From contig NHZP01000077.1 of assembly GCA_003313425.1 (NCBI GenBank), forward strand, positions 1-64,000: a stretch of 64,000 nt of DNA. Direction: 5' to 3'. Shown here in pieces: positions 1-64,000 of this stretch. The stretch is from Pseudopyrenochaeta lycopersici (taxonomy: Eukaryota > Ascomycota > Dothideomycetes > Pleosporales > Pseudopyrenochaetaceae). Under the pieces are notes generated by a model. It was not told the DNA's origin and did not search any database. It saw only the letters and a list, made by a program, of their open reading frames with translations. The translations under genes were made by a program, and so were the position numbers. The number at the start of each line of letters is the position of its first letter. Position 1 is the stretch's first letter.

Positions 1-29
1 CCTAACCCTAACCCTAACCCTAACCCTAA
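1..29. repeat. Terminal telomere repeat (CCCTAA)n
   Basis: Almost five CCCTAA units read inward from the chromosome end. The orientation is that of a left chromosome end (TTAGGG on the strand running outward). The last AA of the tract is also the AA of the cassette junction (GGAATCATATATA inside the array), so the exact boundary at 28-30 is ambiguous by two bases. Confidence 0.95.
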
Positions 30-45
30 TCATATATAGGCTGCG
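22..45. other. Left array-telomere junction
   Basis: Telomere CCCTAA runs directly into TCATATATAGG, the first bases of every complete cassette. The half-hairpin that precedes this sequence at internal junctions (CAACTTTCTAGTG then AAAGGAA) is absent. Only AA is shared between the telomere unit and the cassette end. Confidence 0.85.
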
Positions 46-235
46 CCACACTAGAAAAGTTGTCAGGGAGGCCCGTGCCCCCCCATGTGCCACATCTCCA
101 TGTGACTCTGCATGGCCCTCCAGCCACAGGGAAATTGGACTTAGCCAAAATTTCTTGAGAGATTTGATGTTCCATCCCAAGGGCGCCCACACCCTTAACA
201 ATGAAGCTCCGCACCACGATTTCTTCGTTTCCAGA
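30..235. repeat. Conserved 3-prime block of cassettes (C1 example)
   Basis: A block of about 200 bases recurs at the left of every cassette except C20. It holds a chain of short inverted repeats whose arms change together between cassettes: GGC(n)GCC; the second junction arm CACTAGAAAGTTG; GGGGC/GCCCC or GCGCG/CGCGC; AAATTGG/CCAATTT or AAAATG/CATTTT around GGACTTA; and AAGGG/CCCTT. Perfect palindromes such as GCTGAAAAATTTTTCAGC appear in C16 (near 23698) and C28 (near 42396). It lies downstream of the stop codon, so it may serve as 3-prime UTR or end-processing signal, or act as DNA structure. Confidence 0.7.
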
Positions 236-451
236 AGAGCCCTACCATTACTAAATCAGTCCTATTTTCTAATACGAAAAAAAAGTAAAATACAATAAAC
301 ATACCTATTCTCCTACACAAATAGGCTATACTATACCATAGAGCTTTATGATACTAACGTATTATAAAAAGCACAAAGTCAGCATGTACTCTGTCTCAAA
401 GACTATAGCATTACCAATGCCATTCCATAAGGCAAACAAACTACATCGTGG

Positions 452-1238
452 TTACGACCATCCACGACAGGAGAGCCAGTCCTCTCCTGACGGTTGTACT
501 ATTCCTACTGCATCGCTGAGTCCACCAAACCAACATGTCCTTGACGACCGCCATAAACGGTAGAATCGGTCTAGACGAACAAACCTTGGTGATGTATGGG
601 ATAAAAACCCACAAGGCTCACACCTACTTTTAACAGTACACGCGCAGTCGACCCGCGTACTATACCACCCTTCCTCTAAAACGTAGAACAATCTACGTAC
701 CGTAACAGAAGAAGCATCCGCAGCTTGCCCACTAGGCAATGCAAGAAGAGGGATAACGCGCTCCACCAGCACATCCAGTGCCTCTAACGAGAGCTGCGCA
801 AACGCAACATAGCTCCACACCACGCCCCTAACCAACGTATCCACCTTGAAGACCAGGAGAGACTGCCGGGTGGTACCCTGTGCACAGAGTTCTTTATAGT
901 CCTCCAGACAAAACCGGTGCTTCTGAGAAATACACTGTCGAGGGAGCTGCCCGCTCTCCTTGGTCAACCACGCGGATTGTCTCCCCGACACATCGAGATA
1001 GAGAGTAAGAGAAACGCAGTGTCCCACCAGCTCTGTGACGATATCAGTTGGGAGGGGATACCCAACCTGAGAAAAGAAGTACATACTTACGTTGAACGTG
1101 CCTCCGCACCCATTGAAGATTGTTGGCTGTCCCAGGAAAGGGCTCCCCCTTCTCGCCAGGCAAGAGCGTATCTACTGCTAACAAGCGACTATCATCCATA
1201 GCCTCTATGGGAGCACCCTGTCCCTGTAGCGACTCCAT
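452..1238 (-). CDS. C1: TKESG/CxC family protein (242 aa), function unknown
   Basis: This is the reference member of the family. Exon 1 is 1091-1238 and exon 2 is 452-1032. The 58-base intron (1033-1090) has GTAAGT, a CTGAT branch site and ACAG. Splicing in phase 1 joins HVQ to LVGHCVSLT. Exon 1 gives an acidic N-terminus with a PFPGT motif. Landmarks are TKESG at residues 73-77, AQLSLEALDVL near 128-138, C-x-C-x5-C-x2-C at 179-190 (possible zinc site), WFGGLSDAVG at 217-226 and a W-L-S-C end. There is no signal peptide or membrane segment. The start is the ATG in the family context GCGATGGAG. The last 50 bases before the stop region resemble C26, which suggests partial conversion. No known family is recognised. 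Confidence 0.82.
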
Positions 1239-1294
1239 CGCAAAGCAAAAAGAATGAAAAAAAGACACTCCGTACAAACAGCTCCCCTGTTATT

Positions 1295-1390
1295 ATTATA
1301 TACCTCTGTCTCTTGCACCCTGCAAAGACCAACTACTACATAGTAAGCAGCGGAGTGCCCATTCCATGTTGTCTACATTCATAGACCAAT
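1295..1390 (-). promoter_or_regulatory. C1 promoter
   Basis: TATA box at 1295-1302 and inverted CCAAT (ATTGG in the gene direction) at 1386-1390, with the conserved CTAGTCC-type element between them. AATCA/TGATT arms flank the CCAAT box and the leader has ACAG/CTGT arms. Confidence 0.7.
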
Positions 1391-1961
1391 CAAATGACTG
1401 ATTGAAAAAAAGAGTGGCAAAGAAGAGTCAGATGACCCGCACCGTCCGTGCTCTGCTCTGCTTACTAAGTGCATTGCCTCTAAACTAATTCTAGTTTAAC
1501 ACTCCGTTGCGATCTCCAATCGCAGGCAAAGCTTACGTGTAAAGTGGCAAGGGTAAGGAGCGCAAGGCTCCTGACCACTTGACAACTTTCTAGTGAAAGG
1601 AATCATATATAGGCGGTTCGCCACACTAGAAAGTTGAGTCGGGGCCTGTGCCCCCTCCATGCGCCACACTCCATGTGACCCAACGTGACTTCCAGCCACA
1701 ACAAAATCGGACTTACGCATTTTTTGAAAAATAATTTTCAATGTTCCATCCCAGGGCGTCCACACCCTTACCAAATTCAGCCTACGCCAACAGCAACGAT
1801 TGTTCCAAAAACACCACTCCATGCCTAAAAATACTGCGTCCAACAAAAACCTCAGGTATTTCAAAAAGTACTATAAGACAATACTATTAGCCATACACGG
1901 ACTACACCAATATCAATCCCAATACTACACAAACGTACCTGTGCATATCCACCTATCTACG

Positions 1962-2778
1962 CTACACGTATTGAACAAAATAAGGGTCTCCAAGATAACC
2001 AAAACCATCATCTAAGCATTTAAGCCAGTTCTGTCCTGATGGTTGTATTTCTCCTACCGCATCGCTAATCCCAGCGAACCAGTCAAGCTTTCCAAACGCC
2101 CATACACGGGAAAATCCATCTAAGCGAACAAACCTCGATGAAATCCGGTGTGCACACACACAAGGCTCACACTGTGTGTAGAAGGTACATGCGCAGTCGA
2201 CCCGCGTACTATAGTACCCGAAGCGCAGTCGATAGAACAACGCCTCCACATCTTCGATATCCAGCCTCTCCCCCGACGGCGTTGCGATAAGAGGTAAAAT
2301 GCGCTGCAAAAGCACATCAAAGGCCTCTACCGAAAGCTCCGCAAACACAACAGAACTCCGCACTTGATCCCTGGCCAGGGTATCCACCTTGAGCACAAGG
2401 ACCGACTGTGCTCTACCGCCTCGTTCACAGAACTCCTTGTAGTCTTCCAGACACTCTGTATGGTCCCAAGAAACGCATTCGCTAGGAAGGCATCCGCTCT
2501 CCTTGGTGAGCCACCAAGATTGTTTTCCCGACAGTTCCACATGAACGGTAAGAGAAACAGAGTCCTCCACAAACTCTGTCATCATGTTAGTTGGGGAGGG
2601 CCCAACCTGAGAAAAGAAGTAGATACCTACTAGGAATGTGCCTCCGCACCTCTTGAATGTTTGCCGCTGTCCCAGCGAAGGGGGAGCCCCTCTGACCCGG
2701 CAGAAGCGTGTCCAGTGACAGTAAATGACCGTCACCTGTAACCTCTACAGTACTGCCCTGTCCCAGGAGCGACCCCAT
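1962..2778 (-). CDS. C2: TKESG/CxC family protein (253 aa)
   Basis: Exons 2631-2778 and 1962-2575; intron 2576-2630 has GTAGGT, a GTTGGG/CCCAAC stem and a CTAAC branch site. The protein runs MGSLLGQG, then FVEDSVSLTVHVELSG, TKESG, VFAELSVEAFDVLL, the CACT-x4-CEPC cysteine motif and WFAGISDAVG. It has a longer tail ending in YLGDPYFVQYV. The 3-prime half and downstream spacer (about 1914-2340) are nearly identical to C6 (8203-8650), whereas the first exons differ. One of the two is therefore a chimera. Confidence 0.82.
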
Positions 2779-2861
2779 CGCATTGTAAAAGCAAATAATA
2801 AAAGAGAATGTTCATTCCCTACAAACAGTAACACTCCGTGAACGGGGAAGGGGCTCCCCTC

Positions 2862-2956
2862 TTATATATCGATGTCCATGCTATCTTCGCCAAGACCACC
2901 TAGTCCCTAGATAGCAGAGCGCTGCTCCCTCCATGTCTCTATGTACATAGACCAAT
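2862..2956 (-). promoter_or_regulatory. C2 promoter
   Basis: TATA at 2862-2869, inverted CCAAT at 2952-2956. TCAGA/TCTGA arms adjoin the CCAAT box; a GGGG/CCCC hairpin sits just upstream of the leader. Confidence 0.7.
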
Positions 2957-3555
2957 CAGACTAAAGATCTGAGAAAATGTGGGCAAGCAGTGATCAGATG
3001 ATCAGCACGCGCCCGTGCTCTGCGTTGCTTACTAAGTGCATGCCCCTAAACTAATTCTAGTTTACCGCTTCGCTACTCGTTCCACTCGCCGGCCCTGCTT
3101 AATTGTAAAGTGACAAGGGTAGGCAGCACGAGGCTGCCGACCACTTGACAACTTTCTAGTGAAAGGAATCATATATAGGCGGTTCGCCACACTAGAAAGT
3201 TGAGTCGGGGCCTGTGCCCCCTCCATGCGCCACACTCCATGTGACCTGGGATCGCCTCCAGCCACACAGGAATTGGACTTAGCCAATTTTTGCGAATTTC
3301 CATCCCAGCGCATACACCCTTAATGACCAAGCTCCGCACCACAACTGCTTCGATGTTTCGTCTACTTCTATACAAAACCTACTTGCCATAATTAGTACAC
3401 AGTACAATATACACAAATCGTATTTTAAAACACAACTAAATTAAATACGTACTTCCTACGTTTTTCTACCAAATCTATAGCCTGCAACTGTTCCTATATA
3501 AAGATATAGACAATAGTATACCACTTCGACTACAATATATCAACGCCATTCCATA

Positions 3556-4354
3556 CTACACTGCCCTGCTTTCGACATAACGCGCAAGGCAATCACTTAT
3601 CTCCCGACGGTTATAAGTCTCCTCAAGGTCATACTCAGCAGGCGCTTCTTGTCCAAACGGCCATACACTACGGAAATGGTAGAGCCGGTGAAACCGTGGG
3701 TTGCTGTGATGCCCATCCACACAAGGCTTACACCTCTTCCCTGGTGTGCACCCGCAATCCACGCTGGTGCTATACCATCCATCATCCAATGCGTTGAACA
3801 CTCGATGTACGACAACAAAAGCCTCCGCCACCCCCCCTCCCGGCAGTGTGAGAAGAGGTAGGATGCGCTGCACAACCACGTCCAGCGCCTCTAACGAGAG
3901 CTCCGCAAACATGACTAGGCTCTCGAGCACCCCATCCGGGTAGAGTGCATCCACCTTGAGGACAAGAAGCGCCTGCTGGGTACCCACCGAGGCACTAAGT
4001 TCCTTGTGATTGTTTAAACACTCCGTGTGTCTCTGAGAAACACACTGCGGACGAGGCTTCCCGCTCTCCTTAGTAATCGACCAAGATTGTCTCCCCGACA
4101 ATGGCACATGGACAGTTAGAGACACTTCACGCTCTACAAGCTCTGTGACGCTGTCAGTTGGGGAGCGCCCTAACTTCTACAGTAAAAAGATCAAGACACT
4201 TACCAGGCACGTGATCCCTCACAAGAGCCCGCTCCGCCTCTGTCCCTACAGACACTGCATAGGAACTCCCATTCTGTAAACCATCTACCATGGACAGGAG
4301 AGTGGTTATGCTAGCGGCCGCTGCCACACTATCTTCCGTAGTACGCGACTCCAT
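3556..4354 (-). CDS. C3: TKESG/CxC family protein (245 aa)
   Basis: Exons 4204-4354 and 3556-4142; intron 4143-4203 (61 bases, GTAAGT, CTGAC branch site, ACAG). Exon 1 is of the second family type, MES...SMVDGLQNGSS...VRDHVPG, shared with C10, C11, C26 and C27. Exon 2 has the TKESG motif, MFAELSLEALDVVV and the cysteine motif CGCTPGKRCKPC. The usual WF-x-G-x-SDAVG tail is replaced by a divergent end (residues about 215-245, with YDLEETYNRREISDC), so this member has lost or shifted the C-terminal motif. Confidence 0.78.
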
Positions 4355-4428
4355 CGCAACGCAGAAAAAACAAGATATTTTTTACAAAATAAACATTCAC
4401 ACTCCGTGAGCGGGGATATCCTCCCCTC

Positions 4429-4530
4429 TTATATACAGTTACGTCCAGCCTGCCTTGCGCACTGCCAAGATGGCCTAGTCCCTAGTTGGCAGGGGCAGCC
4501 CATTCCATGTAGTTATATCCATACACCAAT
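4429..4530 (-). promoter_or_regulatory. C3 promoter
   Basis: TATA at 4429-4435, inverted CCAAT at 4526-4530 with AATCAG/CTGATT arms next to it. Confidence 0.7.
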
Positions 4531-5066
4531 CAGAAGCCTGATTGAAAGAAAATGCGGCACAGCAGGGTCAGATGACCCGCACTGTCCGTGCTCTGCTTTG
4601 CTTACCGGGGTCTCTTGCCCTAAACTACAAGTAGTTTACCGCTTCGCTGTTCGCTCCACTCACGGCCAGAGCTTACAGTAAAGTGTCAGGGGTCAAGGAG
4701 CGCAAGGCTCCTGACCACTTGACAACTTTCTAGTGAAAGGAATCATATATAGGCAAAACGCCACACTAGAAAGTTGAGGGCAGGCCCGTGCACCCCCGAG
4801 CCACAGCCCCCAGCGTGACTCTGCATGGCCTCCAGCCACAGGGAAATCGGACTTAGCCAATTTTTTTGTGAAGAGTGATGTTCCATCCCAAGGGCACCCA
4901 CACCCTTACGAACCAAGCATTGTAGTAAAATCTAATGCATCATTTTTCCTATAAACAATGTTTGCAGGACAAGAAAAATAATAATTGTACTAAACTATAT
5001 TAAAAGAGTACGACTCACGCATAACCTACCATTACAACACTTCAATTACCAAACTCAATCAAACAA

Positions 5067-5921
5067 TCAAGAATGCGGACTACACTCCATGCACCCGCAA
5101 TCAGAACTACTCAATACTATCTCGGGGAACACAGTACCGCAGCTTAGCCAGTCTTCTCCGAACGGCTGTACCATGCCTACCGCATCGGTGATCCCAACAA
5201 ACCAACCAGAAATTCCATCTGGAGCAACCCCACTAAAGCCATCCCGCCACGTAAACCTCCACTGCTGAGAGGGGATCGCCCTACACTGTGGACAAATCAC
5301 AGCAAGTGTACACCCACACCAAAGAGTGCTAGAAAAGCACCCATTGTCTAACGACTGAAACAACGTTTCCACAACTGAAGGTTCCACAGCACCACCTCCC
5401 GGTAGTATGAGCAGAGGTACTATGCGCTGCAAGAGCACATCCAGTGCCTTTACAGAGAGCTCCGCGAATACAACTAGACTCCGCACCTGATCGCCTGCAA
5501 GGACATCCACCTTAAGGACCAACAGGGACTGCCTGACCCGATCATCCATGTAGATGTCGCCGCATCCTAACAAACAATCGCACTGCTTCCCGGAAATGCA
5601 TTCATCCGGGGGCTTCCCGCTCTCCTTGGTGCACCACCAACGTCGTCTGCCATTCGGCAAGACGTGGCATGTTAGCGACCTATCTTGTTCCACCAGCTCT
5701 ATGACGGTGTCAGTTGGGGAGATGCCCAACAAGCACTGTAAGGTCCACCTACCTTGCACGTGACTCCGCACCGATTGCATCTGATTCTCTGTTCCTGCAA
5801 ACGGGTACCCCTTACTACCCTCTTTGGACGTCACCGGTAACTGATCCCAGTTAAACAAAGACAGCGAATGGGACCGCTTCACACCGGAGATAGTCGTACC
5901 CTCTCCAAATTGCGATTCCAT
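5067..5921 (-). CDS. C4: TKESG/CxC family protein (266 aa)
   Basis: Exons 5753-5921 and 5067-5698; intron 5699-5752 is 54 bases, a multiple of three without a stop, so an unspliced mRNA would encode an 18-residue insertion. The intron carries GTTGGG/CCCAAC and a CTGAC branch site. Landmarks are YPFAGT in exon 1, WWCTKESGKPPDECIS, VFAELSVKALDVLLQRIVPLL, CGCTLAVICPQC and WFVGITDAVG. A CLLGCGD segment adds cysteines after TKESG. The start is the ATG in GCAATTTGGAG-like context at MESQFGEG. Confidence 0.82.
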   Translation of the reverse strand: MESQFGEGTTISGVKRSHSLSLFNWDQLPVTSKEGSKGYPFAGTENQMQSVRSHVQGRWTLQCLLGISPTDTVIELVEQDRSLTCHVLPNGRRRWWCTKESGKPPDECISGKQCDCLLGCGDIYMDDRVRQSLLVLKVDVLAGDQVRSLVVFAELSVKALDVLLQRIVPLLILPGGGAVEPSVVETLFQSLDNGCFSSTLWCGCTLAVICPQCRAIPSQQWRFTWRDGFSGVAPDGISGWFVGITDAVGMVQPFGEDWLSCGTVFPEIVLSSSDCGCMECSPHS

Positions 5922-5999
5922 CGTAAATGACAACAATAAGAAAACGTTCAATCCCTTAGGGGAGAGCAACACTCCGTAAACACAGATCCTCTGTTCTTG

Positions 6000-6093
6000 T
6001 TATATACCTTCACAACTTGGTAACTACCAAGAGCACCTAGTCCCTAGTGGGCGAAGAAACGCACACTCCCTACCTCTATATCCATAGACCAAT
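6000..6093 (-). promoter_or_regulatory. C4 promoter
   Basis: TATA at 6000-6007, inverted CCAAT at 6089-6093 with AATCAT/ATGATT arms; leader arms ACAGA/TCTGT. Confidence 0.7.
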
Positions 6094-6740
6094 CATATAG
6101 ATGATTGAATAAAATGTGGGTAACCCATGGTCAGATGACCGCACTGCCCGTGCGTTGTGTTACTTACAGGGGGCAGAGGCCCTAGCCTACAAGTAGTCTA
6201 ACACTTCGTTATTCGCTCCACTCACAGGCTCTGCTTACAGTAAAGCCGTCGTGGTCCCGAGCGCAAGGCTCTCGACCACTTGACAACTTTCTAGTGAAAG
6301 GAATCATATATAGGCTGCGCCACACTAGAAAAGTTGATTTCTGCCCCGTGCGCACAATCTGCGCCACACCCCCAGGTGACCCAACGTGACTTCCAGCCAC
6401 AGTAAAATTGGACTTACGCATTTTTCGAGAGGTTCGATGTTCCATCTGAAGGGCTCCCACCCTTAACAATGAAGCTGCGCACCACAAATTCCTTAGTGCT
6501 TAACAAGGCACTGCCATTACAATATCAGTACTATTTTTTTAATAGAAAAAAAAAAAAAAAAAAGTAAAACACTATACATACTCACAACATAACATAAATA
6601 ATAGTCATAGATAACATCAAAAACGTTCATAATACCGTAGTATTCTGCAAAGCACAAAGTCAGCATCTACTTCATCCTAACCATTGCTATTGCTACTACC
6701 TTATTATACTCCGTATCTTACAAAATCATCATTACACGTA

Positions 6741-7528
6741 CTACGCACAGGGACACGAAAGCCAGTTCCTTCCTGATGGTTGTACCTCTCCTACCGCATC
6801 GCTGAGTCCAACAAACCACATGGACTCTCCAAACGGCCACACACCTGAAAATCTACATTTTCGAACAAACCTTGGCGAATTATAACTTACCGACGCACAA
6901 GGCTCACATACCCTGAGCGGCATACATGCGCAGTCTACACACGTACTATAGTACCCGTCCCCTAACAGGGAGACCACTCGGTTAACAACTGAAGGTTCCA
7001 CAATCTGCCCCGACGGCAGGATGAGAAGGGATACTATGCGCTGCAAAAGCACATCCAGTGCCTCCATAGAGAGTTGCGCAAACAAAATAGTTTGTTCCAT
7101 CTCGTTCCAGTATACAGTTTCCACTTTAAGGACCAGGAGCGACTGCCGGGTATCCCCCAGGGCACTAAAGCGCTCATTGAACTTGGAAAGACACTCCAGG
7201 TGTTGCTCCTCTACACACTGCTTAGGAGGTTGCCCACTCTCCTTAGTAATCCACCAAGACTGTCTCCCCGACAAATCCACATGAAGTGCTAGAGAGACGC
7301 ATTGTTCCACGAGCTCTGCTACTCCGTCAGTGGGGGAGGCCCACTGAAGTTAGAAGTAAAAGAAACAAGTAGACACCTACCCGGCACCCGACTCCGCAGG
7401 TATTCAATGTTTGCAACTGTCCCAGGGAAGGGCTCCCCCCTTTGACCCGACACAAGCGTGTCCAGTGACACTACATGACTATGATCCATAGTAGAGGCTA
7501 CGGTATACTGCCCAGTGCGCGATTCCAT
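6741..7528 (-). CDS. C5: TKESG/CxC family protein (240 aa)
   Basis: Exons 7381-7528 and 6741-7315; intron 7316-7380 (65 bases, GTAGGT). The protein has WWITKESGQPPKQCVEEQH, LFAQLSMEALDVLLQRIV, CACMPLRVCEPC and WFVGLSDAVGEVQPSG. Most of exon 1 (7397-7505) is identical to C6 (8942-9050), although the second exons are clearly different. This is a second conversion tract within the family. Confidence 0.82.
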
Positions 7529-7582
7529 CGCAATGAAGTTTTAAAGAACACTCCATGCCAACAGCAGAGGAGCTGTAGTTAG

Positions 7583-7676
7583 TTATATACACCTCCGTCT
7601 CTGGCACTGCCAAGACACACTAGTCCCTAGCAGGCAATGTAATGCCCATTCCATCTGTCTACCGCCATAGACCAAT
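7583..7676 (-). promoter_or_regulatory. C5 promoter
   Basis: TATA at 7583-7589, inverted CCAAT at 7672-7676; TCAGA/TCTGA arms beside it; leader arms ACAGC/GCTGT. Confidence 0.7.
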
Positions 7677-8251
7677 CAGACTGACGTTCTGAAAAAGAGT
7701 GGGCACAACAGGGTCAGACGACCCGCACTGTCCGTGCTCTGCTCTGCTTACTAAGTGCAGCGCCCCTAGCCTACAAGTAGTCTACCGCTTCGCTACTCGT
7801 TCCACTCGCCGGCCCTGCTTACATGTAAAGTGTCCAGGATCAGAAGCGCAAGGCTCCTGACCACTTGACAACTTTCTAGTGAAAGGAATCATATATAGCA
7901 CAAGAAAGTTGTCGGAGAGGCCTGTGCGCACAATCTGCGCCACAGCAACCCATGTCTGCGCTCTCCCGAGCCACACCCCCAGGTGACTCAGCATGGCCTC
8001 CAGCCACAACAAAATCGGACTTAGCCAATTTTTTATTTTTTTTTGAGAGGTTTGATGTTCCATCCCAAGGGCGCCCACACCCTTACTAATGAAGCTCCAC
8101 ACAATAAACAACTACAATGGAATAACGTTCCTTACAAAATAAACAGTTCAACCAAACCTGTACACAATGTAAACATATTGACTACACCAATAAAAATCCC
8201 AATACTACACAATACTACACAAACATACCTGTATATATCCACCTATCTACG

Positions 8252-9076
8252 CTACACGTATTGAACAAAATAAGGGTCTCCAAGATAACCAAAACCATCA
8301 TCTAAGCATTTCAGCCAGTTCTTTCCTGATGGCTGTATTTCTCCTACCGCATCGCTGAGTCCAGTAAACCAGTCTCGCTTTCCAGGCGGGCATACACAAG
8401 AAAAATAATTTTGCCAAATAAACCTTGGTAACTCACGGCTTACCACCAATGCGCAGGGCTCACACCTTATGTACAAGGTACACACACAGTCGACCCGCGT
8501 ACTATAGTGCCCGAAGCGCAGTCGATAGAACAACGCCTCCACAACTTCGATATCCGGCCTCTGCCCCGACGGCGTTGCGATAAGAGGTAGAATGCGCCAT
8601 ATAAGCACATCAAAGGCCTCTACCGAAAGCTCCGCAAACACAACAGAACTCCGCACTTGATCCCTAACCAACGTATCCACCTTGAGCACAAGGACCGACT
8701 GTGCTCTACCGCCTCGTTCACAGAACTCCTTGTAGTCTTCCAGACACTCTGTATGGTCCCAAGAAACGCATTCGCTAGGAGGCTGCCCGCTCTCCTTAGT
8801 ATACCACCAACGTTGTCTGCCATCCGGCTTTAGATGGCAGGTGAGAGAAGTCAATCGCTCCACCAGCCCTGTAACTCCGTAAGTTGGGGAGAACCCAACC
8901 AGACGAGGGAGAAAACAATACTTACTAGGAATGTGCCTCCGCAGGTATTCAATGTTTGCAACTGTCCCAGGGAAGGGCTCCCCCCTTTGACCCGACACAA
9001 GCGTGTCCAGTGACACTACATGACTATGATCCATAGTAGAGGCTACGGTACTGCACTGTCCCAGGAGCGACCCCAT
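8252..9076 (-). CDS. C6: TKESG/CxC family protein (255 aa), mosaic
   Basis: Exons 8926-9076 and 8252-8868; intron 8869-8925 is 57 bases and stays open in frame. It has GTAAGT, GTTGGG/CCCAAC and ACAG. The gene looks like a chimera: exon 1 matches C5, the middle and 3-prime end match C2, and the centre (LTSLTCHLKPDGRQRWWYTKESG) resembles the C4 type. Cysteine motif is CVCTLYIRCEPC and the tail is WFTGLSDAVG. Confidence 0.82.
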   Translation of the reverse strand: MGSLLGQCSTVASTMDHSHVVSLDTLVSGQRGEPFPGTVANIEYLRRHIPSKYCFLPRLVGFSPTYGVTGLVERLTSLTCHLKPDGRQRWWYTKESGQPPSECVSWDHTECLEDYKEFCERGGRAQSVLVLKVDTLVRDQVRSSVVFAELSVEAFDVLIWRILPLIATPSGQRPDIEVVEALFYRLRFGHYSTRVDCVCTLYIRCEPCALVVSRELPRFIWQNYFSCVCPPGKRDWFTGLSDAVGEIQPSGKNWLKCLDDGFGYLGDPYFVQYV

Positions 9077-9159
9077 CGCACTGTAAAATAAGGGAATAAA
9101 AGAGAATGTTCAGTCCCCACAAACATTCACACTCCATGAGCGGAGAGGGAGCTCCCCTC

Positions 9160-9253
9160 TTATACATCTCTGTCTCTTGCATCCTGCCAAGACACACTAG
9201 TCCCTAGATAGCAGAGCGCTGCTCCCTCCATGTCTCTATGTACATAGACCAAT
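9160..9253 (-). promoter_or_regulatory. C6 promoter
   Basis: TATA at 9160-9167, inverted CCAAT at 9249-9253 with TCAGAT/AATCTGA arms. The sequence from the CCAAT box through these arms also occurs inside the coding exon 1 of C12. Confidence 0.7.
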
Positions 9254-9828
9254 CAGATAAGAAATCTGAAAAGAGTGGCAAAGAAGAGTCAGATGACCCG
9301 CACTGTCCGTGCTCTGCTTTGCTTACCGGGGTCTCTTGCCCTAAACTACAAGTAGTTTACCGCTTCGCTGTTCGCTCCACTCACGGCCAGAGCTTACAGT
9401 AAAGTGTCAGGGGTCAAGGAGCGCAAGGCTCCTGACCACTTGACAACTTTCTAGTGAAAGGAATCATATATACGCAAAACGCCACACTAGAAAGTTGTCG
9501 GAGGGGCCCGTGCCCCAACTCGACCCATGTCTGCGCTCTCTCGAGCCACACCCCCATGTGACCCAGCCTGTCTTCCAGCCACAGGGAAAATGAACTTACG
9601 CAATTTTTTTTTTGAGAGTTGGTATTCCATCCCAGGGAGGGCTCACACCATTAACAAATTCAGCCTACGCTACCAACCCATTTACATCCCACACTGTGTA
9701 CTGTAAACACATCAGAATACAATAACATATAAATAATACAAATCTGTATACTTCCAACGAGAAGTAGAAAACACGATGCTCCCTACATCAGCATGCGCCC
9801 AACCGCAAACACCTACCAGTGTCACATA

Positions 9829-10627
9829 TCAACATCGTAAGACTCGCTGACGAGGACATGACAGCCAGTCTTCGCCTCCCGGGTGTACTTTTCCTACGGC
9901 ATCGCTGATCCCAGCAAACCAACCAGACATTTTATCTGGATATACACAAGAAAACGCATCCCAACGTTCAAACCTGGAGTGAACCCCCAACACTTCGCTA
10001 CACGGCTTGCACACAGCCTGTAAATGGCATTCGCATAACGAGCCGCTAGAGAGACCCCCCAGGTCCAACAGAACGAACAACATACTAATAAGAGTAGCAT
10101 CCGCAGCCTGCCCATCCGGCAAGACAATAAGAGGCAGCACCCGCTGCAGAAACACATCGAATGTCTGCACAGAAAGCTTCGCAAACGCAACAAGGCTCCG
10201 CACTTCGCCATTCTGGACAACGTCCACCTTTACCACAAAGAGTGCGCATCGACAACCATCACTTGCGCAAAACTCCATGTAGTCCTCTAGACAAGATGCG
10301 TGTTGTTCGTCCACGCACTGCTGAGGAGGCTTCCCGCTCTCCTTGGTGCACCACCAACGCACCTCGCCATTGAGTGCAAGGTGGCAGGTAATCGAAACAC
10401 CGCGTTCTACAAACACTACACCTACGTCAGATGATCTTGTTTTTAACTTCTACAGTAAAAAGATCAAGACACCTACGGGGCACGTGATCCCTCACAGCCT
10501 GAAAAGTATTACCGCTCCACACAGAAGGAACCCCTCTTTCACCTACACGTAAAGTGTACGGGCAAAATACAACGGATGGTCTACCAACCGTACCTACCAG
10601 AAACCTTTGTCCAGGCCGCGACACCAT
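9829..10627 (-). CDS. C7: TKESG/CxC family protein (245 aa)
   Basis: Exons 10477-10627 and 9829-10415; intron 10416-10476 (GTAGGT ... GTGTAG). The intron lacks the usual GTTGGG/CCCAAC stem. The product begins MVSRPGQRF, then FVERGVSITCHLALNG, WWCTKESGKPPQQCVDEQH, AFAKLSVQTFDVFLQRVLPLI, CECHLQAVCKPC and WFAGISDAVG. The ATG chosen is the second of two in-frame ATGs (10636 and 10627), because it aligns with family starts. The adjacent C8 appears identical. Confidence 0.82.
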
Positions 10628-10732
10628 CGCTATCACATATACTCCCTAGGAACAAGAGAAGAAGACAAGCGCTACACGCTAATGCTACACAAGCACCACA
10701 TCCATGGATGATATAAAGACAAGAAAAGACTC

Positions 10733-10828
10733 TTATATGTCCCTCCAGACCTTGCGCAACGCCAAGAGCACCTAGTCCCTAGCAGGCAATGTGGTGCCCC
10801 GTCCCTGCGTCCATGTTCATAGACCAAT
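10733..10828 (-). promoter_or_regulatory. C7 promoter
   Basis: TATA at 10733-10738, inverted CCAAT at 10824-10828, TCAGA/TCTGA arms. A second AT-rich box (GATATAAAG) lies at about 10710-10718. Confidence 0.65.
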
Positions 10829-11405
10829 CAGACTGACGTTCTGAAAAAGAGTGGGCAAGCAGTGATCATCTGACCCACACAGTCCGTGCTCTGCTTTGCT
10901 TACAGGGGACAGCGCCTCTAGGCTTTAAAAAGCCTAACCCTTCGGTACTCCCTCCAGTCGTAGGCTCTGCTTACAGTAAAGTGTCAGGGGTCAAGGAGCG
11001 CAAGGCTCCTGACCACTTGACAACTTTCTAGTGAAAGGAATCATATATACGCAAAACGCCACACTAGAAAGTTGTCGGAGGGGCCCGTGCCCCAACTCGA
11101 CCCATGTCTGCGCTCTCTCGAGCCACACCCCCATGTGACCCAGCCTGTCTTCCAGCCACAGGGAAAATGAACTTACGCAATTTTTTTTTTGAGAGTTGGT
11201 ATTCCATCCCAGGGAGGGCTCACACCATTAACAAATTCAGCCTACGCTACCAACCCATTTACATCCCACACTGTGTACTGTAAACACATCAGAATACAAT
11301 AACATATAAATAATACAAATCTGTATACTTCCAACGAGAAGTAGAAAACACGATGCTCCCTACATCAGCATGCGCCCAACCGCAAACACCTACCAGTGTC
11401 ACATA

Positions 11406-12204
11406 TCAACATCGTAAGACTCGCTGACGAGGACATGACAGCCAGTCTTCGCCTCCCGGGTGTACTTTTCCTACGGCATCGCTGATCCCAGCAAACCAAC
11501 CAGACATTTTATCTGGATATACACAAGAAAACGCATCCCAACGTTCAAACCTGGAGTGAACCCCCAACACTTCGCTACACGGCTTGCACACAGCCTGTAA
11601 ATGGCATTCGCATAACGAGCCGCTAGAGAGACCCCCCAGGTCCAACAGAACGAACAACATACTAATAAGAGTAGCATCCGCAGCCTGCCCATCCGGCAAG
11701 ACAATAAGAGGCAGCACCCGCTGCAGAAACACATCGAATGTCTGCACAGAAAGCTTCGCAAACGCAACAAGGCTCCGCACTTCGCCATTCTGGACAACGT
11801 CCACCTTTACCACAAAGAGTGCGCATCGACAACCATCACTTGCGCAAAACTCCATGTAGTCCTCTAGACAAGATGCGTGTTGTTCGTCCACGCACTGCTG
11901 AGGAGGCTTCCCGCTCTCCTTGGTGCACCACCAACGCACCTCGCCATTGAGTGCAAGGTGGCAGGTAATCGAAACACCGCGTTCTACAAACACTACACCT
12001 ACGTCAGATGATCTTGTTTTTAACTTCTACAGTAAAAAGATCAAGACACCTACGGGGCACGTGATCCCTCACAGCCTGAAAAGTATTACCGCTCCACACA
12101 GAAGGAACCCCTCTTTCACCTACACGTAAAGTGTACGGGCAAAATACAACGGATGGTCTACCAACCGTACCTACCAGAAACCTTTGTCCAGGCCGCGACA
12201 CCAT
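11406..12204 (-). CDS. C8: exact tandem copy of the C7 family gene (245 aa)
   Basis: Exons 12054-12204 and 11406-11992; intron 11993-12053. Same length as C7 (1577 bases per cassette) and the same at every position compared. It is the only direct tandem duplication in the array, so either a recent unequal exchange or an assembly duplication. Confidence 0.8.
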
Positions 12205-12309
12205 CGCTATCACATATACTCCCTAGGAACAAGAGAAGAAGACAAGCGCTACACGCTAATGCTACACAAGCACCACATCCATGGATGATATAAAGACAAG
12301 AAAAGACTC

Positions 12310-12405
12310 TTATATGTCCCTCCAGACCTTGCGCAACGCCAAGAGCACCTAGTCCCTAGCAGGCAATGTGGTGCCCCGTCCCTGCGTCCATGTTCATAGA
12401 CCAAT
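12310..12405 (-). promoter_or_regulatory. C8 promoter (copy of C7)
   Basis: TATA at 12310-12315 and inverted CCAAT at 12401-12405. Confidence 0.65.
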
Positions 12406-13035
12406 CAGACTGACGTTCTGAAAAAGAGTGGGCAAGCAGTGATCATCTGACCCACACAGTCCGTGCTCTGCTTTGCTTACAGGGGACAGCGCCTCTAGGC
12501 TTTAAAAAGCCTAACCCTTCGGTACTCCCTCCAGTCGTAGGCTCTGCTTACAGTAAAGTGTCAGGGGTCAAGGAGCGCAAGGCTCCTGACCACTTGACAA
12601 CTTTCTAGTGAAAGGAATCATATATAGCACTCGAAAGTTGTCGGAGGGGGCCCGTGCCCCAACATGACCCATGTCTGCGCTCCCCGCGCCACAGCTAACG
12701 TGACCCTGCGTGACTGTCAGCCACAGGGAAATTGGACTTAGCCAATTTTTCTGCAGATTCGATGTTCCATCTGAAGGGCTCCCACCCTCGATGACTAAGC
12801 TCGGCGTCACAAACCCTCTATTATTCTACTCCTATAAAATATACTCAGTATACATTGCTCTACCCAACTCCTATTTTTTTCAGTTTGAAAGAAAAGAAAA
12901 CTAAAAACATAATGCATACAAGTACTTACTTTTAATTCGTAACCCACTGTTTAGAATAACTCTACAACAGCAACCTTACCAAAAGAACTACACTTAACGT
13001 CATAACTGTACTCTCTTGCATAACAAGAGTACAGA

Positions 13036-13830
13036 CTACAACCTAGAGCGTCCGCAACTAAGCCAAGGGAGATTAGAAGGCTTTACAACACCGGCTCCGT
13101 CACTGAGCCCAGTAAACCACCTATTCTCTCCGCCTAAACGTATCCCACTAAACGTATCACAACGAGTAAAACGTGGCTGCCCTTCATACAGCAGTCCACA
13201 GTCATCACACTCCATAGTCCAGGTGCACCCGCATCCAACGCTACTGGAAAATCGCCCTTGATCAAGTGCGTCAAAGAGCGTATCGACCTCCTCCGCCTGC
13301 ACGAGGTCTCCACGCCGTGTATGAAGATGGCACAGCAAACTGCGCGCCAACACATCCAATGTCTCTACTGACAGCTCTGCAAAGACAACCATACTACGTA
13401 CAGTAAAGTCCCTCAACAAACTCACCTTCCAGATGAGAAGTGCCTGCCTAGGAACACTACGTGCACACAGTTCCTTATAAGCGTTTAAACACCCCGTGTG
13501 CTGTTCCTCCACACACTGGGTAGGAAGGCATCCGCTCTCCTTGGTGATCCACCAAGATACAACCCCATTGAACTTCACATCACACGTGACCGACGCGCCG
13601 CACTCCGCCAACGCTACTACTCTGTCAGTTGGGGGACCTCCCCCTAACTAGAAGAAAGGAAGTATCCACTTACTGTGAATGTGCCTCCGCACCCACTCCA
13701 TGTGATTGTCAGATGGTGACAATACACGAACAGTAGCCCCTTCAACAAGGCTGTCCAGCCAACTTCGTACGTGGACACCCAGTACACCAACGTCCATAAC
13801 CGCGTTACTGCCTCCAGCGTGTGACTCCAT
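13036..13830 (-). CDS. C9: TKESG/CxC family protein (244 aa)
   Basis: Exons 13674-13830 and 13036-13613; intron 13614-13673 (60 bases, GTAAGT, CTGAC, TAG). Two alternative AGs lie 3 and 6 bases upstream; the one chosen matches C13. The protein has WWITKESGCLPTQCVEEQH, VFAELSVETLDVLARSLL, CGCTWTMECDDC and WFTGLSDGAG. A 79-base tract (13225-13303) encoding AEEVDTLFDALDQGRFSSS is nearly identical to C13 (19519-19597), although the genes around it differ. This indicates conversion. Confidence 0.8.
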
Positions 13831-13891
13831 CACAGTATCGTAAAAGAAGTGTTCTATAAAAACACACTCCGTAGCAACAGATTCTCTGTTA

Positions 13892-13989
13892 TTATATATA
13901 GGCATATCCATCCTGTTCTTTGCCAAGACACGCTAGTCCCTAGAGAGCAGCGGACTGCCTAGTCCCTACGTCCATATTCATAGACCAAT
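13892..13989 (-). promoter_or_regulatory. C9 promoter
   Basis: TATA at 13892-13900, inverted CCAAT at 13985-13989; AATCA/TTGATT arms; leader arms ACAGA/TCTGT. Confidence 0.7.
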
Positions 13990-14609
13990 CAAATGATTGA
14001 TTGATAAAAAGAGTGGCAACCCATGGTCATCTGACTCACATATCCATGTCATGCTTTGCTTACCGGGGTCTCTTGCCCTAAACCCCAGGTGGTTTAACGC
14101 TTCGCTGTTCCCTCCAGTCACGGCCAGAGCTTAGAGTAAAGCCGTCGTGGTCCCGAGCGCAAGGCTCCTGACCACTTGACAACTTTCTAGTGAAAGGAAT
14201 CATATATAGGCGGAACGCCACACTAGAAAGTTGAGGGAGGGTCTGTGCGCTCTCCGCGCCACAGCTAACGTGACTCTGCATCGCCCTCCAGCCACAGCAA
14301 AATCGGACTTACGCATTTTTTTTTGCAGATGGTGTTCCATCCCAAGGGCGCCCACACCCTTCCTGACCAAGCTCCGCACCTCAAATTCTTAGTGCTTAAC
14401 AACGCACTACCATTACAATATTCGTACTATTTTCTAACAGAAAAAAAAACTAGAGTACTATACATACTCACAACATAACATAAATAATAGTCATAGTCAA
14501 CTTCTGCTGTAAAACAAAAAGTGTTCCATCTTAAGGTACGGCGTTTTCCACGCACATATACTACTCCGTACCCATACGTAAAGACAAAGAACACCCAACA
14601 CAACTGTCC

Positions 14610-15397
14610 TTACAAGCAGCAAGTCAACCAGTCTTCTCCTGACGGCTGTATAATGCCTACTGCATCGCTGAGTCCACCAAACCAACCGCTCCATTCTTCC
14701 GGATAAATACCCATAAATTGTTCAACAGACTGAAATCGGGCAAACGCCCACTGTGCCGATGCGCAAGGCTCACATATAATGTCCAAAGTGCACGCGCAAT
14801 CCACGACACTACCGTAGTGCCCAATGAACAATGCATCAAACAATGCTTCCACAGCTGACGCGTCCGCCATACGACAACCCGGTGATAGTACCACAAGCGG
14901 TAGAATGCGCTGCACCAACACATCCAGTGCCTCTAAGCAGAGCTGCGCAAACGCAACATGGCTCCGCACCTCCCCATCCGGGTGGAGTGCATCCACCTTA
15001 AAAACCAAGAGTGACTGTCTTGCGCGCCCCCATGCACAAAGTTCCTTGTGATGCTTTAAACACTCCGTATGTTTCTGAGAAACGCACTGCGGAGGAGGCT
15101 TCCCGCTCTCTTTGGTAATCCACCAAATCCGTCTACCCGAAAACTCCACATGAAACGTGAGAGAAACACCACGTTCCATAAATACTACGTTCATGTCAGA
15201 TGGCTCCCCGACTGACATCTACAACGAGAGAAAGAGAAACACTTACTGGGCACGTGATCTCTCACGGATTGCCACTCTATGGGTGTCGAGACATACACCA
15301 TGCAGGAAGTCCCTTCCTCTAACGCTTCTACAACAGAGAATAAATCTGTTGCACAACTAGCCTCCGCGTAAAAAACCTCTCCAGATTGCGATTCCAT
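14610..15397 (-). CDS. C10: TKESG/CxC family protein (241 aa)
   Basis: Exons 15247-15397 and 14610-15184; intron 15185-15246 (62 bases). Here the intron stem is not GTTGGG/CCCAAC but TGTCAG/CTGACA, so the pairing is kept with a different sequence. Exon 1 is MESQSGEV...SVVEALEEGTS...VRDHVP. Exon 2 has IWWITKESGKPPPQCVSQKH, AFAQLCLEALDVLVQRILPLV, CACTLDIICEPC and WFGGLSDAVGIIQPSG. Confidence 0.82.
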
Positions 15398-15483
15398 CTT
15401 AAACGAACGAAAAAAAAAACCCGTAATGTTCAGTCCCTTCAGAACATGCAGCACCTCCATACAAACAGATCCTCTGTTGTGTC

Positions 15484-15577
15484 TTATATATCCCTCTACA
15501 TTGGTGTATACCAAGAGTTACTAGTCCCTAGAGAGCAACCAAGTGCACATTCCATGCCTCTACGTCCATAGGCCAAT
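15484..15577 (-). promoter_or_regulatory. C10 promoter
   Basis: TATA at 15484-15490, inverted CCAAT at 15573-15577; AATCAG/CTGATT arms; leader arms ACAGA/TCTGT. Confidence 0.7.
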
Positions 15578-16191
15578 CAGAAAGCTGATTGAAAAAAGAG
15601 TGGGCAAGCAGCGATCATCTGACCCGCACCGTCCGTGCTCTGCTCTGCTTAGTAAGTGCAGCGCCCTAAACTACTCGTAGTTTAACGCTCCGCTGCCTAG
15701 TCCCTAGGCGTGCCCTGCTTAACGGTAAAGTGTCCGTAGTCAGGAGCACAAGGCTCCTGACCACTTGACAACTTTCTAGTGAAAGGAATCATATATAGGC
15801 AAAACGCCACACTAGAAAGTTGAGGATGGGCCCGTGCCCTCTTCGCGCCACACCTCCATGTGACCCAACATGGCCTCCAGCCACACGGAAATTGGACTTA
15901 GCCAAATTTTTTTTTTCTGAAAAATGATGTTCCATCGTAAGCGTAGCCACCCTTCATGACTGACCTCCGCCCTACAAATTCTTTGTTATTCTAATGGCCC
16001 TACCATTACAAAATCAGTACCTACCGAAATAAAGACAAAACTGAGTGTATCAACATACTGTTATAATAACGTACTAAACTAAACTAAGCTGATACGCAAA
16101 ATGTAACGCATCGTAATCGTAGACAACTACTACTACCTTAGTATACACCATATACATAGAGACAAAGGAGAGCAACTTACTAGTAATATTC

Positions 16192-16984
16192 TCACCAAGA
16201 ACGACTGCAACCCAACCAGTTCCTGCCAGACGGTAGTACTGCTCCCACAGCGTCACTGATCCCAGCGAACCAGTCAAACTTTCCAGGCGGCCACTCACCG
16301 GAAAATGTATTTAACCAGAGAAATCTCGGTGAACAATAATGCGCATACGCACAAGGCTCACACTGTGTGGAGAAGGTACACGCGCAGTCGACCCGCGTAC
16401 TATAGTACCCAAAGCACAGTCGATCAAATAACATACCGACTACAATACCCTCCGCAGCCTGCCCATCCGGCAGTGTGAGCAGAGGAAGAATGCGCTCCAC
16501 CAACACATCCAGTGCCTTTACAGAAAGCACCGCGAAGGCAACAGAGCTTTCTAGCTCCCCGATGTTCAACGTATCCACCTTGAGGACAAGAAGCGCCTTC
16601 AGCGTGCCACCCCGTGCACAAAGTTCGTTGTGATGCTTTAAACACTCCGTGTGTTTCTGAGAAACGCACTGACGAGGCAACTTCCCACTCTCCTTGGTCA
16701 CCCACCAGGATTGTCCCCCCGACAATGGCACATGCACAGTGATAGAGACACAGAGCTGGTGGAGCACTGTGATGAGGTTAGTTGGGAAGGGCCCAACTTC
16801 TTCCGTGTCTTCTGTTTCTTTGACACTTACCAGGCACGTGATCCCTCACAGTCTGCTGTTCCATGGGTGTCCCTACGGACAATGCGGAAGAACTCCCTTC
16901 TTCTAACGCTTCCACAAGCGATAACAACTTTGTTGCACCACTATCTGGTGATGGCACTGCCTGCTCTCCAGGTTGCGAATCCAT
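16192..16984 (-). CDS. C11: TKESG/CxC family protein (242 aa)
   Basis: Exons 16831-16984 and 16192-16766; intron 16767-16830 (64 bases, GTAAGT, CTAAC, ACAG). Product: MDSQPGEQ, LVEALEEGSSS, VRDHVPV, ITVHVPLSG, WWVTKESGKLPRQCVSQKH, AFAVLSVKALDVLVERILPLL, CACTFSTQCEPC, WFAGISDAVG. The start codon is followed by GAT instead of GAG, so the N-terminus is MDS. The cassette recurs as C36. Confidence 0.82.
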
Positions 16985-17050
16985 CGCATGTGTAGTAAAA
17001 AAACTACATATTGTAAAACATATCCATGAACACAGATCCTCTGTTGTGAC

Positions 17051-17141
17051 TATATACCTCTATCTATGGCACCGCCAAGAGTAACTAGTCCCTAGCAGGC
17101 AATAATGTGCCCATTCCATCTGTCTACGTTCATAGACCAAT
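17051..17141 (-). promoter_or_regulatory. C11 promoter
   Basis: TATA at 17051-17057, inverted CCAAT at 17137-17141 with AATCAA/TTGATT arms; leader arms ACAGA/TCTGT. Confidence 0.7.
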
Positions 17142-17827
17142 CAAAGCATTGATTGAAAGAAGAGAGTGGCAAAGAAGAGTCATCTGACCCGCACTGTCCG
17201 TGCTCTGCGTTGCTTACTAAGTGCATGGCCCTAGCCTACAAGTAGTCTACCCCTTCGGTACTCGCTCCACTCGCGGGCGATGCTTATGTGTAAAGTGGCA
17301 AGGGTAGGCAGCGCGAGGCTGCCGACCACTTGACAACTTTCTAGTGAAAGGAATCATATATAGGCTTTTCGCCACACTAGAAAGTTGAGGGAGGGTCTGT
17401 GCGCGAAATCCGCGCCACACCCCCAGCGCGTGCTCTCTCGAGCAACCGTGACTCAGCATCGCCTCCAGCCACACACAATCGGACATAGCCAAAAAAATTT
17501 GCGATTTTTTTCTTGGACTTACCGTTTTTTGTTTTTGGTTGTTCCACATCTCAATCTACTGACTCTGTTTACACACCCCGCTCCCTGAGCTCCTACAGCC
17601 GCAACATACTGCAACACAAATATCATGTGTGCTACAACAACTATTCCTAGTTCCCTCTCTACAGACACGAGAGAAAATCATCATCTTTACTGCTAATTCT
17701 TAGCAACAACCTATACTCGCTTCACGTATACAGAGTACAAAACCTGTCACTCACAGCCCAACGTACAGTATACAACATACACACTTCGTGCAAAATAATT
17801 GTCCTACATACGAACAATCCCTTCCAT

Positions 17828-18513
17828 CTAAGTCTCCAGCGCCGCCTGATCAGACAAACAACGAGTAGGTCTCAAGACACATTCGCATGTTATATCCATG
17901 ACACCAAACCCCTCTAATAGTACCACTAATACGCTAAACCTGGAACCTTCGACGACTTTATAGACGTTCGGTAGCACACTCTGTACCAGAAAATCAAACG
18001 CTGCGTCCGTCAACGGCACACACATACTAATCTCCCTCATCCCTAACCCAGTCCGTCCACGCCCGTGGCCTGCATACGTGATGACAAGGTGCGACCCCTT
18101 CGCACAGGGTCGGCCCTTACTAACAACCTCAAAGTGCCTATAACGTTGCAAAAACTCTGGCGAAATCTCTTTCTCGTCTTCGTCGGATACACCGCGGCCA
18201 GGAACCTGTTGATCCTTTACAAGGTTCCACTTGACAGTACCAGAAGGCTCCGCCTCGCACCAGACTGATGTGCCTTGCTTCACAAACTCTGTCCCAGAGA
18301 ACAAGACCAAATTAGTTGGGGATCTCCCAACTTATATAGAGAGATAAGAGAGCACTCACCGTGCAACTGCGCCTTCAACGTATACACCTCCTCGCTATCC
18401 AGCTTCAACGCAGTCCCTGGGTCTATCTTCATAGACCAATCAGATAAGAAATCTGAATCCGACTTAGGCGTGCTACCCTTTGTCCAGGACCATGATCCGG
18501 CTTGCATCTCCAT
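17828..18513 (-). CDS. C12: short divergent family member (204 aa)
   Basis: Exons 18360-18513 and 17828-18288; intron 18289-18359 (71 bases, GTGAGT, CTAAT branch site, ACAG). The alignment holds through EFVKQGTSVWCEAEPSGTV, LTDAAFDFLVQSVLPNV and part of the cysteine motif (CECVLRPTRC). The fourth cysteine and the WF-x-G-x-SDAVG tail are missing, and TKESG is replaced by VKDQQVPG. Exon 1 contains a stretch (about 18430-18456) matching the promoter CCAAT-hairpin sequence of C6. The lost coding length is made up by a longer downstream spacer, so the cassette is still 1589 bases. Copies: C21 and C32. Confidence 0.75.
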
Positions 18514-18637
18514 CGCAATCAACTACCCGTTGAAATTAAGGAAAGGATATGAAAAATACTACAGAGAAACTGTAGATTTAGATACGCTCACTACCCGTGA
18601 GAAGAGATGGAGGGCACTCGCCTCTCTTATACATCTC

Positions 18638-18729
18638 TGTCTTCTCAGACCCTTGCCAATGCCAAGCTAAACTATTCCATACTTGGCAGGGTTCTGCCCA
18701 CTCCATGCTGTCTATGTTCATAGACCAAT
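18638..18729 (-). promoter_or_regulatory. C12 promoter
   Basis: TATA at 18638-18645, inverted CCAAT at 18725-18729 with TCAGA/TCTGA arms. A second CCAAT copy at about 18436 lies inside the coding exon. Confidence 0.7.
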
Positions 18730-19269
18730 CAGACTAAAGATCTGAAAAAGAGAGTGGCAACCCAGCGTCATCTGACTCACACGGTCCGTGCTGCGTGTTG
18801 CTTACAGGGGGCAGCGCCTCTAGCCTACAAGTAGTCTAACACTTCGTTACTCGCTCCACTCGCAGGCTCTGCTTAATTGTAAAGTGGCAAGGGTAACCAG
18901 CGCAAGGCTGGTGACCACTTGACAACTTTCTAGTGAAAGGAATCATATATAGCACAAGAAAGTTGAGAGAATGGGCCCGTGCCCAAAAACGACCCATGTC
19001 TGCGCTCCCCGCGCCACAGCTAACGTGACCCTGCGTGACTGTCAGCCACACACAAAATGGACTTACGCATTTTTTCTTCAGATTTGATGTTCCATCCTAA
19101 GGGTTCACACCCTTACTATATACCATAGTACATAACCACCATCCATACCTGAAAACAAAAATTAGCTACCGCCAACTACTACCACAAATTAATTGTTTCA
19201 TGTAGAGTCTGTCCGACAGAAATCGTGCACCTATCATGCTTGACAATAATAGTCCATACTAAACAATAC

Positions 19270-20133
19270 TTAACTGAGCAACTCGTCTACAGAGTACTTA
19301 CTAAGTGCACCCTCGAGAGGCGAGATAGAATTGAGCGCAGTATACGGGCATGTAAGCCAGTCAAGCGCCAACGGTTCTACGATTCCAACCGCATCGCTGT
19401 ACCCAGAAAACCAGCCATCTGGACCGCATGGGAATGGCCCACTAAACATGTCCCATCTCGTGAAACGTTGCTGATTAGAACGTAACGACAAACAGGACAA
19501 ACAATGCTCTCGCAATTTGCACCCGCACCCAACGCTACTGGAAAATCGCCCTTGATCAAGTGCGTCAAAGAGCGTATCGACCTCCTCCGCCTGCACGTGA
19601 TCTCTCCCATGTGTATACACACAGGGCAATACGCTTTCGATGAACACCTCCAGTGTTTCCGAGCAAAGACGTGCAAATGCAACCATGCTCCGCATCTGAT
19701 TGTACTGTCCTACAACGTCTGCTTTCCAAACAAGAAATGCCATCGGGGCATTATCGGCAGAAGTACAACTTCCAAAATAACACCCACACACATTGGGCGC
19801 AGAACACTGGCGAGGAGCCTGCCCGCTCTCCTTGGTCAGGCATACCTCCAGCGCGCCATCCGGCTGTAGGTGAAACGTAAGAGACACGCGTTGCTTCACC
19901 AACACTACCACTCCGTCAGTTGCAGCCCCCAACTGTTGAAAGATAGACAGAGAGAAAAGCCTACTGTCCATGTGGCTCCGCAAACAATCTAAATCAGATG
20001 CACTCCATGTAACAAATTCTCCTAACTTGCCTTCTACAAGGCAGTCGATCCCCGACAGAGCAAGCTCGAGCTGTACGCTACCTACACGGCCATCACAATC
20101 CGTACGAATATGCCCTCCGGTTGACGACACCAT
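19270..20133 (-). CDS. C13: TKESG/CxC family protein (267 aa)
   Basis: Exons 19965-20133 and 19270-19904; intron 19905-19964 is 60 bases, open in frame, with GTAGGC as donor and a CAGTTG/CAACTG stem. The ATG at 20133 aligns with family starts; another in-frame ATG lies at 20139. The protein keeps CLTKESGQAPRQC, AFARLCSETLEVFIESVLP, CGCKLREHCLSC and WFSGYSDAVG, and has a C-terminal extension of about 25 residues. It shares a 79-base tract with C9. Confidence 0.8.
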   Translation of the reverse strand: MVSSTGGHIRTDCDGRVGSVQLELALSGIDCLVEGKLGEFVTWSASDLDCLRSHMDSRLFSLSIFQQLGAATDGVVVLVKQRVSLTFHLQPDGALEVCLTKESGQAPRQCSAPNVCGCYFGSCTSADNAPMAFLVWKADVVGQYNQMRSMVAFARLCSETLEVFIESVLPCVYTHGRDHVQAEEVDTLFDALDQGRFSSSVGCGCKLREHCLSCLSLRSNQQRFTRWDMFSGPFPCGPDGWFSGYSDAVGIVEPLALDWLTCPYTALNSISPLEGALSKYSVDELLS

Positions 20134-20193
20134 CGTCATTTAGAGTGAGCTGGAACACACTCCGTAAATGAGGCAGAGGGCCCCCCCCCCCTC

Positions 20194-20284
20194 TTATACA
20201 TCCAGCTCTTGAACCATGCCAAGACCACTAGTCCCTAATGAGCAACCTAATGCACATTCCATGCGTCTATAGCTATAGACCAAT
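20194..20284 (-). promoter_or_regulatory. C13 promoter
   Basis: TATA at 20194-20201, inverted CCAAT at 20280-20284. A perfect palindrome GTCTATAGCTATAGAC precedes the CCAAT box and AATCAG/CTGATT arms follow it. A run of ten or more C lies beside the TATA box. Confidence 0.7.
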
Positions 20285-20880
20285 CAGACAACTGATTGAG
20301 AGAGTAGCGAGGGCAGGGGTGCTCCTCACGTGCAAAGCAGCGTCATCTGACCCGCGACGTCCGTGCTCTGCTCTGCTTACAGGGGCTCTTGCCTCTAGTC
20401 TCCAAGGAGCCTAACGCTTCGCTACTCCCTCCAGTCGTAGGCAACGCATACGTGTAAAGTGTCTAGGATCAGAAGCGCAAGGCTCCTGACCACTTGACAA
20501 CTTTCTAGTGAAAGGAATCATATATACACAAGAAAGTTGACGGAATGGGCCCGTGCCCATCACAACCCGTCTGTGCGCAAAACGCGCCACAGCCCCCGTC
20601 TGACTCTGCATGGCCTCCAGCCACAGGGAAATCGGACTTAGCCAAAAAATTTGGGGACGGAACTAATGCTTCCCCAAAAAATAATCCTGTTACTATTAGT
20701 AAACTTCATTATAATAACGTGAATGCATTCACTTACAGCTAACAAACAAATCTCCGTAGCCTAAATCATAACAAATATAAACTATAAACACAAAAATACA
20801 CAGTTTAAACAAAATGCACAATACGTACACGAAGAACGGATTTCATCATAGTATAACCCTTACAGAGGACAGTACCCATC

Positions 20881-21543
20881 CTATACATTGCAACACAACC
20901 CGGTTCGGGCCCGTTGCATCATAACCAGCACTCGCTCCGCATCCCAGAGCCCTAACAGTCCTTTACAAGTTGCGAGAGAAAGCATCTCCCCCAAAGTACA
21001 ACCACATGTCCACGAACAACTCGGACAAACATCATACTCTTCCTCAGCGGATACCTCCTCAGGCTTACGCTTCCGCTGCCATGCATGATTCGAACACTCG
21101 CTACGCGTAACTTTGCGAAACGTGCCCACCGCTTCCGTAAGAAATTGCAAGTGCGCCGCATGGTACAGAACACCATCTGCACATTTTGCATCCAACCCAC
21201 TGTCTGCTAGCTGCCTTGCTTGCTCTCGCACATCCCCTACTACTGCATCCGCATCAGAATCGCACGCCAACGCAAGCGACCGCAATTCTTCCTCTAGAAC
21301 CGTACACTTCGTGACAAGATCGCCGACCTCCGCAGGCAAAGCACCTCGTTTACCCTTCACACCATCTCCATGGGGGGCGGCAGAAACCACGTCACAGTTG
21401 CCCTGCAATACAACAGCATTCTTCGTCGCCGTAACCGGACCACTGCTAAACCTCGAATGTACGGCTCCGCTAACAGGAGGCAAGCCGCCAAACGTGCCCG
21501 GCTTCAACGGTGCAAACGTAGCAACACCGATAGGGACGCTCAT
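20881..21543 (-). CDS. C14: orphan protein with coiled-coil stretch and Cys cluster (220 aa)
   Basis: Single open frame from the first ATG downstream of the promoter (MSVPIGVATF). The leader of about 200 bases is long for this array and could hide a 5-prime intron. Residues 1-60 are Gly/Pro/Ser-rich. An acidic heptad-like helix (VEEE/LEEEL and REQARQL segments) spans about 75-115. The C-terminal third has a basic KRKPEE patch, then CPSCSWTCGCTLGEM and a further Cys, a possible metal site. It lacks TKESG and the SDAVG tail. No family recognised; it could be a DNA- or protein-binding factor, which is only a guess. Confidence 0.65.
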   Translation of the reverse strand: MSVPIGVATFAPLKPGTFGGLPPVSGAVHSRFSSGPVTATKNAVVLQGNCDVVSAAPHGDGVKGKRGALPAEVGDLVTKCTVLEEELRSLALACDSDADAVVGDVREQARQLADSGLDAKCADGVLYHAAHLQFLTEAVGTFRKVTRSECSNHAWQRKRKPEEVSAEEEYDVCPSCSWTCGCTLGEMLSLATCKGLLGLWDAERVLVMMQRARTGLCCNV

Positions 21544-21763
21544 TATACACGCACCTTCCCGGAGCTGACCAAAGAGACACCCTACAACGCACACCGTGCA
21601 AGCGTAGACACGCAATAGAATCCCCACCGGGAAATAACTAACGTTAGAAGCTCCCGTCCACGCTATCCGCAACTAGGTCACTGGGTACACCAGTAAGCAA
21701 AAAATGCTACTAAAGAAAGAGGTACCCAAACACACTCCATGCGCGGGGGAGGGGGCTCCCCTC

Positions 21764-21855
21764 TTATACCTCTCTGTCTTGCGCACCGCCGAGATAGTCT
21801 AGTCCCTAGCAGGCAACGGAGTGCCTAGTCCCTGCGTCCATGTTCATAGCCCAAT
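21764..21855 (-). promoter_or_regulatory. C14 promoter
   Basis: TATA at 21764-21769, inverted CCAAT at 21851-21855 with AATCA/TGATT arms. Confidence 0.65.
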
Positions 21856-22661
21856 CAAAGTACTGATTGAGGACGGAGTGGGGGCAGGAGTGCCACCCAC
21901 GTGCCCACTACGATCAGATGATCTCGCGCTACGTCCGTGCGCTAGCGGGCTTACTAGTGCATTGCCTCTAAACTAATTCTAGTTTAACACTTCGTTGTTC
22001 CCTCCAGTCACAGGCAAAGCTTACGATGTAAAGTGTCCAGGGTAGGCAGCGCGAGGCTGCCGACCACTTGACAACTTTCTAGTGAAAGGAATCATATATA
22101 GGCTGCGCCTCACTAGAAATGTTGACTGTGGCTGGAGTGTGACCTCCCGCCCACCCACTTCTGGGTGAGCACCATGTACCCCCAAATGACGCTAAATCGC
22201 GCACAGGGCAATTGACAACTTTTTTTTTGCGCCACACTGTGTCGTACTTAGTCAAATTTTTTTGACTACAACACTTGGACACACCAAGTCCAATGTACGC
22301 ACATACAACACCAACTCCGTGACGAACAACTTACCTAGCATAAAGCCATACTCGCCAAAAAAACACACTGTGTTTAGCAATACGGACGTCCAACGCATAA
22401 CCAAAATCTAATCGTTATACATTGGGAACACTGTCTCTGTTAGTAACAGTTCCATGTCTACTCAAATGATCAGAAAAAGTAGAAGCCTCACAAAGTCACT
22501 CCGACATTCAAAAAATGTAAAATCCGCATAGGAAACTACAAAAACCCTATGGAACCTAGGACTCCGAAATTACAGTATCCGTACGTTCCCCCTACTTGAG
22601 CTCCTTAGGTATGCCACTCTACATACCATAGCGTAGTTAGCAAGCTACAGTCCCCGTTCCT

Positions 22662-23130
22662 CTACCACCAATCCATTAACACTGCGAACGTGTTCTCGTC
22701 GACTGTGCAATACAAAAGGCCCACCTCTGCAAGCTCCTGCATTGCTGTAGCTACACAGTGTACACACATACTACACAAGCCTCGCTCCACCACGTTAATA
22801 GCGCAAAGTCCTTGCTCCTCTTGCTCCTCTTCAGACCCACAATGCTTAAGGGCTTCCGAGTGTACATTCCATAGAACGGTATACACCTTACACAACGGTG
22901 AACTAAGCTACCGCTCCACAGATCAGTAAACCCAGAAGGGCACTCGCCCCTGTCATGAGCATCCGCTGTAGAATACCACTTACGTTATCTAGAATAGACT
23001 GAACGGCTGGTGGCCATGGCGATTCCACACCAACAGCTACGCCATACGCCGGCAACTCCATACAAACTCGATGCTCCGCACAGCAGACTGCCTCTTTATG
23101 CCCCGCTGCTGCCTCCACAGCCAATGTCAT
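22662..23130 (-). CDS. C15: orphan Cys-rich small protein (130 aa), spliced
   Basis: Proposed exons 22984-23130 and 22662-22907, with a 76-base intron (22908-22983) having GTAAGT, a CTGAT branch site and GGTAG, joined in phase 0. The start is the first ATG after the promoter. The product has ten or so cysteines, including CCAEHRVC and CSMCVHC, and an acidic EEEQEEQ stretch. Unspliced, exon 1 would read on into a hydrophobic tail (ALLGLLICGAVA), so alternative splicing could give a membrane-anchored form. No family recognised. Confidence 0.5.
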
Positions 23131-23354
23131 TGCGAACAATAACCCTTACCAAGCGTATACACGATAACGAGATCCCCTCCGTAGGCGGCCACCTACTAAA
23201 TAAAGTTAGCCGTCGCTGCTACCTGCAGCAAAATCGCTTTTGTTGATGACAATAAAGCGATAACTAGTGCACCGCACCCTATCCAGATTTTACGCTGTAA
23301 AAGAAACACTCTGTGTCTCGTGTAAAGAGGAGGACGGGGGAGAGGGCTCCCCTC

Positions 23355-23447
23355 TTATACATCTCTGTCTTGCGCAATGCCAAGACCACCTAGTCCCTAG
23401 CAGGCAATGAGCTGCCCACTCCATGCTGTCTACGTTCATAGACCAAT
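23355..23447 (-). promoter_or_regulatory. C15 promoter
   Basis: TATA at 23355-23362, inverted CCAAT at 23443-23447, ATCAG/CTGAT arms. Confidence 0.65.
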
Positions 23448-23974
23448 CAGAAACCTGATCGATAAAAAGAGTGGCAAAACATGAGTCACCTGACAACATA
23501 TCCATGTTCTGCTTTGCTTACAGGGGCTTATGCCTCTAGCCTCTAAAGAGCCTAACCCTTCGGTACTCCCTCCAGTCGTGGCAACGCATACGTGTAAAGT
23601 GGCAAGGGTAACCAGCGCAAGGCTGGTGACCACTTGACAACTTTCTAGTGAAAGGAATCATATATAGGCTGCGCCACACTAGAAAAGTTGAGGAGTGGCT
23701 GAAAAATTTTTCAGCACCCCGGTAAAACGTGACTCTGCGTGCCCCTCCAGCCACAAGGAAAATGGACTTACGCATTTTTCGAGAGGATTGACGTTCCATC
23801 TGAAGGGCTCGCACCCTTAACAAATTCAGCTTACGCTAAAAATAAACTCAACCTACGCATAGCTCTACTATAAAATAATAGTAACCAAAAAAAGAACAAA
23901 CATAGTTCTTACAAGACAACAGAAAATACAAGACATACCTTACTCTCTGTGCCGATAACACAACTAAAGTAGGA

Positions 23975-24858
23975 TCACAAGCTCTGCCACCCAGAAGCAC
24001 AACTCAGCCATGGGAACCCACTGAACAACAACAACTGTGTAGAGTCTGTAACACCAGCAAACCAATGCTGCCGGCCCCGTGGAAACACGCCCTGAAACTG
24101 TGGTATACGTAAAAACCGACGCCGACCCTCCGTTACTGCATCACATGCAGTACACAGTCCTACTAGATAACACTTACATCGATTACCATCTGTAGAATAT
24201 GCACCGTTATTCAAACGATCAACATAGGTCGTAACTTCCGTTAACGCCCACCGCTGCCGACAGCCATACGTTCCTTCGCCCTGCGCCCGCAACTCTATGA
24301 AACGGGGCAACACAGTTGACACCACCATGTCCAACGCATCTCGCGTAAGGAGAGCACACACTGCCTCTGCAAACCAGACAGACTCGTTCCACCACCATCC
24401 ACTGGCCTCCACCACGAGGTAGGAACGACGCAAATCCTCTCCAGTTGCTTTACACGCAAAACAAGAAGATCCATCCACCCGACTACATTGTGCGGGAAGG
24501 GCGCCACTCTCTCGCGTTAAACGCCAGGACACGCTCTCCGCGGTGATCAACCAACTTACTGAAACACTGTGTTCCACCAGTACTGAAGCTACTCATTAGC
24601 TTCAGAAAAACAGTCCACCAAAAAAAAAGGACTGTGCTAACCATCAAGGTGATTCCTCACCACCTGCAACTCCTCCGTCGTTCCTTCTGACTGTACCAAA
24701 CATTGCCCTTCCGGCACCTCCGCAATCCGCGCAGAAAGCAAGGGTGCACAAGTCAACCCGTTCGGGACCACCACTGCTGTTAGCTCCGCAAACCATGACT
24801 GAAACTCAGTGTTGCCATACAACATAGGAGAGGGCATCTCTGACACGGCCTCCGCCAT
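23975..24858 (-). CDS. C16: divergent TKESG/CxC family protein (274 aa)
   Basis: Exons 24642-24858 and 23975-24582; intron 24583-24641 (59 bases) uses the less usual donor GTTAGC. It contains two perfect stems (CAGTCC/GGACTG and TGAAGCTA/TAGCTTCA), with the branch site between the arms of the second. Exon 1 is longer than usual and unrelated in sequence. Landmarks survive: LTRESGALPAQC for TKESG, LLTRDALDMVVSTVLPRF, CKCYLVGLCTAC and WFAGVTDS. Confidence 0.75.
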
Positions 24859-24941
24859 GCCTATTACAACTTCGCTGTCCCTCTACGTAGAACAGCAATG
24901 TACCCAAACACACTCCGTGAGCGGGGGGACGGCCTCCCCTC

Positions 24942-25037
24942 TTATATGTCTTTCCCGACCTCGCGCGATGCCAAGAGAACCTAGTCCCTAGTTGGCAGGG
25001 GCCTGCTCATTCCATGTAGTTATATCCATAAGCCAAT
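24942..25037 (-). promoter_or_regulatory. C16 promoter
   Basis: TATA at 24942-24947, inverted CCAAT at 25033-25037, AATCAA/TTGATT arms. Confidence 0.7.
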
Positions 25038-25591
25038 CAAATGATTGATTGAGAGAAAAGTGGGCAAGCAGTGATCATCTGACCCGCGACGTCCGTGCTT
25101 CGGCTTGCTTACAGGGGGCAATGGCCCTAGGCTTTAAAAAGCCTACCGCTTCGCTACTCGTTCCACTCGCCGGCCCTGCTTAATTGTAAAGTGGCAAGGG
25201 TAAGGAGCGCAAGGCTCCTGACCACTTGACAACTTTCTAGTGAAAGGAATCATATATAGGCGGTTCGCCACACTAGAAAGTTGAGTCGGGGCCCGTGCAC
25301 CCCCGAGCCACAGCCCCCAGCGTGACTCTGCATGGCCTCCAGCCACAGGGAAATCGGACTTAGCCAATTTTTTTTTGAAGAGTGATGTTCCATCCCTAGG
25401 GTGCCCACACCCTTCCTGACTGACCTCCGCAACATAACATGTACTATCCATTAGAGTAACACTTTTATTGTTTACACAATTACTGATAAATATAACTGAT
25501 ATACAGTAAAACAACTACACAAAACCAGAAATAGATTTTAAAAAACTTAATTATGGCCTTCAACGTAGGAAAATTCTTCCTAAGTTCCACA

Positions 25592-26327
25592 TCATCTACT
25601 AAACTTCAAGCCACTGCTCTCTGTCTTCGCAGGTAAAACGCGCACCCACTTATGCACATTCCCTGAAGCTGCTCCACAACTACCGTCTTCTCCACCAGTA
25701 ACACGGGGACGAAGACACAATACACAACCTGTACATGCCCTCAAGAAAACACGGTTTTTTAACTCCATGCGAAACCTGGCACTAGAGAGCCAGGTACTAC
25801 ACTCCGTCTCCCCGCAATTACCTACGGCGACTGGTATACACATAGCATGCCTAACAAGTAAAGGCAATACACATCTACCCAGATCACGTAGCGCTGCTAC
25901 AGACAGCTCTGATGCAAACACATCAAATGTGGGATTCGAAAAACAGCAGGCATGGTACTGTACACGCACTACCAATGCAGGGCTTACAAACCCGCCGTAC
26001 GCTCCACGCGACACCGGTCGGACTCTATACAGGACCTTCCCAGTATTCTGCACCTCACACAGAACACATAGACGAAAATCCCTTAACACTGCTCCACAGT
26101 TAGTAAACACCTTACATACAACACCACATACGTGTACCTTTTACGTGCCTTTCCAGCGCCACCAGAACGGTCTCCCTTGGGGAACTGCCACAGCTTCTCT
26201 GCATGCAATCCTTGATAACAAAATTCCCTACTTCCTGGCTCCGCTGCAGAATCTCAGAGAGGCTTGGCCTGCTCTTACAACCGCAGCCCCCTAAAGCGCC
26301 TCCAGCGACAACACAACCACATTCCAT
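25592..26327 (-). CDS. C17: distant family member (228 aa)
   Basis: Exons 26138-26327 and 25592-26088; intron 26089-26137 (49 bases) has GTACAC, a perfect TACTAAC branch site and GCAG. Relation to the family rests on the splice phase, the SELSVAALRDLGRCVLPLL segment and a C-x2-C-x2-C cluster (CTGCVLC) near the usual cysteine position. TKESG and the SDAVG tail are absent. Exon 1 is Gly/Cys-rich (MECGCVVAGG). Confidence 0.65.
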
Positions 26328-26497
26328 GACAAGCAATACTGGTTATACCTGCTCCACAGCTGTATACCACACTGTCCGGCTTATAACAATAGAATTTGTC
26401 CTACAAATAGAGGTGAGTCTCACCACAAAAGAAAAGAGCACAAAGTCCCTTAGAAGCGTGCAACACATCCGTGCTAACAGCAGAGACGCTGTTGTAG

Positions 26498-26589
26498 TTA
26501 TATAGATATCCACCTCCTCTCGCCAGGAGCACCTAGTCCCCAGTTGGCAACATGGTGCCCATTCCATGAATCTATGTTCATAGCCCAAT
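26498..26589 (-). promoter_or_regulatory. C17 promoter
   Basis: TATA at 26498-26505, inverted CCAAT at 26585-26589; AATCAG/CTGATT arms; leader arms ACAGC/GCTGT. Confidence 0.7.
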
Positions 26590-27203
26590 CAGTACTCTGA
26601 TTGAGAGGGTGGTGGGGGCAGGAATGCCACCCACGTGCCCACTACGATCAGATGATCTCGCGCTACGTCCGTGCGCTAGCGGGCTTACTAGTGCTTATGC
26701 CCCCAAACTACAAGTAGTTTGACGCGTCCGCTTCTCGTTCCACTCGTTGGCAAAGCTTACAGTAAAGTGTCAGGGGTCAAGGAGCGCAAGGCTCCTGACC
26801 ACTTGACAACTTTCTAGTGAAAGGAATCATATATAGGCTTTTCGCCACACTAGAAAGTTGAGTCGGGGCCTGTGCGCTCCCCGCGCCACAGCAAACGTGA
26901 CCCAGCATGGCCCTCCAGCCACAGCAAAATCGGACTTAGCCAAAAAAACTTGGGATTTTTTTTTGACTTACCGTTTTTTTTTGGGTTGTCCTACAACAAC
27001 ACTCCGTTACAACACCCCGTAATGTAAATTCAATACCTGCCGGCCATAACAGGTCCACACCTGCATTACCACTATGCTCGCTAATTGCTCTCCACACATA
27101 TACCTATCGTTTCCTCTGCATCCTTTACAATAAAATCGTTAATAAAACTCTACTATGTCTACCTCAATGCAGCTCCTCCAGGCCAGACAAAATACATCGT
27201 GCT

Positions 27204-27975
27204 CTACAGAACACGGCTATGGGAACAACTCAACCAGTTTTTTCCCGACGGGTACACAGTCCCTGCTGCATCGCTGATTCCATCAAACCACCTCCCCAAG
27301 CCAAACGGATAAACAGAGGTAAATCTGTGGAGCACGATAAACCTAGCACGCTCTATCCTCACCGGCGCGCACTTCATACAAATATCAGAACGCGTGCATC
27401 CGCACCCTACCGTCGTAGAGTAACACCCGACGTTTAACGAGTGGAACAAATCGTCCACAATATAGGTATCCACCGAATTCTCTTCAAGCGAGTAGACACG
27501 AGGTAAAACATCCTGCAGGAACACCTCCAGTGTCTCTAAAGAGAGTTGCGCAAACGCAACATTGCTCTGCAATTCATCTCCTACCAAGATGTCCACCTTG
27601 AACACAAGGAGCGCCCGTCTCCTGTCGCCGCCCGCGCCAATCACTTCGTAATCATTAAGACACGGACTGTGCTGTTCCTCTACACATTCGCGAGAGAGCT
27701 TCCCACTCTCCTTCGTTGACCACCAACACCGTGCCCCCCACGGGTTTACATGACATGTAAGAGAAACACCTTGTTCCACAAACTCTGTCCCAGTGTCAGT
27801 TAAAGGATACTAACTTCCCGAGGAGAAAGAAGTACCTACCGGGAATGTGACTCCGCACCCATTCCATCTGCTCTTCACTCCCTGCAAACGCTTCGCTCGA
27901 CGTACCCGCCGGCATCTTGTTACTACACAATATACTACGTTCTCTGAAAACGCCAACTCCGTGCAACGACTCCAT
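27204..27975 (-). CDS. C18: TKESG/CxC family protein (238 aa)
   Basis: Exons 27840-27975 and 27204-27784; intron 27785-27839 (55 bases), where the stem is AGTTA/TAACT in place of GTTGGG/CCCAAC. Two in-frame ATGs (27981 and 27975); the second aligns with the family. Landmarks: FAGSEEQMEWVRSHIP, WWSTKESGKLSRECVEEQH, AFAQLSLETLEVFLQDVLP, CGCTRSDICMKC, WFDGISDAAG. Confidence 0.82.
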
Positions 27976-28089
27976 CGCCATAGCTACCGCTACTACTTAC
28001 GTACAATACGTTCACTATGTAGTGACTACAACTGAACCGAACAAAGCACACCTCCGTTGATATTAGAGATAGGAGGGCGCTCCCCTCTC

Positions 28090-28194
28090 TTATATATCTC
28101 AATCTGTCTCCCAGACCCTTGGCCCCGCCAAGATGTGTTAGTCCCTAGTTAGCAGGGTCCTGCACACTCCCTGCCTCCATATCCATAGACCAAT
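28090..28194 (-). promoter_or_regulatory. C18 promoter
   Basis: TATA at 28090-28097, inverted CCAAT at 28190-28194, the widest spacing in the set; TCAGAT/ATCTGA arms. Confidence 0.65.
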
Positions 28195-28700
28195 CAGATA
28201 AAAAATCTGAAGAATGTGGCAACCCACAGATCAGATGATCTCGCGCTACGTCCGTGCGCTGTGTTGCTTACTAAGTGCAGAGGCCCTAGTCTTATTCAAG
28301 ACTACCGCTTCGCTACTCGTTCCACTCGCCGGCCCTGCTTAATTGTAAAGTGGCAAGGGTAAGGAGCGCAAGGCTCCTGACCACTTGACAACTTTCTAGT
28401 GAAAGGAATCATATATAGCACAAGAAAGTTGAGTTGTGGCCTGTGCGCGCACAATCTGCGCCACAGCAACCCATGTGCGCTCTCCCGAGCCACAGCCAAC
28501 GTGACTGTCAGCCACAGGGAAAATGGACTTACGCATTTTTTTTTGAAGATTTGATGTTCCATCCCAAGGGCGCCCACACCCTTCATGACGAAGCACCACG
28601 CAATAAACAACTACAATGGAATAACGTTCGTTACCAAATGAACAGTTCCACCAAACCTGTACGCAATGTAAACGTAATACAAAAAATGGTTACATTGTAC

Positions 28701-29549
28701 CTAATTGAACTCCCCCATATCATAATCAAAATCATCTGAATCAAATATATCAGCGTCCCCACCAAGCCGTTCCACCTCTTTTTCCTGCTTAACAGGAGAC
28801 CTCGTAACAGGCACAGCCACCCGAGAAGCCAATGCACTGGTAGATCCACCAGCGGGACATCGATCACTGCCTGCGTCATCCAAACGCACAACTTCATCCA
28901 TAGAAAATCTCTTCCTAGCACACTCGCCGCTCCGCATAACACGCTGTGCCCAGGCGAGATAGGCATGATCCTTAAAACAGTTCCCTGTAGCCTCGCCAAA
29001 AAAAATCAACGCTCGCTTTATGCCATCCGTCACAGACTCCTTCGCTGCGTTCTCAATGGCTACGAGTTTACTAGCAGCTGTGGCCTTCCCATAGCCCCAA
29101 TCCTCATGGCGCGCCCCTCCTAAGTGCTCCGCCAGTGTGACTGCTATCTTCGATCGCCAATAGACCGTCGTAGTCGTAGTCGTAGTAGACTGCCTAGTCT
29201 TAGACACCGGCCCCGGTTCCTCTCCAAGCCGTTCATCTTCGAGAATTTCGTTTGCCCATCCGTCAAAACCAAACACCCTGTTAGCAAGGCGGATAGCATC
29301 CGTTGCTGAAAGATACGACACCGAGCCTCCCCCACCAGGTCGGCTAGACATCAGCGATGGCTCCGGAACACGTGATAACAAATCCTCTACGACTTCCTTG
29401 CTCCGCAATAGAGAGACAACACCTCCAGTGGGATCGTCCCGACAAAGCTTCGCCCTCTTCCCATTGCTGGTTATCCCTACAGCAGTACCAGACCCGCCAT
29501 CCTGGCCCGCGACGCCTGCCGCTCTACTATCGCTGATGCGGTGATCCAT
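28701..29549 (-). CDS. C19: Rad52-type single-strand annealing protein (282 aa)
   Basis: Single exon. Residues about 45-200 match the Rad52/Rad22 annealing fold by eye: YLSATDAIRLANRVFGFDGW, then KIAVTLAEHLGGARHEDWGYG, then ENAAKESVTDGIKRALIFFG and GNCFKDHAYL, in the order seen in Rad52 proteins. Known Rad52 proteins form rings, anneal complementary single strands and act in strand-exchange repair. Unusual points are a Gly/Ser-rich N-terminus, a poly-Thr insert (122-128) coded by a GTAGTC repeat, and a short C-terminus ending in an acidic tail (SDDFDYDMGEF) where host Rad52 has a long Rad51-binding region. It sits in a standard cassette and is repeated in C37, so it belongs to the array. It could drive joining of cassettes; that role is inference. 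Confidence 0.88.
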   Translation of the reverse strand: MDHRISDSRAAGVAGQDGGSGTAVGITSNGKRAKLCRDDPTGGVVSLLRSKEVVEDLLSRVPEPSLMSSRPGGGGSVSYLSATDAIRLANRVFGFDGWANEILEDERLGEEPGPVSKTRQSTTTTTTTVYWRSKIAVTLAEHLGGARHEDWGYGKATAASKLVAIENAAKESVTDGIKRALIFFGEATGNCFKDHAYLAWAQRVMRSGECARKRFSMDEVVRLDDAGSDRCPAGGSTSALASRVAVPVTRSPVKQEKEVERLGGDADIFDSDDFDYDMGEFN

Positions 29550-29677
29550 TCTTAAACAAGAATCAAATGGGACAATCTCCGTACGCACTTAATCAGTGCA
29601 AGCGATACAATCGCAGCGTAGAAGAAAAGAAACTACACAAAGTAGAACACTTCGTGAAAACAGCTCCACTGTTAGTC

Positions 29678-29771
29678 TTATATAGGTATCTACCTCAAGC
29701 TACGCCAAGAAAACCTAGTCCCTAGGGAGCACGAGTGTGCCCCGTCCCTGCGTCTACGTTCATAGACCAAT
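29678..29771 (-). promoter_or_regulatory. C19 promoter (Rad52 gene)
   Basis: TATA at 29678-29684, inverted CCAAT at 29767-29771; same design as the family genes; leader arms ACAG/CTGT. Confidence 0.7.
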
Positions 29772-29983
29772 CAGAAACCCGATTGATAAAAAGAGTGGCA
29801 AAGAAGAGTCATCTGACCCGCGACGTCCGTGCTCTGCTTTGCTTACAGGGGCTTATGCCTCTAGTCTTATTCAAGACTAACCCTTCGGTACTCGTTCCAC
29901 TCGTTGGCAACGCATACGTGTAAAGTGTCAGGGGTAACCAGCGCAAGGCTGGTGACCACTTGACAACTTTCTAGTGAAAGGAA

Positions 29984-30453
29984 TCATAACTTTATTTTAA
30001 AGAAACAGAAAATAAAAGACATAAACCGTAAAATAGGTACTTACCAATACAAACTATACTACGTCCCTCTGTAACTCCAACGTAAATACTCAGTATTTTT
30101 TTTTGTGAATTTACTGAGTACTAACAGAAACAAACAACCGGCATTCACCGTTCCCAGCAAGAGACTAGCTCTGCAGCTATATTGTACCATACACCAAACG
30201 CTCCCACAGCGCAAATCCTTGACGCAATATGTATAACACCTACACGGTGAACGAAGCCTTAACAGAGGACGCATCCTGCCTGCCGTGTCCCACTATTGAG
30301 ACCCTATGCATACAACCCAGAATCGCTGCTCCACAGCTAAGAGAGTCAAAACAACTTATAGAAGCGCACCGTGCTACCAAAAAACGGAGCATGGTAGGGC
30401 ATGTTTTTGTTTTGCCCCTAGCAGAAACGACATTGCCGTGAAATGTAGATGCT
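29984..30453. other. C20 left part, conserved block deleted
   Basis: The junction TCATA is followed at once by unrelated AT-rich sequence. The second hairpin arm, the GGC/GCC loop and the rest of the 3-prime block are absent, which accounts for the cassette being about 256 bases short. Minus-strand frames at 30059-30274 and 30240-30545 exist but have no start context or motif, and I do not call genes here. Confidence 0.7.
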
Positions 30454-30937
30454 CTACACCAGAGCACGCGCGTAATACCTTCCCGTGCATCGCCATAAAA
30501 CCAACGAGAGCGCCACCAGCGCTGCCACAAAAGCAACAACCGCAAGAACGGTTGCTAACAACACATCGCTCGCTCCACGGCTACCAGTTGAGCCGCCTCC
30601 TCCGTTCATACCACTAGGTAGAGGCAACGTAGTCACGTGCGGCCACGACGTGCTTGCCACCCAAGTAGCCACTGTCTTGCTACTCGTATCATCCCTCCGG
30701 AAGAACACGCTTTCATGTGAGCGGGTTGGCGAACCCCCCTCGTCCACACTACGTAAAAGTGTGGTACCCATGGCTATGAGCATACCATCCGTACGCATTG
30801 CGCGCGACAACAGCGTCCCGCGCTCGAGACAATTGGCCAATTCTGTAACACACCTCCGTGTGACGCACCGCAGCTGTGCAAAAAAAGGCCCCGCATAGCA
30901 CAGCCAAAGAAGAGAACAGAATCACGGCAGACGCCAT
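30454..30937 (-). pseudogene. C20: secreted/membrane protein in two overlapping frames
   Basis: The ATG at 30937 opens MASAVILFSSLAVLCGAFFCTA, a good signal peptide, but that frame stops near 30749. A second frame (open to 30454) overlaps it and ends with a hydrophobic segment of about 20 residues (TVLAVVAFVAALVALSLVLW) and a short basic tail. The frames would join by losing one T in a run of seven T (about 30878-30884). The array may hold a frameshifted type I membrane protein, a programmed +1 shift, or a sequencing error. No intron with good sites links them. This is also the only short cassette, which fits a decaying copy. Confidence 0.5.
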
Positions 30938-30997
30938 TCTCTTTATAATTCTGCTACAAGCACAGTCCGTGCAGAAGCTAAGCGCTAAAGAACACCC

Positions 30998-31096
30998 TAT
31001 ATAGCGCCCTACCGACTGGTCCTCTCTGCCGAGATATACTATTCCATACTTGGCAGGGTTCTGCCCACTCCATGCTGTCTATGTTCATAGACCAAT
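30998..31096 (-). promoter_or_regulatory. C20 promoter
   Basis: TATA at 30998-31003, inverted CCAAT at 31092-31096; GATC/GATC arms follow the CCAAT box. The promoter is intact although the other end of the cassette is damaged. Confidence 0.6.
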
Positions 31097-31776
31097 TAGA
31101 TCACAGATCAAAGCGTGCCACACCATGTCAGACGACCACACGTCCGTGCTTTGCTGTGGTTACTAAGTGCAGCGCCCCTAGTCTTATTCAAGACTACCGC
31201 TTCGCTACTCCTTCCAGTCGTTGGCCCTGCTTACATGTAAAGTGTCAGGGGTCAAGGAGCACGGGGCTCCTCGACCACTTGACAACTTTCTAGTGAAAGG
31301 AATCATATATAGGCTTTTCGCCACACTAGAAAGTTGAGGGAGGGTCTGTGCGCGAAATCCGCGCCACACCCCCAGCGCGTGCTCTCTCGAGCAACCGTGA
31401 CTCAGCATCGCCTCCAGCCACACACAATCGGACATAGCCAAAAAAATTTGCGATTTTTTTCTTGGACTTACCGTTTTTTGTTTTTGGTTGTTCCACATCT
31501 CAATCTACTGACTCTGTTTACACACCCCGCTCCCTGAGCTCCTACAGCCGCAACATACTGCAACACAAATATCATGTGTGCTACAACAACTATTCCTAGT
31601 TCCCTCTCTACAGACACGAGAGAAAATCATCATCTTTACTGCTAATTCTTAGCAACAACCTATACTCGCTTCACGTATACAGAGTACAAAACCTGTCACT
31701 CACAGCCCAACGTACAGTATACAACATACACACTTCGTGCAAAATAATTGTCCTACATACGAACAATCCCTTCCAT

Positions 31777-32462
31777 CTAAGTCTCCAGCGCCGCCTGATC
31801 AGACAAACAACGAGTAGGTCTCAAGACACATTCGCATGTTATATCCATGACACCAAACCCCTCTAATAGTACCACTAATACGCTAAACCTGGAACCTTCG
31901 ACGACTTTATAGACGTTCGGTAGCACACTCTGTACCAGAAAATCAAACGCTGCGTCCGTCAACGGCACACACATACTAATCTCCCTCATCCCTAACCCAG
32001 TCCGTCCACGCCCGTGGCCTGCATACGTGATGACAAGGTGCGACCCCTTCGCACAGGGTCGGCCCTTACTAACAACCTCAAAGTGCCTATAACGTTGCAA
32101 AAACTCTGGCGAAATCTCTTTCTCGTCTTCGTCGGATACACCGCGGCCAGGAACCTGTTGATCCTTTACAAGGTTCCACTTGACAGTACCAGAAGGCTCC
32201 GCCTCGCACCAGACTGATGTGCCTTGCTTCACAAACTCTGTCCCAGAGAACAAGACCAAATTAGTTGGGGATCTCCCAACTTATATAGAGAGATAAGAGA
32301 GCACTCACCGTGCAACTGCGCCTTCAACGTATACACCTCCTCGCTATCCAGCTTCAACGCAGTCCCTGGGTCTATCTTCATAGACCAATCAGATAAGAAA
32401 TCTGAATCCGACTTAGGCGTGCTACCCTTTGTCCAGGACCATGATCCGGCTTGCATCTCCAT
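31777..32462 (-). CDS. C21: copy of the C12 gene (204 aa)
   Basis: Exons 32309-32462 and 31777-32237; intron 32238-32308. The cassette (31303-32891) equals C12 in length and in every open frame, but its neighbours differ on both sides (C20 and C22 rather than C11 and C13). Sequence identity starts and stops at the junction hairpin. Confidence 0.75.
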
Positions 32463-32586
32463 CGCAATCAACTACCCGTTGAAATTAAGGAAAGGATATG
32501 AAAAATACTACAGAGAAACTGTAGATTTAGATACGCTCACTACCCGTGAGAAGAGATGGAGGGCACTCGCCTCTCTTATACATCTC

Positions 32587-32678
32587 TGTCTTCTCAGACC
32601 CTTGCCAATGCCAAGCTAAACTATTCCATACTTGGCAGGGTTCTGCCCACTCCATGCTGTCTATGTTCATAGACCAAT
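32587..32678 (-). promoter_or_regulatory. C21 promoter (copy of C12)
   Basis: TATA at 32587-32594, inverted CCAAT at 32674-32678. Confidence 0.65.
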
Positions 32679-33377
32679 CAGACTAAAGATCTGAAAAAGA
32701 GAGTGGCAACCCAGCGTCATCTGACTCACACGGTCCGTGCTGCGTGTTGCTTACAGGGGGCAGCGCCTCTAGCCTACAAGTAGTCTAACACTTCGTTACT
32801 CGCTCCACTCGCAGGCTCTGCTTAATTGTAAAGTGGCAAGGGTAACCAGCGCAAGGCTGGTGACCACTTGACAACTTTCTAGTGAAAGGAATCATATATA
32901 GGCTGCGCCACACTAGAAAAGTTGAGGACGGGTCTGTGCGCGTCAAATCCGCGCCACAGCTAACGTGACTCAGCGTGTCTTCCAGCCACACATAATTGGA
33001 CTTAGCCAATTTTTGAGACACAAAACTATTGTTCCTCCAAACGTAGTGTACCCACTAACAATATAGCCTACGCTACCATAAGATAATAGCTTCCGCCATT
33101 ACCAATACATCAATTCCTAAAACGATACAAAAATATAGTACCTTAATACAAATATGACTGCATGACCAGTAGCATACAAAAAATTGCATACCGGGCTTGA
33201 AAAAGCATACAACGCATACTACCGTAACACATTACGCATAACATGACAAAGCAATAAACCTCTGCGAGCACGCCATAACAAAGGATAAAGCAGAGCTTGA
33301 ACAACATCAAAGTACTGATATGGTCAGTACTACCCTATAGAATATTGTTAGCAACCGCCAAAATACAACTCCGTTTG

Positions 33378-33971
33378 CTACACACCTGATGTATGTACAG
33401 CAGACTCGTCTTGCCTAACGACCAAAGGATCGCGAACGAGCCCCACAAGACCACGCCACCGCTCGATGCGCCTCTGCCACATTGCAACTGAGGCTAACGC
33501 TTCACGATGCCACTGTACGTTCGATCCACGAGTGCCTGGCCGGCCACAAAGTCCTGCAATTATCCCCGAAGACTCCGCAACACGGAAGGGACTCTCATGC
33601 AGCCAAACCACTGTCCGCACTGACACAGGGCCAAAGTCCACCAAGGCATACACACAGCGTAACCACCTCCGGTCATGCAGTTCCACACGCAGACTCGCAT
33701 AAAACTCAGCCTCCGCAGGTAAAACATTGGACAACTCCTGTTCCACATTGTTGACGCCCCACGGGCCTGTCCAAGGCGCATAGTGGACGAGAAAGAACCT
33801 ATCACGGGGCATAAAGACACCCTCAATGCCCCATAACTCGAACCTGGACCGAAAACGACGCGGTTCATGCACACTCTGTAAACCCGATCCGGGTGGCATG
33901 GAAACAGGTTGACCTGATGTGCCTCCAACACGACGGCTCCTACAAGAACGCTGCCTACGCGAGCGGGACAT
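33378..33971 (-). CDS. C22: arginine-rich N-terminus protein (197 aa), possible structural protein
   Basis: Single exon from ATG at 33971. Seven of the first 14 residues are Arg (MSRSRRQRSCRSRR), followed by a Gly/Pro linker (to about 32) and a compact region rich in aromatic and beta-type residues (FELWGIEGVF, RFFLVHYAPW, LRVELHDRRWLRCVYALVDFG, VSVRTVVWLH). A basic arm in front of a beta-rich domain of this size is the layout of small DNA-virus capsid proteins, but also of some DNA-binding proteins. I see no diagnostic motif, so capsid is a hypothesis only. The gene lacks the standard promoter. Confidence 0.6.
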   Translation of the reverse strand: MSRSRRQRSCRSRRVGGTSGQPVSMPPGSGLQSVHEPRRFRSRFELWGIEGVFMPRDRFFLVHYAPWTGPWGVNNVEQELSNVLPAEAEFYASLRVELHDRRWLRCVYALVDFGPVSVRTVVWLHESPFRVAESSGIIAGLCGRPGTRGSNVQWHREALASVAMWQRRIERWRGLVGLVRDPLVVRQDESAVHTSGV

Positions 33972-34330
33972 AGGGACGAGCTACCCGCAAGCCTCCACTA
34001 TAAACCTGATATGCGATCTTCGCAACCCCACTGACCGTGGTGGAGTTGGTAAGGATAGAACCAACGATCCCGCAGCCTGCTCTTTTTCATTGGAAAAGAC
34101 GTCGAATCCCCTGAAGCACTTCCGTGCCAAACAGTCCTGCGTGGTGCCCAGCCCCGCAGACAAGATAAAAGATCAACTACGTTAAGAATGCCTTCGCAGG
34201 CAACGAAAACCAGCCGGTACCTCACCTCCGTTCACAGTAACCCCGCATCCACGTGACGAGAGCACGGCAGCGCCCTTGCCTGCAATGACTCAACCATGCT
34301 CCACAAGGACCGTATCCACGTCATGCATTG
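33972..34330. other. Unusual upstream region of C22
   Basis: The inverted CCAAT box, CTAGTCC element and TATA box seen in other cassettes are not found here; only the last part near the junction (from about 34336, TAAACTAATTCTAGTTTA onward) is standard. Open minus frames at 33981-34163 and 33998-34225 have no recognisable features. The sequence may be a different promoter class. Confidence 0.5.
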
Positions 34331-34952
34331 CATAAATAGTGCATTGCCTCTAAACTAATTCTAGTTTAACACTTCGTTGTTCCCTCCAGTCACAGGCAAA
34401 GCTTACAGTAAAGTTACATGGGTCAGGCAGCACAAGGCTGCCGACCACATTGACAACTTTCTAGTGAAAGGAATCATATATAGCACTCGAAAGTTGAGAG
34501 AATGGGCCCGTGCCCATCACAACCCATGTCTGCGCTCCCCGCGCCACAGCTAACGTGACCCTGCGTGACTGTCAGCCACAAGGAAAATGAACTTAGCCAT
34601 TTTTTTCTGGATGTTGGTGTTCCATCCCAGGGCGTCCACACCCTTACTAACCAAGCTCCGCACCACATCCTCTTCATTATTCTCACAATAATGTAACCCC
34701 TGTACATTATGGTCAGTAACTATACCTATACACTGCTTTTGTTCTAAAATAAAAACACCAAAAAAAAAGAAGTAAAAGGAAATGCGAAATTAAACATCCT
34801 CTTACTACGGTGAAATCCTCTATCTAATATAACACAACGTGTATATCTATACATCAATACTATCCCTCTTTTACCAAAGACACTACCGCCTTCCTGAAAA
34901 CGAATTAGACTACATCGGCCGCATCCACTACACAGACGACCCTCCGTACGTA

Positions 34953-35589
34953 CTACACTTGCATAGGCCCGAAACCATCCGGTAGATACCGAGGAAGCCA
35001 ACAGAAACGCTGCCACGCCCTAGACACTTTCTTCAATGCTTCCTGTGAAGACTTATTCTGCCAAATCGTATGGAAACCATTCCCAAGAATTTCTGCGACG
35101 TCAGAAGAGTACACCAGCTTTCCATATTGCTGATCAAAGCAAGGCAACACCTCTCGCACCAGCGCACACAGCGCCTCTACGGAAAGCTTCGCAAACGCAA
35201 TCTTGCGACAATGACTACCGTCAGACAATATGTCATGAATCTCCAGCAAAAGCAGCGGACACGGCCCACCGTCTTCTGCTCTAATCAGACGATCACGACG
35301 TTCCTGGTCGTCTTTACTAATCTTCAAAGGATCGCTAACCCACCATGACTGCCTGCCATCCGGCGTGAGTGAACAAGTCATCGACATTCGTCGCGATACG
35401 AAATCTGCTACTCCGTTAGTTGGGCATCGGCCAACCTATACGAGAACACACAAAGGGGACAAGTATCCACTCACTGTCCATATACCAACATAACGCTTCC
35501 AGCTTCTCCTCTGTTACTACGAACCGCTCCCCCCGGACGCCTTGCACCAGCACGTCTATACAGACTTCACGCTGTTCCTCGACTCCCAT
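34953..35589 (-). CDS. C23: truncated divergent family member (188 aa)
   Basis: Exons 35475-35589 and 34953-35404; intron 35405-35474 (70 bases, GTGAGT, CTAAC, GCAG). At the place where other members begin GCGATGGAG this one has GCGATAACG, so the ancestral start is lost. The next ATG (35589) gives an exon 1 that still aligns (DVLVQGVRGERF). Exon 2 has MSMTCSLTPDGRQSWWV and AFAKLSVEALCALVREVLPCF. TKESG, the cysteine quartet and the SDAVG tail are gone. Confidence 0.6.
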
Positions 35590-35731
35590 CTCGATGCGTA
35601 CCCACTAACAAAACACTCAAAGTGTTAGCAACGTCTACTCGACCGCCCTTCCCAGGAAGCGACGTTATCGCAATGTAAAAAACAAATGATGTTGGACATC
35701 TACACTCCGTGCCCGGGGAAGCCCTCCCCTC

Positions 35732-35833
35732 TTATACATCTATTGTCCTCCAGACCTTGCGCGATGCCAAGGAATGCTAGTCCCCAGGGAGCACAAGTGT
35801 GCCCCGTCCCTGCGTCTACGTTCATAGACCAAT
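35732..35833 (-). promoter_or_regulatory. C23 promoter
   Basis: TATA at 35732-35739, inverted CCAAT at 35829-35833, with TAAATC/GATTTA arms, a different stem from most cassettes. Confidence 0.65.
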
Positions 35834-36599
35834 TAAATCATAGATTTAGCTGGAGTGGGGGCAGGGGTGCCTCCCACGTGCCCACAACAGTCAGATGACC
35901 CGCACTGTCCGTGCTTTTGTAGGCTTACAAGGGTCTTTGCCTCTAGCCTCTAAAGAGACTAACACTTCGCTACTCCCTCCAGTCGTGGGCAAACCTTAAG
36001 GTAAAGTGTCAGGGGTCAAGGAGCGCAAGGCTCCTGACCACTTGACAACTTTCTAGTGAAAGGAATCATATATAGCACTCGAAAGTTGAGAGAATGGGCC
36101 CGTGCCCATCACAACCCGTCTGTGCGCAGAACGCGCCACAGCCCCCATCTGACTCAGCCTGTCTTCCAGCCACACACAATTGGACTTCGCCATTTTTTTG
36201 AGAAGAATGGATGTTCGATATTCCATCCTAAGGGTGGGAGCCCTTACTAACCAAGCTCTGCCATACAAATTCTTTATTCTTCGCAATAACCCTACCTTTA
36301 CTACAGTAGTACTTATTTCCAGGAAAATTAAACGTACAACTATAATTATGTATAGATATGTACATCCTATAAAGCAACCTAGTAACATGGTTAAAGCATA
36401 CTTAATACTAACTACATACCTAGCAGAAGGAATGTTATTACTTACCTTACTCTCGATAGAACGTTACATACGTACCTTAAACAAATGTACGTGTTCCTAC
36501 AATAGATACTAACACATAGCATAAAACACATACCATGCCTCACCCAGATCGTAACGCAGTCCGCGACCACCATAGCAAATAACAAGATCTACAAAAGAT

Positions 36600-37198
36600 C
36601 TAATGTGTAGTACTATAATCATTCTCTACCTCTTCGAGATCGTGCACACGAGAATTACGCCCTTGCGGACTAACAGCGTTTCTTTGCCTTGCCAATACAG
36701 CATCTAGGGATAACTCTCCGAGTGGTAAACGCCGACTTCCGTCCTGCACGAGAGAATCCAACTGGTCTCTCCAAGAAACCGTATACTGCGCATACAGACT
36801 ACTGCTGCCTACCAACTCTGCAACTCGATCCCTAAAGCCGTTAACACGAGCATGCAACCATCTTCTCTCATGATCCTCCAGATATGCACCACATATCGAT
36901 AAATGCGACAACAAGAGACGAATCCGTCCTCTGAAAAAAACTGTTGTATAAGCACACGCTCCACTGGCAGGACACTACGTGATACATACCGCCACACACC
37001 TAGTCGTGTTGTGTCGAGCACAGACGTGGACGAGTTGCTACCACTAACTGGATATACAGCCTGTATAGTTTGCAGCAAGAAACACTCCGTTGTTGTTAAT
37101 CTTCGATGTGCTTCGCCAAACCGTCGCCACGCTCTCGCCCCCGAACTTGCCCGGGGTAAACGTAGGCATTCCACGCTGGTGCTGTGCCGTCCAGCCAT
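36600..37198 (-). CDS. C24: orphan helical protein (179 aa), spliced
   Basis: The first ATG after the TATA box opens MAGRHSTSVECL. Exons 36990-37198 and 36600-36930; intron 36931-36989 (59 bases) has GTATGT and a poly-pyrimidine TTTTTTTCAG end, and joins in phase 2 (GVWR to GRIRLLL). The product is rich in Arg/Leu with helix-like segments (ARAWRRFGEAHRRL; YLEDHERRWLHARVNGFRDRVAELV) and ends acidic. No Cys motif and no family resemblance. Copied whole as C33. Confidence 0.65.
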
Positions 37199-37309
37199 CC
37201 GCCCCTCTGCGTACTACAAATGCTGTTTTCAAAGTAAAACAACCTTCAACAACTGTCTCCGAAACACGCACTCCCTGCGTCTCAGTACTCTGTGAGCGGG
37301 CTCCCCTCC

Positions 37310-37402
37310 TATATAGATCTCTGTCTTGCGCAACGCCAAGAGCACCTAGTCCCTAGGGAGCAGCGGAGTGCCCATTCCATGAATCTATGTCCATAGACCA
37401 AT
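37310..37402 (-). promoter_or_regulatory. C24 promoter
   Basis: TATA at 37310-37316, inverted CCAAT at 37398-37402, TCAGA/TCTGA arms. Confidence 0.65.
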
Positions 37403-38183
37403 CAGAACTTCAGTCTGACCGTGTTGTGGGGGCAGGGGTGCCTCCCACGGGTAACCCTGCAGTCATCTGACTCACACGGTCCGTGCTGCGTGTTACTTAA
37501 GCGTGCAGCGCCTCTAAACTAATTCTAGTTTAACACTCCGTTGTTCCCTCCACTCACAGGCTCTGCTTACAGGTAAAGTGTCGAGGGTCTCCAGCGCAAG
37601 GCTGGTGACCACTTGACAACTTTCTAGTGAAAGGAATCATATATAGGCTGCGCCTCACTAGAAAAGTTGAGTCCGGGTCTGTGCGCGAAATCCGCGCCAC
37701 ACCCATGTGACTCTGCATGGCCCTCCAGCCACAGGGAAATCGGACTTGGCCAATTTTCGAGAGGTTTAATCTTCGGTATTCCATCCCAAGGGCGCCCACA
37801 CCCTTACCGACTGAGCTCCGCACCACAACTCTCCGATTTTCCTCACAACCATACAAAAGTATAGCAATTACAAAAATCAAATTAACGTAACAGTCGTATC
37901 CTAGATACTACTTCTATGTTAAAACAACACCTTTATCAACTCAATGCCTACCTATCGAAAAATAACGAAAACTTACCATATTCATCCAAATAGCTTCTCC
38001 GAATACACCGTACAAAATTTCCATATACCACAAAACTACAACTCCTTATTAGCAGACAGTAACTGAAACGCTTTGCCTAGCCCAACAAACCTAACCTTCT
38101 ATTTCCCTTACAGTCACTGCCTCCACGCAGACAAATAAAGAGAGTAACGGATATGTTACTTCCAATAACCATAATCCTCCGGT

Positions 38184-38759
38184 TTACTCAATAGCTCCAC
38201 TCATTCTCACACGGAACAACGCAGCTCCAGACTGCGAATAGGGAACACGCTCCCCCATGTCATTAAACCACGACTCCGCGCCACAGTCGCTCTTCCATAA
38301 AAGCCGCCCTCCACTCGAAGGCAACACCCGCGTTGCCCCTGAACGATCATACAACTGCACATAGCTGACTACCCACTGCTCCTCTACACGAGCACCTTGA
38401 CACGACTCGCGCGTACACAAGGAAGTGCAAGAATGGCACACCACAACCTCGCGCTCCCACGCTCTAGAAAAGGACTCCCGCCGCACAACCTCTCTAAAAA
38501 AAGGCGGCTGGTGCACTAACGAAGATGGCTTCGTGCGAAGACCACGACGCTCCCGCTTCCTACGTTTCGAGAGCTTCACGGAATCTCCCGCAACAGGTCC
38601 CCTAACAGCCCCTTCTGAGTTGCCAGTACCATCCGTACCTTCCCATTCCATGGCATCTGAGTCCATCGCGTCCGAACCCGGACTACTACTACAAGCGCGG
38701 CTCGTGACAAAAGTCTGCAGTACTGCAGGACAAAAGATCAGCCTAAGCTTCCCAAACAT
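38184..38759 (-). CDS. C25: orphan protein with basic stretch and C-x2-C-x3-C-x4-C motif (191 aa)
   Basis: Single exon from MFGKLRLIF at 38759. Residues 30-60 are Ser/Gly/acidic; KLSKRRKRERRGLRTK near 62-77 looks like a nuclear localisation or nucleic-acid-binding stretch. CHSCTSLCTRESC near 108-120 could bind metal. The rest has mixed strands and no recognised fold. The leader between TATA (38918) and ATG is about 160 bases. Copied whole as C35; a nuclear regulatory or genome-binding role is a guess. Confidence 0.65.
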   Translation of the reverse strand: MFGKLRLIFCPAVLQTFVTSRACSSSPGSDAMDSDAMEWEGTDGTGNSEGAVRGPVAGDSVKLSKRRKRERRGLRTKPSSLVHQPPFFREVVRRESFSRAWEREVVVCHSCTSLCTRESCQGARVEEQWVVSYVQLYDRSGATRVLPSSGGRLLWKSDCGAESWFNDMGERVPYSQSGAALFRVRMSGAIE

Positions 38760-38917
38760 CAATGCGCTCCACGCGAGAAAAACCTACAGAACCTAAGCCC
38801 CAGCCTTCGGCTTGGTGGAACTTTAAAAAACCCTACAGAAAACGGGCTCCACCCTAAATCAAAAAGAAGTATTCTATAAAAACACACTCCGTGCCAACAG
38901 CAGAGACGCTGTTGTGG

Positions 38918-39013
38918 TTATATATCGATGTCCACCCTGTCTTTGCCAAGACACACTAGTCCCTAGTAGGCAGAGGCATGCCCCTTCCATGCTGTCTACG
39001 TTCATAGACCAAT
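38918..39013 (-). promoter_or_regulatory. C25 promoter
   Basis: TATA at 38918-38925, inverted CCAAT at 39009-39013; AATCAG/CTGATT arms; leader arms ACAGC/GCTGT. Confidence 0.7.
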
Positions 39014-39624
39014 CAGGACTCTGATTGAATAAATGTGGGTAAACTGAGGTCAAGTGACCCGCACAGTCCGTGCTTCGTGTTACTTACCAGGGCTTTTGCC
39101 CCTAGTCTCCAAGGAGCCTAACCCTTCGGTACTCCCTCCAGTCGCGGGCAAAGCTTAGAGTAAAGCCGTCGTGGTCCCGAGCGCAAGGCTCTCGACCACT
39201 TGACAACTTTCTAGTGAAAGGAATCATATATAGGCAGAACGCCACACTAGAAAGTTGAGGATGGGCCCGTGCCCTCTTCGCGCCACACCTCCATGTGACC
39301 TGGGATCGCCTCCAGCCACAACAAAATTGGACTTAGCCAATTTTTTATTTTTTTCTGAGAGATGGTGTTCCATCCTAAGGGCTCCCACACCCTTACTGAC
39401 GAAGCTGCGCACCACAAATTCTGATTTGTTGTTCCTACTACCGTACAACCCCTACATAATAAGGTTAGTATATATTACAATATATAGTAACTTTGTATTC
39501 AAGAGAAATAAAAAATTCATACTATACAACGTGTACTCATTATTAAAAAATGTATACCTATACACATAGATCCAACGTCCACCCTTCTCTTACCAAGATA
39601 TAACACTGACAGACTACATCGTGG

Positions 39625-40415
39625 TTACGACCATCCACGACAGGAGAGCCACTCAACGCCGTCGGGTTGTACTTTTCCTACGGCATCGCTGAGTCCAGCA
39701 AACCAACTTATCCTTGCCGGCCACCATAAACGATGGAATCGGTCTACCCAAACGAACCTTCGTGACTGGTAACGTACCGACGCGCAAGGCTCACACCTAC
39801 TGTTACCAGTACACACGCAGTCCACCCGCGTACTATAGTACCCACGATCAAACGACTTGAACACTGTAGTAACAACAGAGATATCCGCCGTCTCGCCGGA
39901 GGGCAATACGAGAAGAGGTAAAATGCGCTGCACAACCACCTCCAGTGCCAGCGAAGACAGCTGAGCAAAAGTAACATGGCTCCGCACCACCCCATCCTGA
40001 TCGAGCGCCTCCACTTTGAGGACAAGAAGCGCCTGCCGGGTTGCCCCCTGTACACAACGTTCCTTGTGGTAGTTTAAACACTCCGTATGCTGTTCCTCCA
40101 CACACTCGGTAGGAAGGCGTCCGCTCTCCTTAGTAATCCAACATGTTTGTCTGCCCGACACATCCTCACAGAATGTGAGAGAAATACCACGTTCCATAAA
40201 CACTGTACTCATGTCAGATGGGCTCCACAACTGACATCTCCAACGAAGAAAAGACATAACTTACGGGGCACGTGATCTCTCACGCCTTGCCGCTCTGCCT
40301 CTGTCCCTACAGACACCGCGCAAGAAGATCCTTCCTGCAACCCATCTACGATAGATGGGAACATGGCTGTGCTGGCGGACCCCGCAACGGCCTGCACTCC
40401 CTGTGGCGACTCCAT
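39625..40415 (-). CDS. C26: TKESG/CxC family protein (242 aa)
   Basis: Exons 40265-40415 and 39625-40202; intron 40203-40264 (62 bases) with the TGTCAG/CTGACA stem also seen in C10. Exon 1: MESPQGVQ, SIVDGLQEGSS, VRDHVP. Exon 2: FMERGISLTF, CWITKESGRLPTECVEEQH, TFAQLSSLALEVVVQRILPLL, CVCTGNSRCEPC, WFAGLSDAVGKVQPDG. The end of the gene (from about 39614) is shared with C1. Confidence 0.82.
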
Positions 40416-40483
40416 CGCAAAGTAGACGAAAAGCGTCCCTTAAGTAAATGCAACACTCCGTGAACACAGCTCCCCTGTTCTTG

Positions 40484-40577
40484 TTATATACATCTCTGTC
40501 TTATGCAATGCCAAGAGATGCTAGTCCCTAGGGAGCACCGGAGTGCCCCGTCCCTATGTCTACGTTCATAGACCAAT
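40484..40577 (-). promoter_or_regulatory. C26 promoter
   Basis: TATA at 40484-40490, inverted CCAAT at 40573-40577; AATCA/TTGATT arms; leader arms ACAG/CTGT. Confidence 0.7.
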
Positions 40578-41157
40578 CAAATGATTGATTGAAAGAAATG
40601 AGGCAAAGCAGCGTCATCTGACTCACACGGTCCGTGCTTCGCGTTGCTTACCGGGGCTTTTGCCATTAAACTACAAGTAGTCTACCGCTTCGCTACTCGT
40701 TCCACTCGTTGGCAACGCATACGTGTAAAGTGTCCAGGGTCTCCAGCACGAGGCTGGTGACCACTTGACAACTTTCTAGTGAAAGGAATCATATATAGCA
40801 CTCGAAAGTTGTCGGAGGGGCCCGTGCGCGCAAAAATAGCGCCACAGCATCCCAACGTGACTCTCCCGAGCCACAGCCAACCTGACTCGGCGTGCCCTCC
40901 AGCCACAAGGAAAATGGACTTAGGCATTTTTTTTTGAGAGGATTGACATTCCGTCTAAAGGGTAAGGTCCCTAAATAACATAGCTCCGCACAACAACTTC
41001 CTTGTTACAATAATGATAATACTATAATTAACGTCTCAGTAACTACGTGTGATAAAAATAAGGATTAATAAATCAACGTACTTTACAACACAGTAAACAA
41101 CTAGTGCTACACGCCATACCCATATGTAAAATATAGAGGAACTTACTGCTAACCGTT

Positions 41158-41949
41158 TTACCAACAACGACGGCAAGTCAGCCAGTCCTCTCCTGACGGT
41201 TGTACTATTCCTACTGCATCGCTGAGTCCAGCAAACCAGTCAGACGTTCCAAACGGCCATACACCCGAAAATTCATCTAAGCGAGTAAACCTTGATGAAA
41301 CACCACGTGCATACACACAAGGCTCACATATCCAGTTGAGAGTACATGCGCAGTCCACCCGCGTATTAAAAAACCCTTCGTCTAACGAATACAACAATAC
41401 AGACGTCATAAAAGCATCCGCAGTCTGCCCTTCAGGTGTTGTGATAAGAGGAAGAATGCGCTGCATCAACACATCTACTGTCTCTACCGAAAGCTCCGCC
41501 AAAACAACTAAGCTCCGCATTGCCACATACCAGAGCACGTCCACCTTGAGAACTAAGAGAGACTGCCGGGTGGCCCCCTGCGCAACAAAATACTTATAGT
41601 CTTCCAGACAAAACTTGTGTCCTTGTGCTACACACTCTATAGGAAGGCGTCCGCTCTCCCTGGTAATCCAACAAGATTTTTTACCTGACAAATCTATATG
41701 TACGGTAAGAGACATACCACGCTCCACTAAAACTGTTACTCCGTTAGTTAGGCACTCCCCAACTCAATCTGTCTCTAGACAACAAGAAAGACACTCACCA
41801 GGCACGTGATTCCTCACCGCTTCATGTTCCACGGGTGTCTCTACAGACACAGCAGAAGAAGATCCTTCCTGTACCCTATCTATTACAGATGGGAAACTAT
41901 TTGTAGCACTAGGACCCGCCATAGTGCCCTGTCCAGGCCGCGACACCAT
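41158..41949 (-). CDS. C27: TKESG/CxC family protein (241 aa)
   Basis: Exons 41799-41949 and 41158-41732; intron 41733-41798 (66 bases, GTGAGT, CTAAC, ACAG). Starts MVSRPGQG like C7 but continues with the VIDRVQEGSSS type of exon 1, another mosaic sign. Exon 2: CWITRESGRLPIECV (Arg for Lys in TKESG), VLAELSVETVDVLMQRILPLI, CACTLNWICEPC, WFAGLSDAVGIVQPSG. Confidence 0.82.
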
Positions 41950-42030
41950 CGCAGTATACTAGAACAAAAGAAGCCTCAAGGAACTGAGGAAGTGCAACAC
42001 CTCCGTGAACGGGGAAGGGGCTCCCCCCTC

Positions 42031-42125
42031 TTATATGTTGATATCCATGCTGTCTCTACCAAGAGAACCTAGTCCCTACGAGGCAAGCGTCTGCCCCTTC
42101 CATGTAGTTATATCCATAAACCAAT
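42031..42125 (-). promoter_or_regulatory. C27 promoter
   Basis: TATA at 42031-42036, inverted CCAAT at 42121-42125, AATCAG/CTGATT arms. Confidence 0.7.
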
Positions 42126-42778
42126 CAGACAACTGATTGAACGCGTTGTGGGGCCAAGAGTGTCTCCCACGTGCCCACTGTGATCATCTGATCTGCACAG
42201 TCCGTGCTCCTGTGGGCTTACAGGGGTCTTTGCCTCTAAACTAATTCTAGTTTAACACTTCGTTACTCCCTCCAGTCGTAGGCAAAGCTTAGAGTAAAGC
42301 CGTCGTGGTCCCGAGCGCAAGGCTCTCGACCACTTGACAACTTTCTAGTGAAAGGAATCATATATAGGCAAAACGCCACACTAGAAAGTTGACGTGGCTG
42401 AAAAATTTTTCAGCACCCCGGTAAAACGTGACCTCCAGCCACAGCAAAAATGGACTTACGCATTTTTCTTGAAGGTTTGATGTTCCATCCCAGGGCGCCC
42501 ACACCCTTACTGACTGACCTCCGCCCTCAACACACTCCATTGTTCCTGACACAAATACATACATGTATACATCCCTACTACAAAAATATATAGTAGTAAT
42601 TCAACCCAGAATAACCTACTCACAGAGTACAAATTTCCATAATAAGGATCTTCGTTACGCATTTAAAAATTACGTAGAGACCAAATCGAGTACTCAAAAA
42701 CTACTATAGCTAATAGAGTACTCAGACGCATCCCATAGAATACTGCATACCCTACTGCCGCTTCACGTTAACGTAACA

Positions 42779-43328
42779 TTACTTACGCAGCCCTACAGCT
42801 GCACCAACACATCCAGCCCGATAGGCAGCCGCGAGAAACCGCACTTCTGCTAACATGACACGCTCGGAGAGAACATCCGCCAAACGCTTCGCAGTTTCCG
42901 CATCCAATGTCGCAAGGTTCCATCGCTCCATCACATCCCTAAGCACACCTTCGAGATTACCACGCGACACTGGAACAACACTGCGCGATGTAGGTCCCCC
43001 GGACGCACCAGCTCCCGACTGAATGTAGAGTGTTAACACATAGTACAACACAAATACAACAAAAGCACATATCACACACCTCCACTGCGTTATGTGCAGA
43101 ACCTTGCACGCTGCCGGGCCCCCCGACAAAGCGAACTCCATTGAACAGATGCGCCGCAACATCTGAACCAGACGAAGGGCCAGCTCCACTACCCCCATTG
43201 AAAGCGCCTGGCCTTCCTTCAGCATTCGCCAAATACCCAGTCGGCCCCGTCGAAGGAGCACGACGACTGTAACCAGCGGTGTCCACCGTAGGCTCATCGC
43301 CAGTATAATTGGTTCCCCAAGTATCCAT
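42779..43328 (-). CDS. C28: orphan single-pass membrane protein (165 aa), spliced
   Basis: Proposed exons 43137-43328 and 42779-43084, joined in phase 0 across a 52-base intron (donor GTTCGC, as unusual as in C16 and C30; ATAAC near the end; GCAG). Residues 1-64 are hydrophilic, Gly/Ser/Pro-rich (MDTWGTNYTGDEPTV). A membrane segment (VICAFVVFVLYYVLTLYI) follows at about 67-84, then a helical C-terminal domain with RLADVLSERVMLAEVRFL. There is no signal peptide, so a signal-anchor topology is likely. No family recognised. Confidence 0.55.
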
Positions 43329-43760
43329 ACTCAACAAACGTCCGTATTACCGTTGTAGTCTCTTTATTCGCTACACAAAGAAAGAATGGGAAAAGATCCT
43401 TCGATGCCTTCCCAAAAACCGCGCAAACGCTCCACTTTAAGACGCGTGGAAAAGAGAGCCGCGCCGCACAGCACCACCTTCCGCAAAGACAACTTTCATT
43501 GTCCAGGGTACATGCCCTCTCCAAGACGGCACTCCATGCCAACAGAGGACCGAAAATGGTCCCACGGAGACAAACAATAAGCGCTACCACGCCGCACGCA
43601 TGTGCAACCACGCCGCGCACACGCGCCAACTCAACAACATTGCCTCCGCAACAAAGGTACGACCCGCGGTATGAGCGCGGCTGGGCAGCCCACTCCATGA
43701 CGTCTATGGCCATAGACAAAGATGAAAGAAATTGGGGCCAAGCGTGCCCCCCAAATGCAA
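43329..43760. other. C28 upstream region with degenerate promoter
   Basis: The palindrome GTCTATGGCCATAGAC (about 43704-43719) is perfect, but the CCAAT box after it reads CAAAG and no clear TATA box is found. A 141-residue minus frame (43294-43719) overlaps the gene and the palindromes; it lacks features and is not called. Confidence 0.45.
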
Positions 43761-44328
43761 CCCATGGTCAGATGACCCGCACTGTCCGTGCTTTGTATTG
43801 CTTACAGGGGTCTTTGCCCCTAGCCTACAAGTAGTCTAACCCTTCGGTACTCCCTCCAGTCGTGGGCAAAGCTTACAGGTAAAGTGTCCAGGGTCTCCAG
43901 CGCAAGGCTGGTGACCACTTGACAACTTTCTAGTGAAAGGAATCATATATAGGCTGCGCCTCACTAGAAAAGTTGAGTCCGGGTCTGTGCGCGAAATCCG
44001 CGCCACACCCATGTGACTCTGCATGGCCCTCCAGCCACAACGAAAATGGACTTACGCATTTTTCGAGAGGTTTGATGTTCCATCCTGAGGGCTCCCACCC
44101 TTACTAACCAAGCTCCGCAACAACGAGAAGTCATTGTTTTAATGGCCCTACCATTACTAAATTAGTACCTACGGGTACAAAAAACAATTGTATACCTACC
44201 AACAAAAACTTACTTACTATGCTATACAAACAACATATATTAATATACTTTGCAGTCCCAATAATATCCTGAAAAACATACAATAAACATACACTTCATT
44301 CCTAGTTTATACTATCCCCACTACGTTA

Positions 44329-45142
44329 CTATACTCCGTGTTCGTAATAGTAATAACTATCACCGTAACACCTACTCATAAGACACGATAACCAATCTAA
44401 ACCATACGGTTGCACCTCCCCTACCGCGTCACTGATCCCACCAAACCAGTTAGAATTAGTTACTGGCCGTACACCAGAAAACCTCGGCCACTTAACAAAC
44501 CTGGATGAAAAACCATGTACATACGCACAAGGCTCACATATAGTATGTCGTGAACATCCGCAGTCCACCCGCGTACTACACCACCCGTTCTCCAACAACT
44601 CGAACAATCTATTGACATAGAAAGCCTCCACAATCTGCCCATCCGGCCGTATGAGAGAAGGTACGATGCGATACAAGAGAACATCCAATGTCTCTAGAGA
44701 GAGCTCCGCAAATACAACAATCGTATTCCTCTCGTCGTAATATATGGTTTCCACCTTTACTACAAGAACCGCCTGCCGCATACTACGCTGCACAGCGTGC
44801 TGCTGGTAATTATTGAGACACTCCGTGTGCTGTTCCTCTACGCACCGCCTAGGGGGTTGCCCACTCTCTTTGGTCACCCACCAAGATTGTCTCCCCGACA
44901 ATGGCACATGGAAGGTAAGAGATACACCATACTCTACAAGCACTATTACTCCGTCAGTTGGGACCCCCCCCACTGCAGTGAGAATGAAAAGAAACAGCAA
45001 CAAACCTACCCGGCACGTAACTCCGCATCCATTGAATATTCTCAGCTGTCCCTGTGAACGGGTCCCCCCTTCTACCCAAAACAAGCCTGTCTATTGATGG
45101 CACGCTACTCGCTAGGGTGCGCTGCCCGGTATGCGATGCCAT
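44329..45142 (-). CDS. C29: TKESG/CxC family protein (248 aa)
   Basis: Exons 45010-45142 and 44329-44942; intron 44943-45009 (67 bases, GTAGGT, CTGAC, ATAG). Landmarks: MASHTGQR, PFTGTAENIQWMRSYVP, LTFHVPLSG, WWVTKESGQPPRRCVEEQH, VFAELSLETLDVLLYRIVPSL, CGCSRHTICEPC, WFGGISDAVGEVQPYG. The tail is extended and Tyr-rich (DSYYYYEHGV). The second codon is GCA, giving MAS. Confidence 0.82.
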
Positions 45143-45221
45143 CGCAATGTAAAAACAAAAGGAAAGCACGAGGTTCCTTAGAATGGTGCAACACGTCCGT
45201 GAACACAGCTCCTCAGCTGTC

Positions 45222-45317
45222 TTATATATACATTCCTGCCCTGCGCGATGCCAAGACCACCTAGTCCCTAGTGAGCATAGGTATGCCCATTCCATGCGTC
45301 TATGGAGATAGACCAAT
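45222..45317 (-). promoter_or_regulatory. C29 promoter
   Basis: TATA at 45222-45230, inverted CCAAT at 45313-45317; AAATC/GATTT arms; leader arms ACAGCT/AGCTGT. Confidence 0.7.
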
Positions 45318-45946
45318 CAAATCATAGATTTAACAGATGTGGCAATCCAACATCACCTGATCCGCACTGTCCGTGCTTTGTATTGCTTACAGGGGCTCTT
45401 GCCTCTAGTCTCCAAGGAGCCTAACGCTTCGCTACTCCCTCCAGTCGTAGGCAACGCATACGTGTAAAGTGTCTAGGATCAGAAGCGCAAGGCTCCTGAC
45501 CACTTGACAACTTTCTAGTGAAAGGAATCATATATAGGCTGCGCCACACTAGAAAAGTTGATTTCTGCCCCGTGCGCACAATCTGCGCCACACCCCCAGG
45601 TGACCCAACATGGCCCTCCAGCCACAACAAAATGGACTTAGCCAATTTTCGACGATTGATTTTTCAAAACATCGTCCATCCAACAAAAACATTCCATAGT
45701 TACCACGACCATAACATACAGACAACAGCTGAAAAAAACGAGCTTTCCGATTACTTGTAAAATACGCAGACTGCTCTGCATCACAAACACTTAAAATAAG
45801 TATCATTAATACTACACTCTGATATTACATAGGAAGACATTCTACATACGTACAAAATTAACACAATAGTAAATTGCATGCCGCCCATACTCATGTCGAC
45901 ACTGTCATAGTGTAAACCTACACAACATAGTGAACACCCTAAACTC

Positions 45947-46692
45947 CTATGGTACTCCATACACAGACCCTGTAGATGTAGTAAAACAACAACTAAGCCA
46001 CGGGAACTTAGTAATATCTCTCACCTTCGGGATATCGAGCGCATCTGTAACCCCAGTAAACCACCTCCGCTCTGGACACGGATATACACCTGTAAATCCA
46101 TTCCGCCACACCCACATCGCTCCGCTTCCTACGTTACTTCGGCAAGCCTGACAAACAGCGGCTAATGGACTACAGTCACACTCTGTAGACACCCCGTATC
46201 CACCTCTTGACAAGAACGACGACATAAGCTGCGCCGCGTCCGCTGACGAAGCCACAACATCCCATTGGGGCAATACTCGCCCAAGTAGATTACACACGCT
46301 ATACGTAGAAAGCTCCGCAAGACAAACCTCCGGTTGTTGGCTGTCAATGACAAAAACAACAGCAAGATACGCTGTTGGATAAGGCTGTCGAGCTTCATCC
46401 CATACACAACTCGAACATTCTGTCTCCCGACAACGCTGGGGCAGCTGCCCGCTCTCCTTGTTGAGCCACCACTGTACAGACTCTGCACGAGCTACGCAGG
46501 TCACAGACACAGACCGTACCACAAAGTCTGTGACTCCATTAGCGACTGGCCAGCCGGCGCACTACGATACAAACCGTTGAGATACACCTCTAACAACTTC
46601 AGCGTATCCACTGTGGAAAGCGGCCCTACCGGCACACCTGAAGTAATAGATGCCACGCTCCCGCTGCCACAACACTCCGTAGAGCGATCCAT
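45947..46692 (-). CDS. C30: divergent TKESG/CxC family protein (232 aa)
   Basis: Exons 46575-46692 and 45947-46527; intron 46528-46574 is only 47 bases, donor GTTTGT, CTAAT branch site, ACAG, with a GCG-GGCTGGCC-CGC type stem. Exon 1 is MDRSTECCGSG with little similarity. Exon 2 keeps WWLNKESGQLPQRC, CLAELSTYSVCNLLGRVLP, CDCSPLAAVCQAC (one residue longer spacing than the family norm) and WFTGVTDAL. Copied whole as C34. Confidence 0.75.
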
Positions 46693-46836
46693 CGCACCTA
46701 AGCTATGTACAACATGTACTGTCGTATGACGCTTATCTAAGCTTCATCATATTAACTCCATACCCTTCGCTCCCGAAGAAAAAAAGGACATACCTTAACG
46801 CACTCCTTGCGTGATTGCACAGTGGCGCAAACCACT

Positions 46837-46844
46837 TTTATATT
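46837..46844 (-). promoter_or_regulatory. C30 promoter, reduced type
   Basis: A TATA-like TTTATATT is present, but neither the inverted CCAAT box nor the hairpin array (CTATG/CATAG, GGTCA/TGACC) found elsewhere is seen between 46845 and 46955. Confidence 0.5.
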
Positions 46845-47602
46845 GAAAAGCGTCTATCCAGCAATTGGACTACGCCAAGAGAAGATCATTCCATAACAAG
46901 CGATGAACCGCCCACTCCATGTGTTCCCGCCTCCACGTGACAAAAAGGCTAGCGCTTACAGGGGGCAGCGCCTCTAGGCTTTAAAAAGCCTAACCCTCCG
47001 GTGCTATCTCCAATAGCAGGCCCTGCTTAACGGTAAAGTGGCAAGGGTAACCAGCACGAGGCTGGTGACCACTTGACAACTTTCTAGTGAAAGGAATCAT
47101 ATATAGGCAAAACGCCACACTAGAAAGTTGAGGCCTGGCCTGTGCGCACCATCTGCGCCACAAGTGACTCTCCCGAGCCACAGCATCTAACGTGACTTAG
47201 TGTGCCCCCAGCCACAACAAAATGGACTTACGCTTTTTTTTTTTGAAGAATAATTTTCAATTTTCCAAAAAAATTCTCGTCCTATGGAGCTGCCACACGT
47301 TACTCTCCATACAACATTACTATACAAAAAATCGACATACAAGTATACTCATAATGCTCCCCTCACACTTCAAATAATCATCGCTCTCCACAAATAACAT
47401 GTAAAACTACATTCGTATTATTAGACTACCCTAACATATCTCTACCTTATTAATAAGGTAATAACAAGTAACTTACGTTCACAACACAGCAGCTTTCCTA
47501 TAGCAAACAATTAACTACAGTAATAGCTCCACAACCGAGACCACTGCCTCTACAATCTATCAGACGATAACAAAAAACTCTGTTTTACATACACCTAATA
47601 GG

Positions 47603-48243
47603 TTAATCCGCCGGAAGCTCCGCAAAGAGAAATTTACCAGGCTCCGTATACACAGCACAACGGAGCACCATCTTCTCTCCATCTGCAATAATCCTATGAA
47701 CACGCTTCACGTTAACATGGCTACTACTGAAAGAATGTCATGGTCATGAAGATACATGACCTAGAAACCAATAGATGACAACACTTACACCAAATCACTT
47801 GACGCCGGTTCCCCAACACAAAGTACAATGTTGCCGACGAGGTCCTCCAACGCTTCCGCAGCTTGCTCGCCTGTCGCGCCCTGCAAATCGATCACCTCTA
47901 CGTGGAAGAGATCCACCAATAGAGTAATAGCGTGGTTGACCACCTCAAAAGATGCCATCAAATGCTGTAACAGCACCTCAGGCGTGTCACGAAGTACGTC
48001 CACCGCCCGTCTGACGTAGCACACCGCCATGGCTACCTCCTGTGCCCGCAATACCCATGCGTGATGCAAAGACGAAGCATCCACTTCTTCCAAAACTGCC
48101 TCCGCAAAAACCTGACTGGAACGGCTCCGCCGGCCCCCATACAAAGAACTCGTCACCCATGACGAAAAACGACGACGTCCTACCAGAGAACCATTGTTAC
48201 CCGAAGTCGTGCTACCACGACGAATAGAGTGTACTCCCTCCAT
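47603..48243 (-). CDS. C31: orphan helical protein (192 aa), spliced
   Basis: Exons 47789-48243 and 47603-47726; intron 47727-47788 (62 bases) has GTAAGT and TTTCAG and a GGTCATG/CATGACC hairpin. The first frame stops inside the donor site, and splicing in phase 2 adds 41 residues ending FLFAELPAD. Residues 1-40 are basic and Ser/Arg-rich (MEGVHSIRRG, VGRRRF). The centre is helical (VFAEAVLEEVDAS, VLLQHLMASFEVVNHAITLLVDLF). The FAEL pieces recall the family but are too short for a claim. Confidence 0.6.
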
Positions 48244-48366
48244 ACACTAACCAGCATTCACAGGCCCGCATCCGCGCACTGTAGACTATAGTACCTGTAC
48301 GGAAATCGTAATTAGAAGTTTAGATCCCTAACAACCTCACCTCCGTGGGTGGGAGGCCCTCCCATC

Positions 48367-48462
48367 TTATATATTCCTCGATACCTTGCGCAATGCCAAG
48401 GAATGCTAGTCCCTACGAGGCAGAGGCGTGCCTACTCCCTATGTCTACGTTCATAGACCAAT
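48367..48462 (-). promoter_or_regulatory. C31 promoter
   Basis: TATA at 48367-48374, inverted CCAAT at 48458-48462, AATCA/TGATT arms. Confidence 0.7.
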
Positions 48463-49150
48463 CACAGTACTGATTGAAAAGAAGAGCGTGCCAAAGCAGC
48501 GTCATCTGACACGCCACGTCCGTGCTCTGCTTTGCTTACTAAGTGCAGCGCCCCTAAACCCCAAGTGGTTTAACGCTCCGCTGCCTAGTCCCTAGGCGTG
48601 CCCTGCTTAACGGTAAAGCCGTCGTAGCCAGGAGCACAAGGCTCCCGACCACTTGACAACTTTCTAGTGAAAGGAATCATATATAGGCTTTTCGCCACAC
48701 TAGAAAGTTGAGGGAGGGTCTGTGCGCGAAATCCGCGCCACACCCCCAGCGCGTGCTCTCTCGAGCAACCGTGACTCAGCATCGCCTCCAGCCACACACA
48801 ATCGGACATAGCCAAAAAAATTTGCGATTTTTTTCTTGGACTTACCGTTTTTTGTTTTTGGTTGTTCCACATCTCAATCTACTGACTCTGTTTACACACC
48901 CCGCTCCCTGAGCTCCTACAGCCGCAACATACTGCAACACAAATATCATGTGTGCTACAACAACTATTCCTAGTTCCCTCTCTACAGACACGAGAGAAAA
49001 TCATCATCTTTACTGCTAATTCTTAGCAACAACCTATACTCGCTTCACGTATACAGAGTACAAAACCTGTCACTCACAGCCCAACGTACAGTATACAACA
49101 TACACACTTCGTGCAAAATAATTGTCCTACATACGAACAATCCCTTCCAT

Positions 49151-49836
49151 CTAAGTCTCCAGCGCCGCCTGATCAGACAAACAACGAGTAGGTCTCAAGA
49201 CACATTCGCATGTTATATCCATGACACCAAACCCCTCTAATAGTACCACTAATACGCTAAACCTGGAACCTTCGACGACTTTATAGACGTTCGGTAGCAC
49301 ACTCTGTACCAGAAAATCAAACGCTGCGTCCGTCAACGGCACACACATACTAATCTCCCTCATCCCTAACCCAGTCCGTCCACGCCCGTGGCCTGCATAC
49401 GTGATGACAAGGTGCGACCCCTTCGCACAGGGTCGGCCCTTACTAACAACCTCAAAGTGCCTATAACGTTGCAAAAACTCTGGCGAAATCTCTTTCTCGT
49501 CTTCGTCGGATACACCGCGGCCAGGAACCTGTTGATCCTTTACAAGGTTCCACTTGACAGTACCAGAAGGCTCCGCCTCGCACCAGACTGATGTGCCTTG
49601 CTTCACAAACTCTGTCCCAGAGAACAAGACCAAATTAGTTGGGGATCTCCCAACTTATATAGAGAGATAAGAGAGCACTCACCGTGCAACTGCGCCTTCA
49701 ACGTATACACCTCCTCGCTATCCAGCTTCAACGCAGTCCCTGGGTCTATCTTCATAGACCAATCAGATAAGAAATCTGAATCCGACTTAGGCGTGCTACC
49801 CTTTGTCCAGGACCATGATCCGGCTTGCATCTCCAT
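49151..49836 (-). CDS. C32: second copy of the C12 gene (204 aa)
   Basis: Exons 49683-49836 and 49151-49611; intron 49612-49682. Third occurrence of this cassette, now between C31 and C33. Bases before its left junction differ from those before C12 and C21 until the shared junction hairpin. Confidence 0.75.
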
Positions 49837-49960
49837 CGCAATCAACTACCCGTTGAAATTAAGGAAAGGATATGAAAAATACTACAGAGAAACTGTAGAT
49901 TTAGATACGCTCACTACCCGTGAGAAGAGATGGAGGGCACTCGCCTCTCTTATACATCTC

Positions 49961-50052
49961 TGTCTTCTCAGACCCTTGCCAATGCCAAGCTAAACTATTC
50001 CATACTTGGCAGGGTTCTGCCCACTCCATGCTGTCTATGTTCATAGACCAAT
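49961..50052 (-). promoter_or_regulatory. C32 promoter (copy of C12)
   Basis: TATA at 49961-49968, inverted CCAAT at 50048-50052. Confidence 0.65.
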
Positions 50053-50799
50053 CAGACTAAAGATCTGAAAAAGAGAGTGGCAACCCAGCGTCATCTGACT
50101 CACACGGTCCGTGCTGCGTGTTGCTTACAGGGGGCAGCGCCTCTAGCCTACAAGTAGTCTAACACTTCGTTACTCGCTCCACTCGCAGGCTCTGCTTAAT
50201 TGTAAAGTGGCAAGGGTAACCAGCGCAAGGCTGGTGACCACTTGACAACTTTCTAGTGAAAGGAATCATATATAGCACTCGAAAGTTGAGAGAATGGGCC
50301 CGTGCCCATCACAACCCGTCTGTGCGCAGAACGCGCCACAGCCCCCATCTGACTCAGCCTGTCTTCCAGCCACACACAATTGGACTTCGCCATTTTTTTG
50401 AGAAGAATGGATGTTCGATATTCCATCCTAAGGGTGGGAGCCCTTACTAACCAAGCTCTGCCATACAAATTCTTTATTCTTCGCAATAACCCTACCTTTA
50501 CTACAGTAGTACTTATTTCCAGGAAAATTAAACGTACAACTATAATTATGTATAGATATGTACATCCTATAAAGCAACCTAGTAACATGGTTAAAGCATA
50601 CTTAATACTAACTACATACCTAGCAGAAGGAATGTTATTACTTACCTTACTCTCGATAGAACGTTACATACGTACCTTAAACAAATGTACGTGTTCCTAC
50701 AATAGATACTAACACATAGCATAAAACACATACCATGCCTCACCCAGATCGTAACGCAGTCCGCGACCACCATAGCAAATAACAAGATCTACAAAAGAT

Positions 50800-51398
50800 C
50801 TAATGTGTAGTACTATAATCATTCTCTACCTCTTCGAGATCGTGCACACGAGAATTACGCCCTTGCGGACTAACAGCGTTTCTTTGCCTTGCCAATACAG
50901 CATCTAGGGATAACTCTCCGAGTGGTAAACGCCGACTTCCGTCCTGCACGAGAGAATCCAACTGGTCTCTCCAAGAAACCGTATACTGCGCATACAGACT
51001 ACTGCTGCCTACCAACTCTGCAACTCGATCCCTAAAGCCGTTAACACGAGCATGCAACCATCTTCTCTCATGATCCTCCAGATATGCACCACATATCGAT
51101 AAATGCGACAACAAGAGACGAATCCGTCCTCTGAAAAAAACTGTTGTATAAGCACACGCTCCACTGGCAGGACACTACGTGATACATACCGCCACACACC
51201 TAGTCGTGTTGTGTCGAGCACAGACGTGGACGAGTTGCTACCACTAACTGGATATACAGCCTGTATAGTTTGCAGCAAGAAACACTCCGTTGTTGTTAAT
51301 CTTCGATGTGCTTCGCCAAACCGTCGCCACGCTCTCGCCCCCGAACTTGCCCGGGGTAAACGTAGGCATTCCACGCTGGTGCTGTGCCGTCCAGCCAT
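50800..51398 (-). CDS. C33: copy of the C24 orphan gene (179 aa)
   Basis: Exons 51190-51398 and 50800-51130; intron 51131-51189. Cassette 50266-51836 equals C24 in length (1571). Its right neighbour is a copy of C30, whereas C24 is followed by C25. Confidence 0.65.
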
Positions 51399-51509
51399 CC
51401 GCCCCTCTGCGTACTACAAATGCTGTTTTCAAAGTAAAACAACCTTCAACAACTGTCTCCGAAACACGCACTCCCTGCGTCTCAGTACTCTGTGAGCGGG
51501 CTCCCCTCC

Positions 51510-51602
51510 TATATAGATCTCTGTCTTGCGCAACGCCAAGAGCACCTAGTCCCTAGGGAGCAGCGGAGTGCCCATTCCATGAATCTATGTCCATAGACCA
51601 AT
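51510..51602 (-). promoter_or_regulatory. C33 promoter (copy of C24)
   Basis: TATA at 51510-51516, inverted CCAAT at 51598-51602. Confidence 0.6.
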
Positions 51603-52255
51603 CAGAACTTCAGTCTGACCGTGTTGTGGGGGCAGGGGTGCCTCCCACGGGTAACCCTGCAGTCATCTGACTCACACGGTCCGTGCTGCGTGTTACTTAA
51701 GCGTGCAGCGCCTCTAAACTAATTCTAGTTTAACACTCCGTTGTTCCCTCCACTCACAGGCTCTGCTTACAGGTAAAGTGTCGAGGGTCTCCAGCGCAAG
51801 GCTGGTGACCACTTGACAACTTTCTAGTGAAAGGAATCATATATAGGCTGCGCCACACTAGAAAAGTTGATTTCTGCCCCGTGCGCACAATCTGCGCCAC
51901 ACCCCCAGGTGACCCAACATGGCCCTCCAGCCACAACAAAATGGACTTAGCCAATTTTCGACGATTGATTTTTCAAAACATCGTCCATCCAACAAAAACA
52001 TTCCATAGTTACCACGACCATAACATACAGACAACAGCTGAAAAAAACGAGCTTTCCGATTACTTGTAAAATACGCAGACTGCTCTGCATCACAAACACT
52101 TAAAATAAGTATCATTAATACTACACTCTGATATTACATAGGAAGACATTCTACATACGTACAAAATTAACACAATAGTAAATTGCATGCCGCCCATACT
52201 CATGTCGACACTGTCATAGTGTAAACCTACACAACATAGTGAACACCCTAAACTC

Positions 52256-53001
52256 CTATGGTACTCCATACACAGACCCTGTAGATGTAGTAAAACAACA
52301 ACTAAGCCACGGGAACTTAGTAATATCTCTCACCTTCGGGATATCGAGCGCATCTGTAACCCCAGTAAACCACCTCCGCTCTGGACACGGATATACACCT
52401 GTAAATCCATTCCGCCACACCCACATCGCTCCGCTTCCTACGTTACTTCGGCAAGCCTGACAAACAGCGGCTAATGGACTACAGTCACACTCTGTAGACA
52501 CCCCGTATCCACCTCTTGACAAGAACGACGACATAAGCTGCGCCGCGTCCGCTGACGAAGCCACAACATCCCATTGGGGCAATACTCGCCCAAGTAGATT
52601 ACACACGCTATACGTAGAAAGCTCCGCAAGACAAACCTCCGGTTGTTGGCTGTCAATGACAAAAACAACAGCAAGATACGCTGTTGGATAAGGCTGTCGA
52701 GCTTCATCCCATACACAACTCGAACATTCTGTCTCCCGACAACGCTGGGGCAGCTGCCCGCTCTCCTTGTTGAGCCACCACTGTACAGACTCTGCACGAG
52801 CTACGCAGGTCACAGACACAGACCGTACCACAAAGTCTGTGACTCCATTAGCGACTGGCCAGCCGGCGCACTACGATACAAACCGTTGAGATACACCTCT
52901 AACAACTTCAGCGTATCCACTGTGGAAAGCGGCCCTACCGGCACACCTGAAGTAATAGATGCCACGCTCCCGCTGCCACAACACTCCGTAGAGCGATCCA
53001 T
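52256..53001 (-). CDS. C34: copy of the C30 family gene (232 aa)
   Basis: Exons 52884-53001 and 52256-52836; intron 52837-52883. This cassette (51837-53405, 1569 bases as in C30) sits exactly between the copies of C24 and C25. Its reduced promoter was carried with it (TATA-like box at 53146-53153). Confidence 0.75.
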
Positions 53002-53952
53002 CGCACCTAAGCTATGTACAACATGTACTGTCGTATGACGCTTATCTAAGCTTCATCATATTAACTCCATACCCTTCGCTCCCGAAGAAAAAAAGGACAT
53101 ACCTTAACGCACTCCTTGCGTGATTGCACAGTGGCGCAAACCACTTTTATATTGAAAAGCGTCTATCCAGCAATTGGACTACGCCAAGAGAAGATCATTC
53201 CATAACAAGCGATGAACCGCCCACTCCATGTGTTCCCGCCTCCACGTGACAAAAAGGCTAGCGCTTACAGGGGGCAGCGCCTCTAGGCTTTAAAAAGCCT
53301 AACCCTCCGGTGCTATCTCCAATAGCAGGCCCTGCTTAACGGTAAAGTGGCAAGGGTAACCAGCACGAGGCTGGTGACCACTTGACAACTTTCTAGTGAA
53401 AGGAATCATATATAGGCTGCGCCTCACTAGAAAAGTTGAGTCCGGGTCTGTGCGCGAAATCCGCGCCACACCCATGTGACTCTGCATGGCCCTCCAGCCA
53501 CAGGGAAATCGGACTTGGCCAATTTTCGAGAGGTTTAATCTTCGGTATTCCATCCCAAGGGCGCCCACACCCTTACCGACTGAGCTCCGCACCACAACTC
53601 TCCGATTTTCCTCACAACCATACAAAAGTATAGCAATTACAAAAATCAAATTAACGTAACAGTCGTATCCTAGATACTACTTCTATGTTAAAACAACACC
53701 TTTATCAACTCAATGCCTACCTATCGAAAAATAACGAAAACTTACCATATTCATCCAAATAGCTTCTCCGAATACACCGTACAAAATTTCCATATACCAC
53801 AAAACTACAACTCCTTATTAGCAGACAGTAACTGAAACGCTTTGCCTAGCCCAACAAACCTAACCTTCTATTTCCCTTACAGTCACTGCCTCCACGCAGA
53901 CAAATAAAGAGAGTAACGGATATGTTACTTCCAATAACCATAATCCTCCGGT

Positions 53953-54528
53953 TTACTCAATAGCTCCACTCATTCTCACACGGAACAACGCAGCTCCAGA
54001 CTGCGAATAGGGAACACGCTCCCCCATGTCATTAAACCACGACTCCGCGCCACAGTCGCTCTTCCATAAAAGCCGCCCTCCACTCGAAGGCAACACCCGC
54101 GTTGCCCCTGAACGATCATACAACTGCACATAGCTGACTACCCACTGCTCCTCTACACGAGCACCTTGACACGACTCGCGCGTACACAAGGAAGTGCAAG
54201 AATGGCACACCACAACCTCGCGCTCCCACGCTCTAGAAAAGGACTCCCGCCGCACAACCTCTCTAAAAAAAGGCGGCTGGTGCACTAACGAAGATGGCTT
54301 CGTGCGAAGACCACGACGCTCCCGCTTCCTACGTTTCGAGAGCTTCACGGAATCTCCCGCAACAGGTCCCCTAACAGCCCCTTCTGAGTTGCCAGTACCA
54401 TCCGTACCTTCCCATTCCATGGCATCTGAGTCCATCGCGTCCGAACCCGGACTACTACTACAAGCGCGGCTCGTGACAAAAGTCTGCAGTACTGCAGGAC
54501 AAAAGATCAGCCTAAGCTTCCCAAACAT
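53953..54528 (-). CDS. C35: copy of the C25 orphan gene (191 aa)
   Basis: Single exon, same protein as C25. Cassette 53406-54992 is 1587 bases like C25. Preceded by C34 instead of a C24 copy. Confidence 0.65.
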   Translation of the reverse strand: MFGKLRLIFCPAVLQTFVTSRACSSSPGSDAMDSDAMEWEGTDGTGNSEGAVRGPVAGDSVKLSKRRKRERRGLRTKPSSLVHQPPFFREVVRRESFSRAWEREVVVCHSCTSLCTRESCQGARVEEQWVVSYVQLYDRSGATRVLPSSGGRLLWKSDCGAESWFNDMGERVPYSQSGAALFRVRMSGAIE

Positions 54529-54686
54529 CAATGCGCTCCACGCGAGAAAAACCTACAGAACCTAAGCCCCAGCCTTCGGCTTGGTGGAACTTTAAAAAAC
54601 CCTACAGAAAACGGGCTCCACCCTAAATCAAAAAGAAGTATTCTATAAAAACACACTCCGTGCCAACAGCAGAGACGCTGTTGTGG

Positions 54687-54782
54687 TTATATATCGATGT
54701 CCACCCTGTCTTTGCCAAGACACACTAGTCCCTAGTAGGCAGAGGCATGCCCCTTCCATGCTGTCTACGTTCATAGACCAAT
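54687..54782 (-). promoter_or_regulatory. C35 promoter (copy of C25)
   Basis: TATA at 54687-54694, inverted CCAAT at 54778-54782. Confidence 0.65.
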
Positions 54783-55395
54783 CAGGACTCTGATTGAATA
54801 AATGTGGGTAAACTGAGGTCAAGTGACCCGCACAGTCCGTGCTTCGTGTTACTTACCAGGGCTTTTGCCCCTAGTCTCCAAGGAGCCTAACCCTTCGGTA
54901 CTCCCTCCAGTCGCGGGCAAAGCTTAGAGTAAAGCCGTCGTGGTCCCGAGCGCAAGGCTCTCGACCACTTGACAACTTTCTAGTGAAAGGAATCATATAT
55001 AGGCAAAACGCCACACTAGAAAGTTGAGGATGGGCCCGTGCCCTCTTCGCGCCACACCTCCATGTGACCCAACATGGCCTCCAGCCACACGGAAATTGGA
55101 CTTAGCCAAATTTTTTTTTTCTGAAAAATGATGTTCCATCGTAAGCGTAGCCACCCTTCATGACTGACCTCCGCCCTACAAATTCTTTGTTATTCTAATG
55201 GCCCTACCATTACAAAATCAGTACCTACCGAAATAAAGACAAAACTGAGTGTATCAACATACTGTTATAATAACGTACTAAACTAAACTAAGCTGATACG
55301 CAAAATGTAACGCATCGTAATCGTAGACAACTACTACTACCTTAGTATACACCATATACATAGAGACAAAGGAGAGCAACTTACTAGTAATATTC

Positions 55396-56188
55396 TCACC
55401 AAGAACGACTGCAACCCAACCAGTTCCTGCCAGACGGTAGTACTGCTCCCACAGCGTCACTGATCCCAGCGAACCAGTCAAACTTTCCAGGCGGCCACTC
55501 ACCGGAAAATGTATTTAACCAGAGAAATCTCGGTGAACAATAATGCGCATACGCACAAGGCTCACACTGTGTGGAGAAGGTACACGCGCAGTCGACCCGC
55601 GTACTATAGTACCCAAAGCACAGTCGATCAAATAACATACCGACTACAATACCCTCCGCAGCCTGCCCATCCGGCAGTGTGAGCAGAGGAAGAATGCGCT
55701 CCACCAACACATCCAGTGCCTTTACAGAAAGCACCGCGAAGGCAACAGAGCTTTCTAGCTCCCCGATGTTCAACGTATCCACCTTGAGGACAAGAAGCGC
55801 CTTCAGCGTGCCACCCCGTGCACAAAGTTCGTTGTGATGCTTTAAACACTCCGTGTGTTTCTGAGAAACGCACTGACGAGGCAACTTCCCACTCTCCTTG
55901 GTCACCCACCAGGATTGTCCCCCCGACAATGGCACATGCACAGTGATAGAGACACAGAGCTGGTGGAGCACTGTGATGAGGTTAGTTGGGAAGGGCCCAA
56001 CTTCTTCCGTGTCTTCTGTTTCTTTGACACTTACCAGGCACGTGATCCCTCACAGTCTGCTGTTCCATGGGTGTCCCTACGGACAATGCGGAAGAACTCC
56101 CTTCTTCTAACGCTTCCACAAGCGATAACAACTTTGTTGCACCACTATCTGGTGATGGCACTGCCTGCTCTCCAGGTTGCGAATCCAT
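55396..56188 (-). CDS. C36: copy of the C11 family gene (242 aa)
   Basis: Exons 56035-56188 and 55396-55970; intron 55971-56034. Cassette 54993-56557 (1565 bases as in C11); neighbours C35 and C37 differ from those of C11. Confidence 0.78.
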
Positions 56189-56254
56189 CGCATGTGTAGT
56201 AAAAAAACTACATATTGTAAAACATATCCATGAACACAGATCCTCTGTTGTGAC

Positions 56255-56345
56255 TATATACCTCTATCTATGGCACCGCCAAGAGTAACTAGTCCCTAGC
56301 AGGCAATAATGTGCCCATTCCATCTGTCTACGTTCATAGACCAAT
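56255..56345 (-). promoter_or_regulatory. C36 promoter (copy of C11)
   Basis: TATA at 56255-56261, inverted CCAAT at 56341-56345. Confidence 0.65.
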
Positions 56346-56849
56346 CAAAGCATTGATTGAAAGAAGAGAGTGGCAAAGAAGAGTCATCTGACCCGCACTG
56401 TCCGTGCTCTGCGTTGCTTACTAAGTGCATGGCCCTAGCCTACAAGTAGTCTACCCCTTCGGTACTCGCTCCACTCGCGGGCGATGCTTATGTGTAAAGT
56501 GGCAAGGGTAGGCAGCGCGAGGCTGCCGACCACTTGACAACTTTCTAGTGAAAGGAATCATATATAGCACAAGAAAGTTGAGTTGTGGCCTGTGCGCGCA
56601 CAATCTGCGCCACAGCAACCCATGTGCGCTCTCCCGAGCCACAGCCAACGTGACTGTCAGCCACAGGGAAAATGGACTTACGCATTTTTTTTTGAAGATT
56701 TGATGTTCCATCCCAAGGGCGCCCACACCCTTCATGACGAAGCACCACGCAATAAACAACTACAATGGAATAACGTTCGTTACCAAATGAACAGTTCCAC
56801 CAAACCTGTACGCAATGTAAACGTAATACAAAAAATGGTTACATTGTAC

Positions 56850-57698
56850 CTAATTGAACTCCCCCATATCATAATCAAAATCATCTGAATCAAATATATC
56901 AGCGTCCCCACCAAGCCGTTCCACCTCTTTTTCCTGCTTAACAGGAGACCTCGTAACAGGCACAGCCACCCGAGAAGCCAATGCACTGGTAGATCCACCA
57001 GCGGGACATCGATCACTGCCTGCGTCATCCAAACGCACAACTTCATCCATAGAAAATCTCTTCCTAGCACACTCGCCGCTCCGCATAACACGCTGTGCCC
57101 AGGCGAGATAGGCATGATCCTTAAAACAGTTCCCTGTAGCCTCGCCAAAAAAAATCAACGCTCGCTTTATGCCATCCGTCACAGACTCCTTCGCTGCGTT
57201 CTCAATGGCTACGAGTTTACTAGCAGCTGTGGCCTTCCCATAGCCCCAATCCTCATGGCGCGCCCCTCCTAAGTGCTCCGCCAGTGTGACTGCTATCTTC
57301 GATCGCCAATAGACCGTCGTAGTCGTAGTCGTAGTAGACTGCCTAGTCTTAGACACCGGCCCCGGTTCCTCTCCAAGCCGTTCATCTTCGAGAATTTCGT
57401 TTGCCCATCCGTCAAAACCAAACACCCTGTTAGCAAGGCGGATAGCATCCGTTGCTGAAAGATACGACACCGAGCCTCCCCCACCAGGTCGGCTAGACAT
57501 CAGCGATGGCTCCGGAACACGTGATAACAAATCCTCTACGACTTCCTTGCTCCGCAATAGAGAGACAACACCTCCAGTGGGATCGTCCCGACAAAGCTTC
57601 GCCCTCTTCCCATTGCTGGTTATCCCTACAGCAGTACCAGACCCGCCATCCTGGCCCGCGACGCCTGCCGCTCTACTATCGCTGATGCGGTGATCCAT
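56850..57698 (-). CDS. C37: second Rad52-type gene, copy of C19 (282 aa)
   Basis: Same protein as C19, including the poly-Thr insert and acidic tail, in a cassette of the same 1575 bases (56558-58132). In C19 the gene is followed by the damaged C20; here it is followed by C38. Two intact copies suggest the gene is used, or that the segment is recent. Confidence 0.87.
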   Translation of the reverse strand: MDHRISDSRAAGVAGQDGGSGTAVGITSNGKRAKLCRDDPTGGVVSLLRSKEVVEDLLSRVPEPSLMSSRPGGGGSVSYLSATDAIRLANRVFGFDGWANEILEDERLGEEPGPVSKTRQSTTTTTTTVYWRSKIAVTLAEHLGGARHEDWGYGKATAASKLVAIENAAKESVTDGIKRALIFFGEATGNCFKDHAYLAWAQRVMRSGECARKRFSMDEVVRLDDAGSDRCPAGGSTSALASRVAVPVTRSPVKQEKEVERLGGDADIFDSDDFDYDMGEFN

Positions 57699-57826
57699 TC
57701 TTAAACAAGAATCAAATGGGACAATCTCCGTACGCACTTAATCAGTGCAAGCGATACAATCGCAGCGTAGAAGAAAAGAAACTACACAAAGTAGAACACT
57801 TCGTGAAAACAGCTCCACTGTTAGTC

Positions 57827-57920
57827 TTATATAGGTATCTACCTCAAGCTACGCCAAGAAAACCTAGTCCCTAGGGAGCACGAGTGTGCCCCGTCCCTGC
57901 GTCTACGTTCATAGACCAAT
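57827..57920 (-). promoter_or_regulatory. C37 promoter (copy of C19)
   Basis: TATA at 57827-57833, inverted CCAAT at 57916-57920. Confidence 0.65.
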
Positions 57921-58741
57921 CAGAAACCCGATTGATAAAAAGAGTGGCAAAGAAGAGTCATCTGACCCGCGACGTCCGTGCTCTGCTTTGCTTACAGGGG
58001 CTTATGCCTCTAGTCTTATTCAAGACTAACCCTTCGGTACTCGTTCCACTCGTTGGCAACGCATACGTGTAAAGTGTCAGGGGTAACCAGCGCAAGGCTG
58101 GTGACCACTTGACAACTTTCTAGTGAAAGGAATCATATATAGCACTCGAAAGTTGTCGGAGGGGGCCCGTGCCCCAACATGACCCATGTCTGCGCTCCCC
58201 GCGCCACAGCTAACGTGACCCTGCGTGACTGTCAGCCACAGGGAAAATGGACTTAGCCATTTTTTTTGAAGGTTCGATGTTCCATCTGAAGGGCTCCCAC
58301 ACCCTTACCGACTGACCTCCGGTAATCCAAATTCTTCATTGTCCCCACAACGACGTAAACCCTATATAACATAATTAATATATATATAAATATACTACTT
58401 TTGTTTTACAAAATAAAACAAGTATGAAATAACATACCTTCCTATTATTTTCCAATAATCTCCATACTACAACTCCCCTTGTATATCTACACTCCGCATC
58501 CTCGACGTACCTACGTAAAATCAGATAACATATCTACCCATCTATGATTACCAAGACACTCCATAGTACGCGTACACACTACTAACCTAATTTACCAATA
58601 ATGCACTTACCTTACAACTAAACAAGACCAAAGGTAAGAGAACATTACGATAATTGAGTTTCGCAAACTCTACAACAATTGAATGACAGAGACAGCTCCC
58701 TAGCCTCTACGTTACACCATCAACATCTCTGGAAAACAACG

Positions 58742-59323
58742 CTACGCGCCACCGCCAACTCTTACATGGCGAGGACGTACAGATATTTTTTTGTTTTTTC
58801 CTGCACGCAACCTGCGCAGGCCCTGAACAGCACCAGCAGTGCATACAAAGCTTCCTCCAAGTCGATCTCCACGACCATCACAGAAGCGCTGGCTACTCCG
58901 TACAAGACTTTCATCAACAACGTCATGAGAGGTTCCCTCTACGTCCGCCAGCGTTGGAAACCGCCCTAAATCACATACAGCCTCCAGCAGAGGACACGTC
59001 CGCGACAAAAAACACCCATCGCTCTCTTGGGTGCTAGGTGTATCCACATCGATTACATCAAAGCATAGAAGTTCCACATCTCCGAGCCAATCTAGGACGA
59101 TATCCATGTTTATAGGGCTACCCGCCACGATCCACACTGTGAAAAGACATGAAGTGGGATACACTTCCTGCAAACAACCAAAAAGCAGAGTACCATCTGC
59201 ACAGGACGTCGCCAACTCCGCCTGCAACTCCATCGTCAATCGCTGCACCCAGGATGACTTCATGATGCTGCTACCACAGACCAGCTGCACTTTAAAGCAG
59301 CGACACCTTGCTAATGATTCCAT
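58742..59323 (-). CDS. C38: orphan protein (193 aa), innermost cassette
   Basis: Single exon; two consecutive ATGs (59326, 59323), the second giving the MES start typical of the array. N-terminal half has alternating strands with cysteines (CRCFKVQLVCGSS, LLFGCLQEVYPTSCLFTVWIVAG); the middle is acidic (DWLGDVELLCFDVIDVDTP); the C-terminus is basic (LRRLRAGKNKK). No TKESG or SDAVG motif. No family recognised. A cryptic C-terminal intron cannot be excluded. Confidence 0.6.
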   Translation of the reverse strand: MESLARCRCFKVQLVCGSSIMKSSWVQRLTMELQAELATSCADGTLLFGCLQEVYPTSCLFTVWIVAGSPINMDIVLDWLGDVELLCFDVIDVDTPSTQESDGCFLSRTCPLLEAVCDLGRFPTLADVEGTSHDVVDESLVRSSQRFCDGRGDRLGGSFVCTAGAVQGLRRLRAGKNKKISVRPRHVRVGGGA

Positions 59324-59397
59324 CATCACCTACTAAAAGAGAAGAATAAAAAAATGTTCATAGAGACTGAACATTCACACTCCGTGCAGAAATGCTG

Positions 59398-59493
59398 TTT
59401 ATATGTTAATGTCTATGCTGTCTTTGCCAAGACACACTAGTCCCTAGTTGGCACGAGTGTGCCCCTTCCATGAATCTATGTCCATAGACCAAT
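59398..59493 (-). promoter_or_regulatory. C38 promoter
   Basis: TATA-like TTTATATG at about 59398-59405, inverted CCAAT at 59489-59493 with AATCAA/TTGATT arms. Confidence 0.6.
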
Positions 59494-59682
59494 CAAATGA
59501 TTGATTGAAATAAAATGTGGCAACCCAGCGTCACCTGACTCACACGGTCCGTGCTGCGTGTTGCTTACAGGGGGCAGCGCCTCTAAACTAATTCTAGTTT
59601 AACCCTTCGGTACTCCCTCCAGTCGTAGGCTCTGCTTACAGGTAAAGTGGCAAGGGTAACCAGCACGAGGCTGGTGACCACT

Positions 59683-59721
59683 TGACAACTTTCTAGTGAA
59701 AGGAACCCTAACCCTAACCCC
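59683..59721. other. Right array-telomere junction and interstitial telomere stub
   Basis: The last cassette ends CAACTTTCTAGTGAAAGGAA and passes directly into CCCTAACCCTAACCCC, about two and a half telomere units in the orientation of a left chromosome end, then unique sequence. TCATATATA and the second hairpin arm are absent. With the left junction, this places the whole array inside a telomere tract. Confidence 0.88.
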
Positions 59722-60092
59722 ATCCTTGAGCGCGTCCATATGGCTAGGTTAGTGTTATCTTTCTAATTTTAGTTCTAATCTAAACAGAACTTTATACTGC
59801 CTCCTCCTTCTTCTACGCTTTACGGCCGCCCTCTCTTCTTATTATAATACCTAACAGGCCCTCTACCTACCCTTTCTTCCTTACCCTTATTCTTTTATCC
59901 CGCTGCGCTTAGCTTCTTTTCCTACACTAGACAGCCTACTACTAACCTCTTTATTACGCTCCACGTTCTACACTAACAGGCTAACTACCTACTCTATTTC
60001 CTTTAATATCTCTCTTTATACTTTTATACAGGTTCTGCTGTATTCTTATACTACACTATTTTTCTCCTCTTCTTTCTAATATACCTCTCCTG

Positions 60093-60232
60093 CACAGGTT
60101 AAAGGGGTCTTCTATAAGTTAGGGGGTATTTTACAGGTTAGGAGACTTTTACAGGTTAAGTAGTCTTCTACAGGTTAGGGGGCCTTCTATAAGTTAGGGG
60201 ACTTCTACAAGTTAGGGGAACCTCCTATGTCT
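60093..60232. repeat. Minisatellite of about seven 17-20 base units
   Basis: Imperfect tandem units with the core TTCTAYARGTTAGGGG. Each unit contains a GTTAGGG-like telomere motif, mostly on the plus strand, opposite to the terminal tract. Confidence 0.7.
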
Positions 60233-60507
60233 ATTTTGTACATTCTAACTTTTACTTAACTATTAAGCAAAAGTTAGTCTCTAGTCGTACTCTCCTGTTC
60301 TCTAGCGGGTAATCTAGTCTACCCTCCCTTCTCTACTAAGCTGCTAGTTCCTTTAACATATGCTATAAATGCTACAAACACCTAACACATGTTATTACTC
60401 TATATACTACCCAACTAACTCGTTTCTAACTTCTAATCTAATAGGGACACAAGTCAGTTTCTACTATTCTAACTTCTAACCTAGCCGCAAGTCAGTCTAT
60501 AATGCCC

Positions 60508-60545
60508 TTTTCCTAATCCTAACCTAAGGTTTAGGGTTAGGGTTA
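60508..60545. repeat. Interstitial telomere-like repeats, opposed
   Basis: CCTAATCCTAACCTAA is followed directly by GGTTTAGGGTTAGGGTT, that is, degenerate telomere units in both orientations head to head. Confidence 0.65.
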
Positions 60546-61259
60546 TATAGAGTAGAGCCTTCTTAGTCTGCTTTATATAAGTGCACATACCCCTCCTCCT
60601 AAGTATATAAAAAACAGCACATCTAGCTTGCGTCTCTCTAGCCCATCTTAATCTTCAGTCCAAGCCACTTATAAAGCTAGGCCTCATCACTGCCATACAC
60701 AATCGCGGCGTCTTACATCTACTACTCTAGCCATAGCGTGCACGTCAGTTACTAAAAGGCAAGCAGCGCAGCTACTGCTTACTAAAGCACCCCGCTATAC
60801 TAGCAAGGAAAACTTATCCCTTGTGTCTTAAATGCACCCTGTACACTTGTCTCCTCCTACTTATCACAAATAGCTTACAGCGCCCAGCAATAGTAACACT
60901 ATGCATACTTCTCCCACTTTACATAGTATATAGATTTAACCTTAGCTTCTATCAACTTAATCTGCGCTTCGTTAGCCTTTGAACAATCCTTCTAATTATA
61001 GCGCGCTAGGTCCGCTTAAGTAACCATACAGATAGCGTACGCGTTACTCTAGCGCTGAAAGTGCTACTCTAGCCGCTCCAGCTTGTATATCACTTACTCC
61101 GTCCTTCGCTACTGCTAGATCTTAATTCTCCGCTCTTCCACAGCCATAGCTTACTCAAGCTCTCTACGCTACTCCTCTGCTGCAGCCGCTGCAGTATCAG
61201 CATGCGTCGCCTCTAGCTCTTCCTACTCTTCTTTAACGCCTTACCGCTTAGTACTACAG

Positions 61260-64000
61260 GGGTGTTACTCGCATAGATTACACTTTAACTCTCCTATCTC
61301 GCATTGCTGCCTATTCCGTCTGCTGTCTATGTGCCTATCTATTACAATTCTCCAGCACAATTTAGCAGTTAAGAACTCCTTTGCAGGGCGCTCTAACTTA
61401 TAGCTAAGCGCCTTCTTTACCCTCCCCTCTTTTATTAGATAGCACGCTCTTAGAACAATCAACTCACTGCCCAGCCCTGTTTGCCTAGCCTAGCCGCTCT
61501 CTTACACATATTAGAGCAACAGGAGACACATAGCAACATAGATTACTACCCAGACGCCTACAGCGTCGAGCCCAAGGCCTAGCATATTAGTAGCTGTGCA
61601 GAGCTTCTCTACGCCTAAGGTAAAGCTTCGCACTATACGTGCCTTCTCCTCGTCTGTATCCATCTAGCAGTAGTAGGTAAAGCACTACAGAAGCTTCGCA
61701 AGCCGCTTAGTCTCGTCTACTGTTAGACAATAGACGATGATCTGCGCCTCTAGTCTGTACTTCCTCCTCTTCGCAGCTATAAGCTTAATAAGTGCCTTAT
61801 CTAGCGTGCCCCATGTATACTCTAGCACCTAGTACGCAATATTCGCCCGCGTAGTGCGTTCGTCGCGGCATATAGTTACAGTCTAGGTATTAAGCCCTGC
61901 GGTCTAGAAGAAGGCGGGCTGCAGCGTTAGCAGTAAGGTCGCAGTTAGGTAGACAACCTACGTCCCATTCTCCGCCATCTCCGTCATCTTAAGGATGTCT
62001 GGCCGCTAGTCCTCTGTCAACTCTAGCAGCACGTAGCACTCGTCTATCACGATACGATCTAGCTAATGTAGCATGCGCTTCTCGTTAATAAACCTGCTAA
62101 ATCCCTTTGTAACCGCGCTCTCTAGAGTAACCAGCACAATTTAAGCCCAGTAAGGCGGTCTTCTTCCGTCCCACTTGGCGCAGGGAATGCTAAGCAGGTT
62201 GCAGTAGTCCTGCAGATCGTCTCGCAAGGCGTTTAACAGAGCAACAACAACGGTGACGCCGCCCGGCGAGATGGACGCGGGCAGCATAAACAGCATGCTC
62301 TTGCCTATGCTGGTAGCTATCACGACCAGCACGCGCAGCCGTCACTGCATCACAGCCCTGAGGCCTTCTTCCTGCTTACTACGATACTCGGCGTCCGGCC
62401 GCCCAGCGAGTCGCCTAAACTCTACCTTAAGGTCTACTATCGCGAGCGACGACTAGCGCTAGAGCGCCTGCTTCTCTTACTGCGCTATCATCTCCGCGCG
62501 GACACCAGGGTGCATGAGGCCGTCCTCCCAGGCAGAGGCAAACTCCAGCACGCGATGCTAGTCCATGCTTACGCGCCGGAACTCTTCCCGCTCAACTATA
62601 GTCTGAAAGGGAGACTCTATCATAGAGCAGCCGTAGTTACCTTTCTTAGTTTAAAGGCTGTAACCTAACTACAACGCTCGCGCATAGCTCGTCGTAGGCG
62701 CTTTATTCTAGTAGAGCACTTCCAGCCAGTCGCGTGCCTGTCCATCTTTAGCCAGCTCTCAGTGGATGGCCGGGTAGGCATGCCGCCAGGCGCGGGTGCT
62801 AAGGGCGGCGCTCATATACTAGAAAGTCTGCTCGCGCAGGACGCAGCGTATGCGATTAGTACCCCAGTACCTGTCTAGGTTAGCTAATTATACCTTCTCA
62901 CGGTCAGCATCGCCGTACTTGTCTCTGTCGTCGCTCTCTTCGCTGTCGCTCTCGTCCTCCTACTGCTCCTCTAGTTCTAGCTCCCAGAGAAAAGCAGTAG
63001 GGCGGGCAACGCTGTTGTGCAGTATCTAGAGATTGTCTATAAACAGTTAGCCGAGCCCAAGGAAGTATACTACTAGCTCACTTACCTCCCAGGGAACGTA
63101 GTAGTAGATAGTCTTAACACGCTTACTAAAGCTGTACCCCTTATAGTACGTAGTAGTAAAGGATACTAGACTACCTTCTACAAACACCCCTCAGCACCCA
63201 GCCCTATCTGCGCTGTTCTCGCACTATATTAAGGTAATCTCTGTCCCGCGCGCAGGTGCACTAGCAGAGAGGTGTACAAGGGTAAAGAGGCTCTCTTTAA
63301 ATTAACGCACACCCTTTATGTATCTAGCTACAGCGTCGTCGCGCCATAGCGTCCGCTCTAGCTACTACATACTGTCTATCCCACAGATAAATCTCTCCCT
63401 TAGCGGGGCCTCCTCCAATACCCAGTCTAGAAGCCAGTCTTACTACCTGTCTAGTTAGTTACTAGGGTGCTTCAGAAAGCTCTAGCCCGTAGCCAGCTCA
63501 GCTAGCTAGTCAATAAGTTTATCCACAGACACCTCTAGAAGCGTAGTACTCCTAGGCCGCACGCAGTCCGTATCGTCTAGATCTAAGAGTAGGACGTCCC
63601 TAAGTAACTATATTCGCGCCGTCTTGCACAGCCCCTTAACCATAGACTAGAGGTCGGCTAGCGAAAAACTCTGCTTATTAATAAGAAGATAGTCTCTATC
63701 CTACAACACGATGCCAGGAGCGTTACGTCGCCCTGCCTGTATTCTAGCTAGCGTACGCAAGCGCAGCATTCAATTCATAGGACTAGGCGTGCCTTTAAAG
63801 TCAGACAGCGTTATAAACCGTTCAGCTATGTCCCTAACTAGCTTATAGGTAGTAGGCGCTGTATCAGAGTCTTTCTAAAGCGCTTTATCTCGCTAGCAGC
63901 AGGCATAATACACCATAAGCGCTTTTAAGGTAGTAATTAGAGTAGACAGTATTAGCGAGAACTCGTGCGCCGGAACCTACCCACCGCCGTAGTAATTAGG
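61260..64000 (-). pseudogene. Telomere-linked RecQ-type helicase, RIP-like degenerate, runs off the window
   Basis: On the minus strand, helicase motifs occur in order: TSIGKSMLFMLPA (motif I, about 62275-62318), LDRIVIDECY (motif II, about 62040-62068), YLTATL (motif III, about 61935-61955), AQIIVYCLTVDETKRLAKLL (about 61680-61740), ATNMLGLGLDA then VVIYVAM (motif V, about 61530-61590), ESG..A and TGLGSELIVL (motif VI region, about 61450-61510), then a Cys-containing C-terminus (EIGELKCNLCE, about 61265-61300). This is the order of fungal subtelomeric RecQ helicases. Many TAG/TAA stops interrupt it, and DECH reads DECY; both fit C-to-T change at CpA. The upstream part (62.4-64.0 kb) is similarly decayed N-terminal or 5-prime sequence. 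Confidence 0.85.

Follow-up and report, generated by a model that had tools for sequence, protein, structure and literature searches.

Telomeric arrays of near-constant, single-gene units in Pseudopyrenochaeta lycopersici: a candidate multipartite mobile element

We analyzed a window of 64,000 nucleotides from the fungus Pseudopyrenochaeta lycopersici (assembly GCA_003313425.1, contig NHZP01000077.1, positions 1 to 64,000, forward strand). The contig starts with distal telomere repeats, (CCCTAA)n, on the + strand (1..29), which are joined to the first unit as CCCTAA|TCATATATA. From 30 to 59705 there are 38 units arranged head-to-tail, all on the − strand, so that the gene-sense strand is directed outward, to the telomere. 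The base of the array is formed by internal telomere repeats, (CCCTAA)2, on the + strand (59706..59719); CCCTAACCCTAACC comes directly after the end of the last unit at 59705. A first-pass annotation of this DNA had claimed 38 near-constant cassettes over the same interval, and the result is stronger than it had stated: 37 of the 38 units measure 1561–1592 bp, the other (U20) being 1319 bp long. We distinguished 30 types among the 38 units; seven of these types occur two or three times, the copies being identical.

The commonest gene family, here called family A, is carried by U01 (30..1602, 1573 bp, with a 58-nt predicted intron), U02 (1603..3168, 1566 bp), U03 (3169..4742, 1574 bp, lacking the conserved C-terminal WFxGxSDAVG stretch), U04 (4743..6303, 1561 bp, an uninterrupted 284-aa ORF at 5067–5921), U05 (6304..7888, 1585 bp), U06 (7889..9463, 1575 bp, a 274-aa ORF at 8252–9076), the identical U07 and U08 (9464..11040 and 11041..12617, 1577 bp each), U09 (12618..14199, 1582 bp), U10 (14200..15788, 1589 bp), U11 (15789..17353, 1565 bp) and its identical copy U36 (54993..56557), U13 (18943..20517, 1575 bp, a 289-aa ORF), U18 (26827..28408, 1582 bp), U26 (39224..40788, 1565 bp), U27 (40789..42357, 1569 bp) and U29 (43943..45527, 1585 bp). 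Divergent family A genes were found in U16 (23658..25249, 1592 bp) and in the identical U30 (45528..47096, 1569 bp) and U34 (51837..53405). U23 (34474..36065, 1592 bp) is of a type that joins the family A cluster through another copy (C5L_02), and U12 (17354..18942, 1589 bp), identical to U21 (31303..32891) and U32 (48677..50265), bears a distant family A likeness by eye.

No Pfam family was assigned to U14 (20518..22091, 1574 bp, a 220-aa ORF at 20881–21543), U31 (47097..48676, 1580 bp) or U38 (58133..59705, 1573 bp, a 194-aa ORF), and none above the cut-off to U22 (32892..34473, 1582 bp, a 197-aa ORF) or to U25 (37637..39223, 1587 bp) and its identical copy U35 (53406..54992), whose 191-aa ORF has a basic KRRKRERRG stretch. 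Likewise, no family was found for U17 (25250..26826, 1577 bp) or for U24 (36066..37636, 1571 bp) and the identical U33 (50266..51836). U28 (42358..43942, 1585 bp) has ORFs with segments that look hydrophobic (membrane-like) by eye. The short U20 (29984..31302) is a derivative that has lost its left end, the deletion running from TCATA to an internal CATA; its type exists elsewhere as full-length copies of 1582 bp (C23L_07, also C61). The identical U19 (28409..29983, 1575 bp, ORF 28701–29549) and U37 (56558..58132) encode a Rad52 annealing-domain protein of 282 aa, so the Rad52 protein of that length reported in the first-pass annotation is real (Pfam E 7e-28). Its 130-residue spliced orphan is probably the gene of U15 (22092..23657, 1566 bp), for which we predict a spliced protein of the same length; "orphan", however, does not quite fit a protein with a sub-threshold match to RPA_C, the RPA32 C-terminal domain.

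Family A is under purifying selection, with a median dN/dS of 0.39 (185 of 817 pairs, those with dS<1.2). We noted that this one fast-diverging family makes up more than half of all types, which is unusual for a virus and speaks against a multipartite element. The unit Rad52 is 100% identical across 13 copies, and judged from its sequence is clearly different from the host's own Rad52, pieces of which are 45 and 48% identical to it. Predicted introns are retained in the units. A profile scan of 53 ORF pieces from non-A units, a set that preceded two later non-A types and leaves about 20 types unseen, yielded only borderline hits to RPA_C and F-box plus three that were weaker still; no capsid and no RepHel protein was recognized among these pieces. 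Neither a reverse transcriptase (RVT) match nor an integrase was found in the same 53 pieces plus 10 window ORFs. Profiles of Rep-type initiators (PF00799, PF02407) had no match in the genome, in a search where positive controls were also silent and about 20 types were unseen.

Unit length is constrained far beyond the window. Among 169 units from 15 stretches of the same assembly, 168 measured 1536–1609 bp; without U20, the mean was 1578.2 bp (sd 10.1). A 558-bp candidate unit, delimited by a spurious joint within a gene, was excluded from this set. Most types have one main ORF, a few (e.g. C54L_06 and C102_01) having an unclear gene. In 59 of 76 types a CCAAT motif upstream of the gene served as a landmark, and TATA-like boxes were seen by eye. 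In these 59 types the gene part (sd 112) and the 3' part (sd 111) vary widely and compensate each other almost perfectly (r = –0.99), leaving a total sd of 8.9; when the parts were permuted, the total sd averaged 157 and never fell below 113. The 52 types whose ORF reaches 190 aa or more behaved similarly (total sd 9.0 versus 86 permuted, minimum 58). Short genes are thus offset by longer spacers, as had been claimed at the outset, and the proposed size limit on the unit is strongly supported.

The joint core between units, ACAACTTTCTAGTGAAAGGAA, occurs in 836 exact copies in the 62.7-Mb assembly (499 forward, 337 reverse) and has no match in a reversed control sequence. TCATA follows the core at 797 of the 836 copies, and A or G follows it at none. 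The exact joint sequence had no match in IMG/VR. At an example joint (1428..1647), hairpins lie upstream of the boundary, a local one reading CTTTC-TAGT-GAAAG, and a cross-joint stem CAACTTTCTAGTG/CACTAGAAAGTTG has a loop that contains the boundary GGAA|TCAT. One joint, when folded, gave z-scores of –4.76 on one strand and –4.72 on the other. The hairpins at the unit ends covary: in 52 of 84 distinct unit ends listed, both-sided changes were seen at 6 of 16 predicted pairs, in up to 22 of the 52 sequences. Read on the + strand, the mispaired cells number 65, of which 13 are A-C, none G-T and 52 others, and this A-C to G-T imbalance leans toward the gene-sense strand. The units share a common region with a stem-loop, an observation that is partly circular as the joint core defines the units. 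Integron cassettes, too, are single-gene units in arrays, with recombination sites that are structured and single-stranded, but they vary in length and carry genes without promoters, unlike the fixed-length units here with their CCAAT motif.

Arrays of this type are found genome-wide and lie at contig ends wherever read or listed, with stretches made up wholly of array also inside C61 and C65; at each such contig end the units run in a single direction. The 169 units fall into 79 types (Chao1 about 99). When copies of one type from different contigs were paired, 120 of the 149 pairs were fully identical, and neighbours of the same type account for only 4 of 154 adjacencies. The combination of mostly identical copies with different neighbours agrees with a pool from which single units are drawn, and agrees poorly with block duplication. 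These arrays could instead be an ordinary subtelomeric gene family, shaped by unequal crossing-over and by break-induced replication between ends, with no free stage and with constant length as a by-product of homogenization. Telomeric location and head-to-tail order would be expected of such a family, as would the few short runs common to two arrays. Block copying, however, predicts shared runs, whereas in 140 of 146 copy pairs the next unit differs (in 6 it is of the same type) and the longest common run is 3 units; the collinear blocks and variable spacing of a tandem family were not found. Nor does homogenization explain a fixed length across 79 differing types, or a precise joint to telomere repeats, and we consider this explanation rather unlikely. 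Repeated adjacencies are slightly above chance (6 versus 1.7; shuffle fraction 0.008), so some block copying occurs; this slight excess favours the gene family and counts against a pool of single units. Collectively, identical copies, near-random order, precise boundaries and telomere tracts between some units support the view that units behave as independent molecules.

All nine array bases that were read sit on telomere repeats. The arrays are inserted between telomere repeats, the unit-telomere joint is precise, and 41 such joints were found with a core slightly looser than the exact joint core. Between units we located 19 interior telomere tracts of 1–5 repeats by pairing coordinates by hand (one repeat in 7, two in 2, three in 5, four in 4 and five in 1), and 10 of the 19 were read directly as sequence. 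Some units are truncated at the tip and healed by telomere repeats. Both unit ends share a TT/AA microhomology with the telomere repeat. No such repeat intervenes at 797 of the 836 joints. Foreign or mobile DNA at telomeres is known from telomere-integrated herpesviruses (ciHHV-6) and rotifer terminons, which are large genomes or RT-bearing composites rather than fixed-size, gene-sized pieces.

Insertion in TTAGGG repeats, interstitial telomere tracts, head-to-tail order and healed tip truncation resemble the MoTeRs of Pyricularia/Magnaporthe (PMC7367193), and insertion and interstitial tracts also resemble the FoTeRs of Fusarium, which often adjoin telomere-linked helicase regions (PMC12857005). 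Units might be non-autonomous MoTeR-like elements, a GGAA-ending antisense transcript of one unit being reverse transcribed onto a telomeric 3' end by an enzyme acting in trans; priming of this kind would fit the TT/AA microhomology. MoTeR1 and the FoTeRs encode a reverse transcriptase, MoTeR2 itself does not (PMC7367193), and the unit ORFs scanned gave no RVT match. The orientation is also reversed: unit gene sense runs outward, with gene 5' ends facing the centromere, whereas the MoTeR 5' end is nearest the chromosome end (PMC7367193). MoTeRs and FoTeRs comprise one or two element kinds, not about 100 gene kinds, and vary in length, truncation being common in FoTeRs and MoTeR relics; retroelements do not need an exact length, and here 168 of 169 units are full-sized and mostly adjoin without repeats. 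We judge an RNA-templated origin unlikely. In Kluyveromyces lactis, rolling-circle copying (roll-and-spread) makes chromosome-end arrays from circles (PMC7367193, PMC3486848); the position of those arrays is alike, but rolling would repeat one unit, in contrast to the scarcity of same-type neighbours here.

The host genome contains Helitron-like replication initiators (8 Helitron_like_N matches, two with open frames of >1200 aa), which might move the units in trans as non-autonomous rolling-circle transposons. Helitrons start with 5' TC, end in a 3' hairpin and CTRR, and insert at A|T. Units do start with TC and have a hairpin adjoining the other end, but the latter reads GGAA instead of CTRR, and insertion is into telomere repeats, with a CCCTAA flank, instead of A|T. 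No unit-end-like sequence was found in a 3.65-kb Helitron locus (L035), whose ends may lie outside the stretch, and no size limit would be expected. Only one of the eight matches lies on the same contig as any of the listed unit-telomere joints: the match on C10, 39 kb away from them. A Helitron-type origin is, in our view, highly unlikely.

By analogy, the closest architecture appears to be that of a multipartite ssDNA mycovirus, Botrytis cinerea ssDNA virus 1 (BcssDV1). Its four segments of 1669–1707 nt have one main ORF each and a GC content of 46–49%; their common regions contain a stem-loop, one segment has a putative intron, and the virus has a recognizable Rep and putative CP (PMC10731770). 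The units share the near-equal size of several single-gene segments. They differ in that no CP was recognized among the unit ORFs scanned and no Rep in the genome search with silent controls, in that unit genes all run one way whereas those of BcssDV1 lie in both senses, and in number, with about 100 types here against four segments in BcssDV1 and three in Fusarium graminearum gemytripvirus 1 (FgGMTV1). No telomeric arrays are described for such mycoviruses in the accounts consulted.

The explanation that we favour, with confidence evenly balanced, is a telomere-resident multipartite mobile element of an estimated 100 gene-sized segments of ~1.58 kb, its copies drawn singly from a pool. Copying would probably proceed via size-limited single-stranded intermediates. 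Each segment copy would come singly out of a pool that replicates, and would be attached to a telomeric end, always in the same direction. The gene-sense strand may be produced as a single-stranded molecule of limited size, perhaps circular and perhaps packaged; its 5' end (TTCCTTTC) would be joined to the telomeric G-strand, with which it has the TT of TTAGGG in common, and its 3' end (TATATGA) would then either be extended with repeats by telomerase or receive a further unit. Single strands could be annealed or protected by Rad52 and perhaps also by the RPA32-like protein. The initiator might be encoded among the ~20 unseen types or in family A, or be supplied in trans.

More tentatively, and with some doubt, this multipartite element may be a DNA virus-like replicon of about 100 single-gene segments of ~1.58 kb that has colonized the telomeres of the fungus, each segment being size-checked as its own single-stranded molecule, bearing recombinable structured end hairpins, and stored by splicing onto the chromosome end. 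To our knowledge, about 100 segments is far more than in any known multipartite virus. Should there be no free stage, a mechanism would still be needed to build a telomeric library of genes with fixed unit length and near-random order, and we found none described in the literature searched. If the virus-like replicon is real, the chromosome tips would be a library of its genome, one whose division exceeds that of the three- and four-segment mycoviruses by an order of magnitude and which is kept at chromosome ends. Telomeres would then be extended in a new mode, by whole genes from a pool, and one could test directly how far a genome can be segmented and where telomeric gene families come from.

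The contig opens with telomere repeats (window 1–29), followed by a head-to-tail array of 38 units (U01–U38 from the telomeric end; window 30–59705). The main genes lie on the − strand, and their transcription sense is thus toward the chromosome end; the + strand of every unit starts with TCATA and ends with CTAGTGAAAGGAA. The near-constant cassettes of the first-pass annotation (37/38 within 31 bases) were borne out, with 37/38 window units measuring 1561–1592 bp. The exception, U20 (window 29984–31302; 1319 bp), has a left-end deletion from TCATA to an internal CATA, and 1582-bp full-length copies of its type are present at other loci. The deletion lies at CATA microhomology, and this only size outlier in the window still sits within the array. 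Clustering at 95% identity gave 30 types among the 38 units, including identical units (U07=U08, U11=U36, U12=U21=U32, U19=U37, U24=U33, U25=U35, U30=U34).

The joint core, the conserved sequence at unit–unit boundaries, has 836 copies in the assembly (62.7 Mb, 188 contigs) and none in a reversed control. This is likely the published PacBio assembly of strain ER1518 of the tomato root pathogen Pyrenochaeta (now Pseudopyrenochaeta) lycopersici (PMC6034849); no word starting with 'telomer' appears in the main text of that paper. Among the matches listed (first contigs), joint cores lie at contig ends, + at the left and − at the right. Contig C61 (1–301352; 301 kb) is array in both sampled parts (1–30 kb and 295–301 kb), and Rad52 units occur at three positions in the interval separating them; it has no unit–telomere joint matching the looser-core pattern. 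In a sample of 169 units from 15 stretches including the window, 168 were 1536–1609 bp (mean 1578.2, sd 10.1 without U20), and three further full units (stretch L038) measured 1582, 1575, and 1576 bp. A 558-bp 'unit' in stretch L034 was rejected, since it arose from a joint-core near-copy (reverse complement 415–436) inside a unit, probably in the gene's intron.

Using a CCAAT landmark, we divided units into three (5' end, gene, and 3' parts; 59/76 types usable). The gene and 3' parts each vary with an sd of 111–112 bp, and the total by only 8.9, against 157 for permuted parts (lowest among 2000 permutations, 113); the proposed offset of short genes by longer spacers therefore holds. Gene ends were taken from the longest open frame, some approximately, a limitation reduced by restricting the test to types whose ORF reaches 190 aa or more (52 types; total sd 9.0 versus 86 permuted; minimum 58). 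Constant length despite variable content points to a size limit acting on a molecule.

Clustered at the same 95% identity, the 169 sampled units represent 79 types (Chao1 ~99). Copies were identical over the whole unit in 139/174 pairs, and in 120/149 when on different contigs, yet the next unit was of the same type in just 6/146 pairs with a known neighbor. Identical copies with unrelated neighbors point to units being drawn singly from a pool. Break-induced replication or unequal exchange is expected to copy blocks. The small excess of repeated adjacencies (6/154; shuffles 1.7, sd 1.3, fraction at or above observed 0.008) shows that block copying occurs, rarely, and the longest run common to two arrays is three units. 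These adjacencies fall within read length, as the read N50 reported for ER1518 is 12.6 kb, about eight units (PMC6034849); long-range unit order in the assembly may contain errors.

Family A, the commonest gene family, occurs in 42/76 types; its KESG-type motif is in 20/38 window units, and U23 was placed in it by clustering. The ~240-aa protein has invariant CxC and CxxC cysteines, and a median dN/dS of 0.39 (185/817 pairs, dS<1.2) argues that the proteins matter. U03 (window 3559–4176) is a family A member without the conserved C-terminal WFxGxSDAVG stretch. The protein encoded by U19 and U37 has a Rad52 annealing domain (Pfam 7e-28; PDB 'RAD52 homolog' chains 6e-20); the 13 genome copies among the matches listed are all 100% identical as protein, and pieces of the host's own Rad52 (contig C12) are 45 and 48% identical to it. 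The RPA32 C-terminal domain is a Rad52 partner, and the predicted 130-aa product of U15 matches RPA_C below the cut-off of 22.6 bits, scoring 22.4 as a piece and 21.1 in spliced form. A weak F-box-like hit (19.7 bits against a cut-off of 24.3) came from one type sampled outside the window, and the remaining scanned non-A ORF pieces gave no convincing family. Elsewhere in the genome, Helitron-like genes with open frames >1200 aa lie at C28:146898 and C46:105562 (stretch L035), with six further matches, five of them with stop codons.

TCATA directly follows 797/836 joint cores, and A or G follows none (0/836); with a slightly looser core, CCC follows 41. Distal joints reading AACCCTAATCATAT number 24. 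Hand-pairing of unit–telomere joint coordinates gave 19 interior telomere tracts of 1–5 repeats (n=7, 2, 5, 4, and 1, respectively; 10/19 read as sequence), 5 intact tips, and 22 unpaired joints. At least one unpaired joint, C65:246638, must be interior, since units go on past it. The 9/22 unpaired joints that were read are all array bases (window, C23 both ends, C18, C50, C54, C4, C5, and C10), where CCC of the repeat abuts GGAA, in C4 with one extra C. On the outward strand, the joints read run from TTAGGG directly into TTCCTTTC, through the unit, to TATATGA and again TTAGGG. The register is fixed among these joints, and TT is common to the telomere repeat and both unit ends. The tips of C5 and C54 are truncated units with a telomere-repeat cap, as expected of chromosome ends.

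RIP-like bias is strong in the flanks (TpA/ApT 2.0–3.0 in 4/5 stretches, 1.34 in C5) but not in the window array (TpA/ApT 1.11, CpA index 1.05), so the array either postdates RIP damage or escaped it. Inward of the window array lies a degenerate short array of 19-bp repeats with GTTAGG (60094–60218), between the telomere tract and a helicase-like relic. By eye, the translation of 60500–64000 resembles a RIP-mutated telomere-linked RecQ helicase relic, with a high RIP index; two short open pieces from it had no Pfam match. Gag-pol frames of an LTR-retrotransposon (L027:3842–7540) adjoin the C5 array base.

Three features together point to addition of units at the telomeric end: their single orientation, the fixed register, and the telomere tracts lying between some of them. 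In the simplest scheme, a gene-sense single-stranded unit would join the telomeric G-strand via its own 5' TT, after which either telomerase or a further unit would extend it. The joints would also fit antisense RNA reverse-transcribed onto the telomere; we consider this unlikely, as it leaves the size limit unexplained and no reverse transcriptase was found among the scanned unit ORFs. Copying via spliced mRNA is disfavored, because the predicted introns (53–72 nt in several family A members, for which alternative models exist) are kept in gene sense.

Unit ends are themselves structured. Predicted folding of the joint at 1430–1640 is much stronger than that of shuffled sequences (z −4.76 and −4.72 for the two strands), and both-sided changes occur at 6/16 predicted pairs, in up to 22/52 sequences (52 aligned joints of the 84 distinct ones listed). 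Alleles of the two unit-end hairpins, H5 and H3, combine freely (60 combinations observed, 62.8 expected). Their 65 mispaired cells comprise, on the + strand, 13 A-C, 0 G-T, and 52 others (A-C 5 versus G-T 0 by distinct sequences). Since A-C on this strand is G-T on the gene-sense strand, this weakly favors the latter as the folded strand. The single-stranded stage of the proposed scheme, and likewise a circular form or packaging, is an inference. A genome search for a Rep-type initiator (PF00799, PF02407) gave no match, a weak result as its controls were also silent.

In literature searches with partly different aims, mostly outside subscription papers and entirely outside bioRxiv, we came across no account of arrays of this kind. 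According to the portions consulted, MoTeRs and FoTeRs share the telomere site but are RT-dependent, of few kinds, and often truncated (PMC7367193, PMC12857005), and MoTeRs have the opposite orientation (PMC7367193). BcssDV1, as far as the excerpt consulted describes it, resembles the units in the size of its segments, their single ORFs, and a common region with a stem-loop, but has four segments and a clear Rep (PMC10731770). Overall, we give about an even chance to the reading that P. lycopersici carries a telomere-resident multipartite mobile element of ~100 gene-sized segments.
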